Shown in pieces: positions 1 through 64,000 of a DNA stretch of 64,000 bases; positions within the stretch are counted from its first letter, which is position 1; each line of letters begins with the position of its first letter. This DNA is from Paramacrobiotus metropolitanus. Lineage: Eukaryota > Tardigrada > Eutardigrada > Parachela > Macrobiotidae. The stretch spans positions 1 to 64,000 of the forward strand of contig NW_026570389.1 of assembly GCF_019649055.1 (NCBI RefSeq), read 5' to 3'. The notes under the pieces are model-generated. The model ran no database searches. It was not told the origin of the DNA and saw nothing but the letters and a program-made list of their open reading frames with translations. Both the position numbers and the translations under genes were made by a program.

Positions 1-55
1 CTCGTAAATAAGATGAGTTCGCATTTTAATTTTTTAAGCTAGGTTATTTTTACAG

Positions 56-288
56 CCACGTCAACCGAGTACACAAAGGGCTATCCCGAGAAACGGGTCT
101 TCCGGAAGTGCGGATTCCACAGCGCTGCCAATCAGACTGCTCCGGTGTACGGTTACTTCAGTGGACCAAAATACAAGAAAGAAGTCGTCACGTGCTTTAC
201 GGATTTCTGCAATACGGCTACAGTGTCTTCTTCTTCTTATCTTTCCGTGCTGACATTTCTTTTGTTCCTTTATTTTGCCGACAGATAG
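56..288 (+). CDS. 3' terminal exon of a Ly6/three-finger GPI-anchored protein (partial)
   Basis: Last exon of a gene that begins left of the window. A polypyrimidine tract ending in tttttacag precedes base 56, and the frame (two leftover bases, then 76 codons) closes at a TAG at 286-288. The peptide has spaced cysteines ending in CFTDFCN, the C-x4-CN end typical of Ly6/uPAR/three-finger domains, followed by a hydrophobic tail (SVLTFLLFLYF) expected of a GPI-attachment signal. Family members are extracellular, disulphide-rich and membrane-tethered, and often modulate receptors or channels. The N-terminal half of the finger and the signal peptide are outside the window, so the subfamily cannot be set. 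An AATAAA lies near 559. Confidence 0.62.
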
Positions 289-1502
289 ATAGAAACCAAA
301 CAGCTACACTTGTAATTCTTTCGTAATTAATTTAGAGAAAGCGGATTTTCATGCACGGATTGAACATATGCGTGTAAAGGTTAATTTAATTTAAGTTTCG
401 TGGACTAATCGGTGTAAACTTGTAAATCAGCCGGTGAAACTACTAATTGGCAAAGCTGGTTATCGCGGTCGGATCTGGTGTTTGGTGTGCTTTCAGTTAT
501 TTTAACAGTTTAACTGATGAGTTTAAAATGTCCTGGGTGCGATAATACCCGGTTTGAATAAAACTCCCGGCAAAAATGAACACTGTTGGAAGTTTTTGCA
601 GGTTTACGTGCTCAGACCTGGAGGCACGACTGCTCTGTGCCCGTATATTAAAACAAATTTCTTAAATGAATTATGATTAGCTGGCGGTACAAAACAGTTG
701 CAGGTTTCTATGAAAGTAAGAAGTTAAACAAATTATAAAAAATTAAGGACAATGATAAAACTTGCTTATGTACGCCATTATCATATATCTCGAGCTTATT
801 TTTACGCAGTCACTGTTGTTATTACGGATCAATGCTCACGCGCCCATTTACAGTAATTAATTAAGACGACTAAATTTAATATTTTGACCTGATCTAATAT
901 TTTGACCTTGTTCGAGGGAAGCAAATCATAATAATGCAGTATATGCAGGTCATTATGCGTAATAAAAGTGTGCTATGTATTGTCTATCCAGAATATAATA
1001 TACGATAGTATACATAAGTAAATGGTCATTGACGTCGCTGCAACTTCAGTAAGTTTCGTTTATGGAAAAAACACAACTGAGCGTAATTTTATGGCTCAAG
1101 TTCAAGTTTAGTTGACTTACGGTTACAATTATAATACGAATTATAGCGAGTTAATTAAAAACGTCATGCACAATAATTGAATAAAATATTAAACGGCGCG
1201 TGCTGCTGTTTTATAACCTTTATTTATTTCTTGCCTGGGATGCGCGAATTAAATTATTTGCTTAGAACTGAAGTACATCCTTCAAAGCAAGTACGGTAAA
1301 ACCCGTACGAAGACATGTGAACATCTTGCCGTATAACAGCAAAATTTGTGCATGCATCACATAATTGTAAGCATAGTGGTGATTAACTACCGGTGAAAAA
1401 GTTAACCGACATCCTGGAAACAAAACTAGGATGATGTAAAATTGCAAATGCCACTCTTTAGATCTAATCTGCAAAAGGTTTTGCTTGACCTTTATACGTA
1501 AT
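289..1502. other. 3' UTR and AT-rich intergenic sequence
   Basis: I see no convincing exon here. The first part is probably the 3' UTR of the Ly6-type gene. The rest is AT-rich with no long open frame supported by splice sites. Confidence 0.5.
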
Positions 1503-2029
1503 AACAAGTCTCGCCGCATCAGGACTCGCATTATTTTTCCAAGTCTCCGTCAGTATTTGAGTGAACAAATCCAAATAGGTCCGATTAACAGTAGGCGGTC
1601 CGATCCAGACCATATTGTATCCGTAGTTTGACGGACTATTAGTGTTCTCTGGAATTAAAAAAGATGCAAACATCTTAACTGTACAGATATTGCATGGCTT
1701 TCTACTCTGTCTGTTGTACTATATATGTAATTCTAGTAATCTTGGTATCCTCTTAATCTTACAGATCTCCGTTGACTCGCACAAATTATAATATCGACAG
1801 ATACTCGGATCTTTCGATGTAGACTTGAGACTTTGGAGAATGTGACTACAAGTATTCCACACGATTAAGATTCATTTATTTGAAAAAATTTTCCTAACCA
1901 GCAACCCTTCGATTCTAGTCAATGTACAGATCTGAAAGTTCTATGCGGTTGTATCGTACCTTGTGCGAAAATAATTATGTTTGACAGGAGCGAAAAAACA
2001 ACTAATACGATAATCGATCTCAATATCAT
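1503..2029 (-). CDS. N-terminal two exons of a predicted secreted or receptor protein (partial)
   Basis: Exon 1 (about 2029-1960) encodes a hydrophobic signal peptide (MILRSIIVLVVFSLLSNIII) and ends at a good donor (CACAAG|GTACGA). Exon 2 starts at 1648 after tttttaattccag and joins in frame with one leftover base. It reads through NTNSPSNYGYNMVWIGPPTVNR and ends near 1503 at a plausible donor. Both boundaries agreeing in phase is the main support. The NYGYNMVWIGP stretch recalls, weakly, the start of periplasmic-binding-like receptor ectodomains, but I do not recognise the family. No further exon could be followed to lower coordinates, so the gene is incomplete or broken. An in-frame Met further upstream is possible. 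Confidence 0.4.
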
Positions 2030-3704
2030 GATCGTTGTGGACGTCGGCGTCACGTCGCTGTTTATAAATTCAAAAATCAATTTGATCTGCAGATTTTCCG
2101 CACTCTGCCTCGGACGACTGTATAATACGTCAAAGCCGGAATGCACGGCGAAACATTGAAACAAATTTCTAAGTGTCCGCTGCCGACCTTTTCTGATAAA
2201 ATTAAGCCTGGGAAATAATGTGAACACAGCCTCAAAACAACGCTTTCAAAACGCGATGCCAAATAATAATTTCCGGTGGTTTGCTCGTTTAAAATTGTGG
2301 ACTGGACTGCATTATAGATACAAACTACACAAAACTGAGCGGTGTGTTTGACACTTTATGACCGATACGCGTGACACGTGCTTCATTTCTGCTTCCTGTG
2401 ACGCTTCCTCGTAAATAACAGGTTTACGCGATTTGGTGTATGCCAGTATAGTTATCAATTATTAATTTATTTTGTTGTGCACAACACCATTAACTGCCAA
2501 TTTGCACGAGAATCGCTTATTAGTCACCACAGGCAAAAGCCTCCAGGCGACCTATTCGGTGAAATTCAGAACAAAAATCTGTTGCCGCCGGAAATTCATT
2601 TTTCTTAAACATGTAATTGCGATTTATAATCGCATTTTCACAGATTGCCATAATTTATATCGATTCATTACGTTTCGCTACATTAATCTTACAGTATATT
2701 CCACTACACTTATAATTAATCGTGTTTTGCTAGAAAGATGAAATTCGTATGTACATATACAGCAGATTCATCACAATATTTGTACCAGGTACGGATGCCC
2801 TGTGCCATATATGCAGAATGTAATGTCTCAAATTGAATAAATAATCCGCCGGATCGGTAAAAAATTTAGAATGCGATTAGGGAATATGATCAAATCAACG
2901 CTTTTTGGAAGCACATAGAACAACCTTTATTTAAATTAAATAAATGTAAGCTGTCAGGTTCTTGGGTTGTTAAATCATTAGTTAAATGATGTATCAACAA
3001 AATATGTACCTAAAAGCAAAAGACATGAACGAAAGGCAACCTTATCTGCAATGCAATCCTTATCCGAACGTTTCGGATATATATCTCCGAATCCGAAATC
3101 CGATTCGGATAGGATAAAATCGGATATTCCTATCCGTTGCCCATCTGAGGCCATCTCTACTGTATGTAATTCCACGGGTATGCGTGAAACTTTTCAAATA
3201 TCCTTATATATATATTTAAATCCTTATATCTTATTTAAATCCAAATATCCTTATATATATTTATATACTTCTATATTTAAATTTTTGGTTTATTTTATCG
3301 TATACGATACTTTTCATTAATGCTAAGCGTTGAATTGTATGTATTTTGGCGCCAAATCCAAACAGCACACAGTCAGACTTATGGTTAGAGTAGAAGTACC
3401 TTTAGTCGTTACCAACCATCCAGTGGATGCGATGACATGAGTCTCACAGCCACAGGTCAGTTTCGACGTTTGTAACTCGGTATTAAATAAGTAAAACCAT
3501 GATCGTAAATTCGGCAGGTTCATGAAATTTGACAACTGTATAGCATTTTCTAGGGAGACCCGCACAATCTTCCAGAATTTTAGATCTTTGTGCATTTTTC
3601 ACCGTGTAGACACTGGACAGTATACAGAACGTGTGTACTGAAACGTTTCCAGACTTTCGATGGTGACAGTACTTAGTTAATAGTTAAGTATTTTGTGCTT
3701 GTTA
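2030..3704. other. Non-coding stretch with local palindromic repeats
   Basis: No exon is supported here. 3058-3136 holds repeated ATCCGAA/TTCGGAT words forming overlapping palindromes, and about 3190-3310 is an AT-rich TATCCTTATAT-type low-complexity run. Confidence 0.45.
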
Positions 3705-5791
3705 ATGATGCTCGCACAACAGCTCCGTAAATTTCTTATCGCTGCACCTGCATGGATGCCTGAGGTGATGCAGAGGAGTATGTCCAGCACGGTTTGTGGG
3801 CCTTCGGAAGAAATTATCAAGTCCTTGAAAACAGTTCTTACGGATCGATTCATCACCACACTTGGTCCCACAAAGATTTGGCTTATTTTACAGGACGGCC
3901 AGTGGATGCAGCACGGTGAGCAAAACTGAGGATTTAGTTCTCAGCTCTAGTTATTATTATAATCTCTGCAGTAGCCAGACTCCATTGGAAGTAGGCTATT
4001 GGAAAACTTTTTGGTTCATTCAGTAAATTTTATAGTTTTTTTGGTTTGATTTTATGAGCTAAAAGTACCCACCTACGAATTACCCAGTTTTTCTTATTCG
4101 ATATGAGCCTCCCTGATACTGTTATACTCAGAAATTTTGCTAGAGGCTTCTGCAGATTAACGTTCAAGGGTTTTTAAATTGGATATTTGTATTGCTCGTA
4201 TTTTTCACAGGCACATTTCTCTGCTGAACACACCAGCCGAACAAGTGGAGCTGCTGGCGCGTGCTTGTCATGCGGCGCATTTTGGCCTGAACAAACGGGA
4301 CGGTTATGAAGCAGCATTTCACACGGCTGAGAAACTGACACTGGACGTCGACCATTTCGCTGCCAAATTTGATGTGCAGCGCTGCGGTATTTTAGCACGG
4401 GTGAAGAACGACCTTCTCGGTCGCCACAACATCACCAAGTCGGTGGAGTGTGAGCTCTACAAATTGAATGTCTTTCGTGAGTGCCGGAGCGAAAAGTTGT
4501 TAACACAAGAAATAGCAGAAAATGTCAAAATTCAGACTAAAGGTCGAAAGAACCTCCAACCATCTAAGAAATTATTGAAAAATTCGCGGTTTTTGATCAT
4601 TCAAATGCACATTTTGCACGCTATGATTACCAGATTATCATAACGTGCACAATGCTTACGAATTGATTGCTTGTAAAGCTGGGTGTAACACTGTAACATG
4701 CGCGTGCGATCTACATTTTGCCCTATTCTCTGACACTCTAACAGTATCATTTTAAATATAAGCATTTATATGCAATATTTTTTCTAATAATTATTATGTG
4801 TTAGAAATACTTATTATTTAAATATGAATAATAAATTATTTTAAATATTTTTTTCCGTTTTACTTTTAGGCGAAGGTGACAGCTGGAGAACATACAATGG
4901 CACGCCGGGCAGCGCAAAGATGTTTGGATCGCTGGTGATCGTGTTCCCTATTCCGCACACGGGCGGCAAGTTCATTCTGCGCCACGGCGGGAAAGAGTGG
5001 TCGTTCGAAACCGGGAAGGAGCTGGCCGCCACTGCACGTCCGTCAGTCGGCTACGTTGCTTTCCGCAATGACGTCGAACACGTTATGGGCCCTGTCTTGT
5101 CGGGACACCGCGTCACGCTGACCTACAACCTGTACTTCGGCAATAGATATAATACTGCTCAGACAGGTCTGCCGAAGTCGAAATCCATCCGTCAACAGGA
5201 AAAAGAGTTTAAGAAGGGAATGGAGCAGCTGTTGGCAGATCCTTATTCTTCCTTCCGCACGGCGGCTGCATTGGTTTCGGCCTGCAGCACGAATATCCAC
5301 TGAGCGCCAGCACGGTTGCCGCGAGTTTCGCTGGGCGTCTGAAGGGAAGCAACGCCGTAATCGAACGCGTATGTAAGCAGTTAGGCATACCTATTGAGCC
5401 GAAGATCTTCACCAGAACCTGGGACATCAACAGAAAAGATCGCGACCGCTACCCCGATCCGGAAATGGAAGTCTTAACTGACCGGGTAATGGATTTTTCG
5501 GGCCAGCAAGAAGTCCAAGAAGACGAGATGGTTAAGATGTTTATCGGAGATGGCGCTCTTTTTCTCCCTCATTTGCGCGCGGATGATCGCAGACCTTGCG
5601 CTACGATCTACGACAAAGAAATAGACGATCACGTTCCGGTCCCGACCACCGACATTCACTGGATTACGGAAGTCACGCAGCACAACACTGTGAAGACCGA
5701 GTACGTGGCATATGGAAACCAAGCTGGCCTGGACCATCTGTACGGAACCATCTGCCTCATTGCGTTTGTCGGTCCTCCTGGAAATCGTTGA
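3705..5791 (+). pseudogene. 2-oxoglutarate/Fe(II) oxygenase-like gene, degenerate
   Basis: Three exons: 3705-3915, 4211-4476 and 4870-5791, each with GT-AG borders. Exon 2 carries ISLLNTPAEQVELL and CHAAHFG, then KFDVQRCGIL and ELYKLNV. Exon 3 carries KMFGSLVIVFPIPHTGG, SGHRVTLTYNLY, GFGLQHEYPLS, TEYVAYGNQA and CLIAFVGPPGNR. This is the order of a 2OG-Fe(II) oxygenase family that I know mainly from fungi. Three defects are visible. The exon 1/exon 2 phase is off by one. A one-base frameshift near 5245 moves the reading into another frame. The iron-binding H-x-D that should precede TP(R) reads TYNGTP, so both ligands are lost, while the distal His in SGHRVTL remains. As it stands it would not be an active enzyme. 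Function and substrate are unknown. Confidence 0.68.
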
Positions 5792-6201
5792 CAGTCTTGA
5801 ACGGACTCGTGACACACTCGTTCGAGTTATTAAGTACTTCTACTCTGACAAGTTGTTTTCTTCGGTGTTCAGTCGGATAATTAAATACTCTGCTCGCCTG
5901 GCTCTGGGCGTTTTTGCACTGCACAGCGGCTTACCTTCAAATTTTTTTGTTGCATACAGGATTTTTCCTCGACACTCGCTCTTGTTATGTTTTGCCTGCT
6001 CATATTTTCGAGATTCTGTCTAAGAACTTGATGGTTTGACCAAGAACTAAGCAGCCCACGCTCGAAGTCTAATCTGGAGTCACGTTCGCGGACAGTCGCA
6101 GTCAAGTACTGGACCATGTCAACACGATTTAGCACAATGGAAAAGACTTATTCTTTGGCACACTGAAGAATTAGTGTATCAAATGAAAACCTAAAGCCCT
6201 T
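5792..6201. other. Spacer between the oxygenase-like gene and the giant retroelement
   Basis: No exon, RNA gene or repeat recognised. Nothing here continues the GPCR that is cut off at the far side of the retroelement. Confidence 0.4.
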
Positions 6202-6545
6202 TGTGAGCGGGGGTTCACTAGCGTTCACGTCCGCAACGCTACGCCACTGGATTACGTGTCTGTGTTGTGTCTCTTTTGATTGGCTTGAGTTGTGTCAGTG
6301 GGCGCGGCATAGCACGTGCTGCACAGTGTTACACACTGTTGAATGGGCTCCACGCTTTACGATCGAGCTGCGCCGATCATTATTGATTTTCTGTTGTCGG
6401 AATTTTCAATTAATTAAAAGTCAGCTATTAGCGGTGCGACGTTTCGTGATTCCGCGTAGTTCGCTATACCTATCGCATAGCTCACTCCACGGGATCTATT
6501 CCGTTTAGGTCTCCGTATCTGGATCACTGCTGGATCTAGCATTAG
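6202..6545 (+). repeat. 5' LTR of the giant element
   Basis: 344 bp, TGTGAGCGGG...GATCTAGCATTAG. It matches 30274-30632 along its whole length with scattered substitutions and indels, roughly 85% by eye. No clear AATAAA is present, and the R/U5 limits cannot be set from sequence. One base (A) separates it from the primer-binding site. Confidence 0.93.
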
Positions 6546-6546
6546 A

Positions 6547-6558
6547 TGGTAGCAGAGC
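6547..6558 (+). promoter_or_regulatory. Primer-binding site complementary to initiator-Met tRNA
   Basis: TGGTAGCAGAGC, one base after the LTR end. Eukaryotic initiator tRNA-Met ends in CTCTGCTACCA, so 11 of the 12 bases pair. This places reverse-transcription priming where an LTR element needs it and confirms the plus-strand orientation. Confidence 0.85.
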
Positions 6559-6660
6559 CGACAGCGGTTCTCTGATTTGATTTGTGTCAGGCAAAGTTGG
6601 CCTGTTATTTGATGTGGAACTCGACCAGTAAGGCACAGGTCCGTTCAACAGCAAAGCGCA

Positions 6661-7027
6661 CACCACAAGCGGTGAACTGCCTCATCTGACGCGGATTTCC
6701 AGCTTCGGTTTTCGGTACGGTATCTTCAGCGAAGAACCGTGCTGTTGCCCCAGCTGTGCAAGAGTGCAAGATCTCAGTCGTCAGTGTTCCTCGGTGTAGA
6801 GTCTTCAGCGAAGACCTACACTGGTGTCACTGATACTCGGCAAGGCTTCAGCGAAGCCTAAGCCGTGGGCCACAAGCGGCGAAGCGCCAAAAGGGGCGCA
6901 CGGGAAAAGACAGATCAGACTCCTCCAAACTGGAGTAGAGCGCCACCACTGTTGCTACGGCAGTCAGCCGGCACAGTAACCCATCAAAAGCGTGCGGCAC
7001 CACCGTTACGGTAAAACCGGCGGCAGC
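6661..7027 (+). other. Structured leader with three hairpin families
   Basis: Family B: an AGC loop closed by TTC/GAA with variable outer stems, at 6723-6735, 6801-6815 and 6843-6859. Outer pairs change together (AGG/CCT, GT/AC, T/A), and 6801-6815 sits inside a further GTGTAG/CTACAC stem. Family C: an ACAAGC loop at 6661-6674 (CACC/GGTG stem) and 6869-6880 (GCC/GGC stem). Family A: a CTACGGCA...GCCGG core at 6948-6977 (ACTGT/ACAGT stem) and a weaker one near 6999-7027. Families A and C recur at the 3' end. Covarying stems point to RNA structure. Packaging, translation or priming are possible roles, unproven. Confidence 0.7.
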
Positions 7028-7429
7028 GCGGGAACGGATAGTGGAAGAAGAATCTGGATCATCTGGATCATTTCCCCGTGGAACGCGGAACGGACGGACG
7101 GTTAACAGGTAGAAAACCGTCAATAATTACGAGATTGGCTAGTTGGTAAAATTGGCAATTTTTATTGGTCCGTACTGAGCTGAGCGTAAAGTAGGCGGAG
7201 TTTTGCACGCGGCGCGCATGTCTGGCCGTTGACCGTGACGTCAGGCAGATAAAAATTTTTAACGGATTAACGTGATTGGTCAGTTATCTGAGCCGTGATT
7301 GGCCGAAATTTGAATTGAATATTTTGAGCTAGCGGACCAATCAGAAAGAAGTAAACAACCCGAATGGGGATTTTCCGCTGAACTCTAGCTGTAAGGGGAA
7401 ATTTGATTTGAGATAAGATAATTGAGACG

Positions 7430-7920
7430 AAAAGTGACCTTTTGAGTTCAGACAAAGGAAAAGTGACCTTTGACCAAAGTCGAGCTAGAAAGTGACCTTG
7501 ATATAATTGAGCTGGAAATTGACCTTTAACTTGAAATTGAGTTGAGAAGTGACCTTTTAACAGAAGTTGAGTTGAAAGTGACCTTTACTGAAAAGTTGGA
7601 ATTGACCAAATTGACCAATTTAAGTGACCTTTATGATCTGAAACTGACGAACGGTGACCTTTACCGAAGCGAAATTGAACTGAATAGTGGTACTGCGATA
7701 TCAGCAGCTGTAGGATTTCATTCACTAACGTGTTTGGAACCGTAAAAGCTGTTTCGAAGTTTTGTCCGAAAGTGACCTTTTAGGGCAAATCTCTCGAACT
7801 TTTTACCGAAAAAGTGACCTTTACAAAGGACTTAGTCGAAATTTTTCAGTCGAAAAGTGACCTTTAATAAGGACTTAGAAAAATTTCGGAGGTACAGAGT
7901 GACCTTTAGGATTATTGAAT
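7430..7920 (+). repeat. Dense array of TGACCT motifs, mostly GTGACCTTT, in the leader
   Basis: Twelve TGACCT cores in about 490 bp, all in the same orientation. Most read GTGACCTTT; one reads TTGACCTTT and one GTGACCTTG. They are separated by irregular AAGTTGA/GAAATTGA-rich spacers. This is the densest part of the motif set that covers the whole element. It lies between the hairpins and the first long frame. An AG at 7957-7958 (ttggcag) could be a weak splice acceptor before the ATG at 7983. Confidence 0.9.
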
Positions 7921-7982
7921 AAATCATACAATAACGTGTGTGTGAGATAAATTGGCAGGAGCGTCCAAGTTGTCCGATCAAC

Positions 7983-8591
7983 ATGGACAAAGACCAAGAC
8001 GAACCGACATCCAACAGCAGTCAGGGAAGCAAAAGCTCCCGCAGTTCACAGCAAAGCGCACCAAACCCATACAAAAAGGATCTGTACCCGTACTCACGTC
8101 CAGTTGGACATGAGCGGAACACTCGAGCGCCCAAGGCATTCGAGAAGAAGGATTCACGAGGCTCTGATAGCACTTATCAGAAGGCGCTCGAGTCAGTCGC
8201 TAATCAGGAAAGCTCCAGCGACGACCAGAAGCACACTCCCGCGTCTACGGCGGGAGGCAATCCGATGAACCAGATAAAGGTCACCGGGGAGGAGAAGTCC
8301 ACAGAAACAGGAGTGGAAGCAATAGGGGCATCACAGTTGGATACTACCATTAGCAAAACGGACGAGCAGGATAAAAATGCGAACCTGACTCAATCGAAAA
8401 TGGAAAAGACAAAGGTCACCGGAGAGGAACTAGCCGAACTGGGATTGGATGACCTTTCACTGAACGATAAGACCGCGGACGATGACCTTTTTGCAACTCC
8501 AATGGTCTCAGATGAATCCAACGAGTCATACTTCACAGATGATGACGCAACGATGAACATGTCCTTTTCAAACTGCAATGAAAGAGGCTGA
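7983..8591 (+). CDS. Element ORF 1: acidic, Ser/Gln-rich N-terminal gag-region protein
   Basis: About 203 codons from the ATG at 7983. This start is preferred over an in-frame Met at 7938 because it follows the leader and a possible acceptor. The product is low-complexity, rich in Ser, Glu, Asp and Lys, with no recognisable fold and no membrane segment. It encodes four copies of the AAAGGTCA motif. It ends at 8591, inside the start of the next frame (14 bp overlap), so it may be joined to it by a frameshift or interrupted by a one-base error. Position before the coiled coil and capsid region suggests a gag-side role, by inference only. Confidence 0.5.
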   Translation: MDKDQDEPTSNSSQGSKSSRSSQQSAPNPYKKDLYPYSRPVGHERNTRAPKAFEKKDSRGSDSTYQKALESVANQESSSDDQKHTPASTAGGNPMNQIKVTGEEKSTETGVEAIGASQLDTTISKTDEQDKNANLTQSKMEKTKVTGEELAELGLDDLSLNDKTADDDLFATPMVSDESNESYFTDDDATMNMSFSNCNERG

Positions 8592-9513
8592 CCGAGCAGA
8601 AGAAGTGACCCCGTTTAAGGATATCCCCGAACATTTAATTGACCGGACACAGAATGGAAAGGTTATCAATGTACGACCACAGTCACCTAACAGTCCTACG
8701 TCAACTCTTAGGAGACGCGTAAGGGAGCTGGAAAATGAACTTGATGCCACTGAACGTCAGGCGGACAAGCGGAAACAGGAGTATCGAGACAGATTATCGA
8801 TACTCGAAACTCGCTTATTCGAATTGGAACAGCAACAGGGTGACCTCCAGAGCTCCGCAGATGGTTGGAAAGTCAAATATGAGCGACAAAAGGAAATTGC
8901 AGAAGAGTACCTAAAGATGGCAGATGACAGAGAAATGGAAGGTCATCTCGCTGTCAGTGACCTTAATGAAAGCATGTCAGAAGAATCAGCAGAAAGGTCA
9001 CGGCACTTGGCGGAATTGAAGGAAGAGTGCGACCAGTTGCGTCAAAAGGTCACTGAAGCTGAAATTAAACGGGACGAATACGCGACCAAATTCGCAGAGG
9101 TCACACAACGGTTAACGACATTGGCAACGGAGACGTTCAAACTAAGGAATGATCTGAAGCTACGGGAGGAAGCAGTCAGTACTCTACAACTAGAATCGAA
9201 AGGTCATCAGGAACGGGCGGACGAAGCTGAGAAGTTGCGCAATGATGCAATCAAAGCGATGCGAGAGGCAAGAGACATCACAGCTACTGAAGGAGAACGC
9301 CTGAAAGAAGAAATCAAAAAGGTCAACCAGGAGAATGAAAAGGTCATAGAAGACATTGAAAAGGTCACTAAGGAAGGACTCAAATGGCAAAAGGAAGCAC
9401 GGCGACTGGACACAATGGTCACAACATTGGAGCTGAAGGACAAAGAGTGGCAACAACAGGTCGCTCAAAAGAGTCAGGAGATTGCAAAGCTGAACACTGA
9501 CCTGTCGATATGA
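8578..9513 (+). CDS. Element ORF 2: long coiled-coil protein
   Basis: About 311 codons, almost entirely charged helix. Heptad-like Leu/Ile spacing runs from about residue 45 (STLRRRVRELENELDATERQ) to the end, with no Cys or Pro breaks in the middle. Ten or so AGGTCA/TGACCT words lie in it, read as KVT, KGH or ERS depending on frame. It overlaps the preceding frame by 14 bp, and coiled coil resumes in the next frame 29 bp later, so the two probably belong to one protein. Coiled coils upstream of capsid are known in some Gypsy gags. The specific function is unknown. Confidence 0.6.
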   Translation: MKEADRAEEVTPFKDIPEHLIDRTQNGKVINVRPQSPNSPTSTLRRRVRELENELDATERQADKRKQEYRDRLSILETRLFELEQQQGDLQSSADGWKVKYERQKEIAEEYLKMADDREMEGHLAVSDLNESMSEESAERSRHLAELKEECDQLRQKVTEAEIKRDEYATKFAEVTQRLTTLATETFKLRNDLKLREEAVSTLQLESKGHQERADEAEKLRNDAIKAMREARDITATEGERLKEEIKKVNQENEKVIEDIEKVTKEGLKWQKEARRLDTMVTTLELKDKEWQQQVAQKSQEIAKLNTDLSI

Positions 9514-9541
9514 CCACCACAGCATTGGCAAAGATGATGAG

Positions 9542-10216
9542 TTGATCGCAATCAAGGATCAGCTGAGATCAGCCGCTGGGCAGTATCAGCAACTCGAAAA
9601 TGAAACGAGTGAGCTGGTCGAGCACATCAAAAGATGGAACGGGAAAATGAAAAGGTCACCTAGCAGAGTCTTTAAACTGCAGGAACACTTACGAAAGGTC
9701 AACCTGGAAAATTCTGATCTAAAGAGAGAAAGAGAAGAACTTCAACTGAGAACTAAACGATTGGAAGATGAGAACAAGGCGCTCCAGACGTCTAACAAAC
9801 ACAAAGATGAACAACTCCTACAATATGGAGTTAAAACGACAACAGTGGAGTCCCCTCCGCCCAGTTACAGCAAGGCGCATGAAACGGGCACGGGTAAAAG
9901 CTTCCACTTCGACATGCCGCTACGAACTGGTACTGGCAGAGGAAGTGTCAAAAACGAAAAGGACGGGGAAAAGGCCAAAGATGACAAAGAGCCACCATCG
10001 GAAAGTTACCCGCATATGAGTCGAGGTGACCCTTCACAATTTCCCCCGCACATGGAAACAAATGTGTTCATTGATGAAGGACGACGGGACAGACCCCCAG
10101 CCGGCAGGAGCGTCCAAGGAAATCCCGTTATGGAAAAGCGAAACGAAATCAAAGCGATGATGGAAGTAGCGAAGAAGACGATGACCAGAGAGCAGAAAAT
10201 ACAGCGGTGCAACTGA
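9542..10216 (+). CDS. Element ORF 3: coiled coil, then Pro-rich linker before capsid
   Basis: About 224 codons. Residues 1-100 continue the coiled coil (LRSAAGQYQQLENETSELVE). Residues about 105-200 are Pro/Gly/Arg-rich and look disordered. The final residues run into the next frame, which overlaps by 10 bp and begins with the capsid-like domain. This reads as a gag polyprotein broken by frameshifts. Confidence 0.6.
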   Translation: MIAIKDQLRSAAGQYQQLENETSELVEHIKRWNGKMKRSPSRVFKLQEHLRKVNLENSDLKREREELQLRTKRLEDENKALQTSNKHKDEQLLQYGVKTTTVESPPPSYSKAHETGTGKSFHFDMPLRTGTGRGSVKNEKDGEKAKDDKEPPSESYPHMSRGDPSQFPPHMETNVFIDEGRRDRPPAGRSVQGNPVMEKRNEIKAMMEVAKKTMTREQKIQRCN

Positions 10217-10632
10217 CAAAAGCACTCAACTCGATGGCCAGGAAAACACCACTCATGACCTTTGACGGCAGTCGTGACACAGTGAGTGGGTGGACACGAT
10301 TGGTGAAAGAAACCCAAAGGACTTATCAGTTGACGGACGACCAAATCATGATTGAGATAGCCAGTGCAGTGAAAGGTCCTGCAAAAACATGGTTTGAAGG
10401 AGAAAAGGACATCGCAGCCGAAGATGGAATTGAATACTCAATAACAGAGTGGATGGACAAATTCAAAGACGAATATGGTGATCGAGATGAAGAAGTCTTA
10501 GGCTTACGTGAGGCCTATGCAAGGAAATTTGAACTCGGAAAAAGAATCGCTGGACCAGTATTATCAGGCGATGATGCGATTCAAAGCAAAAAGAATCATC
10601 ACGGAGAAACAAGCAGTCGGATTCTTAATTGA
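10207..10632 (+). CDS. Gag capsid-like domain, N-terminal part (frameshifted)
   Basis: About 141 codons. MTFDGSRDTVSGWTRLV, then WFEGEKDIAAE and EWMDKFKDEYGDRDE, follow the retrotransposon gag pattern (aromatic near an F-x-G, then a WF motif, then a short helix before a Y/F-G-D). The frame leaves the conserved sequence near 10540 and the second half of the domain continues in the frame that opens at 10508. Only the part up to there is meaningful. The role is capsid assembly in the cytoplasm. Confidence 0.7.
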   Translation: MQLTKALNSMARKTPLMTFDGSRDTVSGWTRLVKETQRTYQLTDDQIMIEIASAVKGPAKTWFEGEKDIAAEDGIEYSITEWMDKFKDEYGDRDEEVLGLREAYARKFELGKRIAGPVLSGDDAIQSKKNHHGETSSRILN

Positions 10633-11722
10633 AGGATGTAGAGGAGACAATGAACTCTACAAGGCATTGCGGATACAAAAGTGCAAGACACCAACGGACG
10701 TGAAGGACTTCTTCCGACATTGGGCCACCGGCGAAGAGAAATATAAGGCGCCTAAAGGTCAACGTAATCAGGAATACGTGACCATCCGCCAAGGGCAAAT
10801 CGAAAATGTGCCGCCACAGAGAATGGCAGCGGCACCACCCCAGCAACCAGTCGAATACCGTGTGGAGACTCCGGTCAAAGAGGTCACGGAAAAGGTGACC
10901 TTTATCGACAGTCAGACGGGACAACCGATAACATATGCGATGGTGGCGGCGATACAGGCAGCAGCTCAAGTGAGACCGGTAGCCCAGAATGTGGCTCCCC
11001 AGAATGTGGCCCCACCTGCACCACAGAATATGGTCCCTATGAATGTCGGGTTACCACAACAAGGAGGGGGTAACGGAAACTTTGGCGCAAATGGATACGG
11101 AAATGGAAATTGGAATGGAGGTCAGGGGAACTTCCGAGGGAATCAACAGCAAAACCAAGGGTCACGAACTGAGTTTAAGTTCCAGATGATTGACGGATGG
11201 GTGGCGAACAATGTGCAGATGTGCCAGTACTGTATGTATGGCAACCACCAGACCCAGGGATGCAAATTCGCCAACACACCACCGGAACAGAACCCAAACC
11301 TGTTTGCCTTCAACGAGTGGCAACGACTGCGCGGGCTCGGTGGTTGGCGCCAAGCGGTCGCAAATGGATATGACCTGATCACGCAATGGTACCAGGCGAA
11401 AGCGAACTTTCAGAATCAGCAAGGTAACGGGAACTATGGAAATGGAAATGGGGCGGCCAAGGCGGCTATCGCGGTGGTGGCTTCGGCCGCGGCGGCTTCA
11501 GAGGAAGGAACAGAGGCTTTGGCCGCGGAAACTTCAGAGGAGGCCAGAACAATGGCGGCGGCCAAGGAAACTACCAACAGGGTGGTGGCCAATATAATAA
11601 CGGTGGCGGACAGAATCCTAACCCGGCAAATGATATCGGACAACAACAAGGAAATGTGCAAGGCGCGCAACAAGGTGGAGCGCCGGTTCAGGGAAACGGG
11701 CAAGATCAGTAGGCACCGGTGA
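10508..11722 (+). CDS. Gag capsid C-terminal part and nucleocapsid with CCHC knuckle
   Basis: About 404 codons. It continues the gag domain (LDQYYQAMMRFKAK, AVGFLIEGCRGD), then a Pro/Gln/Gly/Asn-rich linker, then a zinc knuckle C-x2-C-x4-H-x4-C at 11222-11263. Past about 11450 the reading becomes an Ala-rich artefact. Another frame over 11450-11720 reads as Gly/Arg/Gln repeats of RGG-box type (GGYRGGGFGRGGFRG), so a one-base frameshift lies near 11450. Knuckle plus RGG box is a normal RNA-binding nucleocapsid layout. Confidence 0.78.
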   Translation: MRPMQGNLNSEKESLDQYYQAMMRFKAKRIITEKQAVGFLIEGCRGDNELYKALRIQKCKTPTDVKDFFRHWATGEEKYKAPKGQRNQEYVTIRQGQIENVPPQRMAAAPPQQPVEYRVETPVKEVTEKVTFIDSQTGQPITYAMVAAIQAAAQVRPVAQNVAPQNVAPPAPQNMVPMNVGLPQQGGGNGNFGANGYGNGNWNGGQGNFRGNQQQNQGSRTEFKFQMIDGWVANNVQMCQYCMYGNHQTQGCKFANTPPEQNPNLFAFNEWQRLRGLGGWRQAVANGYDLITQWYQAKANFQNQQGNGNYGNGNGAAKAAIAVVASAAAASEEGTEALAAETSEEARTMAAAKETTNRVVANIITVADRILTRQMISDNNKEMCKARNKVERRFRETGKISRHR

Positions 11723-11773
11723 GCCTACTGATCGACCCGACCCTAAACCACCGGATAAAAGGGAAAGGTCACC

Positions 11774-12305
11774 ACTGCAGAATGGTACTGCAGTGAATGT
11801 GACCACTGCAACGGCTATATGGATGCCGTCAGCGAAAAAGCAAAATGGACCGGCTATATGGATGCCGCAACCACAAGAAACGGCTAGATGGATGCCGCCA
11901 CAGCAAAGAGAGACGGCTATATGGATGCCGTCATCACAAAAAGGAAATGGAACGGTTATAGGGATACCGTCACAGAATCTAAGGTCACCGCAGAATGGTA
12001 CTGCGAGTGGAAACGTGCAACGGGACCAAAGATCACCGCAGAATGGTACTGTGAGTGGGAATTGTCGTGACGGTAGCGCGACACTGCAAAAAGTGCAGCA
12101 AAATGAAAGGTCACCGTATTGCAGCGAGAAAGTGTTAGCTGAACGTCGTGCATTACGTAATGCCAAGATTCGACAAGCGCTGTTAAACCAAAAGAAACCG
12201 CAAACTGAAACCGCAGAAGAAGTGGAAATGCACCACGAATGGTTTCGGAAACAGATAAATGGCAAATCGAAAGACCAAAATTCACCACCGCAGAACGATA
12301 CTGCG
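11774..12305 (+). other. Hairpins with covarying stems inside coding sequence
   Basis: Family D, loop AATGGTA or AACGATA: 11774-11794 (ACTGCAG/CTGCAGT), 11989-12005 and 12289-12305 (CGCAG/CTGCG), 12037-12053 (CGCAG/CTGTG). Family E, loop TATATGGAT and variants: stems CGGC/GCCG at 11812-11828, 11851-11867, 11881-11897 and 11914-11930, and CGGT/ACCG at 11953-11969 with both sides changed. Longer hairpins follow at 14473-14511 (16 pairs, one internal mismatch) and 15476-15498 (7 pairs). These lie within reading frames, so they constrain the encoded peptide (repeats such as AIWMP). Confidence 0.65.
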
Positions 12306-14126
12306 CAAGAGGAAAATGAGCAACACGCGAAATTCCGGAAATTTTTGGCAGAAAACGATAAGGCGAAGGAGCCAAGTTGCGATTGTTACGGGGAGCCAAA
12401 GCCAAAGTTTTGGAATTGTTCAGAAGACGAAGAAGAGAAGCGAATAAGGCAAGAATGGATTAAGCAGAATATCAACGTTATTAGTAAAGATGAAAGGTCA
12501 CCTTCTGTTGGAAAAGTCCAAGTGAAAGGTCAGGGAGCGAATGTGAATGTGAAAGGTCACGGCGATAGCGTCGTGTTAAAAGGTCAAGAAACAGACTTGA
12601 CACTGCGAACAGCGCAGCAAAAGAATGGCGAATTGGCACAACAGAACTCCGATGACTCACTTGTAGATGCAATAACGCTGCAACAGAAGGAAAAGTGGCA
12701 AAAAGTGGCCTACAGACCGAATGGCAATCACGGGATGTGGATACCCGTAACGCCGAAGGCAAAGCAGAAAGCGAAAATGTCACAAGAGGACTACTGGGAC
12801 ATGCAACAGTTGCGAACGCAATGTGAAAGAAAGCGACTGGAAGAGTTGGTTACCGGGAAACCAGCGCAAGGGTCATCGAACCCAGTCCCAGTATTCAATC
12901 CAGAGGAATATAAGAAGACATTCGCTGACTGGAATCATTCACGTAATGCTCCACCACAGGATAAACCGCCGAATTATGGAGAAAAAGTCCCCATACAAAA
13001 GCTGACAGGTGGCGGATTTGTCATGAAGCGCAACGAAAGGTCACAGGACTTAGCGCAAAATGAACAAAAAGGACGGTCAAATGAGATAGCGCAAACGCAA
13101 CAGAGTAGCGCAGTTGAAAGGTCACGGGACTTATCACAAGCACTGCAAAAGGATGCCAATGACAAGTCACCAGCCCGAACAGACGGGATGTCTTCGCAAA
13201 TTGACCCAACGAAAACGAACAATGAAGTGTCCGCGAAGGTGATCGAATGGATGACCGAAAAGGGATATGACATGGTTACATATGAAAGGTCACCAGATGA
13301 GATGAAAGATAGCGAAGAAGACGAACTGAAGCGAGCGGACCAAATAACAAGTGAAGTCATTGAGAAGTTGAGAGATAAACGAAATGAAAATCGCAAAGAG
13401 GAACTGATCCATCAGACGATAAATGAAGTGACTAAAGGTCACATGGATAGCACAAAAGCAAATGAGCAAGTGCAGAATGTGGAAAAGGTCACCGGTGATA
13501 AAATGGCTACAGAGAAGCGAACAAATAAAGAAAAGCCGCGAAAATATTACGATGTTCGGACTAACGTTCCACATAGGATTGATAAGCTGAGCGAGATACT
13601 GAAAGGTCATAGCACTCCAGCAAAAGGACAAGTGCTTTCCGATATGGATCCGGGACCAGTATCGCTTATCCCTGTGAAATGTAAGATTCACACCTTGAAG
13701 ATTCAAAATGGAAAATTGCCCAAAAGAATTGAAGCGTATACACACGAAGTGAAAGTGGGAGACATAAAGGTCAACGCAATGTTGGACACCGGCGCTGAGA
13801 CGTCGCTGATCAGCAAACCGTTTTGCGAGAAGAATGGACTTCACATGCTCCCATTGCCACCAGATAGATTGGTGAAAATAAACGGAATTAGCGGAACGTC
13901 AGGATTCCTGGTGACGCATTACTGCGTAGCACCAGTGACCTTACGAAAGAAGACAAGCGAACATTCCTTCTACGTCCGACCGAAGTGCGACGACGTACAA
14001 GTGCTACTGGGATTCGACTTCTTGGAAAAGAAGTTCGTACTGATGGATAATGAAGGTGAAGAAGAAAAGAAGATGACCCGAAACCAGTCGCCAAAGTTCA
14101 AGTCGGAAAGGTCACCGAACTTGTAA
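11793..14126 (+). CDS. Element ORF with C-terminal aspartic protease
   Basis: About 777 codons. Residues 1-75 are Trp-Met-Pro and NGT repeats generated by the hairpin repeats. Residues 75-630 are charged, low complexity and dense in KGH/ERS/KVT encoded by the AAAGGTCA motif. The protease is near residues 640-755: VNAMLDTGAETSLI with catalytic Asp at about 13784, a flap region, and LLGFDFL near the end, as in retropepsins (LDTGA...ILGMDFL). One protease monomer is expected to dimerise. It cleaves the polyprotein. The frame ends at 14126, but the sequence continues in a different frame from about 14105. Confidence 0.85.
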   Translation: MNVTTATAIWMPSAKKQNGPAIWMPQPQETARWMPPQQRETAIWMPSSQKGNGTVIGIPSQNLRSPQNGTASGNVQRDQRSPQNGTVSGNCRDGSATLQKVQQNERSPYCSEKVLAERRALRNAKIRQALLNQKKPQTETAEEVEMHHEWFRKQINGKSKDQNSPPQNDTAQEENEQHAKFRKFLAENDKAKEPSCDCYGEPKPKFWNCSEDEEEKRIRQEWIKQNINVISKDERSPSVGKVQVKGQGANVNVKGHGDSVVLKGQETDLTLRTAQQKNGELAQQNSDDSLVDAITLQQKEKWQKVAYRPNGNHGMWIPVTPKAKQKAKMSQEDYWDMQQLRTQCERKRLEELVTGKPAQGSSNPVPVFNPEEYKKTFADWNHSRNAPPQDKPPNYGEKVPIQKLTGGGFVMKRNERSQDLAQNEQKGRSNEIAQTQQSSAVERSRDLSQALQKDANDKSPARTDGMSSQIDPTKTNNEVSAKVIEWMTEKGYDMVTYERSPDEMKDSEEDELKRADQITSEVIEKLRDKRNENRKEELIHQTINEVTKGHMDSTKANEQVQNVEKVTGDKMATEKRTNKEKPRKYYDVRTNVPHRIDKLSEILKGHSTPAKGQVLSDMDPGPVSLIPVKCKIHTLKIQNGKLPKRIEAYTHEVKVGDIKVNAMLDTGAETSLISKPFCEKNGLHMLPLPPDRLVKINGISGTSGFLVTHYCVAPVTLRKKTSEHSFYVRPKCDDVQVLLGFDFLEKKFVLMDNEGEEEKKMTRNQSPKFKSERSPNL

Positions 14127-14203
14127 AACAGACGGGAAATGCTCAAACGGTTAATAAAACGCTAATCCCAGTACCAGAGGCACCGGGAAACGAAAAGAAA
14201 AAG

Positions 14204-16681
14204 ATGACGCGAAAAGAATTGTCACCATTTGAGCAGTTGCAAATGATTCAGCAGGAGATCGAAAACACGTTAAATCGGACAATGCTGACACAAAAGGGAA
14301 GAGAAAAGGTCATCCCAGTACCAGAGGCACCGGGAATGACGAGAGTGCAGCAGAACGAGATTAGCCAACGGATAATCCCGGTACCAGAGGCACCGGAGAA
14401 GATTAGCGAAAGCGTAAATGTCAAAAAAGTCAACGAAAGGAAAAAGGAACCACTCGCGCCAGACACGGATGAGGCGATCATATTTCTCCCGGACGGGAGA
14501 AGTATGATCGCAGATGAATGTAAGCAAGGAGACACAGAAAAAGGTGTTGAAAAAGCTATCCCAGTACCAGAGGCACTGGAAATAAAGACGGCTAAAGTGG
14601 GGAAGGATAAAAAGAGTGAAAGGTTACGAGTTTTGAAACGAATAGCTGAAGAGGAACAGATGTTTACAAGCGAAATCCGCGACAAGGCACTCGAACAATT
14701 GAAAGGTCACCGAACAGAAAAAGAACCAGAGGTCATTGAAATATCCTCTGAGGATAAAAGCGTGACTCCAATCGAATGTGAGGAAGATACCACAGTACAG
14801 GAACAGGTTAAACCTGAAGCGAGTCAAAGGACATTAACTCCAGAAGAACGAGCCGGGAGTTGTCACCACGGTTACTTTGAGGATCCGTGCAGAGTGCAAC
14901 CACAATGGGAATGCGCGGAATGTTGTGAAAATGCCTCTCAAGATGACCCTTCAGAATGGCCAAGATGTAATGCCGCATTAGCAGACCTTAAAGGTCATGC
15001 CCAAAAGAAAGCGAAAAGCATCATGCGGACAAACGAAATGTGGAAACCACACATCGAACGGTATCATTGGAATAGATATCGAACGTGGTTGTCATGTGTG
15101 GAAAGTTTTATAATTGGAAGAGGCAGATGGCTAAACCATTGGTTGCAACGTGTCGAGAAAGGAATCCAAGATCCTCTCGATCCGGTAGCAACAGAAAGGA
15201 GATTTGAACGAGAGATAGAAGAAATGACCGAGGAAGGAGAAATGTGGGAAGAAGCGAGAGTTGACCTTTTCTGGGACTTCCGTGTGAACCACATGTATAA
15301 AGGTGAAGGGAGAACGATCATCTTCCCGGCAGGACTTGGTACACCTGTCTACGAATCACTTGAAGTGTACTACAACGCGTTAAAAGAGGGAAACGAAAAA
15401 GCATTCGAGAAATACTGGAAGAAATTCGAGGAAGAAATCCCCAAATTTGACGTAAAAGAAATGCGAGAACTACAGGTAACCCGGAAAAGAAGGTTACCGG
15501 GATTGATGCAAAAGAAAAAGGTGACCTTTGCACCAGATCCAGATGGAGTGGACTACCCAGAACGAGGTGGTGATACATGGTGCATGTATGAAACGATTCC
15601 GAATGATGAATGGGTCACCGAAGAACTGATGGCAAACTGCATCTTTGTTGGTCCTAAACGACCTAAAGGTTACGAAACAGTTCAACAGGATGAAGCCGAT
15701 AAAGGGACTGTCAAAGAAGCAGAGAAAGAGGAACCAGTTCAAGAGATAGCCGAAGGACAATCGAATGAAACAGAAGAAAGTTCAAAGTCGGCTTTCGATA
15801 TTGCGCAGATGTTAACGGACAGAGGTGAAATGTGGAAAAGGTTTAAAGAGGAAGTTGAAAGGATATCGAACGAACAACAAAACCCAGTAACTGAGGCAAA
15901 AAACGGGGAAAGGTCACTCGATAACGGTGAGGAATGTCCGCCGGTCGAGTTGACCGAAAAGCCATTAACGAGCCTTGAAGAAATAAATGAATTGGAAAAG
16001 TCAAAATCGGACGAAGAAAGGTCAAACTCCGATCAATCAGAAAGGTCACCAACGAGAATTCGAGTAGCAAGGAGTCACCCGAGGGTCGCTGCACGAAATG
16101 GGCGAAAGGCAAAAGAAGGGGACAAACCCCTGCTCAAAAATTCGAAAGCGAAAAAACTTAGCGATTCGCGAGAAAACGAAAGTGACCTTTCATCGGAAGA
16201 CGAAGGAGTTGATGAGCGCCCACTTGAAAAGGCTGACAAAGGTCAAGCCACTGCACAGGAATATGAGAGCAGTAATTCGGATTCAGAGTGGACGAGTTCA
16301 AGTGATAACTCAACAACTTCGGAAGATTCAGGTGTAAGTGACCTTTCGGAGCAAGAGGATTTAATGGACTTGGATGAGGATGACGAAGTAGATGAAGAAA
16401 AAGAAAAGGATATTAAAGTCAGAAGATTGAAAGTGGAAAAAGCCAGAATGTCGAAAGACGTGATCAAAGTCTACAGTGACCAACGAATCAAATTGAAACC
16501 GTCAAACTGCACACGCGTAAAGGTCAAGATGGGAAAATATGCACCGGCTCAAAACAAGCTGATGTTTACACCGGTCCCACAAGTGGAAACTGAAGTGCAA
16601 CCGTTGGCAGGAGTGACGGACCACAGGGAAAATACTTCGAAATCGTCATCGCAAATCATAGTAGCAAATACCGAATCGTGA
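14204..16681 (+). CDS. Element ORF between protease and RT, unknown function
   Basis: About 825 codons, and open upstream to about 14105 in the same frame, so the Met at 14204 may not be the true start. Repeats of IPVPEAPG (DNA copies near 14165, 14316, 14379, 14557) begin it. A Trp/Cys-rich segment follows at about residues 220-420 (HHGYFEDPCRVQPQWECAEC and a Trp-rich helix), which could be a small folded domain that I do not recognise. The remainder is acidic, ending in a segment of the kind that links protease to RT in Gypsy pol. Gypsy elements usually have little between protease and RT, so this insertion is unusual. Confidence 0.65.
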   Translation: MTRKELSPFEQLQMIQQEIENTLNRTMLTQKGREKVIPVPEAPGMTRVQQNEISQRIIPVPEAPEKISESVNVKKVNERKKEPLAPDTDEAIIFLPDGRSMIADECKQGDTEKGVEKAIPVPEALEIKTAKVGKDKKSERLRVLKRIAEEEQMFTSEIRDKALEQLKGHRTEKEPEVIEISSEDKSVTPIECEEDTTVQEQVKPEASQRTLTPEERAGSCHHGYFEDPCRVQPQWECAECCENASQDDPSEWPRCNAALADLKGHAQKKAKSIMRTNEMWKPHIERYHWNRYRTWLSCVESFIIGRGRWLNHWLQRVEKGIQDPLDPVATERRFEREIEEMTEEGEMWEEARVDLFWDFRVNHMYKGEGRTIIFPAGLGTPVYESLEVYYNALKEGNEKAFEKYWKKFEEEIPKFDVKEMRELQVTRKRRLPGLMQKKKVTFAPDPDGVDYPERGGDTWCMYETIPNDEWVTEELMANCIFVGPKRPKGYETVQQDEADKGTVKEAEKEEPVQEIAEGQSNETEESSKSAFDIAQMLTDRGEMWKRFKEEVERISNEQQNPVTEAKNGERSLDNGEECPPVELTEKPLTSLEEINELEKSKSDEERSNSDQSERSPTRIRVARSHPRVAARNGRKAKEGDKPLLKNSKAKKLSDSRENESDLSSEDEGVDERPLEKADKGQATAQEYESSNSDSEWTSSSDNSTTSEDSGVSDLSEQEDLMDLDEDDEVDEEKEKDIKVRRLKVEKARMSKDVIKVYSDQRIKLKPSNCTRVKVKMGKYAPAQNKLMFTPVPQVETEVQPLAGVTDHRENTSKSSSQIIVANTES

Positions 16682-17997
16682 AGAAAAATCAGCTTCTCGG
16701 CTACGTTGAGCCGTATGAACATATGGAGAATGTAAAGGTCAACGCAGGGACAGTAAAGAACGTACTCGAAGACCCTGAGGTGGACGATACAACGAAAGCT
16801 GAACTTACAAAGATAATCGAAAACTTGAAATTGGGACCTGACCTTACCCAAGAGCAGAAAAACGACGTGTATAACGCGTTCTGGGAATTCTGGAAAGTCT
16901 TACCCACATCAAAGAAACCGTATGGAGATGTGAAAGGGGTCACTCACGTAATTGATACGGGAGACGCGAAACCAGTTAAATGTAACCCGGCCAGAACGAG
17001 TTGGACAGGCCGTGAGTTCATAACGAAGCATATCGAAGAGATGTTGGCACAAGATGTAATTGAACCGTCAGACGCCGAGTGGAGTTTCCCAGTCGTATTG
17101 GCAGTAAAGAAAAATGGCGACGGAACAATGGGAACAAGATTTTGTGTCAATTACATCATGCTTAACAAGCTGACGAGAAAGAATAACTACCCGCTACCGA
17201 ACCCAGATGAGTTGCTCGATGCGTGCGCAGGCAACAAATATTACGGAAAGATGGACTTGCAAAGTGGATTCTGGCAGATCCCAATGGATCCAGCGTCAAT
17301 CAACAAGACGACCTTTGTAACGCAAGATGGAATGTACCGGTTTAAAAGAATGCCATTTGGAGTTTGCAACGGACCAGCAACATTCCAATTGTGTATGGAT
17401 AAAGTACTTTCGAAAGCGAAAAGAAAGGGTTGCGTTTTCGGGTACATCGATGACGTAATCTTCGCTGGAAAAACTTGGGAAATCTTCATGCAGAATCTGC
17501 GAAATGTCTTAATGAGTCTGGTTGAAGCGGGATTTACGATTAAACCAACCAAGTGCGAATTTGGAATGAGACAAATGGGATTTCTGGGTCATATACTCAG
17601 CGAAGATGGAATTCGAATGGATCCGGAAAAGGTCACCGCGGTCTCGGAATTCAAACGGCCTCAAACGGAAAGGCAACTAAGGTCATTTCTTGGACTGGCG
17701 AATTATTATCGCAAGTTCATAATGGGATATGCACAGAATACTTGCCACTTGTATGAATTGCTGAGACAAGATAAACAAGTGAAAAAAGATTGGACAGCAG
17801 TCCATGAAGAGGAGTTCAACAGTTTGAAACAGCTGTTATGTGAAGGTCCAGTATTGGCAAAGTTTGACCCGCAAAACCGACCGTCATTGAATGCGACGCG
17901 AGCAAAGAAGGAATCGGAGCCGTACTGTCACAAGATGGACATCCGATCGCGTACGCCAGTCGCGTCCTACATGGAGCGGAGAAAAATTACGGTGTAA
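16678..17997 (+). CDS. Reverse transcriptase, and start of RNase H
   Basis: About 439 codons, opening at GTG and continuous with upstream sequence in this frame. RT fingers and palm are intact: VKCNPARTSWTG, IEPSDAEWSFPVV, RFCVNYIMLN (RxxxDYxxLN has N for D), NYPLPNPDELLD, MDLQSGFWQI with catalytic Asp, MPFGVCNGPATFQ, and FGYIDDV with the YxDD pair near 17452. The thumb LGHILSEDGI and the RT-RH link RSFLGLANYYRKFI are present. Near 17890 a frameshift turns the RNase H start (a DAS..GIGAVL-like sequence in another frame) into nonsense, and the frame closes at 17997. It makes the cDNA copy in the particle. Confidence 0.93.
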   Translation: MKKNQLLGYVEPYEHMENVKVNAGTVKNVLEDPEVDDTTKAELTKIIENLKLGPDLTQEQKNDVYNAFWEFWKVLPTSKKPYGDVKGVTHVIDTGDAKPVKCNPARTSWTGREFITKHIEEMLAQDVIEPSDAEWSFPVVLAVKKNGDGTMGTRFCVNYIMLNKLTRKNNYPLPNPDELLDACAGNKYYGKMDLQSGFWQIPMDPASINKTTFVTQDGMYRFKRMPFGVCNGPATFQLCMDKVLSKAKRKGCVFGYIDDVIFAGKTWEIFMQNLRNVLMSLVEAGFTIKPTKCEFGMRQMGFLGHILSEDGIRMDPEKVTAVSEFKRPQTERQLRSFLGLANYYRKFIMGYAQNTCHLYELLRQDKQVKKDWTAVHEEEFNSLKQLLCEGPVLAKFDPQNRPSLNATRAKKESEPYCHKMDIRSRTPVASYMERRKITV

Positions 17998-18020
17998 CGG
18001 AATGGGAATGTCTGGCAGTT

Positions 18021-18410
18021 GTGTTCGCTGTCAGGAAATTTAAGCCGTACATTGATTACGCAGAATTCACCGTAAGGACGGATCATCAGGCGCTGACCAA
18101 CCTGCTAAGGTCAGAGACGAACAAAGTTGGAATGAACCCGCGTTTGACAAGATGGGCAATGGCACTACAAGGTCACCAGTTTAAAATTGAATATAAACCG
18201 GGGAAATATTGCGACAATGCGGACGCGTTATCAAGAGCGCCAATTGAAGGTCCGACGTGTCAAGAAGAGGAATTTGATGAGATTCCAAACTTCGAGGATT
18301 ACAAGAAGGAATTTGACACGAAGGAACCAGCAATTGAAATTGGACAGCTGTTCCTGCAGATGGTGGAACAGAGAAAAACGATTAAAGGTCACTTCAGCTA
18401 CGGCGAATGA
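18021..18410 (+). CDS. RNase H, C-terminal part
   Basis: About 129 codons: VRKFKPYI, FTVRTDHQALTNLL with the conserved TDH, and a GKYCDNADALSRAP tail that marks the end of Gypsy RNase H (ADALSR). The N-terminal catalytic residues lie in the frameshifted segment 17890-18020. It degrades the RNA strand of the hybrid. It overlaps the next frame by 4 bp. Confidence 0.88.
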   Translation: MFAVRKFKPYIDYAEFTVRTDHQALTNLLRSETNKVGMNPRLTRWAMALQGHQFKIEYKPGKYCDNADALSRAPIEGPTCQEEEFDEIPNFEDYKKEFDTKEPAIEIGQLFLQMVEQRKTIKGHFSYGE

Positions 18411-19717
18411 GTCGGCTGAAACGAAGCAAAAGTGAACCGTGTAAAAGTTGGTTGCCCACCGTTAGTGACTTAAAGGTCACCGGACTTGACGCGGAACTCA
18501 AGATGCAGAATGGAAAAGTCATGGGACTTGACGAAGCAGCGGAGAATAGAGATGACCTTTGGGAAACGGACAAAGTTACACAAGCGTTGAATGAGTGTCC
18601 GATTAAGTTGCTGAGATTCCCAAAACAGACGAAAAAGCGGTATAAACCGTTACCACGATGCAAGGTCATCAAGGATTGGAATGAACTCAGTACAGCGACA
18701 GTTCGCATTGTCAACCTGCAAGGTGACGAAGAAGAGGTGGATGACTCAAACTTGCAATTGCGGAATAAACAGTTGAAAGATCCCCATCTGGCAATGATTA
18801 TAGATGAATTGGAACATCTACCAGACGCGGAAACAAGATCGAAATTCGAAGTGCACTACCAGTTATGGAACGGTATATTATACCGCGTAAAGGACAAAAA
18901 TGGGAGACTTGAAAGGTCATATGTGGTACCGTTGTCAATGCGAAGAGCGATAATCCACGCATTGCACGACGAGAAAGCAGCGGGACATTTGGGATTTGAG
19001 AAAACACTGTCAGCAATAAGACTCCGATATTACTGGGACAGGATGAGTACAGACGTGAAGAATTACATACTCGCCTGTCAAGGATGCCAGTTTCGTAAAA
19101 CACCGAGGAAATGCCCACCCGGTAAATTGCAAGAGATAAAGGTCGGACATCCGTTCTTCCGAGTGTACGCTGATCTGAAAGGACCGTTGTTACCGACGAA
19201 GAAACGTGGATACAAGTACATAGCGGTATTTATCGACCAACTGACGAAATACGTGATCGCGGTACCGATGAAAACAGCAACGGCTAAAGAATTCGCTAAA
19301 GTGTTCGTGAAGCACGTGATATTGGTACACGGAGCACCGCACATCCTGCATACGGATCGCGGACGACACTTTACAGCTGAAGTATTGGCAAAGGTCACCA
19401 ATGTGTTTAAAATTAAACACACATTTGGAACGGCGTATCACCCAGAAGGTCAAGGCCAAGTGGAGAGACAGATGCAGACGATTGCTGATGGCTTGGCGCA
19501 ATACCTAAAAGCGGGAAATGAGCGAAAGTTTAACAAGTATCTCCCATATGTTATTTCGGCGATGAACAGAGTCGTACACGCCACAACGGGATATTCAGCA
19601 TACTATATGCTACACGGCAGAGAAATGACAATGCCGGAAGATGTGGTTACAAAAACGAATATACCCGATGATTATGGGACTCCAGACGAATGGGTGGAGA
19701 CCATGAAAAGAACTTGA
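18407..19717 (+). CDS. Integrase (HHCC zinc domain and DDE core)
   Basis: About 436 codons. After a low-complexity segment, HDEKAAGHLGFEK...CQGCQF gives the H-H-C-C zinc domain. The RNase H-like core has its three acidic residues in VYADLKGPL (D), HTDRGRHFTA (D) and GQVERQM (E), with standard spacing. The core is followed by a Y(Y)MLHGRE motif. It inserts the cDNA into host DNA. The frame breaks near 19700, and the C-terminal domain continues in the next frame. Confidence 0.93.
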   Translation: MSRLKRSKSEPCKSWLPTVSDLKVTGLDAELKMQNGKVMGLDEAAENRDDLWETDKVTQALNECPIKLLRFPKQTKKRYKPLPRCKVIKDWNELSTATVRIVNLQGDEEEVDDSNLQLRNKQLKDPHLAMIIDELEHLPDAETRSKFEVHYQLWNGILYRVKDKNGRLERSYVVPLSMRRAIIHALHDEKAAGHLGFEKTLSAIRLRYYWDRMSTDVKNYILACQGCQFRKTPRKCPPGKLQEIKVGHPFFRVYADLKGPLLPTKKRGYKYIAVFIDQLTKYVIAVPMKTATAKEFAKVFVKHVILVHGAPHILHTDRGRHFTAEVLAKVTNVFKIKHTFGTAYHPEGQGQVERQMQTIADGLAQYLKAGNERKFNKYLPYVISAMNRVVHATTGYSAYYMLHGREMTMPEDVVTKTNIPDDYGTPDEWVETMKRT

Positions 19718-20232
19718 CCTTTGGCCGAAGAGGTGGCGAATGTAACATCAAAGACGCTTATGAGAAAAATGCGGAAATTTACAATAAGAAGAAATCGGAG
19801 CCGAACTTCAAAGTGGGAGATTTCGTATTGATACGACTACCAAAGGATACGAAACAAGGGAAGAAAGAAAACCAATCGGACTTTAAGTCGAAATACGATA
19901 AAGTGTGGAAGATTCTCAGTTTCCCGCGACCAAACGAAGCCGAGGTCATTGAGCAGAACCCGAAGAAGGAAGCAGACTTAAAAGTGGTTTCGATCGACCG
20001 GTTGAAACCATGGCATCCGCCATTACCAGATGAGGAAAAGGCAACAGAGCGTACTCAAAAAGATTCGGAAAAACCTTTTTTCGAACCACCTCTGCTACCC
20101 GAAACGGAGAAAGCTAACGGAAAAGAAGACGAATCAGAGCGGAGTCCGAAAATGACTCAGTCACACAACAGAAGCCATTTTTCGAACCACCTCCGCTACC
20201 TGAAATGGGAGAAGGTCAAACGAATGGGTTAA
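19690..20232 (+). CDS. Integrase C-terminal domain, frameshifted
   Basis: About 180 codons: KVGDFVLIRLP, KYDKVWKILSF and VSIDRLKPWHPP match the SH3-like/GPY-type C-terminal part of Gypsy integrases (VGD.V.......K....GP..I, then V...LKP). The remainder is charged. No chromodomain was recognised. Confidence 0.78.
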   Translation: MGGDHEKNLTFGRRGGECNIKDAYEKNAEIYNKKKSEPNFKVGDFVLIRLPKDTKQGKKENQSDFKSKYDKVWKILSFPRPNEAEVIEQNPKKEADLKVVSIDRLKPWHPPLPDEEKATERTQKDSEKPFFEPPLLPETEKANGKEDESERSPKMTQSHNRSHFSNHLRYLKWEKVKRMG

Positions 20233-20753
20233 ACGGAGATAAACCGAAACAGAAGCGAGGAAGGAAAAAGAAAGAGGATAAGGATTTCGAAACAGCAGTC
20301 ACAATTAAGTTGAACGCGGAGGCTGGTAATTTGGCAGAAAGGTCACTGGAACAAGACAACGAACCGACCTCCAAAGTACCAGAGCGTACCTCCAAAAAGG
20401 ACCTGCAACAATCCTTTTTCGAACCACGCACTGCTACCGAAGATAAGGATGACCTTTCGAAACAGCGTACGGACGCTGAGATGTCAGAGCGTGACCCGAA
20501 TTTTTTCGAACCACGCACTGTTACCGGTTATGAGAATGACCTCATACAAAAGAGAGAAGAGGAGATAGAAGCGGTCAAATCAAAAGCTGAACAATTGGGC
20601 CGTGATATAGCGAAAGCAATTAACGAGCGGAAAGTCAAACAGAAGAAAAAGAAACCGACCCCTACGGACTTATTGACCCAAAAAGGCGAACCTGAGGACG
20701 CAGCCGAGAAAGAACTCCTTGATCGGATAACTAAAGGACGAGAGAACAAATAA
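20205..20753 (+). CDS. Pol C-terminal tail, Lys/Glu-rich
   Basis: About 182 codons. A basic start (KPKQKRGRKKKEDK) looks like a nuclear-localisation stretch. Repeats of FFEPRT follow (near residues 70 and 105, with a related FFEPP in the preceding frame). Probably the tail of the pol polyprotein after a frameshift near 20210. No known domain. Confidence 0.5.
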   Translation: MGEGQTNGLNGDKPKQKRGRKKKEDKDFETAVTIKLNAEAGNLAERSLEQDNEPTSKVPERTSKKDLQQSFFEPRTATEDKDDLSKQRTDAEMSERDPNFFEPRTVTGYENDLIQKREEEIEAVKSKAEQLGRDIAKAINERKVKQKKKKPTPTDLLTQKGEPEDAAEKELLDRITKGRENK

Positions 20754-20879
20754 CCACATAGACATAAATAAGGGGTCACACTTAATTAAAAATAGGAGTT
20801 GGGAAGGCAAAAAGAAAGGTCACCACTGTGCAAAAAGTTAACCTTTATTGTTTCGTTTTATAGAAGGTAAGCACAGTTA
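20754..20879 (+). promoter_or_regulatory. Inter-cistron region with splice-site-like signals
   Basis: tttcgttttatag (AG at 20862-20863) is followed three bases later by AAG|GTAAGC, a near-consensus 5' splice site at 20867, and then by the ATG at 20880. An AAAGGTCAC lies at about 20815. A donor here could join to the acceptor at 26070-26071 and bring the 26086 frame to the front of a spliced RNA. Confidence 0.45.
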
Positions 20880-23240
20880 ATGGACAGATTGGAACGACAA
20901 AACTCGGATAATTCAGACTCGGAAAGTATCGGAAACCCACTAAAAGCATCAACACCTATAAGAATGGAAGGTGAATACGGTTATGACACCTCATATGGTG
21001 AAGGATCGACGTCGTCAGTGGGAACGGCTCAGAATGAACCCGGAACAAGTCAAGGAGGTTACTACAGCGGCCCGGGGTATTACGTGTACCACGACCCAGG
21101 ACAGCAGACGAATTATCAGGACACGGTTAACTGGGTGCACCACGGCTCACCTGCCGGAACCCAGTATTCGGGACAAGCAACGAGCGCCCCTTATCAACCG
21201 TATCCAGGATCGTATACCCCACCGATGGGACCACCACAAGTAATGATGGGACCGGCAAGAATGTTGATGCCGCCACCGCAACAGACCACACCGAGTCGAT
21301 TTACGGGACATGGTGGATTCAGCGGAACTCCACCACGATCACAAAGGTCATCTCCGATATTACCGCCTTTTCCGGAGACGGGAGGCTTGTCACTGTCGGA
21401 TATCGGAGCGCCTCGTATGAGAACACCGCAGCAACTTGGAGCGCAGCGCCCTCATCGTAATTCGCCACACAGAGGAGGAAGGCGACCGAGAGGCATTCTA
21501 CCGTCACTGGGTCCAAACTTGGACGAGACTGGACCAGATGGTTTACGGCTTACGCCCCCAGGTGAACCCTCAATACACGCATACGCACCGAAGCTTCCTT
21601 TGGATTTGAGAGAAGACGACGTAAGCTTAAATATGATTCCGAATAAGGAGGAAAAATTGACGGAGAACGACTTGGAAGCTATCCGGGAATTTAATCGGAA
21701 ATGCCGCGAACTTTATAGAATTCACATGCGAGTTAAAGACGAGCACGCATGGTACGGAAAGTTGATCAGTCTGGAAGCCGTCATTAAACCATGTCATATC
21801 GCCCTGAAGGAAAAGACGAAACTGATCGAAAAAGAGCGCAGGGAATACGCGATAAAAGTTGCGTCGATGTGGCAATACCACCCGTCGCTAAATGGTAGGC
21901 CATGGCCTTCGATCGTCGAAAAGATCCTTAGGTATCTTAAAGTGTTCCCGGAAACAAGACAGATGCATCCTACCAGCGTCGCGGGACCATCTAAACCCAG
22001 AGCTGAAAAAGATGCCCCGGTTGATGAAATGACGGACGAGGACCTTTTGGCCACAAAGCAGAAGATTGATGCCGTATTAACGGAACGAGCAGAAAGGTCA
22101 CGGGCCAGCTCGGTTGCAGGATCAGGACGTGGACGTACTAGTTCGGTCACAGAACCATCCAGTGGCACCACGAAGAGTGGAAAAAGAGTGAGATCACCGA
22201 CGACAAGCCCAAAAGAAACTGATAAGAAAGGGCAGCGAACAAAGAAGCCCACAGAAAGCAAAGCAACACCAGCTGAGCCGGCAAAGCCACAGGCCCCGAT
22301 TCCAGTGGGTAGAAAGAGTGTACCACCCACGCCGAAAGGAACAGAAGGTCAGATTCGATTCCCGAAGTGTAGAAGTTTCACGGCCAAGTACACTGGGGAA
22401 GATCATAAAGAACGAAAGGTCACTGCACGAATAGTCGATAAGAAAACGAACAAAGAGATCGACTCGTATAATCCCCTCGCGGATAGGTCAGTTAAGGATG
22501 CCATTGGGAAAGAGTCAAAAACGGTAGTCAATGAGGCGCTACAGTTTATTCCCCCAGAAGAACGTCATAACCCAAGAGTTATCGTTCAGATGATGAAGCA
22601 CGTGGTATCTAAAGTTGCAACCGAAGAAGATGCATGGATCCGTATCAAAGTGGGCACAGATGATGACCACTTGGCATATACATACACAACGGACGGCAAA
22701 CTGTTGATCAAAGAGAGAACTCGCTCAAAACCGACGGCGGATCCAGATCCGAAGAAACGATCGTCAGATGATTATGAGTCGGTCCCGAGGTATACAGAGG
22801 CGACAAGCAGAAAGGTCACCCTCAGACTTTTCGCTGACAATGGAGAAGCTGTGGAAACCATAACTGCGGTGATAGTTGACCCAATAACAGGAGACCCGGT
22901 CCCATATGCCCCATGGGATGTATCAGAAGAGAGCGCCCGAAATGCGAATCAGGCAGCTATTGACCAGCTATGGGGTCTGATACCGGAAAGCGACCGAAAA
23001 GATGCCGTGGTTCAAGCGAGCACACTCATCAGCATGATGCGGCATCGAGCGGAGATTGATGGAGCACATTTCCGACTCACAAGACGAATGGAAGATGGAA
23101 CGTACAAAACGGTATTTTACGACGCTAAGAAGAACCCTTTGTGGGAGGTCGCCTCACAGGGATCTCCGAAAGAGACAAGACACCTGGAAATTCATCCCCC
23201 GGCACAAGAAGGCGCCGGGCACGTCGGCAAATCTAACTGA
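20880..23240 (+). CDS. Accessory ORF A: disordered N-terminus and a duplicated unknown domain
   Basis: About 786 codons. Residues 1-240 are Pro/Gln/Gly/Tyr-rich and disordered (YYSGPGYYVYHDPGQQ). Residues 240-370 are a helical region containing CRELYRIHMRVKDEHAWYG. Two copies of a domain of about 110 residues follow at about 497-615 and 644-755. Both share T-A-x-I-V-D-x-x-T, then Y-x-P, then a helix ending in a P-E-x(1-2)-R segment, then an M-x-H helix. No membrane segment, so not an envelope protein. The final residues lie past a frameshift near 23150. Not recognised. The second cistron position resembles env or Rep-like accessory genes. Confidence 0.72.
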   Translation: MDRLERQNSDNSDSESIGNPLKASTPIRMEGEYGYDTSYGEGSTSSVGTAQNEPGTSQGGYYSGPGYYVYHDPGQQTNYQDTVNWVHHGSPAGTQYSGQATSAPYQPYPGSYTPPMGPPQVMMGPARMLMPPPQQTTPSRFTGHGGFSGTPPRSQRSSPILPPFPETGGLSLSDIGAPRMRTPQQLGAQRPHRNSPHRGGRRPRGILPSLGPNLDETGPDGLRLTPPGEPSIHAYAPKLPLDLREDDVSLNMIPNKEEKLTENDLEAIREFNRKCRELYRIHMRVKDEHAWYGKLISLEAVIKPCHIALKEKTKLIEKERREYAIKVASMWQYHPSLNGRPWPSIVEKILRYLKVFPETRQMHPTSVAGPSKPRAEKDAPVDEMTDEDLLATKQKIDAVLTERAERSRASSVAGSGRGRTSSVTEPSSGTTKSGKRVRSPTTSPKETDKKGQRTKKPTESKATPAEPAKPQAPIPVGRKSVPPTPKGTEGQIRFPKCRSFTAKYTGEDHKERKVTARIVDKKTNKEIDSYNPLADRSVKDAIGKESKTVVNEALQFIPPEERHNPRVIVQMMKHVVSKVATEEDAWIRIKVGTDDDHLAYTYTTDGKLLIKERTRSKPTADPDPKKRSSDDYESVPRYTEATSRKVTLRLFADNGEAVETITAVIVDPITGDPVPYAPWDVSEESARNANQAAIDQLWGLIPESDRKDAVVQASTLISMMRHRAEIDGAHFRLTRRMEDGTYKTVFYDAKKNPLWEVASQGSPKETRHLEIHPPAQEGAGHVGKSN

Positions 23241-24546
23241 AACCGGAGGGGCAAGACGTTCTCTACAAAGAGTGTTAGAGATTGCCCAGGGAAGTCATGA
23301 GCACCTTCAGTGTGATGAACCAAACTGTGCCTATTGTAATCCACCTGGTGACGACGAACCAGAGTCGGAAGACGAGGACCCACCTGAGGAAGAAGGCTCA
23401 GACGAAGAAACGGCCGACAAACATAAAAAGCCCTCAAAAGCGAAGCCCTCAAAAGTCAAACCGAGGAAAGCGCCCAGATTGGAAGAGGCCATGAACCGTG
23501 ACAAGGTTAAGAAAGGCGACTTTCTCAAAAAACGAAGAGAAGAAGAAGAGAAGAAGAAAAGACAGGAGGAAGAAGATAAGAAGAAGAAGAGCGGTGACGA
23601 AAGCGATAGCACAAGCACCGGGAAGAAGAAAAGAGATGAACCAGCGTCGCATGACGTTGAGATATTGGACGAGTCAGTTGGCGAAGTTGAAGAAAGGTCA
23701 TCGACACCTACGAAGTCAAAGAAAGTTATCCAATCGGCTACAGCAGAGCCATCAAAACCCAAAGGAAAGGTCATAGCGGTGAAACAAGCTGTCCCCATTG
23801 TCATTTCCGCATCCACGCCAAAGGAGCGCAAGGACAAACAGATCCGCGAAAAAGCGAAACGGGAGACGTCGCGTGAATCGGAGGCATCGGAAGTGAGCCT
23901 TCCAAGCACTTCGACGGTTAGTGCGAGGTCACACACGGACTCGAAAACGACACGATCAAGAACCACCGAACCAAGAAGCTTAGCGGAAGCTCTGGATAAA
24001 GGGAAAAAAGCAAAGAGCGAACCCGTTAAGACCAAAGGAAAGGGCAAGACAGTCACGAAAATCGACGCATTAGCGACGGTTAATTACACTGAACCAGATG
24101 GAGAGAGTGAACTGGACTTCACCTCAGACGAAGAATTTGATGGTCCCGATGATGATAATTTGAACACGGTCGATGAAGTAATCAGAGCGTATAACGGAGC
24201 TGAAAAGAATTTCACACGAATAAGAACAGCATCGGTGACATCCAAATTTAAAGCAGGCCTGAAGACGTATTTGAAGAAACAACATCGTAGCTTCACTAAA
24301 CAAAAGTTCGACGTCGTATTGGAATTCGCGCGGAACGCAGGAAAACTTATACAGAAGCACCCGAGTTTCTCGTATGAGGCCAAGTTGTTCAGACCAGCCA
24401 GTTCGGATAAAGCGCTGACAACTCCGAATGAAGCGGTCCCAATGCGAGTAGAAAGGGCAATCGCAGGAATGACAAGCCCGTTAGGATCAACGAGTCATCG
24501 GATTAGCCAATACATCAACGCAGTTTGGAACGACGGAACGGGATGA
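23056..24546 (+). CDS. Accessory ORF B: highly charged linker and small C-terminal helical domain
   Basis: About 496 codons. It is meaningful only after about 23150, where it takes over from ORF A, so A and B are probably one protein. There is a short CDEPNCAYCNPPG cysteine cluster, a long Lys/Glu/Ser region (KKRREEEEKKKRQEEEDKKK), and a C-terminal helical segment (KFKAGLKTYLKKQHRSF, then FDVVLEFARNAGK). The charged part resembles generic nuclear low-complexity sequence. The function is unknown. Confidence 0.55.
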   Translation: MMEHISDSQDEWKMERTKRYFTTLRRTLCGRSPHRDLRKRQDTWKFIPRHKKAPGTSANLTETGGARRSLQRVLEIAQGSHEHLQCDEPNCAYCNPPGDDEPESEDEDPPEEEGSDEETADKHKKPSKAKPSKVKPRKAPRLEEAMNRDKVKKGDFLKKRREEEEKKKRQEEEDKKKKSGDESDSTSTGKKKRDEPASHDVEILDESVGEVEERSSTPTKSKKVIQSATAEPSKPKGKVIAVKQAVPIVISASTPKERKDKQIREKAKRETSRESEASEVSLPSTSTVSARSHTDSKTTRSRTTEPRSLAEALDKGKKAKSEPVKTKGKGKTVTKIDALATVNYTEPDGESELDFTSDEEFDGPDDDNLNTVDEVIRAYNGAEKNFTRIRTASVTSKFKAGLKTYLKKQHRSFTKQKFDVVLEFARNAGKLIQKHPSFSYEAKLFRPASSDKALTTPNEAVPMRVERAIAGMTSPLGSTSHRISQYINAVWNDGTG

Positions 24547-25745
24547 TAAAAGAAATCGATACGGCAACCGAGCGTGTGCTGCCGAGATTGATCAAACAGA
24601 ACGTCCTTGCCACGACAAACGCACACAAAGGACACCCGATCCGATACACGAGAGTTGGTCTAATACCACCGGAAAGACAGATCCACTGTAATATGTCCGA
24701 CAGTCAGGATATGGAAAAGGTCACAGTTTCATCGAAGACAAAAGGCCCAATGGACTCGGAATCGGGAAGTGATGACGATACTACAATAACGGCTCCTTCT
24801 GGACCTGCGACAGAAAAAGATGAACAGTCGAAAGGTCAAAAGACATCTGGAACTACCGCAGAAGTCCAATCGAAAGGTCATGAGACTTCAGACAAACGGG
24901 AGAAAGAAAAGGTCATGCTCCCGATGGATAAGGCAGCGGCAGAAGCTGAAGCGGATTCGGCGCGCCAGGTGTTTCACAAATCACTGTTCATACCATTAAA
25001 GGACGTCTTTGAGAAGGAACGATCGAAGTCGGTCGGCGATTTAAAAGGTCAAGAGACTTTGCCACAGGAGGAGAAGAAGACAGCCGAACCAAAATCGGCG
25101 GGGTCATCATCAGGATCACTGGCAAAGCTGAGGATCGACGAGACAGCGACGGCTGACCCAACGGACTCGACATCCTCCCAGAAAAGTAGCGGAACACCGG
25201 CAAAGGAGGCTACAGATTACATGTTAGGGCCGGCATTGGACGTGAATAATCGTACATGGAACGAAGTCCAGAACGCGCTCCAGATCATCCGAGAAAAAGA
25301 GATGCTTGGTACAGATCTGAAGAGACAAGTGGCAATAAATTCAAACGGAAGGTCGTCACTTAACATGACTGAACGAGCTCTGAAACGAGCATATAAAGAA
25401 GGAAAGCTGGGATGTAAATACAATAAGGATAACAAAGTCGTTTACTACCTTCCGAAACAGGGTCAGGAACGAACGCCCAGATTGAAAATGGAATTGGAGG
25501 CCTGGAAGATAGCCATCACAGACGTGGCTTTGGACGCCATCGGCGGTACAAATGGAGCGTCATGGAATGACCTTTCGAACTTCATGTCCGTCAATTATGA
25601 ATTGGGAGAGTTGAATATTGAAAGCGATAAGGAGTGGATTAAGAATGCCGTTGAAGCCTTGATCTCGGACGAAGTGCTTCATATTAAGCCAGATGGCCGA
25701 ATCGATTTCAAGCCGTATAAACCATCGACGAAAGAATCCGAGTGA
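24525..25745 (+). CDS. Accessory ORF C: two winged-helix-like repeats
   Basis: About 406 codons, beginning in frame after ORF B (22 bp overlap). Residues 1-225 are charged and rich in KGH encoded by AAAGGTCA. Two C-terminal segments look alike: about 243-312 begins TWNEV and ends in NKVVYYLPK, and about 345-397 begins SWNDL and ends in PDGRIDFKP. Both read as three helices and a strand-turn-strand, the outline of a winged helix or linker-histone-type domain. That would suggest DNA binding. The match is by pattern only. Stop at 25743-25745. Confidence 0.5.
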   Translation: MERRNGMIKEIDTATERVLPRLIKQNVLATTNAHKGHPIRYTRVGLIPPERQIHCNMSDSQDMEKVTVSSKTKGPMDSESGSDDDTTITAPSGPATEKDEQSKGQKTSGTTAEVQSKGHETSDKREKEKVMLPMDKAAAEAEADSARQVFHKSLFIPLKDVFEKERSKSVGDLKGQETLPQEEKKTAEPKSAGSSSGSLAKLRIDETATADPTDSTSSQKSSGTPAKEATDYMLGPALDVNNRTWNEVQNALQIIREKEMLGTDLKRQVAINSNGRSSLNMTERALKRAYKEGKLGCKYNKDNKVVYYLPKQGQERTPRLKMELEAWKIAITDVALDAIGGTNGASWNDLSNFMSVNYELGELNIESDKEWIKNAVEALISDEVLHIKPDGRIDFKPYKPSTKESE

Positions 25746-26085
25746 ACTAACCGAGTGTAATATGCAGCGAGTAATGAACCCTGCATATTACAGAAAAAGC
25801 ATAAAATAGTTCAAAACGAAAGAGAAAAGTGTTATGAAAGGTCACCTGAAAGCAGCAATAGGACTAATAGAAAAGGTCACAGTAGTCAGAGAGTGCTGAT
25901 AACGTGAGAAAGGTCACCACGTTACAGTGATAGAAAAGCCAGCAGGAGCTAAGAAAGTCTCAGCTCAGTAACGGAATAGGCGTAAAAATGATAGAAAGCC
26001 TTGATAACGGATAAGAATGGAAAGGATTAACGTCGAAAAGGTTACTATGATGGATTGTTTTATAATTGCAGATTAAAGAAGAAAG
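25746..26085 (+). promoter_or_regulatory. Inter-cistron region with motif copies and a 3' splice site
   Basis: Non-coding. Three AAAGGTCAC copies lie at about 25838, 25874 and 25909. It ends with ttgttttataattgcag (AG at 26070-26071), a good acceptor with pyrimidine tract, 14 bases before the ATG at 26086. A similar acceptor, ttgtttgcag, lies at 28968-28969. Confidence 0.5.
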
Positions 26086-28392
26086 ATGGCACAAAAAGGT
26101 CAAGCCACTCCTAAAGGTTCAGGAACGGCGGCAGACATCGATCAGTTTACGGGCTATAATCCAAAGTGTCCGGACTGCTTACGGAACAACAAAAAGGTTG
26201 ATAAGAAATTCCCTTGCTACACTTGCATTCACAAGCTGGACGACCCACATATTGTCTCACTTGTTGGAGTCTCGGAAGCTAAACGTGGGAACCTGGACGT
26301 CTTCCGTAACCTGATAAGTGCAAGGAATTACGGCAGCATCCCTGTAGAAGAGCGAATGCTATTCGAAGATCGTTATCGAGAAGCGATCCGGAACAATGAA
26401 CCTGGTTGGGATGACACCCTGGAGCCGTTGAAGTGTCCACAAACAGACGCATATCGGAAGAAGTTTGAAGAAGACCAAGCGAAGATGCGAGCTCAGCAGA
26501 TGGAAGACGAAATCCGCGCGAAAATTAATGCGGAAAATAAAAGAGCAAGTGAACAGGCTGCACGAGAATCACTGCCCAGCACATCGAGTTTAGTTGCACC
26601 TACGGGCATGGCCAGCCTTAACGAAGACGAAATGCAACTTGTACGACAGTCGCTTATCATACAAATTGAAACGTTAACGAAAGATCCAGCTGCCATGTCA
26701 GACGAGGTATTCAAAATGCTGTTGCGGGAGAAGAAACGACTTCAAGACGGGTTCGCGCCGGCACCCTACATAAAGAAGGAAGTCGAAAGACGTATGGATG
26801 ACCTACGTAAATCTCGCCGAACCGAAAGCGATGTGCTGCAAGCATTCAGAAATTTTAAACGGGACGAAGGCTTTATACGACCACGGTCGCCCCCGCATAG
26901 AGAAAGGTCACGCGGACATTCACGAGAATATGAGCGAACTTCTGAACGACAGAGAGAAAGGTCACGCGAACACTCTCGTGAAAGGACACGTGACTACCGC
27001 AACGAAAGGTCACGCGAACGTTCTCATGATAGAGATTACCGTGGCGGAAGAGGATGGGTGCGCCATGGAGACGAAGTTACAGAAACGAGTATTCAAAGGA
27101 AAATCGATACGGCAAAGATTTTGGCGGCGACGAGAGGACGTGAAGAAAAACGGCGTGCGGAGACGTTCCGTACAGAGCCTGAAAAACAAGGGCATCAGGT
27201 GCCGATGGGAGTTGCATTCCGGAATCGTAACGTCAGGATGTCAACACCCGAAAGGTCATGGGATAAAAGACGTGAACATACGCGAAATCGAACGCCTGAC
27301 CCACAGGATAAGAGATGGCAACAGAGAGCTGCATTTTATGCGACCTTTGACTCGGGCGCAAGCAAAAGGTCATCAAGCACTGAACGGGAAGATTCACCCC
27401 CAAAGTATCAGCGGGTGGAGTCAATGGTTCACGTCGTGGATCCAATTGTGAGCGTCGTACAAGAAGACGATGCGATGGAAGGAACCAGCTCAGTTGTGGA
27501 AACCGCATCTCAAGAGAATGTAACCCATCGACGGAATGTAATTCTGGATAGTGACCTTCAACCGGCTACACCGGCGAGTAATGAACCGTCGCAGCCTGAG
27601 TCAGGGGAGAGACGTGAACTAGAAGGTCATCGTGAACCGGATAATCGTCGCCAAGCTGAACAGCGACAGAACTCCAGATTCGATAACCGACAACCGGATA
27701 CCATCGACATGGAATATAATACGACTGATATTGATGAGCAAACGGTCGAAATTTGTCGATACTTTGGACTTGAATCGGACTCGGTTGAAGCCAACAAAAT
27801 TGGCACAATTCTGAGACAGTTGAGCCATTTCTTACTTGACTCAGGTTATGCGAGAGAGATTAAACAGGGAGTGGAGCAAGGAACTTTTCGTCGATTATTC
27901 ATCCACCGCGATTCAGTACGGGACTGTTATCTCCCTATCCGACGGAACGGGCTACATAGTTTGGTGGATTTGAGTTTATTGGATGTACCGCTGGATACAA
28001 CTGACCCAATCGGGATGACACAGTTCTACTACAGAGACTATCCCGAACGACAAGAATACGTGGCTCAGTTTGTTTTACGACACGTGAATCCAGCCTTCAA
28101 GTTGCTTGCAGCAAGGGCATCGATAGGACTACAGGTGGATCCGAAGGACTATGCCGCAAAAAGGATGGGGCAAAAGGTCTTTGCTGCGAGACTGGCACAT
28201 TACAAGACACAGAATCAATTGGTGTCTAATACCATGAAGGACGACATTCCACCGTTCTTCCGAGCTCATGTCGCTAAATTGGGACAACCGATGGAACATA
28301 TCAGCATAGCGCATACGGCTCGCAAGGCGCTGAAAAGTGTAAGACACGAATGGAAAGGGCAACTTGACACAGCGCCACGCATCCCAAGTTGA
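26086..28392 (+). CDS. Accessory ORF D: zinc-finger, Arg/Ser-rich and unknown C-terminal domain
   Basis: About 768 codons. Residues 25-48 hold C-P-D-C ... C-Y-T-C, a C-x2-C/C-x2-C zinc-binding pair. Residues 90-250 are helical and charged. Residues 265-325 are an SR-like run (RERSRGHSREYERTSERQRE), where each ERSR is an AAAGGTCAC copy. Residues about 545-755 form a folded domain with YFGLES, RLFIHRDSVRDCYLPIRR and QFYYRDYPERQEYVAQF that I cannot place. No signal peptide or membrane helix. The last residues pass a frameshift near 28370. Confidence 0.7.
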   Translation: MAQKGQATPKGSGTAADIDQFTGYNPKCPDCLRNNKKVDKKFPCYTCIHKLDDPHIVSLVGVSEAKRGNLDVFRNLISARNYGSIPVEERMLFEDRYREAIRNNEPGWDDTLEPLKCPQTDAYRKKFEEDQAKMRAQQMEDEIRAKINAENKRASEQAARESLPSTSSLVAPTGMASLNEDEMQLVRQSLIIQIETLTKDPAAMSDEVFKMLLREKKRLQDGFAPAPYIKKEVERRMDDLRKSRRTESDVLQAFRNFKRDEGFIRPRSPPHRERSRGHSREYERTSERQRERSREHSRERTRDYRNERSRERSHDRDYRGGRGWVRHGDEVTETSIQRKIDTAKILAATRGREEKRRAETFRTEPEKQGHQVPMGVAFRNRNVRMSTPERSWDKRREHTRNRTPDPQDKRWQQRAAFYATFDSGASKRSSSTEREDSPPKYQRVESMVHVVDPIVSVVQEDDAMEGTSSVVETASQENVTHRRNVILDSDLQPATPASNEPSQPESGERRELEGHREPDNRRQAEQRQNSRFDNRQPDTIDMEYNTTDIDEQTVEICRYFGLESDSVEANKIGTILRQLSHFLLDSGYAREIKQGVEQGTFRRLFIHRDSVRDCYLPIRRNGLHSLVDLSLLDVPLDTTDPIGMTQFYYRDYPERQEYVAQFVLRHVNPAFKLLAARASIGLQVDPKDYAAKRMGQKVFAARLAHYKTQNQLVSNTMKDDIPPFFRAHVAKLGQPMEHISIAHTARKALKSVRHEWKGQLDTAPRIPS

Positions 28393-28828
28393 AGAAAGGA
28401 TTAATAAGATCAAAGATTCTCTGGGAAGTGACTACGTTGAACCGGTGGACGGAATCGAAACTTACATTGATGAATTCTTAGTGAAGAAAAGTGACCGTCG
28501 CCCAGACCGTGCGCCTAACCAGATGGGACGACGCGGCATACGAAACCAACAGCTGCGGGATAATCTCGCCGACGTGCAGCGTCGATTGGCAGATGACCCT
28601 GATAATCGAAGGCTGCGACTGGAAGAAAATGATGCGCGCCATCGACTAGAGGCGGTTAAGCGCAGTCGCCAAGGGAAAGGTCGTGGCCAGCGCGAAGTTG
28701 ATCCGGCAAAGGTCATGGAAGTTGACTCGACGGAACCAGTTGACCGAACTTCCGATCGAAACCAACCGGAAAGCGCTAAGAAACGCCCGCCGAGAGATGG
28801 CGAGGGCGATTCAAATGAAATGGAATAG
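28364..28828 (+). CDS. Continuation of accessory ORF D in another frame
   Basis: About 154 codons of charged helix (RINKIKDSL, NQQLRDNLADVQRRLADDPD), then an Arg/Lys-rich tail. It overlaps the preceding frame by 29 bp and reads as its true C-terminus after a one-base frameshift. TAG at 28826-28828. It is the last coding sequence of the element. Confidence 0.5.
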   Translation: MTQRHASQVEERINKIKDSLGSDYVEPVDGIETYIDEFLVKKSDRRPDRAPNQMGRRGIRNQQLRDNLADVQRRLADDPDNRRLRLEENDARHRLEAVKRSRQGKGRGQREVDPAKVMEVDSTEPVDRTSDRNQPESAKKRPPRDGEGDSNEME

Positions 28829-30273
28829 TGCTGATCGTTAGGATCACACTATTAAAAGGACGTCTACGGCATTTGTCGGTACGTCACAAAAGATGAAAAT
28901 GGTGTTGTATAAAGGGCGTGACACGTGACATGTTAACATTAACTGTATTTGTGTATTTGTTGTTTGCAGCGTTTATAGCACAGAATTGCCTAAAAGAAAT
29001 CATGTGGAATATCTATTGGGGTTGAAATTGATTCGGTCTATAAAGCCGGCCCCAAGGGAGTTGCTACGGCAGTTAGCCGGCCCTCCTCTCTAAGCGACTC
29101 AGTGTTATAAATGCACAAGAGAAACTACGGTAATCAAGCCGGATCTCTTGAATACGAAACGGGGCCACAAGCGGCGAAAAAGAGAAAGACAACAGGTGGA
29201 ATATTGATGAGGTTAACTTAATGCGGCAATTAGCCGGCCTCATTAGAGTTGTTACGGTAAACTATGCCGGCACTCTTTTCAAGCGATTCAGTGTTAAAAT
29301 TAAAACGAGAAAAACTACGGTAATCAAGCCGGATTTCTCGTAGTAATGGATGTTAGCCACAAGCGGCGAACAAGAGTAAAAGACTTAAGGTGGAAATTTC
29401 ATGGGGTAAATTCAATGCGGTAACTAGCCGGCCCCATCAGAGATGCTACGGTAAACTTGCCGGCACTCTGGCCGCTCGAGGCATACTGAAGTTGGATGTG
29501 CGACGGAAAGGTCAAACTGCAAATTTTACCAGGGAGGCAAGCGAAGAAGTGCTTGAAAGCCGCAGAAAATTGGCTAAGTCCCTCCATGACCTTTAATGGA
29601 AATTTTGACGAGTGGGATGACCTTTGGGATCATCAATTGCCCAACAGAGTCACCCTATTGGAATTTAAGTCGCATGACCTTTGGGACCATTAACCCAAAA
29701 TGAGTCGCACATCTCAACAGATCATCTCAACAAAGGATGACCGTTACCAGGGAGGAAGCGAACTACGCTTGTCTTAAAGACGTCCCTCCATTACCTTTAC
29801 GGATCTCATTTTGAAGTCGTACAATTGATACGCACCATATTCCAAAGATGAAGCAGTATTCCTAAGTCGTACTTGATACGCACCCGATTCTCAAAGCGGA
29901 TTGTGATGAAAGTCGCATTACGGATGCGCGAAATTGCTCAACGGAGCGGAATGGATTAAAAGTGCGGAAAACGGTGGACAGGACCTGTGACCTTTGCGAG
30001 TCAGAAATGGAGGATCCTAGTCTACAATTTGATTAATACTTTTGTTGATCTGTTACTGTTGATCTGTTCCTAATGATTTGATAGTATTTTTATAATTGGA
30101 TCTCTTTATTCACATTGTATTAAATGGAATTGTGCCTTTACGGAATTGATGTGATAAAATGGATTAAGAGAATTTGATGTTTTTGAGCACGCACAGACAC
30201 CGGCGACCGTCGTCTTCTCGTGGATTCGGGAGTGTGTCCAGCCTCACAGGAGCTCGGCATCCCCCCAGAGGCA
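28829..30273 (+). other. 3' non-coding tail of the giant element
   Basis: No coding frame is supported. The hairpin array at 29016-29470 is followed by AAAGGTCA near 29505 and four TGACCTTT copies near 29583, 29616, 29674 and 29987. A polypurine tract is not obvious before the 3' LTR, where CCCCCCAGAGGCA precedes it. Confidence 0.6.
29016..29470 (+). repeat. Array of eight covarying hairpins with a CGG...GCCGG core
   Basis: Outer stems: 29016-29055 TTGGGG/CCCCAA; 29057-29086 GGAG/CTCC; 29116-29150 CAAGAGA/TCTCTTG; 29207-29243 ATGAGG/CCTCAT; 29245-29276 AGAGT/ACTCT; 29305-29341 ACGAGAAA/TTTCTCGT; 29401-29437 ATGGGG/CCCCAT; 29438-29470 CAGAG/CTCTG. Inside each, a CGGYAA-type strand faces GCCGG. 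The stems differ completely in sequence yet stay paired. Two ACAAGC-loop hairpins (29164-29175 and 29356-29367, GCC/GGC) are interspersed. Two more of the same core sit in the 5' leader. Confidence 0.85.
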
Positions 30274-30632
30274 TGTGAGACCGGGATCACTAGCGTTCAC
30301 GTCAGTGGCGCTACGCCTGTGGCGCTACGCCTTAGGATTACATGTCTGTGTTGTGTCTCTTCTGATTGGCTTGAGTTGTGTTAGTGGGCGCGGCATAGCA
30401 CGTGCTGCACAGCGTTGCACGCTGTTGAATTGGCTCTACGTTTTACGATCGAGCTGCGCCGATCAATTGTTGATTTTCTGTTCTCCAGACTTTCAATATT
30501 AAAAGTCAGCAGTTTACGGTGCGACGTTTTGTGATTTCGCAATAGTTCGCAATCCAGATCGTATTGCTCACTTCCACGGGATAGATTCCGTTTCTGTCTC
30601 CGTCTGTGGATCTATTCTGGATCTACCATTAG
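30274..30632 (+). repeat. 3' LTR of the giant element
   Basis: 359 bp, TGTGAGACCGG...GATCTACCATTAG. Homologous to 6202-6545 throughout, with a short tandem duplication of a GTGGCGCTACGCC word near 30305-30333 that the 5' LTR lacks. It is followed directly by the truncated GPCR coding sequence. Confidence 0.93.
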
Positions 30633-31045
30633 ACCCGGTTGATGACGATTAACAAGTGCAGGTGCACGACCAGCGCCGGAAAGACGTACATGCAGTACAG
30701 GTACAAGGTGCAGGCGGAACGTCCGACCTGGTAGTCGCGGGCTAGCATCAGCAGTTTCTGCGGGTAGAATAACAGCGCGTACAGCGTGTCGATGAGGAGC
30801 AGCGCGAGGATGTAGATGTCGAAGGGCGCACGGCGGTCGTGTCCCTTCAGCAAGAGGCCCATTACCGCACTGTTAATCAGCAGGGTTGCAATGGGCATCG
30901 CAAGTAGTTCCAGTTGCGGCGCATTGCCGGCACTGACATTGTGGAACGATGCATTCATATTCCGATGCAGGCAGACACTGGCGAATGGGCTGCTGTTGAC
31001 AGACACTGTAATCACCGCAAACGTAAGCATTAGCAGAAAGGTCAA
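30633..31045 (-). pseudogene. Rhodopsin-type GPCR, N-terminus to TM3, cut by the retroelement
   Basis: Met at 31045. A hydrophobic start, N-glycosylation sites in the outer segment, TM1 (MPIATLLINSAVMGLLL), TM2 (FDIYILALLLIDTLYALLF) and TM3 (LYLYCMYVFPALVVHLHLLI) ending in INRV, where the family has its (D/E)RY-type motif. A Cys just before TM3 fits the conserved TM3 disulphide. The frame meets a stop made by the LTR edge at 30629-30631, so TM4-TM7 are missing. I found no matching continuation on the other side of the element. The ligand class is unknown. As it stands it cannot be a functional receptor. Confidence 0.62.
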
Positions 31046-32473
31046 TGCCGCTGCAGGAAGACAGTAGAAGTTGTATTTAATCTGCTTGCTCGTTGACTGA
31101 GCATCCCCTTTATACTACCCAGCTTTATCTGTATTCTGCCGTAATATTTCCTGTGGCTGGTTTAATACGGTAAATAATTTAACTACAGTATATTGTTATA
31201 GTGCCATGGCCACGTTAACAAAATTAGCGTTTCAGAGTGATTTAATCTCTCTTGCTGGTAAAGTGGTAATTGTGGTGGAAGTAATAACGCGCGATTGCAC
31301 CGGTTGTCATCATTTCCGCTATGAGTACAGCGGCAGCCTAGCGCCAAGCAGCCACTGGAATCGAGCTTGTGGCTTGATTGTACTAGTAATTCCTTTGACA
31401 AGATCTGCTTGCCCCACTTGCCCAGTGTCTCTGTGAATCTTAGTTATTATTGATTAAGTGCGGGGTAGCGCGCTTTTATACGATTCAACGGAGCTGATGA
31501 GAGTGTATCCGTAGTGACTCGTTAGTCCTTTTAGTTTAATTTCACTGGAAATAGTGTTCATCCGTAACTGTCCAGCCTGCGGAATGCGAAAACATCCGGT
31601 GTGCGATACATGCAGATTATGGTTCTGAACTGGCGCAAAAATGTCATCGGCCGGTGGCGTATGTCATGTATAAAAGTATGCAGAGCATCAATCGCAGTAG
31701 CTGTGGCCGCGTTATTTTTTCTCTCTGCATTTAGTTCCTACTTATTCGTACTTACAAATGAAGTTGGCGATGTTGTGGTATTGTCAGTCGCCACAATATC
31801 GATTGTATTAATTTGTGTTGGAAGTGAAAATGTAATAACATCGCAAGATGTGGCCTTTGCCAGCAAGCAGATAGCTGTACAGTGCCGCGGACACGCGTAG
31901 GTTTAAGCTGGCGCAACGCCTTGTTCTTCGTCTCTATTACGTTGGGAGCGTGTTCTTCGAAGTCATAGTGCCGGAGGGTTTCCAACCACCCGGCCTGGCA
32001 GGCCTCAGACAACGACGCTAGCTCTTGCGCCGGGACGCGCAGGGAGCGCACGCCCTAGCTGCAGATTGAGTGCCCCTTTGAAGCTGTACAAATAATTTTC
32101 CGCCCAAAGTGTAAAAACATGAGTGGCGCACCGTGTGTAGAACGTCCACGTTATCTCCGTTTCGGACCATAAATAGCTTGCACCGCCCCAACACCTCCGA
32201 GACTTACGACAGCCTGACAACCCAGATGTCTGTCTTCTGTGGCTCGACGGCCGCGGTCAGCGAGTGGCTGTGTGCTTTAAAAACTTTACGCCAACACATC
32301 AACGTAAAAGGAACTAAGTAAAATAAAACTGCTCGCTACTGAGAAAACCAGACATTCGGCGCGGCAAAATGACTACTCGGATAGATTAGACGAAACTGTA
32401 AAAATGATGAGAATCGGGCAGCACTCAAACAAGCAACAGCAGTAAAAGCCCGCGCTATTTACAGGCTGTTCTA
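31046..32473. other. No gene recognised
   Basis: Several open frames exist, for example minus 31752-32051 and plus 31601-31900, which is hydrophobic. None has splice or homology support that I can see. Confidence 0.4.
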
Positions 32474-32825
32474 ATGGGTTGGCGTGTCGACTGTACCACA
32501 ATGTTATGTGGGCTGTTGGGATGAAAGTTGGCACGGCCGCAGTGATGCTGGCCTAGGACGCTCTTACTGACGTAAGACAGTTACTGAACGTAACAAAGGA
32601 AGTTCACGGCACGTTTAATGACAAGAACAATGCAAGACAGGGATCAAGTTTGGGGCAAGAGTTTAACAAGCCGAACAAACTTTATGCAAGCGGTAGCAAG
32701 CTGAGTACAAGACTGAATTAAAGAAATCCATGAGAAGGAGAAGTAGCCGGTAACATGAACAAAATTCATTGGGTGATGATGAATTATATCTGGGTGGTCT
32801 TGTCTTACAACTTCTATCGCTACAG
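32474..32825 (+). repeat. Dispersed repeat, copy 1
   Basis: About 350 bp similar to 45753-46108 in the same orientation, from GGGTTGGCG to CTATCGCTACA, with small indels. Its last about 85 bp is present once more at 45607-45725. No terminal repeats or coding capacity, so the class is not known. Confidence 0.75.
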
Positions 32826-34929
32826 TAGTGCGCCATTAATACCGGTTCCTTAAAAATTTTCTTACGGCATGGTTTCCAGCGGTTATTCATCTTAGGGCTT
32901 TTAGCTGGTTGTAAAGATCAGAATATGGCGCGTTTTCTTAATTGTTCGTGACTCGTGAGCTGACTGAAAAAGTGGTGTGCAAAATGTGGTATTTAAGCCT
33001 AATGTTGGGGCATTTGTAAAAGCGTTTCGCTATAAACGTGATGGCACGGTATTTTATGAGAGACTGGAGCTTTAGTACATACACCGAGTGACCATGATTC
33101 TAATGGTCCTTATGTGCACCCAGAACTGCCAATCTCCGACACGATTTTATAATTTCTTAGCTGAATGGCATTTTCACAGAGTATATGGTCGATGTATGCA
33201 AGCATAAGCTGACCAGGGTCCGATGACAGAGTCGAATTGGTGCCGAGATTCAGGGAGAAAATGCAGTTTCTGTTCTCGGTATATTTTGTAACATGGTAGA
33301 GAAGGAGGATGTGTACTTTGCCTTCCAGCTAGCTGAGCGGAAATGAAGTTAAGAATAAAATTATACTCTTGCTTTACAGTTGTTCAGTACGCACTGATCA
33401 CCGTTAAAGGTACATAGTGATTGGAACTTGGCCTTCACCTCAGTCGGCAGTTTTCCAATGTATCCACATACTATAGCTCACGTAATCACAATCAGCTAGT
33501 AAGCGTTCAGCTAGAAGTTCCACTGTTAATTCACCTAAGCGGGAATGAAAACTACAACCGCTATTGCTGCTTTTTCCTTTATGATTTTCCGACTCGCAGC
33601 CCGGCTGGCCCCTTGATTGCAGATTGGCTACTGCTTTTGCGGTTGCTTTTATAGGGTTATAAACACCAGCGGTTCCAAATTTTTCGTTCAATGTAGACGC
33701 CTGTTCAATGTACAGAACAGCTGCCCCCAGGGGGCCGCCCCTGGCGGCAGTAGTTCTGCGCACTAAACTGCTCCTGAGGGCGAACGGGCGCCGCCTGAAG
33801 GGGGTCAGCCCTGCTAATGAGCTATTTTCGCGCATAACAGATCAAAAATCGTGTGGTGTCAAAGATAACAAGCGAATGGCTTGTGAACTTTGGTCCGTTA
33901 AGCGCAATTTTTTGTGTTTTCTCGCTCCCAGATTTTTCGGGAACTGCTGATGGCCTCCTTCGTTCTGTGGATATTAGTCTGTAAGGAGTTGGTAGTAAGG
34001 GCTGTTTGTCACATTCTGTTTGTTCGGTACATTACTTAACCGCATGTCACTGTTGCTGTAGCCAGCTCCATCCGAACTGGCGTACTCGACGTGACACAGG
34101 CGGTCCGGCTTGTGGAAAGGTTATTTGTACTCGGCAGCGGTATCCTCGGATACGGCGTGGTAAGGGGATCACCGTGCGGGAGCGGTCGCTGTTACAATAA
34201 AATAACTGCAATGCACCTGTTAAAAATCTTAAACTAACGACCGAAGCGGAGATGTATACACTTACAGCTATACCGCTGCATCTCTGAAGCGTTTACCATT
34301 TTTGCGCGACTGGAAAACGCAGTTTCATTAGTTTTGACCAGAGGCCAGGAAGGGGCAATGGACGGTCTTGCCGGAACTCCCCAGGGCCCGGTCAGAGGTT
34401 CGCCTCTCAGAAAAATTTCAAATTTTGTCCGGAGAGCGCGTAGACCTAGGTTTGCGACAGCACTGCAATTGGCTGCGCAGCGCTGGTGGAAATAAGAAGA
34501 CCGGTACCGCTGCTGCAACTGAGGATACTGGCCAGAAAAGCCTATATTCTCGGCCACAGTGATGCGCGAAATCGGACTTCCCAGGACCAGCGTGTGTTAC
34601 CATAATAGAATCCTCTAATCCTAGGACGATGTAGGGCGTCAGTATCAGCGGGTACCCCTCGTATTAACGATGACACATTTACTTTTACCACCACCAGTGA
34701 CCCATGATGCGCGGACGGCAAATAAAACTGATGGGTTAGAATAGTGAGCGTTATAATTATATTGGAAGAAGAGCGTGGGCTGCCGTTGCAGAAGAAATGG
34801 AGGGCCGGCCATTAACTGTTTACCCAGTACAGAAACACTCGTTACAACGCGCATTCTTACTGAACGAGCTCGTACCATATGCCATGCAATAATATCGCCA
34901 ACGGAAAAATTACAACAACGTATGCGAGA
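32826..34929. other. No gene recognised
   Basis: Open frames on both strands lack any recognised domain. 33715-33800 is a GC-rich patch. I see no RNA gene or repeat. Confidence 0.4.
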
Positions 34930-35085
34930 TTTATTTACTATCTATTTACTATTTATTTACGTAATTATTTATTTATTCACTTATTTATTTATTTATTTAC
35001 TTATTTATTTACTTATTTATTTACTTATTTATTTACTTATTTATTTACTTATTTATTTACTATTTATTTATTTACTATTTGCCAT
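34930..35085 (+). repeat. Microsatellite, TTTA/TTAC-type
   Basis: About 150 bp of imperfect TATTTATTTACT repeats in steps of 4 and 12 bases. Confidence 0.95.
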
Positions 35086-35743
35086 CTGCGACATTTATTA
35101 ACTCCCTTGATTGCGTGTTGTCTTTCGTCAGAGTGTTCTGATGGAGTCTTCCGGCTTTAGCTTTATAAATAATTGAGATGTGATTCATTCACATTGGTTT
35201 AAAGTTTAAACTCACCGGTATGAATCCTACCATCACCGGTATAATGAGCATCAAAGCTGCTAGGCAATTTGTACGTCCTTGACTGCTAAAAAGCGTAAAA
35301 AGGTTTCCCACCCAAGGGCGCAATAGAAATTAGATCAGCGCCAACAGGTCACGACACTAGAACAACATTTCACTAAACAAAATCTTGGCCACACCCAGCA
35401 TATCCCGGTAACGCCCATAACTATGAGACTAGGACCTGTCAGACGGCGCAGGCACCATGAAAGACGAGTTCTGGTGGAAAGAAATGAAGAAAATATTGAA
35501 TGAATAAGTTCACAGAATAAGTTTTTTAAGCTGTAGAGCTTTTTATACGTTCTCGTTGCCATGAAGTATAACTATGCTGATATCACCATCAGCAATACAG
35601 ATTCAAAGCAATACATATTGCGTATAAAAAAATGGTACTGTATTGTTGATCACTATCACTTCGTCATGGAATTACCGACAAGTGTTGAAGCATCGTACTT
35701 GCTCTGTATCAGGGAGAAATTATGGGTTACCACACCCAACCCA
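35086..35743. other. No gene recognised
   Basis: Between the microsatellite and the LysM exon there is no exon supported by splice sites or domain, and no repeat. Confidence 0.4.
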
Positions 35744-36016
35744 TTATTCTGAAGTTGCTTGTCTCTGGCACGAATCCGATCGTTCCCGTCCGCGGTGTCG
35801 CTGTGAATCTTGGTTGGAATTTCTTCGACTGGCATCACTTCCGGTCGCTCCTGTTTGCACAGCGTTAACGCAAACTGCATCACCCATTCTTAGGCGACCA
35901 CAGTCAGTATTCCATTTTCTTATGTCGCTTTGGCTCACACCGCGATTCAAGGCGATACGGTCACAGGTCTCTCCGCTCTCGGCTTCCACATGGAAGACAC
36001 ATCGGAATCCCGGCGC
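35744..36016 (-). CDS. Exon with a LysM domain (partial gene)
   Basis: The exon begins at 36016 after ggggctgcaaacag. It reads FHVEAESGETCDRIALNRG then VSQSDIRKWN, CGRLRMGDAVCV. This is one LysM repeat of about 48 residues with the S-G-[DE]-T-C start, the WN centre and the L-x-x-G-x-x-[VI]-C-V end. LysM binds N-acetylglucosamine polymers (chitin, peptidoglycan). The cysteine pattern is that of eukaryotic, especially fungal-type, LysM. The frame after the domain is low complexity to a stop at 35744, and the true exon end is not clear. Neighbouring exons were not found. Confidence 0.55.
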   Translation of the reverse strand, partial: APGFRCVFHVEAESGETCDRIALNRGVSQSDIRKWNTDCGRLRMGDAVCVNAVQTGATGSDASRRNSNQDSQRHRGRERSDSCQRQATSE

Positions 36017-36572
36017 CTGTTTGCAGCCCCACATCAAAGCTCTCAACGTTCAAGTGCAATGCAGTGTCCCAGTAGGTGACCCGAACCCGGTGGGTCAGGC
36101 GGTCAGCTTGACAAAACTCGTTATGTCGGCAAGAAACAAATAAATTCAAATAAATGATACAATAAAATCTGAACCAGGTTGGCTGGAATCAAATGATTTT
36201 GCACCTGCATACGTTAAATAAAAAAATTTATTTCGGCTACAGTGAACTGGCATTACGTAGGAGCAGATTAGTTGATTGTGATAGTCCCACACATGTGCGC
36301 CACTTCACTACGACACTCTCGACACCGTGCAAGAATACACATGGGCCACAAATATTCGTCAATATTCTAACTATTAGAGATTTTTTTTAGATTTAAAGTA
36401 TTATCAGTATTTTCTATTTATAAGTATCAATAATTATCAAATCCAGTATTATCAAATAATTTCAGTTACATAATAAGTAAAAATGAGTGAACCGAAAAAA
36501 ACTGAAATCATTAAATTTATTAAAATCACGAAAAATCGGTGAATTTTCGGGTGAATAAAGTGTATGAATGAC

Positions 36573-36718
36573 TGCCTAATAGCAATGTTGTCGGTGAGAG
36601 GTACTTTGTCGACGAGATGGTACTCGATCTCGACGGTGACGATGACGCCGTTGGGCTGGTGGGGATCCTTCCAGTACACGTGCACGTCTGTTCGTCTGAC
36701 TGACACCTCCGCCTGTCG
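36573..36718 (-). CDS. Exon with part of a fibronectin type III domain
   Basis: After cccgacag at about 36719 the minus strand reads DVHVYWKDPHQPNGVIVTVEIEYHL in two blocks. The W-x-x-P-x-x-P-N-G-x-I core and the following V-x-I-x-Y strand are FN3 hallmarks. FN3 domains occur in cell-surface receptors and adhesion proteins. The exon is short and isolated, so the parent gene is unknown. It could be a gene fragment, since mobile inverted repeats lie next to it. Confidence 0.45.
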
Positions 36719-36803
36719 GGAATCACAGGGCATCTGATTCGTAGTTCCTTTGGTCGCAGAGTGGCTGAGATGTAGCTGTGGGATTTGTTAATTGGGAGGA
36801 AGG

Positions 36804-37237
36804 CCGGGTGGCGGACACCCGGGTATCCGAGTGGGACCCGTTGATGCATGATCATAAAATTGATCTGATATAGGCCGGGTGGCGGACACCCACCCGGTTT
36901 CCACGGCAGATTTGAAAATTTGTATTTCCGGTGCCATTAACAAAACAACTGGGCGATGCCTAGGCTATCGCACAACCAACGGACACCAATCAGGTACTAC
37001 TCATAGTACAATGAAGTGAATAAATTAGAATTATACTGATGCGATGCAGACTGTCCTACTCTCTTATTTATACGCTTGAAATTTAAATTGATTCGTTCTA
37101 ATAACAATGCTTCATAGCATGTTCATAGCAATGTTCTAATAGCAATTCTAATAATAATGACGGGCTGGGCGTGGCACTGCCCACCAGTGGCGGCGACAGA
37201 CGGGTCCCACTCGGATACCCGGGTGTCCGCCACCCGG
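36804..37237. mobile_element. Segment with perfect 36 bp inverted repeats
   Basis: 36804-36839 and 37202-37237 are exact reverse complements (CCGGGTGGCGG...GTGGGACCC). They flank about 360 bp, a MITE-like or foldback unit. A further partial copy at about 36874-36896 forms its own hairpin (CCGGGTGG/CCACCCGG). No clear target duplication. The right end lies inside the serpin reactive-loop exon. Confidence 0.65.
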
Positions 37238-38694
37238 ATTCCGGTGCGGCCGCAATTTGCCACAGGTCCGCGGCCACGGTGGCCACGCTCGACCGGACGC
37301 CCCGCTCGTCCATTTCTACGGAGAGAGACACACACACATACTTCTTGGCAAAGTAAATCCAAGTAATGTTTCAACGTGCTAAAATCTCTCCGTTAATGGG
37401 GCGTTCTACGGATACTGGCGGTAGATCCATAGTCTTATAACTAAACAACCACGGCACCCGCACAACGCTCACACTACTCACCGAACACCACGTTGTGCTG
37501 GAACGCGATAGCAACCTGCGGCGGACACTCCTGGAACATGTCGGAGAAGCCGGTGGCGGTGCGGTGCGAGTATAGCTCAGCCAGCCCCAGCGCCTTCATG
37601 CCGCGCTCCAGCTCCAGCTGGCATTTAACCCGCAATTTCGGCACGGACAGCGTTATTTTATAGCGCCCGCTCTGCTTGCGCCAGCCGCGGAGAATCTCCG
37701 CCGTGAGACTCCTCTCCAGCTGCCGCAGTGCCTCCCCGCCCGCGGCCGCCGGTAGAATACACATGACGCTGTACCGCTTGTCGCCGGCCGCCATAATCAC
37801 CATCTGCGGATCTGTCGCGGCGGTCTTCTTCTTGACGTTAAACGACGCGCACGTCGTGCTCATGGACACCATAAACGGGACCCTCTTCAGACTGCCGTCC
37901 AGGCAGATAAACATGTCGTCGCGGGTGTATTCTTCATTAAACGGAATCGCCCACGGCGCGGAGAAGGTCAGCAAATTAATCAGCACCAAACTGGTTAGAC
38001 GATTTTCCAGAACGTTGCGCATGTCGCCCACCGGCAGGCGGTCGGCCATATCGCGGCTGGCATACGTTTTCAAAACTTCCGCGTACGCCGCCCGGGCGGC
38101 AGCTGTGTTGTGAAAATCCACAGGCACAAACACCACATCGGATTTGTTGAGCATGGCGTCTTGGAACGACTGTCTCAGCGTGAAGAGTTGACTGTACAAG
38201 ACCGCGTTGACTTGCTGGAACGCCGCGTCACTGGCGATGCAGGATAACGCCGCGCTGACGTCATCGATACTGCGCCCGTCGGGGCACAGCAGCGCCAGGA
38301 GATCGCCGCGTAGGGGATCGCGGGCGCCCAGCAGCAGGGCCAGCAGAATGTGCTGGATGGAGTAGGAACACACGATGAGATTGCTGCTGCCGTTAGGCGA
38401 CTCGGCTTCCGCCACCGCTTGGTAGATGTTAATGGCCCCACCAGCGGCGCATCGCGGCTGCTGCACGCCCAGTTTTCCTTTTCCCCTTGGCCGTGGAGTG
38501 CGTCGCGCACTACTCTGCCGGGAGAAGCAACCCACGAGGGGTAAGCAGCCGCAACCGCTGATTTCCCGCCCGTCCTCTCCATCTGCATTGCGTTTACTCT
38601 CACACTGAGATGCTTTCCACGGCATTTCTGAGTGCAAGCCACGCATACAATTTCCAGAATTACTGTGCACGTATACAGGATTTATTACAAACAA
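37237..38694 (-). CDS. Serpin-like gene, reactive-loop exon interrupted
   Basis: Main exon 38694-37482 encodes about 400 residues. The serpin part starts near INIYQAVAEAESPNG (helix A), then IVCSYSIQHILLALLLGA, NRLTSLVLINLLTF (the LVLVNA strand), and the VAIAFQHNVVF strand just before the hinge. The exon ends at a strong donor, TTCG|GTGAGT. The next exon starts at 37315 after ctctctccgtag and joins in phase: MDERGVRSSVATVAA, the P17-P9 hinge (E-x-G-x-x-x-x-x-A-T-x-x). Instead of the P1 region and the C-terminal FxxxRPFxFxI block, the frame enters the inverted repeat at 37237. The first about 85 residues before the serpin fold are not family-like, so the start is uncertain. If no other loop exon exists, it would be inactive. 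Confidence 0.72.
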
Positions 38695-41127
38695 TGGGAA
38701 GACTCAGACATTCGGGCATCTTCCAACGCCTATGTAGGTTTTTTTGCATAATGCGCAGTAGATAACGACGGCCGACGGGTAACGTGTGTCATGATGTCAT
38801 CACGATCCGGAGCTTATCTACGCCCGAATGGTCAAAACAACCATACCGCACGTATTCAAGATACCGCACTGCACAGATTCGTTGTTCAACATACCCGTTC
38901 TTATCTCTATGAATCATAACGTATGCACTATAGTGCGCTTCACTGTGCTGCACTGGCCGTTACCAGCCAACAGAGACAGATGTCTGACTTTGCGTAATAT
39001 TATTGTGGTCGACCTGCCACATATATACGTACTGTATACGGTAACGAAGGGTTTCAGTGTAGCTAACCGTGCTGGTACAATGATTAGACTCGATCGACCA
39101 GTTAGATGACGGTATGATGATTACATTATGATTGTAGATGACTACTGTCATGATGATTGTCTATCACGTAACATACTGTGACTTCCGTAGCTAGACATAA
39201 ATTAATATCAACAGACTAGCATGTAGGTTCAAGAACTAGACATTCAGCTCAACGGAATGGCCAAAGGCAAGAGTCACAGACATAATATGAATCGCGTTAC
39301 AGTACATACGGTACTAGTGACGTACTACATAGCTAGACGGAAACTGAGCTTTAATAGGCGCATTTATTCACACTATCAGATCTTCTCTTTACTACCTACA
39401 TATCAGCCGCGCGTTGGTTATAATTATACAACCAACGCGGCACGAAACAAACACCTCCGGCAAACACACCAGGAAGTAGCGCTACTTCTGGAACAATACA
39501 CCGTAAATAATGCTGATGACAAGGCATGACCACGCTGGGTCTTACATAACCACATTGTGTGTAGATACAGCGTGCGCTGTATTTACCACAATATCGCTGA
39601 ATAAATACTCTCGTATAATATCTGTTTACGGGGGGTTGCGTGAATCCCGGTTGTCCAGACATTTTACTGTACATTATTATTTCATGAGCCTCTTATTTCA
39701 TACACCGTTAAGAACTTGCCTTGCGCGTGGTTCTAAGTTACTCAACATGGGGCTCCCTAGTCCCTGGGAATTCAAATCGGCTGTACGAGGGTGCATGGAC
39801 GACGCTGCAACACTGGAGCGTGAAAAAACGAACCGAGGGGAAATAAGAGATGGCAAGACAAAGAAGAAATCCTGTTCTTCCTTAACAGAAAGCACTCAGT
39901 CACCCCGGATTTGTCGAACTAATAATTATCGCAACTGGACACCGAGCTCCAACTGCAAATTTTGACGGAAACAATGTCGTGTTTTAATTAATCTTGCTCG
40001 TACACTTTTTTAAGGCTGCATATTTCTATTAAGAATCTACTGATCTACATATATATCCCTATTAAAAGTTTGTGTGTCATTAATAACTTTTCGAGCGCTT
40101 TTTTTCGTAAGTTGGGTGAGACGATACGTGTCAGTCACAATACCCCTTAAATCGGAGCGTTTTTTGTCCTGTAAAACACAAATTTGTCGGTTAACCGCCA
40201 TATTTATTCTTTCCCAGACTTTTCTGTGCTAGTACAAATATGTACTTTTTACCCGGGAAAAAAATGACTATAAACTTATTATTAATTTTTTTATTTAATT
40301 AGACACATCCCGTAAGTTGCGTATGTTTCTCAGGATGCAGTTGTTCAGGATGCAGTACTAGTATGTAATTCCTATTAGCTTTAATTTTATGGGACTGATG
40401 ACCTATTGGAAAATACACAATAATAGCTGCACCGTAATCATTCGACGATAATACTAATTACATTCAGTAAATCTGGAAATATCAATGCAGTCTCATGATC
40501 AGGTAATAAGGTCTATGTCCTCCGCAATCTTAAAGTACGAAAATCAGCACTGCTTGAGGGTTAAGGGTTTTGATAATTACTTTAAAAAAATGATGACCAT
40601 TCAGTTCACTACCAAGTGCGGTTGTCTTGCTTGTTTTGTGCAACAGTGTTCAGTCGATAAAAATTAACGTGTTGATTGTAGTTGCCAATGGGATCAATTT
40701 AATCCAATTTAATACTATTAGCCGATCTGAAAAATTCTAACAGTTCAGTCTAGCAGCTGTTCTCACAAGTCAGCAAAGAAGTGTGCACTTGGTATAAGAT
40801 AACAATTGATCACACCGTCAATAAAGAACGACAGAAATACAGCATTTCTTAACTAGAATGCTTAACACTTTGCAGAAACACCGCAAACACTTTTATTAAG
40901 TTGCTTTGAATCAGCTACTGTTGAATTAGATGCCGGAAAGGTGCATTCCGGTACTTCTGCTGTCGAAAACTATGGCCAAAACTGCAAATTACTTACATTT
41001 ACGTACAGTACTCGTACTGACACCCTTATGTTGTTCTGCTTAAACAGCAAACATGCGCTGTGAGTGCAGCCGGGCGGCTGGCAGCGTTTGCGGTTCCTTG
41101 CGGACACTGCGCGCCCGGGGGCCCATC
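38695..41127. other. Long intergenic stretch with a small palindrome
   Basis: No gene recognised. 39409-39440 is a palindrome with CGCGTTGGTT/AACCAACGCG arms. 40200-40900 is AT-rich. From about 41000 the sequence resembles the upstream regions of the zinc-finger paralogues. Confidence 0.45.
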
Positions 41128-41131
41128 TACT

Positions 41132-41138
41132 TGACTCA
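41132..41138 (+). promoter_or_regulatory. AP-1-like TGACTCA in a conserved paralogue promoter (copy A)
   Basis: TACTTGACTCA about 200 bp before the ATG. The same word occurs at a similar distance in copies C and D, while most of the flank has diverged. TGACTCA is the consensus for Jun/Fos-type bZIP factors. Confidence 0.4.
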
Positions 41139-41336
41139 CAGCCACAGATCGCCGACGGTGGAGTTGTCGACTGAACGAGCACTCTGACTCCGCTACTCGC
41201 TCTTTTCATTAAAGTTTCAGAGTTTCTTATCATTAGTACTGTGTTTTGTTTGGGGTACAGTAATTCTTCTCACTTTGCGTGTGTAGTTGCACTTTCTTTC
41301 TGTTGGTGTTATACTTGAGCAGTTTGGCTCTTCAAG

Positions 41337-43684
41337 ATGTTTTGGCCCGCATCCAGCAGACCCGAGGGTCTTCGGAGAGCGACTGTGGCTCCGCGAGTAA
41401 CACTAGTCTTTCGCCCGGAGAAACGATCGACCCAGTACAGCCTGTACAAGAACGCCAGGAGCCAGCGGGGCTTGGCCCCAGCGCCAACGAAGACGATGAA
41501 CTGATGAGTGGGTTACTCAAGTTTCCTGATCCTGCACAGTGATACAGAGTATAGCACCGAATCAGTACTTCGTTGGCTGGACTGCTTTACCGATAGATGT
41601 TTCTAAGGGAAGTGGCCCACATGGTGCCAAATTCGTGTATCCACTGTTTTAGTATGTTTTAAATTTTAAAATGAATTTCAAAAATTTTGAAATTCATTTT
41701 AAAATTTGAAAAATCAGGAAGTCTGGATCGGTGTAAAACGATATTCATGGACATGCGCATTTACGTGCAAATTTTGAGGGAGATCGGTCCATATTGAGAC
41801 TTTTGGTACACCTGAACGCATTTAAACTTTTTGGAATTTTGTAACAGTCATAACTCCCGAACCGGATGTTGCGCGCACAAACGGTTTTCACGCCAGTGTG
41901 TACAAATCTTCTGGCTACAAAACGTCATAAACCGAAACAAAAATGTGTGGAGTGCGCGAAAGTGTAAGTTCGTGCATGTACACGAATTTGGTACCATGTA
42001 CCGGCCCACTTCCCTTAAATTTCCGTTATTTATAATTCTGCCTAACAGATAGCACCTTGCAGGAGTTTTGTGAGGCGGTGGGCGACCGGACCGGAGGTTG
42101 TCCCGGGCAAGGGCGTTTCAACGAGCTGCTTTGTGGTCTCCAAACGCGCCACGCATGTGTTGATGAGGGGCACAACTGGGGTGCGTTGACTGCCACGCAG
42201 GCACGCACTGGTTCGTAATGCCCCTAGCGCCTTCCGCTCTGTTCTAGGCACTGGACGATCCCTGCGCTGTCGTTCCGGGACTGGAAGAGGGCGCCGCGGA
42301 GGCCTGTGTTAAATTCCGCGCGGGCATGCCGCAAAGCCTGAAAACGCATTTGGAAGGCGTCCACGGCCTGCACAACGTCCAGCTGAACCTAGCCTGTCCG
42401 TGCCCGGCCGAGTTCAACGACGGCGCCGACTGTCCGTTCGTGCAGTTCGACCCTCCGGCTGCATTTTGCATGATCACATCCGCAAACACCACCCCGTATA
42501 CAAGGAGCGCATCATGGAGGCGCTGTACAAACAACGTAGCAAGAAGTGTGGCGGGTGAGCTACAATGAACGACAAAATTTACTTTACCCCGGAACCGGTT
42601 TTGAGCTGTAGCTTTAGACAGAGAACAGGAGAGCACGGTTGCCGCGCTTACTGCTCAGTAAGCGGTTATAGCGAGGTTATGCGGCGCTCATTCATCGTAT
42701 GCGCTGTAAGCCGACAGCGGCTAACGGGCCGGAGTTTAACTAATTTTGTCGTCCATTCTATATCACAGATTCACAGTGTCTGGTTGATCAGCATTTACAG
42801 CGTAAATCTGGCTGTGTGAAGTACCGGAGTTTCTGCGCACGGCCAGAAGAGACCTTCCCGGAGGGACGAGTAATTGCGCATCCTGTGGCCCAGCCAGATC
42901 ATCGCCGACAGGATCGTCATCCCCACCCGTGTTGATAAGGTCTGTGCGCGTTGTTCCAGTTCGTCACAAATTGCAGCAAAAGCAGAATATTCATTGTCAT
43001 CCGCATATTGTGCAGAATGGGCAAGTGCTGCACATCTGCAAGATCGACGCGTGTGCAGCCAGGAAGAAGGCAATCAAATCGCTTCCTCCTGCCGCATGTT
43101 CGAGCACTTGATGACGCAGCACCGCCGGCGGTGCGCCGCGCTACCCACCGTGTACCACGCCTGCGCCGACCCGGTACGTGCCTTCGCATAAACATTATTG
43201 TCCGTTCTGTGGGAACAGCGCAGGACTGTGAGTGTGTTGTCTGTGCAGGACTGCCCGGTGCAGCTGTTCGACCCTGACGACATGATGGATGCGCGCATCC
43301 GCACCTGTTAGGCCAGGCGTACAAGGAGAACGCCCTGCAGGTTGGTCGCTTGGGCAATGGACAATTTTGTGCGTGTGTGACTGAGCCGTCTGCTGGTTAG
43401 GAGCGGCCAAGCTGGAAGCTCTCGTGACGGGCCAGTGCATCGGCGAGGCGCTGAACACAAGCGCCGACTTCGAGGAATCGGAGGACAGTTATCTCTACAA
43501 CTACACCTGTCCCGTCCAGGTACGCAAGAGCACATTCATGTTGTTGTTGCTGGCGCTTGTCTGACTCCGCGTGATGGCTGCTGGCAGGGCTGTCTGGTCA
43601 GTCACTCCGCGCGACTACATGCTGTGGCACATCGGCGCCGACCACGAAAATGACTGGAATGTTCAAGCGGTGAATGTTCAGTGA
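41337..43684 (+). pseudogene. Zinc-finger paralogue copy A, decayed
   Basis: All eight exons of the family can be found in order: near 41337-41510, 42061-42190, 42248-42555, 42835-42949, 43019-43171, 43250-43340, 43401-43520 and 43593-43684. GT-AG borders are largely kept. It is broken by small indels: one extra base in exon 1, two lost bases in exon 2, changes in exon 3 after CPFVQFDP, indels in exon 4, a deletion in exon 6, and two lost bases in exon 8. The 3' flank still matches that of copy D. A non-functional relative of the three intact copies. Confidence 0.78.
41658..41708. repeat. Perfect AT-rich palindrome in copy A intron 1
   Basis: Arms of about 23 bp (AAATTTTAAAATGAATTTC and its complement) around an AT centre. 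Cruciform or foldback potential. No sign of mobility. Confidence 0.8.
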
Positions 43685-44370
43685 CGACACCCGCGGAAGG
43701 CTTGTTTGTCCATGCCAACAGCGATTCTCGATTTCTCGCTCACAGACTAATGCAGGCTCCTTTCTCACGCACGGAATGGAGCGTGGACGGCCTTTTCCCT
43801 TGGCTGAGTTTTTTCCGTACGTTTTCTGTGGTCCGTTATGTCGTTGTAATTTGTCGAGCTTTTCGCTTTTTTTAGACTGACGCTGCTCAGACTGGTCGAA
43901 TGAATATTCGCTTTTCTTGAGACAAAACTGATGTTAGTTATGGCAAAAGCCATAAAAATATTTAATAGTACAAAACGCAAGCCCAGGCATACCATTTCTC
44001 AGTTAAAATTGACAGTTAAAAAAGCTTACTGGCTTAGTTGATTGTTATACGAAAGCGGAAGGATTTCTTCATGCAGAAAGATAATTCCATGGAGCAAGTT
44101 ATTAATGAGTTCAGCAGGTGGGTTTATTCCGCAACCACGGTATTATTACTGTCTCAAATCCATTTCGCTGCAGCCGAAAAGGGAATCCTGACTAAATTGT
44201 CAGAACAAGGAATTGATGCACTTGATCAGTATATTACTTTTGGTTCGACCGGACTTTGCTGCTCGTAAGCCGCAATGAGGTTCTGTATTCACAAAAGCGA
44301 GCCATTCCCGGTGTGGTGTTAAGGTCGATCTGGCAGTCCGTAGCGAAAGTGGCGCAACGGGTAAAAAAAG

Positions 44371-45410
44371 GTGCACAACCAGCATTCTTGTAGGTGTAGT
44401 GGCGATAGTACGGTATTTTTTGATTGTATGCACATTTTATTTTAAACTCGTACAAGCAAATGCCCATTAAAAACTTAGACTCAAGTAGTTAAAAGCTGAA
44501 CAATAAAACAACTTCTCTAGCGGATTCTGTCCTGGGGACGGTCGGGTGTTTTCGAGAGTTAGAAGAGTTATTTTACTTGTTCTAATTATTTGGGTTTTAA
44601 AGTTTGAATGTAAATGGCATCGGCTTGTGCAAGTTGACAATAAACTTAACCAGGAACTCCTCTAGCTCTTTTGGTATTTGTGCGACCCATAAGACCGGTC
44701 ACCCGCTGGCAACTACTACCCACTGAGTACCCAAACATGATTCATCCCGTTATCAATTTCCTAAGCTTCTCCTTATTAATAGGTTCCGCATGCTTTTTTT
44801 ACAGCAGGATGCTGAATGATCATAGCTAGGATCCGTACGAGGTAAATCGAATTTGTTTTGAAGAGTCGCCACTCTGCATCATGGTGGATATTAGTGCACA
44901 ACCAGCATTCTTGTAGGTGTAGTGGCGATAGTACATTTTTTTGATTGTATGCACATTTTATTTTAAACTCGTACAAGCAAATGCCCATTAAAAACTTAGA
45001 CTCAAGTGCCAAAAGCTAGAACAAATAAAACAACTTCTCTAGCGGATTCTGTCCTGGGGACGGTCGGTGTTTTCGAGAGTTAGAAGAGTTATTTTACTTG
45101 TTCTAATTATTTGGGTTTTAAAGTTTGAATGTAAATGGCATCGGCTTGCGTTGACAATAAACTTAACCAGGAACTCCTAGCTCTTTTGGTATTTGTGCGA
45201 CCCATAAGACCGGTCACCCGCTGGCAACTACTACCCACTGAGTACCCAAACATGATTCATCCCGTTATCAATTTCCTAAGCTTCCTTATTAATAGGTTCC
45301 GCATGCTTTTTTACAGCAGGATGCTGAATGATCATAGCTAGGATCCGTACGAGGTAAATCGAATTTGTTTTGAAGAGTCGCCACTCTGCATCATGGTGGA
45401 TATTAGTGCT
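44371..45410 (+). repeat. Tandem duplication of a unit of about 520 bp
   Basis: GTGCACAACCAGCATTC at 44371 and again at 44894 (period 523). The second unit ends near 45410. The copies are nearly identical, differing by a few small indels, so the duplication is recent. No coding frame is shared convincingly. Confidence 0.92.
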
Positions 45411-45606
45411 TAGTCGTGCATTTCAGCTTATGTTCCACATGTAACCAATGACCGGCGCGAGTTCCGTCACAAAGATGTACAGGCTGACAAAGTGGAATCT
45501 TGTCGGGTTATCAACCGGCTGGGCCACAGCACTCCAGATCGCTCGTCTCCTCCGGGGGAAAGTCAGGCTGCGCGCCATGCGTATGTACTCCGTGTTTCTG
45601 CAACAA

Positions 45607-46108
45607 AAGGACTAGCCGGTAAAATGAACATGAATCCATAGCGTGATGGAGGGATGAATTATAACTGGTTGGTGGTGGTGTCCAGGTCTTATCGGTCGTA
45701 CTAATACTACCGCAACAAAATTGTAAAGTAGCCGATCTGGCTGCTGGTCCAGTGGGTTGGCGCGTTGACCGTACCACGAAGCGTGGGCTGTTGGGATGAA
45801 AGGTTGGCACGGCCGGCAACGATGCTGGTCGAAGACGCTCTTTACTGACGTAACACAATTACTGAACGTAACCACGGAAGTTCACGGCATGTTTAATGAC
45901 AAGGCAATGCAAAACAGGGATCAAGTTTGGGGCAAGAGTTTAACAAGCGGAACAAGCTGATGCAAGCTGTAACAAGCGAATGCAAGACTGAATTCTAGAA
46001 ATGGTGAAGAAGAACAGCTAGCCGGTGAAATGGACAGAAATTCATAACGCATTGATGAATCCTTGCTGGGTGGTCTTATCGTTCGTACAAATACTATCGC
46101 TACAAAAT
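45607..46108 (+). repeat. Dispersed repeat, copy 2 with an extra tail copy
   Basis: 45753-46108 matches 32474-32825. 45607-45725 repeats the last part of the same unit directly upstream. Same orientation as copy 1. Confidence 0.7.
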
Positions 46109-46476
46109 CTACTCGTATTCAGCATGGACGGATCGAGCTTCCGATTCCATTGGAGAAAAGGTTTTAGAGTAAATCTGATTACAGATTCAGAATCAGCGAA
46201 TTTTTTTGATCTAGAAAATTATTGGAGAAACCCAAAAAAACCAGTGGTTCTCTTCCCCCTTTTGCAGGTACCTCGCTACCCCATCACGTGGCGGTTGCCA
46301 TGTCGCGGAGGGGGTTACTTGTTTTTGGAAGGGGAAGGTGTCGTTTTGGTTTCTTTAAAAAAGTAATCTCAGATTAAGAATCAGCGCATTTTTCTGTCAT
46401 AGAAACATAGTCCCATTTTTGAAAAAAAATTTGACGCCCCCGAGGGGCGCCAAGTGCCCAAATTCGTTGACAGAGC

Positions 46477-47035
46477 TGTAAGCGGAGAAGCGGCTCTCGT
46501 ACAGCGACAAAATCTTTCAAATGATTTCAACGTATTGCGCCGTGGTGCAGTGGTACTGCCTACGCGGATCTAACGACATTGCCGGGCTTCGATTCCCCCA
46601 TCGGCGCCTTTTTCAGCCGTTTCTCGGTTTCCCTCGGATTGCGCCCTGCTTAGATGGTAGCAGATCACGGTTCGATCACGGACCTATGGTATGAGACTGG
46701 TGTGCTAACGTCGAACGGGAGGAACAGAGCAACAACGAATAAAAGGATAAAATGAATGGAGGATGCGGTGAGCCGGAGCCGCCGCTTGAAGGATCGCTTC
46801 ATCACGCTACGAGGACGTAGCGAAAGCTGCAAAGGGGGTGTGAGCGGAGAAGCGGCTCACGTACAGCGATAAAGTCTTTCAAAGGATTTCAACGTATTGC
46901 GCCGTCTTGCAGTGGTACTGCGGCTAGGCGCCGGCTACTGCCTACGCGGATCTAACGACGTAGCCGGGGTTCGATTCCCCCATCGGCGCCTTTTTCAGTC
47001 GTTTCTCGGTTTCCCTCGGACTGCGCCCTGCTTAG
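46477..47035 (+). mobile_element. Miniature LTR element (TRIM-like), copy 1
   Basis: LTRs at 46477-46653 (177 bp) and 46839-47035 (197 bp, about 20 bp longer through an internal duplication). Flanked by the direct repeat AGAGC (46472-46476 and 47036-47040), a 5 bp target-site duplication. After the 5' LTR and one A comes TGGTAGCAGA (46655-46664), the iMet-type primer site. A purine run, AAAGGGGG, sits just before the 3' LTR. No coding capacity. LTR ends TGT...CTTAG resemble those of the giant element. The LTRs differ at several sites, so this copy is older than copy 2. Confidence 0.88.
46537..46608 (+). tRNA. tRNA-like pol III unit inside the 5' LTR of TRIM copy 1 (degenerate)
   Basis: Acceptor arms GCGCCG/CGGCGC, an A box-like TGGTGCAGTGG, a T arm weakened here (CGGGCTTCGATTCCCC), and TTTTT directly after. 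The anticodon stem CTACG/CGTAG of the other copies is damaged. Not a canonical tRNA. Confidence 0.5.
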
Positions 47036-47499
47036 AGAGCACATTCATAATTTTTTTTAGAACAGAATCGGAATCCGCGCACTCGATTTAGCCAAAAAAC
47101 AATTCTGAAAGTGGGAGACTACGTATTTCTTTGTTGAGAATATCGCGACCGCCCAAGGTGGCGGTCATGCATGACCCTTGGGGGCGACAAATTTTTTTCG
47201 AAGATCGGAATACGTTTCTATAACAGAAAAATGCGCTGATTCCGGATCTGGGATGAGTTTTGTAAAGAAACCAAAACGACACCTTCCCCTTTCAAAAACA
47301 AGTCACCCCCTCCGCGACAGGGCAACCGCCACGTGAGGGGGTAGCGAGGTACCTGCAAAAGGGGGAAGAGAACCACTGGTTTTTTTTGGGTTTCTCCAAT
47401 AATTTTCTAGATCAGAAAAATTCACTGATTCTGAATCTGTAATCAGATTTACTCTAAAATTTTTTTTCCAATGGAATCGGGAGCTCGATCCGTCCATGG

Positions 47500-48273
47500 T
47501 GTTCAGTATGCTGTTTGTATGTTGAAGAATTCGGTGCAGCATTTTTAACCGTTACGCCACTCTCCTTAATTTCACCCCGACGGCCCGACCCACCCACCCT
47601 CGGTACCTCTTACCTTTACACCACACCGGGAAGGAATCAGTTTTGTCCATACAAATCCTTGTTACGGCAAAACGAGCAGTGGAGTCTGGTCTAAACAAAA
47701 TCAATGTAAATAAGTGTACGAGTTTCGATTAATTCGATTGCTTTGTTCGGCACAACTTAGTCAGCTGTCACTTTATCAGCTGTAGCGGAAAAGGTTTTGC
47801 TACAGTACGTAATCGTGGATGCGCAATAAACCCAGATGCTAACTGTACAGCTCAATGGAACTTTCTTTCTGCACAGAACAACTAGTGTGTTACATTTGTA
47901 CGACTCTGAGCTAACCAGCAAGAAAGAGTTTTTCAATGTCTACATTTTAATCGAGAAATCAGAAATGGTGTGTTTTATGGTGGTTGCCAGTAAAACTAAC
48001 ATCCTTTTTCATTCAAGTACAGCGAATTTCTGACCCGTCGGAGCAACGTCTAAAAAACGAACAGCTCGACTAAAAATGGGCATACAACGACATAACGGAC
48101 CACAGAAAAAGTCCCAAGAAAAAGTGTACAAACAAATCAGCAAAAGGCAGTCCATTGCGTAAAAATGGATCGTGCATCAGCATGTCAGCGAGAAACTGAG
48201 GATCGACAGGTGGAAACTCGACTGGCCTTGGCCTGGACAGATAGCGCCATTGAGCGGTCTCCCACGGGTGTCC
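47500..48273. other. Spacer, with 3' flank of copy B
   Basis: No gene recognised. The stretch next to 48273 resembles the 3' flanks of copies A and D, so the family duplications included downstream sequence. Confidence 0.4.
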
Positions 48274-50348
48274 TTACTGATCAACCACCGCTTGAAGTGT
48301 ATTCCAGTCCTTCTCGTGGTCGGCGCCGATGTGCCACAGCATGTAGTCGCGCTCGGAATGACTGACCAGACAGCCCTGCCGTGAATATCACGCGGGTCCG
48401 ATGAGCGCCAGCAGGTGATTTAATTCCGTGCATGAATACGCTCTTGCTTACCGGGACGGGGCAGGTGAAGTGGAAGAGGTAGCTGTCCTCCGATTCCTCG
48501 CTGTCCACGCTGGTGTTCACCGCCTCCCCGATGCACTGCCCCGTCACCTGGGCTTCCAGCTTGGCGCGTCCCTAACAAACAGACGACTCAGTCATACCGC
48601 ACCAAAATTGCCAGTTGCCACAACTACCAACCTGCAGGGCGGTCTCCGTATACTCCGCGCCGAACAGCTGCGGATGCACGGCCTTGATGTGGCTGTCCAT
48701 CATGTCGTACAGCGAAAACACCTGGACAGGGCACTCCTGCCGACAAACAAAGCAAAACAGACAGCCTCAACCAGCCGCTGAGGCTCGAGCGCAACCTGCC
48801 ACGTACCGCGTCGGCGCAGGCGTGATACACTTGGGTGGGCAGCGGCACGCAACGCTGCCGATGCTGCATTATCAGATGCGCGTGCATCCAGTGCGACGAC
48901 TCTAGCAGCCGGCCTGCGTCAGTTGCTGCACACGCGTCGATCTTGCACACATACTTCACCCGACCATTCTGCACAACAATGGCTCATTTTCATGCACTTG
49001 GTGACGAACTGCAATGCTCTAACCTGATCAACGCGGGTGGGGATGACGATCCTGTCGGCGATGATCTGGCTGGGCCACAGGATGCGCAAATTACTCGTGC
49101 CCTCCGGGAACGTCTCGCTCCTGGCCGTGCGCAGCAACTCCCGGTACTTCTGCACACACAGCCAGATTTACGCTGTAAATGCTGATCTACCAGACACTGT
49201 GAATCTGTCATGTAGCTCACCTCGCCGCACTTCTTGCTGCGCTGCTTGTACAGCGCCTCCATGACGCGCTCCTTGTAGTGCGGATGGCGCTCGCGGATGT
49301 GGTTAGGCAACAAGTCACCGAAGGGGTCGAACCGCACGAACGGACAGTCGGCGCCGTCGTTGACCTCGGCCGGACACGGACAGACGAAGTTCAGCTGGAC
49401 GTTGTGCATTCCGTGGACGCCCTCCAAGTGCGCCTTCAGCCCCTGCGGCATGCCCGCGCGGAATTTAACACAGGCCTCCGTGGCGCCCTCTTTCAGCCCG
49501 AACGGACAGCGCAGGGGATCGAACAACGACTAGGGTAAAGCGGAAAGCGTTGGGGAATAAGGGATCTTGCAAACGAGTGTACGGCAATCAACACACCCGA
49601 ATGGTCCCCCTCATCAACACATGCGTGGCGCGCTGGGACACCCGCACAAGCATCTCGTTGGAAACGCCCCTGCCATGCACAACCTCCCGGTCCGGACGCC
49701 CCACCGCCTCACAAAACTCCTGCATATTAGATTATACCATTAATATAATAATATTATCATTGCTACGCAAGCAGACAACCCCAGAGCGAGTCAGATCAAA
49801 AAGTAGTAACGTAAACTGCTAACTGTAGTATACAGGAGACACGTAGTATTCGTAAAAGGTTAAGGCCTGGAGTCCTGGAGGCTGGCAGTTTCTTGCGATG
49901 TGACGATCTAAAGCGGATTCTTCATTCTCAACTGAGTGAACTGACCACTCTGCTGCATGCCAGCCAGGCACTTCCTGACGCAAGATGCCTCATATTTACC
50001 CCGAAAGCTGGATACAGCAATGCAGCAATACTCAGCAGCAGCGCTATAATATCGCACTCAACTGTAATTTCACCGAAAGATTTTCCACAGTACTGAGATA
50101 TTGGGAAATAAGTACCACATATTTCAACAGTGCTCTTCTGCAGCACAACGTTCGCTCGGTAGGGGAACTTATCGCAGCTCACTCACCAGTTCTCCCTTTT
50201 CGTTGGCGCTTGCTGGTTCCTGGTGCTTCTCTACAGACTGTACTGGGTCCCTCTCTGGAGTCTTTTCAGGCGACATGCTACCGTCACTGCCCGAGCAGTG
50301 CTGGCTCTCCGAAGACCGTCGCGGTTGGTAGGGCGCCGGCCAAGGCAT
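48274..50348 (-). CDS. Zinc-finger paralogue copy B, eight exons, intact
   Basis: Exons on the minus strand: 50348-50187, 49719-49597, 49529-49221, 49149-49024, 48968-48807, 48736-48632, 48571-48452 and 48375-48274, total 1209 bp (402 residues). Every exon is a multiple of three, so all introns are phase 0. MPWP start, acidic Ser-rich exon 1, then CPCPAEVNDGADC...HIRERH (exon 3), VCKIDAC...HLIMQH (exon 5), a C-x4-C pair split between exons 5 and 6 with H-x4-H, and another split between exons 7 and 8 with WHIGADH. Four C2H2-like fingers are inferred. I do not recognise the family, and its cellular role is unknown. Exon 2 uses a GTGTGT donor, weaker than in copies C and D. Confidence 0.75.
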
Positions 50349-50854
50349 CTCGCAGGACCAACGAAGAAAATAGCGCCAGTAAAGTTAAAAAAGTACAATA
50401 ACAACAGCTGCAACACCTCTCCAAAACAGAGAAAGCTCCGGTGAATGTATATCGTACTCACAGTCCAATCTCACACACGGTTGACTGCCGCCTGAGGATG
50501 CAGTAACACCAACAGCTGGCTTTTTATGGAGCAAATAAGCAGGGCGCTATCCACTGGAGCTACTAAACAACTGCTAGGCGCTAGCATAACGGCAGATAAT
50601 AAATTTTAAAAGATTAAAAAAATAAAACAGCAAGCACAAGTTGCGTTGTATTTCGCCTTATTTTCGCGTATGCACTTTTTGTTATGTTGGTGGGCCATGG
50701 TTGCTTTTGCCCAATAAAGAAAAGTTGACACTTGACACTTGCTTGACAGTTGACAAGAGAAAAAAGTAAGCCTGCGCTGTGACTGCAAGCCGTAGGCGGC
50801 TGGCCGGGAGCCCTACCACGCGGGCACGGTGTAGCCAGGGCGCACCTACTTGAC

Positions 50855-50871
50855 TGAGTCAAGTTGACTCA
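50855..50871 (+). promoter_or_regulatory. Paired AP-1-like sites upstream of copy C
   Basis: TGAGTCA at 50855-50861 and TGACTCA at 50865-50871, about 210 bp before the ATG at 51075, in the same promoter context (CTACTTGACT) as copies A and D. Confidence 0.4.
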
Positions 50872-51074
50872 CTCATCTCATCTGCACGGATTGCCACAGA
50901 ACGATCAAGCAACGAGAAGCAAGCTGCGAGTGCGAACGCGAAAATCTCACAGTCACAGACTCCATTATATTATCGCAACGTTGTAATGAGTCTGACATTC
51001 ACTGAAGTTTTCTGTTTTGTTGTTGTAACTTTTCGTAATTTACGTTGTGTACTTTTCTTCGTTGGCCCTGCGAG

Positions 51075-52930
51075 ATGCCTTGGCCTGTACCCAATCGACC
51101 CCGACGGTCTTCGGAGAGCGACTATTGCTCGGCTAGTGACGGTAGCATGCCACCTGAAAAGATTCCAGAGAGGGACCCAGCACAGTCTGTACAGGAGCGG
51201 CCGGAGCCAGCGAGCGCCAACGACAATGGGGAATTGGTGGGTAAACTGCGGGAGGCTCCTGTTGTGTCGAGAGTGGTACACGAAACGGGCAAATATCGTG
51301 TTCCCTCTTATAAACTGTAAGCCCTGTCATCTGTTTTGATTATCTCCAGGCGTTTTGTGCGGCTGTGGGGCGGCCGGACACGGAGACCGTGCCTGGCGTC
51401 TTCGTGCTCAACGAGCTGATGACACGTGTGTCCGACAGCGACACGCACGTGTTGATCAGGGGCACCATCGAAGTGAGTCGTTACTAATTTTACCCGCTGA
51501 CTGGCCCGATTTGTATGCTCCTGAACACCTTACGTCTGCAGTCCATGGTCGATCCGCTTCGCTGTCCGTTGGGGTTTGAAGAAGGCGCCTTGGAAGCCTG
51601 CGTGACTTTCTACGCCGGCATGCCTGTGGGGCTGAAAGCGCATTTGGAGACGGTCCACGGAATGCACAACGTGAACCTGGCCTGTCCCTGTCCAGCTAAA
51701 TTCAACGGCGGTGTCCACTGTGATTACGTGCAGTTCGACCCGGTCGGCTACTTTTTGCCTAGCCACATCCGAGAACGCCATCCGCAGTACAAGGAGCGTA
51801 TGATAGACGCGCTGTGCAAACAGGAGAATAAGAAAACCGGCGAAGTAAGAGAGGAGAATGAAAAGAACAGTCCAGTCAGCTGGCTCAACATGGTGTCTTG
51901 TTGCGGCCGCTTTCTTCTTATTTATAAATCAGCGCCTGGTGTATTGTTGCAGAAGCACCGGGAGTTCATCCGCACGGCCAGGACCAAGACCTTCCCGGAG
52001 TGGACCGGCGATTCCGCTCGCTTGTGGCCGAGTCAGATTATGGCCGACAGGATCGTCATCCCCACCCGGGTGCTGGTCAGTGCAACCTTCGAGCATTGAA
52101 CATGTGCGTGCATTTATATTCTGTGAAAAATATTTTTTTGCAGGACGGGCAAGTGAAGTACGTCTGCAAGATCGACGTGTGCGCCACCAGTGACGAAGGC
52201 CCGGGCCGGCTGCTGGACTCGTCCGGCCGACTGCACGCGCACTTGATGATGCAGCACGGGCGGCGTTGCGCGAACCCCACCCAAATCTATCACGCCTGCG
52301 CCGACCCGGTACGTGCTTTTCCTTGTGTTGATGTGATTTTGTTGCAAGCGGGGGAGTCGGTTGTGTTGTGCAGGAGTGCCGGGAGCAGCTGTTCGATGCT
52401 GACCACATGATGGAGACGCACATCCGGGCCGTGCATCCGCAGCTGTTCAACGCCGGCCAGCCCGTGCTGTACTCGGAGGCCGCCCAGAAGGTTTCTGCTC
52501 ATGAGTTTTCTTAGGTCATTCTTATGGTTTCTTAGGTTTTCTTAATTAAGCCTTTCTGTGTAAGAAAACTGGTGCTATCTGTCGAGTGTGGGTTCGTTAA
52601 TAGTCTGTTGGTTAGGCTCGAGCCCGACTGGAAGCGCTCGTGATGGAGGAGAGCATCGGGGAGGCGCTGAGCAGCAGCGTCGATTCGGAAGAGACAGCGG
52701 ATACTTTTCTCTGCAACTACGACTGTCCCGTCCAGGTACCGGCGTTGACTGTTGTGATCTGTTCCTTTTACCATTAGCGGAATTAATCTCTACTAGCCTG
52801 CTTGGTTTTTCTGTAGGGCTGCGAGGTGAATTATGACGAGCGCGATTATATGCTGTGGCACATCGCCGTCGATCACGAGGACGAGTGGAATGCCGTCGCT
52901 CGGCATGACAACGATCAGGCGGTCGTGTAG
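51075..52930 (+). CDS. Zinc-finger paralogue copy C, eight exons, intact
   Basis: Exons: 51075-51236, 51350-51472, 51542-51844, 51953-52075, 52144-52308, 52374-52490, 52616-52735 and 52817-52930, total 1227 bp (408 residues), all phase 0 with GT-AG borders. Domain order as in copy B: acidic N-terminus, CPCPAKFNGGVHC...HIRERH, VCKIDVC...HLMMQH, CADP|EC...HIRAVH, CDYDCPVQ|GCEV...WHIAVDH. Introns are short (68-125 bp). The most diverged of the intact copies (for example VHC for ADC in exon 3). The invariant Cys/His positions argue for zinc binding and for purifying selection. Confidence 0.8.
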
Positions 52931-53666
52931 CTGCGGCGCCTGTCGCACTACGGGAATCGGTGTCGTATAGGGTGGTGGTGTTACCGGTTACGATGGCTCA
53001 TTAGTTGTACTAAGTCTCTCGCAGCGGGCGGCACAGATTGTCTGTTGTGTCCCCATGTTGTTTCTCACTTTCTCGCTCACATACCGGCACTCTTCTCCTA
53101 GCAGCTGCTTGTTCCTTTCACCGGATATTTTGCACATTGTTATTGTTAGAAGTTTGCTTTTTTGTCAGTATATTCGCCGCGCTTTCGTTATTCCATATTG
53201 TCAGACTGTTTGCCTTTTGCGGCAACGAAGTAAATACTAATAGCGTGCGAAAATCAGCAATACATAGCAAGATTTACATAGCCGCTCAAAGCCCAGGGCA
53301 TGTGAACGATTTCCTGGAGCTGGAAGCAGCCTGATTTCCTTTGGAATTCACTTTCCTGTCTAAGATAAATATTCTCTCACCATCAACGTCTTAGCTTAGC
53401 TGAAAAATCAGATGATTACAGTAAGTACTCTTAGCTGAAAAATCAGTTATCAGATGATGGCGATGGCCGCGATGCAAAGACTTCCGGCGCTGGAGGCAAT
53501 TGCAACCCCCCGGTATGGCGGTGTCATGCTCATATCCAAAAAGTGTTTGAAAATTGGAATTCTTAGAAGGGCGGACGCCTGCGACAGGAGAACACTGCTG
53601 ATTTTATAAATGAAATTTACATACGAAATTCTGAATTTACCGAAGATACTGAAGAAATAAAAATCT

Positions 53667-53737
53667 GCCGATGACGGGACTCGAACCCGTGCCAGCTGCG
53701 TCTGTAGCCGTCCGTCTTACCACTGATCCACACCGGC
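53667..53737 (-). tRNA. tRNA-like gene or tRNA pseudogene
   Basis: Minus strand. 7 bp acceptor stem GCCGGTG/CATCGGC (one G.U) and a perfect T arm, ACGGG-TTCGAGT-CCCGT, containing the B box GGTTCGAGTCC. TTTTT follows within a few bases as a pol III stop. The D stem and anticodon stem do not pair normally, and no 7-base anticodon loop can be set, so an amino-acid identity cannot be given. It may be a decayed tRNA or the head of a SINE. Confidence 0.45.
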
Positions 53738-54048
53738 TGCATTATTCAATCTTCTTAAGATTTTAGCGCACTGTGCGACTGCCTATCAAAATGGAAATTC
53801 CCATTCATTTCTTTTTGATTGTCGTCAAGAAAAATCACTTTTTCATCATTTGCTAGGAGTAAATTCGGTTAAAGAAACCATTCCAAATTGTAAATACGTC
53901 GTTTAAAAGCAGACTGATGCACAACCAGCCGAACACACATCACGACAGCTAGAAAAAATTAATGCGATCCAATATAAAAAGATTAAATTACTGTATTATA
54001 ATGCCAGAGCGCGCAATGCCAGCCGCCTATGGCTGCAGTCGTCCTACT

Positions 54049-54055
54049 TGACTCA
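54049..54055 (+). promoter_or_regulatory. AP-1-like TGACTCA upstream of copy D
   Basis: CTACTTGACTCATAGCCAC, about 185 bp before the ATG at 54238, matches the corresponding stretch in copy A. Confidence 0.4.
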
Positions 54056-54237
54056 TAGCCACGGCCCACAGATCACCGACTGCACCCTCAACGCTCAAGT
54101 AACGAGGAGCAAGTTGCGAACGCGAAACGGTCTTGACGCTGTATTAACATTCGCTGAAGTTCCTTTGCTTTTTTCACTTTTTTGTTGTAATTTCTTCTCA
54201 CTTTACGCGTGTGGCTTTCTTTTGTTAGCCTTTCGAG

Positions 54238-57200
54238 ATGCCGTGGCCTGCGTCAGAGAGACTCCGACAGACTTCGGACAGCGACTATCACTCCGCGAGT
54301 GACGGTAGCTTATCGCCTGAACACACTGAGGAGATAAGCCCAGATGCCTCAGCACAGCCTGCACAGAAACCCCAGGAGCCAGCAAACGCCAACGAAGACG
54401 GAGAACTGGTGAGTGGGTTACCCGGGTGCGAGAGTTTCCTCATCCTGTCATTCGCCAGTGTGAACTATATGTACAGAATTTCAGGTTGTGCTCGAGAGTC
54501 GAGAGAAACTTTTACGTAAATAAATATAACATTGTACTCTGTAGGACTAACAAATTTTTTCGATGACAAATAATATTGTTTAATATTCTTACAATTTCGC
54601 TACATCTGCATAGACAACCTCTAAAATTCTGACAAAATTCTAAACTGCTGAAATTAAATTTCCTAGTACTTATTCCGCAGCATTTTGCCTTGAGCAGCAT
54701 GAGCGGTGAGTGCTCGTTCAGTGAAACTCCATTGATTCGGATTTTTTGGTTTTTTTTATTTCACAAACCGCGGTAACAACACAGTTTAAGTTTAGTGTAT
54801 CAGAAATCAGAGTGACATAATAATTCGGAATTTGCGCTTCGAACTTTCAGTAATACGAACCAGACTACCAGTTATCTTGCTTGCTATTATCCAGGAATTC
54901 TTCTTATTATCCAGTAATCCAGTTACTTCTCTTTTGCAGTTTTGCTTGCTAATTTCTAACTAGTCTGGAATATTTTGCCTGCCGTTTAACCCAGATAATT
55001 TTTAGTTTTGAAGTTTAATGTGTCCACAACAGTGCCACACATGAAACCGATGAAAATTTAAGATGATGAAGAGGACAGTTAGAGAACAGGGCGCAACGTT
55101 GAATTCCTTTGCGATTGCTCATTGCTGATTGCACTGCAATCAGCAATGAGCAATCGCAAAGGAATCATTGCAATCATTGCAGTACAGATACAGCGTTAAG
55201 GTCTAAGTGCTAACCAGCACAGCACCGTAGCGTGGTGCGGTTGCAGTAAGATCAGGCATCTTAGGGCCGGAAGTGGCTGGCTGGCATGTGAAATATAGGG
55301 CGGTCAATTGCTAACGACGAGTCCGCGTTTAGACCGTCACAGCGCACGAAATTTTTAGGCCTTTACATTTGTAAAAAACTAAGTGTCCTGTATAAGCTTC
55401 AGTTACCAGTTGCATTTTATGTCACTCCTTTTTTTGACCACACTTGTGGTCCTTCTGGGCTGTATGCTCTTGGGCCGTAATAATAATGGTGGAGGTCAAT
55501 TACATTTGGGTAACCGTTGCGCGTAGGGTAACGGTGGAACGCGTAAAAAATTACGGATGAGTCAGCAAAAAATGAAATGACAAATAAGAAGACGAGTAAG
55601 TTTGCGTGCCAGGGTGGAAATTGACCATCCAAGTGTAAAAAAGTTATCGTTTAATACAGCTCCTCTGTGATTCAGACTGGATCTTTTCTCGATATGAAAA
55701 CAGTAATCTAATTGAAACTTAATAATATTATGGATTACGAGTGTGCAACATAATATTATCTTTTGTTATTATTCTGGTATGGCACCGACGAAAAAAACGG
55801 TGAGACAAAAAAATTATCAGTCTGATCTTGAGTTGGCATCAGGCCTCTTAGCCACCTTTGGTTTTATGGGTCCTCGCTTCTTCTTCGCGGGGACGTCCTC
55901 TTAGGAGATGTCATAATGGCACAGTACGTGATCAAAAAATAATAATTACGACTTACAGCACTTGTGTTCAGCAATGCGATCTCGATATGATGATGACAAA
56001 AATACACCAAATAAAAATCGTAAACAATAATAGCACAACAGCTTCTAAAGAGAAATAATTTTGTACGTCAAGCCAACAATTAAAATTCTTCAGAACTTCG
56101 AAAATTTTGCTGATCGGTGCGCGTAAGTAGTTTGGGTAATGGTTGCGCTTCGACGTCGAAGCGCAACGCTTACGCGGACAAGTAAGCCAAAAACCCATCC
56201 CAGATTTCGCGATTACCAATCAGAATGTTTACTTGATTACGCGCTGTTACGTCACACTTTTTACGCGTTTTTCCGTTACCCGACGCGCAACGGTTACCCA
56301 AATGTAATTGACCTCCACCAATAATAATAATAATAATAACAATAATATTAATAATAGTATCTTGTGCAGGAGTTTTGTGAGGCGGTGGGGCGACCGGACC
56401 GGGAGGTTGTCCCTGGCAAGGTGGTTTCCAACGAGATGCTTGTACGGGTCTCCAAGCGCGCCACGCATGTGTTGATGCGGGGGACAATTGGGGTGAGTTG
56501 ACTGCCTCGCATTCGTTTATATTTCCCCTTATCCTTGACGTCCTCCGCCCTGTTCTAGTCACTGGTCGACCCCCTGCGCTGTCCGTTCGGACTTGAAGAG
56601 GGCGCTGTGGAGGCCTGTGTCACCTTCCGCGCGGGCATGCCGCAAGGGCTGAAGGCGCACTTGGAGCGCGTCCATGGAATGCACAAGGTGCAGCTGAATT
56701 TCGCCTGTCCGTGTCCGGCCGAGTTCAACGACGGCGCCGACTGTCCGTTCGTGCAGTTCGACCCCTTCGGAGACATTTTGCCTGACCACATCCGCGAGCA
56801 CCACCCCGTATACAAGGAGCGCGTCATGGAGGCGCTGTATAAACAACGCAGCAAGAAGTTTGGGGAGGTTAGTAATCTCCACCATCTCAGTGTCTGGTTG
56901 ATCAGCATCAATGGCACGATTGCAGAAGTACCGCGAGTTCCTGCGCACGGGCAAGAGCCAGACTTTTCCGGAGGGGACGAGTAATCTGGGCAGCCTGTGG
57001 CCCAGCCAGATCATCGCCGACAGGATCATCATCCCCACCCGTGTTGATAAGGTCTGTGCGGGTTATTTCATTTCGTCACACAGTGCGTAAATTTGGGAAA
57101 TGTTATACAGAATGGGCAAGTGCAGTACGTCTGCAAGATCGACGCGTGTGCCGCCAAGAAGGACGGCCATCAAATCCCTTCCTCCTACCACATGTTTGCG

Positions 57201-58880
57201 CATTTGATGATGCAGCACCGCGGGCGGTGCGCCGCGCTTGCCACCCAAGTGTACCACGCCTGCGCCGACCCGGTACGTGCCTCATCATGCATATTATTGT
57301 CCTGTTGGAGATCGGGAACACTCCAAAATGGTGAGTCTGTTACTGTGTGTGCAGGAGTGCCTTGTGCAGCTGTTCGAGCCCTACCACCTGATGGACAGCC
57401 ACATCAAGGCCGCGCATCCGCACCTGTTAGGCCTGGCGTACAAGGAGACCGCCCTGCAGGTTGGTCATTTTGGCTATACGTATACGCGTACACGGTTGTC
57501 CGGTAATTTCTGTCGGCAAGGTACCGCGACCGTGGAGTTGGCCACGTCACTGCATTTATCGGGTTGCTTAACTGCGTTCTGCCGTTAAATTGTCGCTTAC
57601 TACACCGACACCGACCGTTTTCAGCCCGCCTTCCGCCAGACAGTTATGTGAGCGGAGAAGCGGCTCACGTAAAGCGACAAAATCTTTCAAAGGATTTCAA
57701 CGTATTGCGCCGTGGTGCAGTGGTACTGCCTACGCGGATCTAACGACGTAGCCGGGGTTCGATTCCCCCATCGGCGCCTTTTTCAGCCGTTTCTCGGTTT
57801 CCCTCGGATTGCGCCCTGCTTAGATGGTAGCAGATCGTGGTTCGGTACGTCCACTTCGCCTATGAGACTAGTGTGCTAACCTCGAACGGGAGGAACAGAG
57901 CAAAAACGAATAAAAGGATAAAATGAATGGAGGATGCGGTGAGCCGGAGCCGCCGCTTAAAAGGATCGCTTAGTCTCGCTACGAGGACGTAGCGAAAGCT
58001 GCAAAGGGGGTGTGAGCGGAGAAGCGGCTCACGTAAAGCGACAAAATCTTTCAAAGGATTTCAACGTATTGCGCCGTGGTGCAGTGGTACTGCCTACGCG
58101 GATCTAACGACGTAGCCGGGGTTCGATTCCCCCATCGGCGCCTTTTTCAGCCGTTTCTCGGTTTCCCTCGGATTGCGCCCTGCTTAGAGTTACTATTATT
58201 CTCATTAAAACTAGCGATGGTGGCGAACCACATTATTGCACGAGCGCGAGCGCCAATGCCACTGGGAAATGGTATTGGGATTGTGGAATTGGAAAAGCGT
58301 GACGTACGCTCTTCGTGGCGTCAGGCAAATTTTATGCTCTGGACGAAGACTTACTGCAGCAGCTCGCGCTTCGCGCTCGGTGCAAATTAATTAATTATCT
58401 GGCGTACAGCAAGCCACCAGCCAGCCCAATGCATGTACTCTGTGTTTAAGCAGGGTGACGTGGCGCGACGTAGTACGGATTTACGCGTAACACATCAATT
58501 TTTGTATTTCGCTGTATTGATGCGTCAGAAATTAGCGGACAAGTTTGTACAATTTTGACTTGTTAGGACTGAGCCGTTTGTTTGGTAGGAACGCGCCAAG
58601 CTGGAAGCTCTCGTGAGGGGGCAGTGCATCGGGGAGGCGTTGAACACTAGCGTGGACAGCGAGGAATCGGAGGACAGCTACCTCTTCCACTTCACCTGCC
58701 CCGTCCAGGTAAGCGCAGCTTCATGCACGCAGTTCAAGCAATTGCTGGCGCTCGTCTGACTCACGTCATTGTCACTGGCAGGGCTGTCGGGTCTGTCATT
58801 CCGAACGCGACTACATGCTGTGGCACATCGGCGCTGACCACGAGAAAGACTGGAATGTTCAGCCGGTGAATGATCAGTAA
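54238..58880 (+). CDS. Zinc-finger paralogue copy D, eight exons, introns enlarged by mobile elements
   Basis: Exons: 54238-54408, 56370-56492, 56559-56867, 56926-57051, 57111-57272, 57355-57459, 58589-58708 and 58782-58880, total 1215 bp (404 residues), all phase 0. Fingers as in the paralogues: CPCPAEFNDGADC...HIREHH, VCKIDAC...HLMMQH, CADP|EC...HIKAAH, CPVQ|GCRV...WHIGADH. Intron 1 is about 1.96 kb and holds a TIR element and a palindrome. Intron 6 is about 1.1 kb and holds a complete miniature LTR element. Other introns are 58-81 bp. Joining exon 1 to the rest relies on family order, since no other exon 1 precedes exon 2. Confidence 0.78.
55103..55165. repeat. Near-perfect 63 bp palindrome
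   Basis: Arms of about 30 bp starting ATTCCTTTGCGATTGC, in intron 1 of copy D. It would fold into a long hairpin. Confidence 0.85.
55488..56319. mobile_element. TIR DNA element (MITE-like), 832 bp
   Basis: Ends GGTGGAGGTCAATTACATTT at 55488 and its complement ending 56319. The inverted similarity extends about 70 bp inward (GGGTAACCGTTGCGCG). An internal palindrome, GCGCTTCGACGTCGAAGCGC, lies near 56144-56163. No transposase frame. Both flanks are AAT-rich, so a target duplication cannot be told from the microsatellite on the right. Confidence 0.82.
57707..57778 (+). tRNA. tRNA-like pol III unit in the 5' LTR of TRIM copy 2
   Basis: Acceptor GCGCCG/CGGCGC, D-arm GCAG-TGGTA-CTGC, CTACG/CGTAG stem closing a 12-base loop instead of 7, T arm GGGG-TTCGATT-CCCC. 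The A box TGGTGCAGTGG and B box GGTTCGATTCC match consensus. TTTTT at 57779-57783 ends it. The oversized loop means it is not a normal tRNA, unless an intron is removed. Confidence 0.6.
58071..58142 (+). tRNA. tRNA-like pol III unit in the 3' LTR of TRIM copy 2
   Basis: Identical to 57707-57778, followed by TTTTT at 58143-58147. An equivalent lies in the 3' LTR of copy 1, where a duplication of about 20 bp interrupts the D region. Confidence 0.6.
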
Positions 58881-59751
58881 CGACACCCGGGTCCGTGCCA
58901 CCGCCGACCGCGCCTCCCCCTTCTGTCGATTCTCAATTTCTCGCTCACAGCCTGATGGTGGATCCATTTTACGGAATGGACTGCCTTTTCCCTTTGGCTG
59001 TTTTTTTTTTGATATTTTTTCTTATCACTTTTTCTGTAGCGCGTTAGGGCGTTGTATGTCCATTTTTGTCGAACTGTGTTGTTCTTTGAGAGTGGTAAAA
59101 AAATTGCTATGGAGTACTTGGAACAAAACTGATATTGCTGTAGTTTAACAGGCAACAGCCATAAAATAATCACACTTCTCTGTCAAAATAATTTGGACAT
59201 TAAAAAGAAGCCTGTTTCAATATGGTACCGACGTTATACGATTTGTTCTGTGCCGAAAGATAATGATTCTAAATGTTCCATTTATTTTCATTCTAATAAT
59301 TGCAGTATTAAGGAAATAACGAGCTTCTGGATTTGTTGTGAAACCACTGTTACAGCCTTTACAGGTAAGTACACCAGGGCAGCAAATCTTACAACTGATA
59401 AAGTGCCAATCCTGAGTAAAATGTGCAGAACAAAATAGAATTCATACAGTTGTTTCTAATAATTTTGTTTTCGACCGGACTTTAAAAGTATACGAGAAAA
59501 GCGTATCTTCAATAAATGATAGACCGACGTACTGTCAGTCTGCCAGCACATGTCTACTGGTAGCTGGCCGTGCTCGTGCAACACGGCAGCTACCCAAAAT
59601 CAACACTCGGCAGCCATGTTTAAACGCAGTAAAATTGTAACCAATTTTCGCAGCAAACGTAACACACGAGAAAAACCAAATTTATTCAACGTGACTTGAA
59701 TCTGCATTGAATTAACATCCGACTGATTCCGGTCACTCTGCTACCCTGCAG
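58881..59751. other. 3' flank of copy D and spacer
   Basis: 58881-59060 still aligns with the 3' flank of copy A (CTCGCTCACAG, then CCTTTTCCCT). After that I see no gene. Confidence 0.45.
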
Positions 59752-60405
59752 TCAGCAGTCGGCAGCCAGCTTGAGAGCCTTGAGCTCCGCCTGGAACTCG
59801 ACCACCTCCGCGTCCGCCTCGCCGCTGGATAGACCGCGCTTCCGCCCCTTTCGCGCTCCCGAGGGCGTCCGCGACAGCTCGACGCTGTCCTTGGGCTTGC
59901 GGAACTCGTACAGCTTGGCGTAGATGCTGGCCAGGGTCTTGCGCGCACTCAACGCGTTCGGCGCTGTATTAGACATGAACAGACGCTTATTTAGCGTCGA
60001 TGCTGCGACAGACTGTCAGGCAATTTACCAGTGATGGTGGTGTTGCCCGTCTGAAAGACCTGCATCTGGCCGCCCACTTCCGGCAGCTTCCACGAGGCCA
60101 CCGGGTGCAGTTCCGGCTCACACCTGCATTAAGAAAGCGGCGCGTTTAATTAAAAACTCAATTAACTTGGGCCACAAATTAATACGTAAATAAAATTACT
60201 TCCGGTGTTGTATAAGAAATAAAATAAAATTATGAAACAAAAATACTGCGGCCGTGGACTCACTGGACTTCGTGCGGTAGGCGTCTTTGAGGAGGTCGAT
60301 GCGGACGCCGAAGGGTAAAATACGCCACCGTCAGGCAGTTGATGACCTTGAAGAACTTGGCGCCGAAGCCGCACTTTTGCATCTTCGCGCACCACGCGCC
60401 GTGCT
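59752..60405 (-). pseudogene. TBP-like (TBPL/TRF2-type) C-terminal repeat, partial and phase-broken
   Basis: Last exon 59961-59752: PNALSARKTLASIYAKLYEF matches the TGPSV...A..IYPL(V/L)YEFRK helix of TBP-like factors, then an extra charged tail. Previous exon 60123-60029: EPELHPVASWKLPE and VFQTGNTTIT, the EPELHPG and FxTGxxT signatures. These two join in phase. Exon 60405-60264: KMQKCGFGAKFFKVINCL then, one frame away, LPFGVRIDLLKD. The shift inside this exon and a one-base mismatch at its 3' junction break the reading. The first TBP repeat was not found. TBP relatives bind core promoters. This copy is either decayed or mis-sequenced. Confidence 0.6.
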
Positions 60406-61305
60406 CCCGAATCAGAAATGCTCGTCTACTTCGCTACGAAAACCATAACATGATAACCGTGCTCCGTCAATAATAATCACTCCCAAAAATTTGTACACAC
60501 AAGAAATTTGTAAGATAGGAAATTGTTTAAATATCAGGAATAAATATACGTATTAAAATTCAGAATGATAAGACTAAGTAACGAGTGCATTGTGCACAGT
60601 CCCTTATCATATTAATTGGGACAAATTCTTTATCTGATTGTATAATTATATAAGTAATGACGGTGAGTGGCGCTCGTCGATGTGCATATTATTGAAAAAT
60701 AAATTTCACAAACAGCAACGAGTGTGTCGCAAGAGCGATGACCGCGATGTGGCTGCTGGTTAACTTTCTGGCGATATTAGATATGTTAATTTTTACATAA
60801 TATATTGATTAAATATATTATATTCAAATGCATTAATTAAATATATTAATTTTTATATATTTAGATTAAATATTTTCAGCAAATCTGTATTCACTTGGTA
60901 CTATACTGACGAAACTATGCACAGTACTATAATATCGAAATCAGAAATAAAGTAATCAGTGCCAAGATGTTTTGTTCCCTCGCTCTTCTGTACCGCCCTA
61001 CCGATGTTCTTAGAATATCATTAAAACAATAACAAAAAAATACACCGAGATTAATTGCAGAAGAGCTTAGGTTCACCGTCTACCTGCAAAGGACGACGAC
61101 GGGCATTCCCTTTGGCTTGTAGCGTGGCGACCCCCCGACCCCCTCTGCGTTCCTTCTCCGTTTTCACGTCATCGTCTGCGACTCTGCACTTCACGCGATG
61201 TCCTCACATCGGGCGGCATTGTCCTCGAACGTGATGAGTCCAAGGGCCTGGAACGTGAGCTATCACCGGAGAATGCAGTAAGGCCTCGGCCGAGTTTTGA
61301 ACCGT
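60406..61305. other. AT-rich non-coding stretch
   Basis: 60770-60900 is very AT-rich with repeated TATTAATT/AAATATATTA words. No exon recognised. Confidence 0.4.
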
Positions 61306-61420
61306 ACGTCGCTAGGGTATAGCAGCTCCACTGCACGAGGTGGCTTCGCAAACGGCTTTTGAAGGGGGAACCACCGCAAGCAGCTGCCTCGTGCGGTGGT
61401 GCTGTGATAACGTAGCGAGA
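61306..61420. repeat. Imperfect long hairpin
   Basis: TAGCAGCTCCACTGCACGAGG pairs, with mismatches, with CCTCGTGCGGTGGTGCTGTGA around a short loop, and flanking CGTCGCTA/TAGCG words add pairs. It could be a MITE or a foldback RNA. No further copy in the window. Confidence 0.55.
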
Positions 61421-62269
61421 TACGGCTCGAATTTCAGCCGAGCCGTATTTGTAAGTGCAGTCCGCGGATCAGCTGAAAACCTTTTTCCTCTTAAACCATC
61501 AGATTTAGACGGATGACTGTCCCCACGCTTATGACGCAATTAGAAACGGAGGGTAAACAGTGAAACGGATCGAAATCGAAAATCATCGGATCCACAACTC
61601 GACGGCACTCTACCAAATCAGAATGATCATTTTGAAAACACATTCAAAAATGGTGGGCTAACTCCAGCAACCGCAATGAAGATGACGCATAAGTGGCCCA
61701 GAAAAAATGTTGTGACAACATTATAGGAAATGAGAAATCGGAATGCATTAAAGTTGAAACAACTTATTAAAAGTTGCTTAATCCTCTTTCCTTCATTTAC
61801 AACTATCTGCTCAGTATTCGGCTCATGAATCATGAGTGTGCGATGAGTATTCAGATCCCGGTGTAAGCAGTTATACTTCGAATAACACTTCGAATCACGG
61901 TGAGTCTTGATCAGTGCTGCCATACTACCCCGTACCGGAAAAGGGATGGAAAAGGGAGGAGCTGCGCAGTAAACGAACGCGAATAACGAATGAACGATGG
62001 TAATTAGGGCGCACTGGAAGCACAGTAATGACGAGCGCTACCCATGGGTGGGCGCAGAAACATAGGTGTGAATAGTGACAAAACCGCACTTAGCGGCGAT
62101 TACTCATACCACTGGCCTTTGTGATGATTCTGCAGTTGCAAATTGTCAGTTTCAGTCGTTGCAACGAACGAAAACTCGAAGACAATTTTTTTGGAAGAAT
62201 TCGCTACAGTATTAGTTGCTCTTGGCAAAGTCTTCTTGAATCTCGCCCTACCCACAGACGTACAGAAAT
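61421..62269. other. No gene recognised
   Basis: Likely contains the promoter and 5' UTR of the gene at 62270. No exon or repeat supported. Confidence 0.35.
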
Positions 62270-63301
62270 GGTAAGATAAACGTGCAGTAGATGGACCAAA
62301 TCCTCTTGTATACCGTTTGACAGAAACTCCTTGCAGGCTGATTGTGAGCTGAGTGCCCCGGAAAGCTCATCGCCGTTTTTGAAGAACATGAAGACAGAGT
62401 CCCGCGAACTCTATACGAACAGTTATTTTCTGAACTATTTTGGAAAGTTCGCCCAGAAGGACTATGGACCCGGGTCGCGTGCAATTATTTCCACGTCTGC
62501 CCAGCACCATCTTGGACCCGATGACTACAGTAAGCGAAAATCATTGGAAACCGCGACAATTACATCACCTTCACTTTCGCACAGAACTGCATGTCGTTTG
62601 TAACCGTAGAAACTAGGGACGTGTGCATCGTGGTGTCTCCTCACGGAGCCGAGCAGCAAGCGGAATCCATCCCGACATGGATACACGAGTCGAAAGCCGG
62701 AAAAGTCCTAGTGAAAGACAGTTTGTCACCCACGGGATGCACACCTCAAGACATGTTGCAGTACGAATGCAGACGTCGAGCCGCCGGGGAGCAGCTGCTC
62801 GATCGCTTTCGGAACAAGGACATGCGGAACCAGATGATTAGCTACGGGTGGACGGAACTTTGGGGTTCCTCCTCCGTCGGCCCGCACTGCACCATCTGGC
62901 AGATGGATATCGCCAAAAGGATCGTGTACCGCATCGTTTCGTGTGACGGTGCAGAGCTGACGAAACGACAGCTGGCAAAGCTGGAGGATCCTAAGCCGGT
63001 TCAGTACCGCGCTGGATACTGGAATCTGGAGGTGGGCAAGCAAATGATGGGGAAAATTGCTGGGTTAGGTCGGTCAATGATAATGGCGAATATGGACAAA
63101 GTGGATCTGTTGCCGGATTATTTCATTGCGGGCCTTAATGTTAAGCCACAAAAGATAGCTCCTGCAGCTGCCGAGATACTGGAAGTGGATGGGGAATGGC
63201 CGGGCCCTGCTGATGACACGATCAACGATCCCGATGTGCCACCACCACCATCTACAGGCTCGGGGCAGTTGCAGGTTGTTCTGAGGTCCCGTCGTCGTTA
63301 G
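62270..63301 (+). CDS. Unrecognised three-exon gene
   Basis: The ATG at 62270-62272 is followed at once by a donor, GTAAGA, so only the start codon lies in exon 1. Exon 2 (62337-62529) after ctccttgcag gives MADCELSAPESSSPFLKN, then a conserved-looking block (YFLNYFGKFAQKDYGPGSRA). Exon 3 (62585-63301) reads MSFVTVETRDVCIVVSPHGA, YGWTELWGSSSVGPHCT and a Pro-rich end, TAG/stop at 63301. As read, exon 2 to exon 3 is one base out of phase, like other genes here. A globular, cytoplasmic protein of about 300 residues is implied. I cannot name the family. Confidence 0.55.
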
Positions 63302-63351
63302 AGCACAACTGCTGGAATCGGACGTGTAACCGCCGTTTTACTCCACGTCAA

Positions 63352-63391
63352 GGGTCGCTATCGGTTAGCGCGGGTCGCTATCGGTTAGCGC
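63352..63391 (+). repeat. 20 bp tandem repeat, two units
   Basis: GGGTCGCTATCGGTTAGCGC twice, exact, 50 bp after the preceding gene. Each unit contains GCTA...TAGC and can form a small hairpin. Confidence 0.9.
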
Positions 63392-63743
63392 AAGTGTTTT
63401 TTTGTAATTTCGTTAGTATTTCGGCAAAAACCAGACGCGCCTCGATTTTGTACTTTGTCCTTTGCGGTTCGTCCTTTTGTGTTTGTTTGTCCGTGTATTC
63501 CTCGCACCTTCTTTCGGTGCACTGTTTTATCGGATACCACTTGGCTTTACTCGTTCCAATTAAAACACAACAGCGACATGAAACATCGTGCATAAAAATT
63601 TGTACACCGATAAAAAAAGCTGAAGATATTAGTATCGATTTAAACACCACAAAAAAAGACTATGCTGCAGTAAACTACGTGAGCGGAAAGGCCGGGTCAC
63701 CAAGGCAGCGGCGCGGAATGGGCGGCGGGGTACTGCGGCGCGG

Positions 63744-64000
63744 TCACTTGTGGATGGCGGCGGAGACGTCGTCGTAGAGCTCCTCCGGGAGGTAGTCCTT
63801 CAGCGCGCCCCGCAGCGTCGTGTCGGCGTACTCGCCGGTCAGCCCCGCCTCCAGCGGGTTCCCGTAGCCGCCGTGCACCCGCGCCGTCTCCAGGTACTCG
63901 TAGTGGTTCTCCGGCACGCCCGCGCCGCCCGGCTTCTTGGGCTGCGCGTAGATGACCTCGGTGGCGGTGCGGCCGCCGTCCACCACCACCGTCTTACGGC
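63744..64000 (-). CDS. C-terminal exon of a gene leaving the window
   Basis: Open from the right edge to a stop at 63744-63746. GC-rich and codon-like throughout: VVVDGGRTATEVIYAQPKK, NHYEYLETARVHGGYG, LRGALKDYLPEELYDDVSAA, ending in IHK. Two Y-x-x-L/YE-type tyrosines suggest, weakly, a cytoplasmic tail. No domain recognised. Confidence 0.5.
   Translation of the reverse strand, partial: RKTVVVDGGRTATEVIYAQPKKPGGAGVPENHYEYLETARVHGGYGNPLEAGLTGEYADTTLRGALKDYLPEELYDDVSAAIHK

Follow-up and report, generated by a model that had tools for sequence, protein, structure and literature searches.

A conserved NBRE-type octamer within and outside the genes of a giant Ty3/gypsy retroelement from Paramacrobiotus metropolitanus

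Structure of the element and state of the copy

The window analysed here, a stretch of 64,000 nucleotides from Paramacrobiotus metropolitanus, contains a giant Ty3/gypsy LTR retroelement of 24.4 kb, one of many copies in this genome. Its assignment follows from the domain order protease, reverse transcriptase (RT), RNase H and integrase (Pfam matches) between two aligned LTRs. The 5' LTR (6202..6546) and the 3' LTR (30274..30633) are 82% identical over 362 columns and, like the genes between them, lie on the plus strand. The leader adjoining the 5' LTR (6547..7434, plus strand) begins with TGGTAGCAGAGC, which we take to be the complement of the initiator-Met tRNA 3' end, and is followed by a leader array of 12 TGACCT sites (7435..7905), in which the word discussed throughout this work stands on the minus strand. 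The gag-like ORFs (7935..11722), assigned by position and without Pfam match, carry 23 sites and are broken by frameshifts in this copy. The aspartic protease domain (PF13650, E 4.1e-8) occupies residues 705-796, near the 3' end of its ORF (11634..14126), and an 873-aa ORF without Pfam match (14060..16681) lies in the interval between it and the RT (16594..17997; PF00078, E 2.8e-26), which is followed by RNase H (17868..18410; PF17917, E 2.6e-34) and integrase (18386..19717; PF17921 and PF00665). Beyond the integrase come about 9 kb of ORFs, all without Pfam match: the accessory ORFs (19672..25745) and the last ORFs (26077..28828), the latter bearing an RS-rich stretch as well as a CX2CX12CX2C domain at the N terminus. 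The ORF at 26077-28389 has 13 database relatives, every one a P. metropolitanus protein, and a PDB sequence search with the last ORF gave no match. Five tail sites, one on the plus and four on the minus strand (29509..29993), precede the 3' LTR.

No target-site duplication was found by eye, the bases flanking 6202 and 30633 being different. Such duplications have often decayed in old copies and, taken together with the divergence of the LTRs, this suggests that the copy in the window may be recombinant or old. In the eukaryote assembly searched (169.8 Mb in 533 contigs), 91 of 1729 first-look candidates for an RT match were scored, and in four of the 91 the match is stop-free and sits in a reported open frame of more than 3,000 aa. 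Hence, the frame breaks of the window copy reflect decay or assembly error.

Abundance, arrangement and constraint of the word

A sequence-only reading of this locus had claimed about 115 instances of AGGTCA or TGACCT in the element, in close agreement with the 117 that we count in 7430-30000 (80 on the plus and 37 on the minus strand). The sparseness reported for the flanking DNA also holds, although the remaining window has 16 instances and not about 10. The sites yield a sharp logo of 8 bp, A-A-A-G-G-T-C-A, followed mostly by C or T and by little further out, with A at the two 5' logo positions in 95 and 105 of the 117 sites. That most sites are extended is true of AAAGGTCA (90 of the 117, and two in the remaining window) but not of AAAGGTCAC, which accounts for 50 of them and is absent from the remaining window. 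Under Markov models of orders 1 and 2 the word ranks first among the element's 6-, 7- and 8-mers, and under order 3 it stays within one rank of the top among 7-mers. These nulls, and eight other 4-kb stretches of the genome (32 kb) with 13 AGGTCA and 4 AAAGGTCA, lead us to reject chance or base composition as the source of the excess. Genome-wide, AAAGGTCAC occurs 19,414 times and the same word reversed without complementing 3,461 times; among its first eight places on contig C1, four (L001, L002, L006 and L007) have no blastx match to the proteins of this element's family (A) or of the relatives B, C and E described below.

The distribution of sites does not extend to every region of the element, as had been claimed, since both LTRs, the 0.9 kb that follow the 5' LTR and the interval at 28.8-29.5 kb are site-free. 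No site falls in 6202-7434, comprising the 5' LTR and the first 888 bases beyond it, where about 5.9 would be expected at the element mean, nor in 28828-29500, nor in 30000-30633, 3' LTR included. Site density, in sites per kb, is 24 for 7430-7935, 5-6 for gag-pol, 3.6-3.8 for the ORFs beyond the integrase and 10 for 29500-30000, and the tandem arrays of the element that bear the word are short.

Coding DNA holds 95 of the 117 AGGTCA sites, and here the word was compared with a codon-preserving null in which amino acids and codon pools are kept (1000 shuffles of a 20.4-kb coding tiling). As had been anticipated, AAAGGTCA stands out as the top coding 8-mer, with 70 sites against a null mean of 5.6 and a maximum of 15 in the 1000 shuffles. 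The excess is seen on the plus strand (58 vs 5.25) and on the minus strand (12 vs 0.37), as is that of coding AGGTCA (75 vs 13.9 and 20 vs 3.3, respectively), and the plus-strand sites are spread over all three frames (15, 21 and 22), which bears out the earlier claim on this point. Peptide repeats and codon bias are rejected as explanations by this null.

The spacing of the sites is also far from random. Among 344 gaps in A and the related B, E, F1 and F2, only 4 measure 6-17 bp, where 25.2 are expected, and 72 measure 18-39 bp, where 41.2 are expected; none of 5000 runs of a local jitter null was as extreme for either class, this null having no coding limits on spacing and the short tandem repeats of B feeding the 18-39 bp excess. 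Given the scarcity of the shorter gaps we reject dimer sites. The sites do not crowd together and hardly any lie at a close dimer spacing, the pattern to be expected of independent monomer sites on duplex DNA.

A 506-base leader query returned 150 candidates, of which 40 copies were scored, and constraint was measured on 30 A copies, that of the window included, at 12 leader and 12 coding sites. In the leader, word positions show a substitution of 0.015 and the other positions one of 0.122; in the coding segment at 7935-9420 it is 0.077 within the word and 0.200 outside it. At third codon positions of the same segment the values are 0.098 and 0.345, a 3.5-fold reduction at the 12 coding sites measured. 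Circular-shift p-values for this 30-copy comparison, with 12 sites in each part, are 0.005 and 0.0015. Individual copies have 15-26 sites in 7425-9420, distributed over 37 alignment positions, 19 of which are occupied in at least 25 copies; sites are thus kept, while some turn over. The word is therefore under purifying selection in family A, in coding and non-coding DNA alike, and the earlier proposal that selection acts on the nucleic acid, and not on the peptide alone, is upheld by both the codon-preserving null and the constraint seen in the 30 copies.

The word in related lineages

The expectation that the word would recur in sister copies and relatives is borne out by the A copies and by lineages B, E and F, but not by C and D, which are unsaturated. 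Relations among these lineages are given here as pairwise identities rather than as a tree. B and C were first met through AAAGGTCAC sites and D, E and F were not; it was similarity in DNA or RT, independently of the word, that led to E and F. On contig C1, B (pieces L053-L055) has 108 AGGTCA in 17.5 kb, and under the codon null AGGTCA is second of all 6-mers, after the overlapping AAGGTC (75 vs 18.0). In the 5.4 kb of DNA that can be aligned between A and B, 20 sites are common to both, 10 are found in A only and 9 in B only, so that common descent explains part of the agreement (20 of 30 A sites). The RT of E is 97% identical to that of B, the two differing elsewhere, and some copies are probably B/E chimeras. 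The ORFs of E beyond the integrase share 23-44% protein identity with A, and its DNA gives a single 258-base alignment to the window, outside of which lie 21 of its 23 AAGGTCA sites; among its coding 7-mers AAGGTCA ranks first (19 vs 3.0 under the codon null). F1 and F2, with RTs 86% identical to that of B, carry 59 AGGTCA in 7.0 kb and 41 in 6.0 kb; here, too, AAGGTCA heads the coding 7-mers under the same null (52 vs 8.3 and 40 vs 6.0). B, E and F are hence saturated with the word of A, and some of the F sites may be homologous to those of A or B. The presence of the same word in distant relatives, partly at other places, suggests a protein meant to coat the element.

C and D present a different picture. 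Their RTs are 85% and 88% identical to that of A, and in a gag piece A shares 59% identity with C, 58% with D and 39% with B; the best stretch of D gag is 64% identical to C, 58% to A and 32% to B. Yet AGGTCA does not saturate the coding DNA of C (8 vs 6.7 and 5 vs 3.2 expected) or D (9 vs 4.9 and 6 vs 2.0 expected). The top coding 6-mer is GAGATC in C (54 vs 18.5), where AGATCA, AGATCG and AGATGA are also enriched, and AGCTGA in D (23 vs 7.6). The leaders follow suit: of six C-type leaders, all but L060 have AGATCG, GAGATC or CAGATC as their most frequent 6-mer, and of two D leaders AGCTGA leads in one (L056, 13) and ties at 8 in the other (L057). At homologous positions of A and C, AGGTCA of A reads AGATC plus any base in 13 of 50 cases and is unchanged in 11 of 50, and other AGGnnn words read AGA in 13 of 216; between A and B, AGGTCA is so changed in 1 of 27 cases and other AGGnnn words in 7 of 85.

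Among C copies, constraint on these words is weak or mixed. With each of six leaders in turn as reference (six of seven, the partly duplicated L058 being omitted), substitution is lower in AGATC (0.087-0.144) than outside it (0.131-0.209), though in two of the six AGATC is hardly below its surroundings (0.125 vs 0.142 and 0.130 vs 0.131). Control words in these leaders lie near or above the outside rate, and relict AGGTCA is conserved (0.024 vs 0.143 and 0.144 with two references). In C gag (10 copies, four references, the frame of L066 being unsure), third-position substitution in AGATCR is below that outside with L068, L066 and L069 and above it with L052; in AGCTGA it is below with all four references, and in the control GAAGAA it is below with three and about equal with one. 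A word switch in the C/D branch is thus suggested by the comparison of homologous positions, but the weak or mixed constraint on the C words, together with the conserved relict AGGTCA, argues against a clean switch. Loss of the ancestral word in this branch would be the simplest reading.

Candidate readers and known systems

The octamer had been identified earlier as the NBRE, and AAAGGTCA is indeed the monomer site given for NR4A receptors in PMC4777543. The host genome contains 63 zf-C4 matches, encodes FTZ-F1 and ERR DNA-binding domains, and has an NR4A second-finger exon (L090) whose top four PDB matches are NGFI-B, NR4A1, Nurr1 and NR4A2. Variants of the word are rare in 7430-30000, with 3 CAAGGTCA, 1 TCAAGGTCA and 2 TAGGTCA against 90 AAAGGTCA. 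Presumably TCAAGGTCA represents the ERR/FTZ-F1 type of site and TAGGTCA the ROR type, and on these counts ERR, FTZ-F1 and ROR are rejected as the best-matching receptor. Within the ORFs of the element zf-C4 was not found, and the only DNA-binding domains known there from Pfam are those of the integrase. A winged-helix-like ORF product had also been put forward as reader, but it is disfavoured as an obligatory one: B has the word, and a search of one B copy (E 1e-4) yielded no homologue of the A ORFs at 20871-25742. A search with a 2-kb B junction query (40 scored of 195 candidates) returned nine other B copies, 82-86% identical, that match most of the query without insert, and two further copies that match its last 1.5 kb. 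The winged-helix-like product might still be supplied in trans.

The interpretation that we favour, with a confidence somewhat short of even, is that the sites form an array, acting in cis, for a DNA-binding protein that binds as a monomer and is most likely the host NR4A receptor. The AAAGGTCA(C/T) words would constitute dispersed cis sites running from leader to tail, LTRs excepted, each a double-stranded target for a single protein monomer, and the likeliest protein to bind them in vivo would be an NR4A receptor. Occupancy of integrated copies would then probably keep the giant element open or transcribed wherever the receptor acts, through an effect that may be anti-silencing or enhancer-like. 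That an identical word persists in lineages with only 23-44% identity left in their fast genes favours such a slowly changing host reader. Several points tell against the NR4A model. The LTR and the first 0.9 kb beyond it, possible positions for a simple promoter enhancer, are site-free; other proteins could share the specificity, given the 63 zf-C4 matches of the host; the model offers no reason for covering coding DNA; and C and D inhabit the same host unsaturated, so that any benefit from NR4A cannot be general.

The other words of C and D would instead favour a reader able to change and, by analogy with VANC proteins and VANDAL transposons, it is conceivable, if on the whole unlikely, that a protein of the element itself reads the word, coats its own family and counters silencing, word and protein co-evolving. 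The replacement of the top word in both coding DNA and leaders of C and D, the preferential change of AGGTCA to AGATC between A and C and the Cys4 domain shared by the last ORF of A, B and C would all fit this proposal. It must be set against the lack of any known DNA-binding domain besides that of the integrase, the weak or mixed constraint on C words and the constancy of the word in A, B, E and F in spite of the divergence in gag (A-B) and in the ORFs beyond the integrase (A-E). It seems improbable that the word is instead a DNA-level tag for replication or copy exchange (cDNA handling, integration or recombination), kept by drive in the manner of bacterial uptake sequences. Saturation of both strands and all frames, the minimum spacing and the exchange to which the probable chimerism of B and E points would agree with such a tag, but the LTR ends, where integrase acts, have no sites, and we know of no retroelement step that needs one. 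Recognition and silencing of the element by its host through the word appears very improbable: a high-copy family and the concentration of AAAGGTCA in the element would suit it, but a silencing target should be lost and these sites are under purifying selection. We regard an RNA-level motif (for packaging, translation or stability) as the least credible possibility, slightly below the last. The plus-strand excess of coding AAAGGTCA (58 sites to 12) speaks for it, but the 12 leader sites are on the opposite strand and coding AGGTCA is enriched on the minus strand too, so that a one-strand RNA signal is rejected.

A broader conjecture, which we hold to be possible though rather doubtful, is that this retroelement clade writes a protein-readable address code on double-stranded DNA through synonymous or tolerated point substitutions, coding DNA included; several lineages would use the NR4A word AAAGGTCA, and C and D would have rewritten it partly in place, from AGGTCA to AGATC, marking a change of reader. 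If the array is what we propose, a second code, addressed to a DNA-binding protein, has shaped the coding sequence of an animal LTR retroelement throughout. This would provide a testable case of how giant elements stay active in a silencing host, with many natural site arrays on offer for the study of NR4A binding, and a warning that the codons chosen in mobile elements can reflect chromatin biology.

Known systems share parts of this arrangement. In the 5' leader of the gypsy retrotransposon, an insulator carries arrayed Su(Hw) sites. The 12 leader sites described here likewise form a cluster 3' of the 5' LTR for a putative host DNA-binding protein but, unlike the insulator, they are followed by further sites in the genes and as far as the tail, and their word is that of NR4A. 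Alu repeats with HNF4-alpha sites offer another instance of a retroelement spreading nuclear-receptor sites, in short repeats (PMC3252374), whereas here about 100 sites, constrained where tested, occupy a coding element. With the NBREs of PMC4777543 the element shares an identical 8-bp word in single sites, not dimers; in that paper the sites lie near regulated genes in human leukaemia cells, and here they saturate a 24-kb mobile element. A literature search on giant LTR elements with nuclear-receptor words, on motifs spread over whole elements and on the LTR elements of tardigrades, with subscription papers mostly outside its scope, found nothing like this among the papers listed, and the accessible part of a paper on tardigrade transposons (PMC11071193) mentions neither Paramacrobiotus nor giant elements. 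The nearest known system in logic would be VANDAL/VANC of Arabidopsis, in which VANDAL21 and VANDAL6 carry family-specific dense words read by the transposon-encoded anti-silencing proteins VANC21 and VANC6 (PMC5735166). In both cases a short family word is dense and rare in other transposons, related families differ and density matters, and a family-specific dense word is what separates A, B, E and F from C and D. The VANDAL word is mainly non-coding, spread by tandem repeats and bound by its own VANC; the word described here, in an animal LTR element, is no such non-coding tandem word, but lies also in coding DNA in all frames, and most of its sites stand clear of tandem repeats.

Relationships among element copies

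Two probable single copies, at C73:688939-695484 and C1:2172096-2178653 of the genome assembly (G000), share 88-90% identity with lineage B in the part at the integrase end, a figure that drops to just 76% for the last ORF; both are likely chimeras between lineages. The accessory genes of these elements act as removable modules. For the product of the accessory ORF at 24507-25745 in the window's giant element, a Pfam search returned no match, and no homologue of this ORF was found in the B copy examined; by eye, the sequence towards its C-terminus resembles repeats of winged-helix or linker-histone type.

The window copy is possibly a recombinant between subfamilies, since its 5' LTR (6202-6546) and 3' LTR (30274-30633) are only 82% identical and no target-site duplication was found beside them, yet its reverse transcriptase shows 95-97% identity to that of many genomic copies among the matches listed.

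Repeated units within and outside the element

Seven TACGG..CCGG repeat units are present in the window, in the 5' leader (6956-7030) and 3' tail (29044-29469). Lineage B has similar ACGG..CCGG units in its tail (L053, a piece of a B copy), and together they may form an RNA hairpin array common to both elements. Outside the element, direct repeat families D2-D8, D10, D13, D16 and D17, together with inverted repeats, delineate a diverged gene-like unit at about four places in 42135-58889, three in the same orientation and one inverted.

Database annotation of element ORFs

Among the P. metropolitanus database relatives of the last ORF, P0004, P0005, P0006, P0008, P0009 and P0013 are element ORFs carried in public databases as host genes. 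The RS-rich stretch may account for this labelling, which includes the names 'RNA-binding protein 25-like' and 'serine/threonine-protein kinase fray2-like'.
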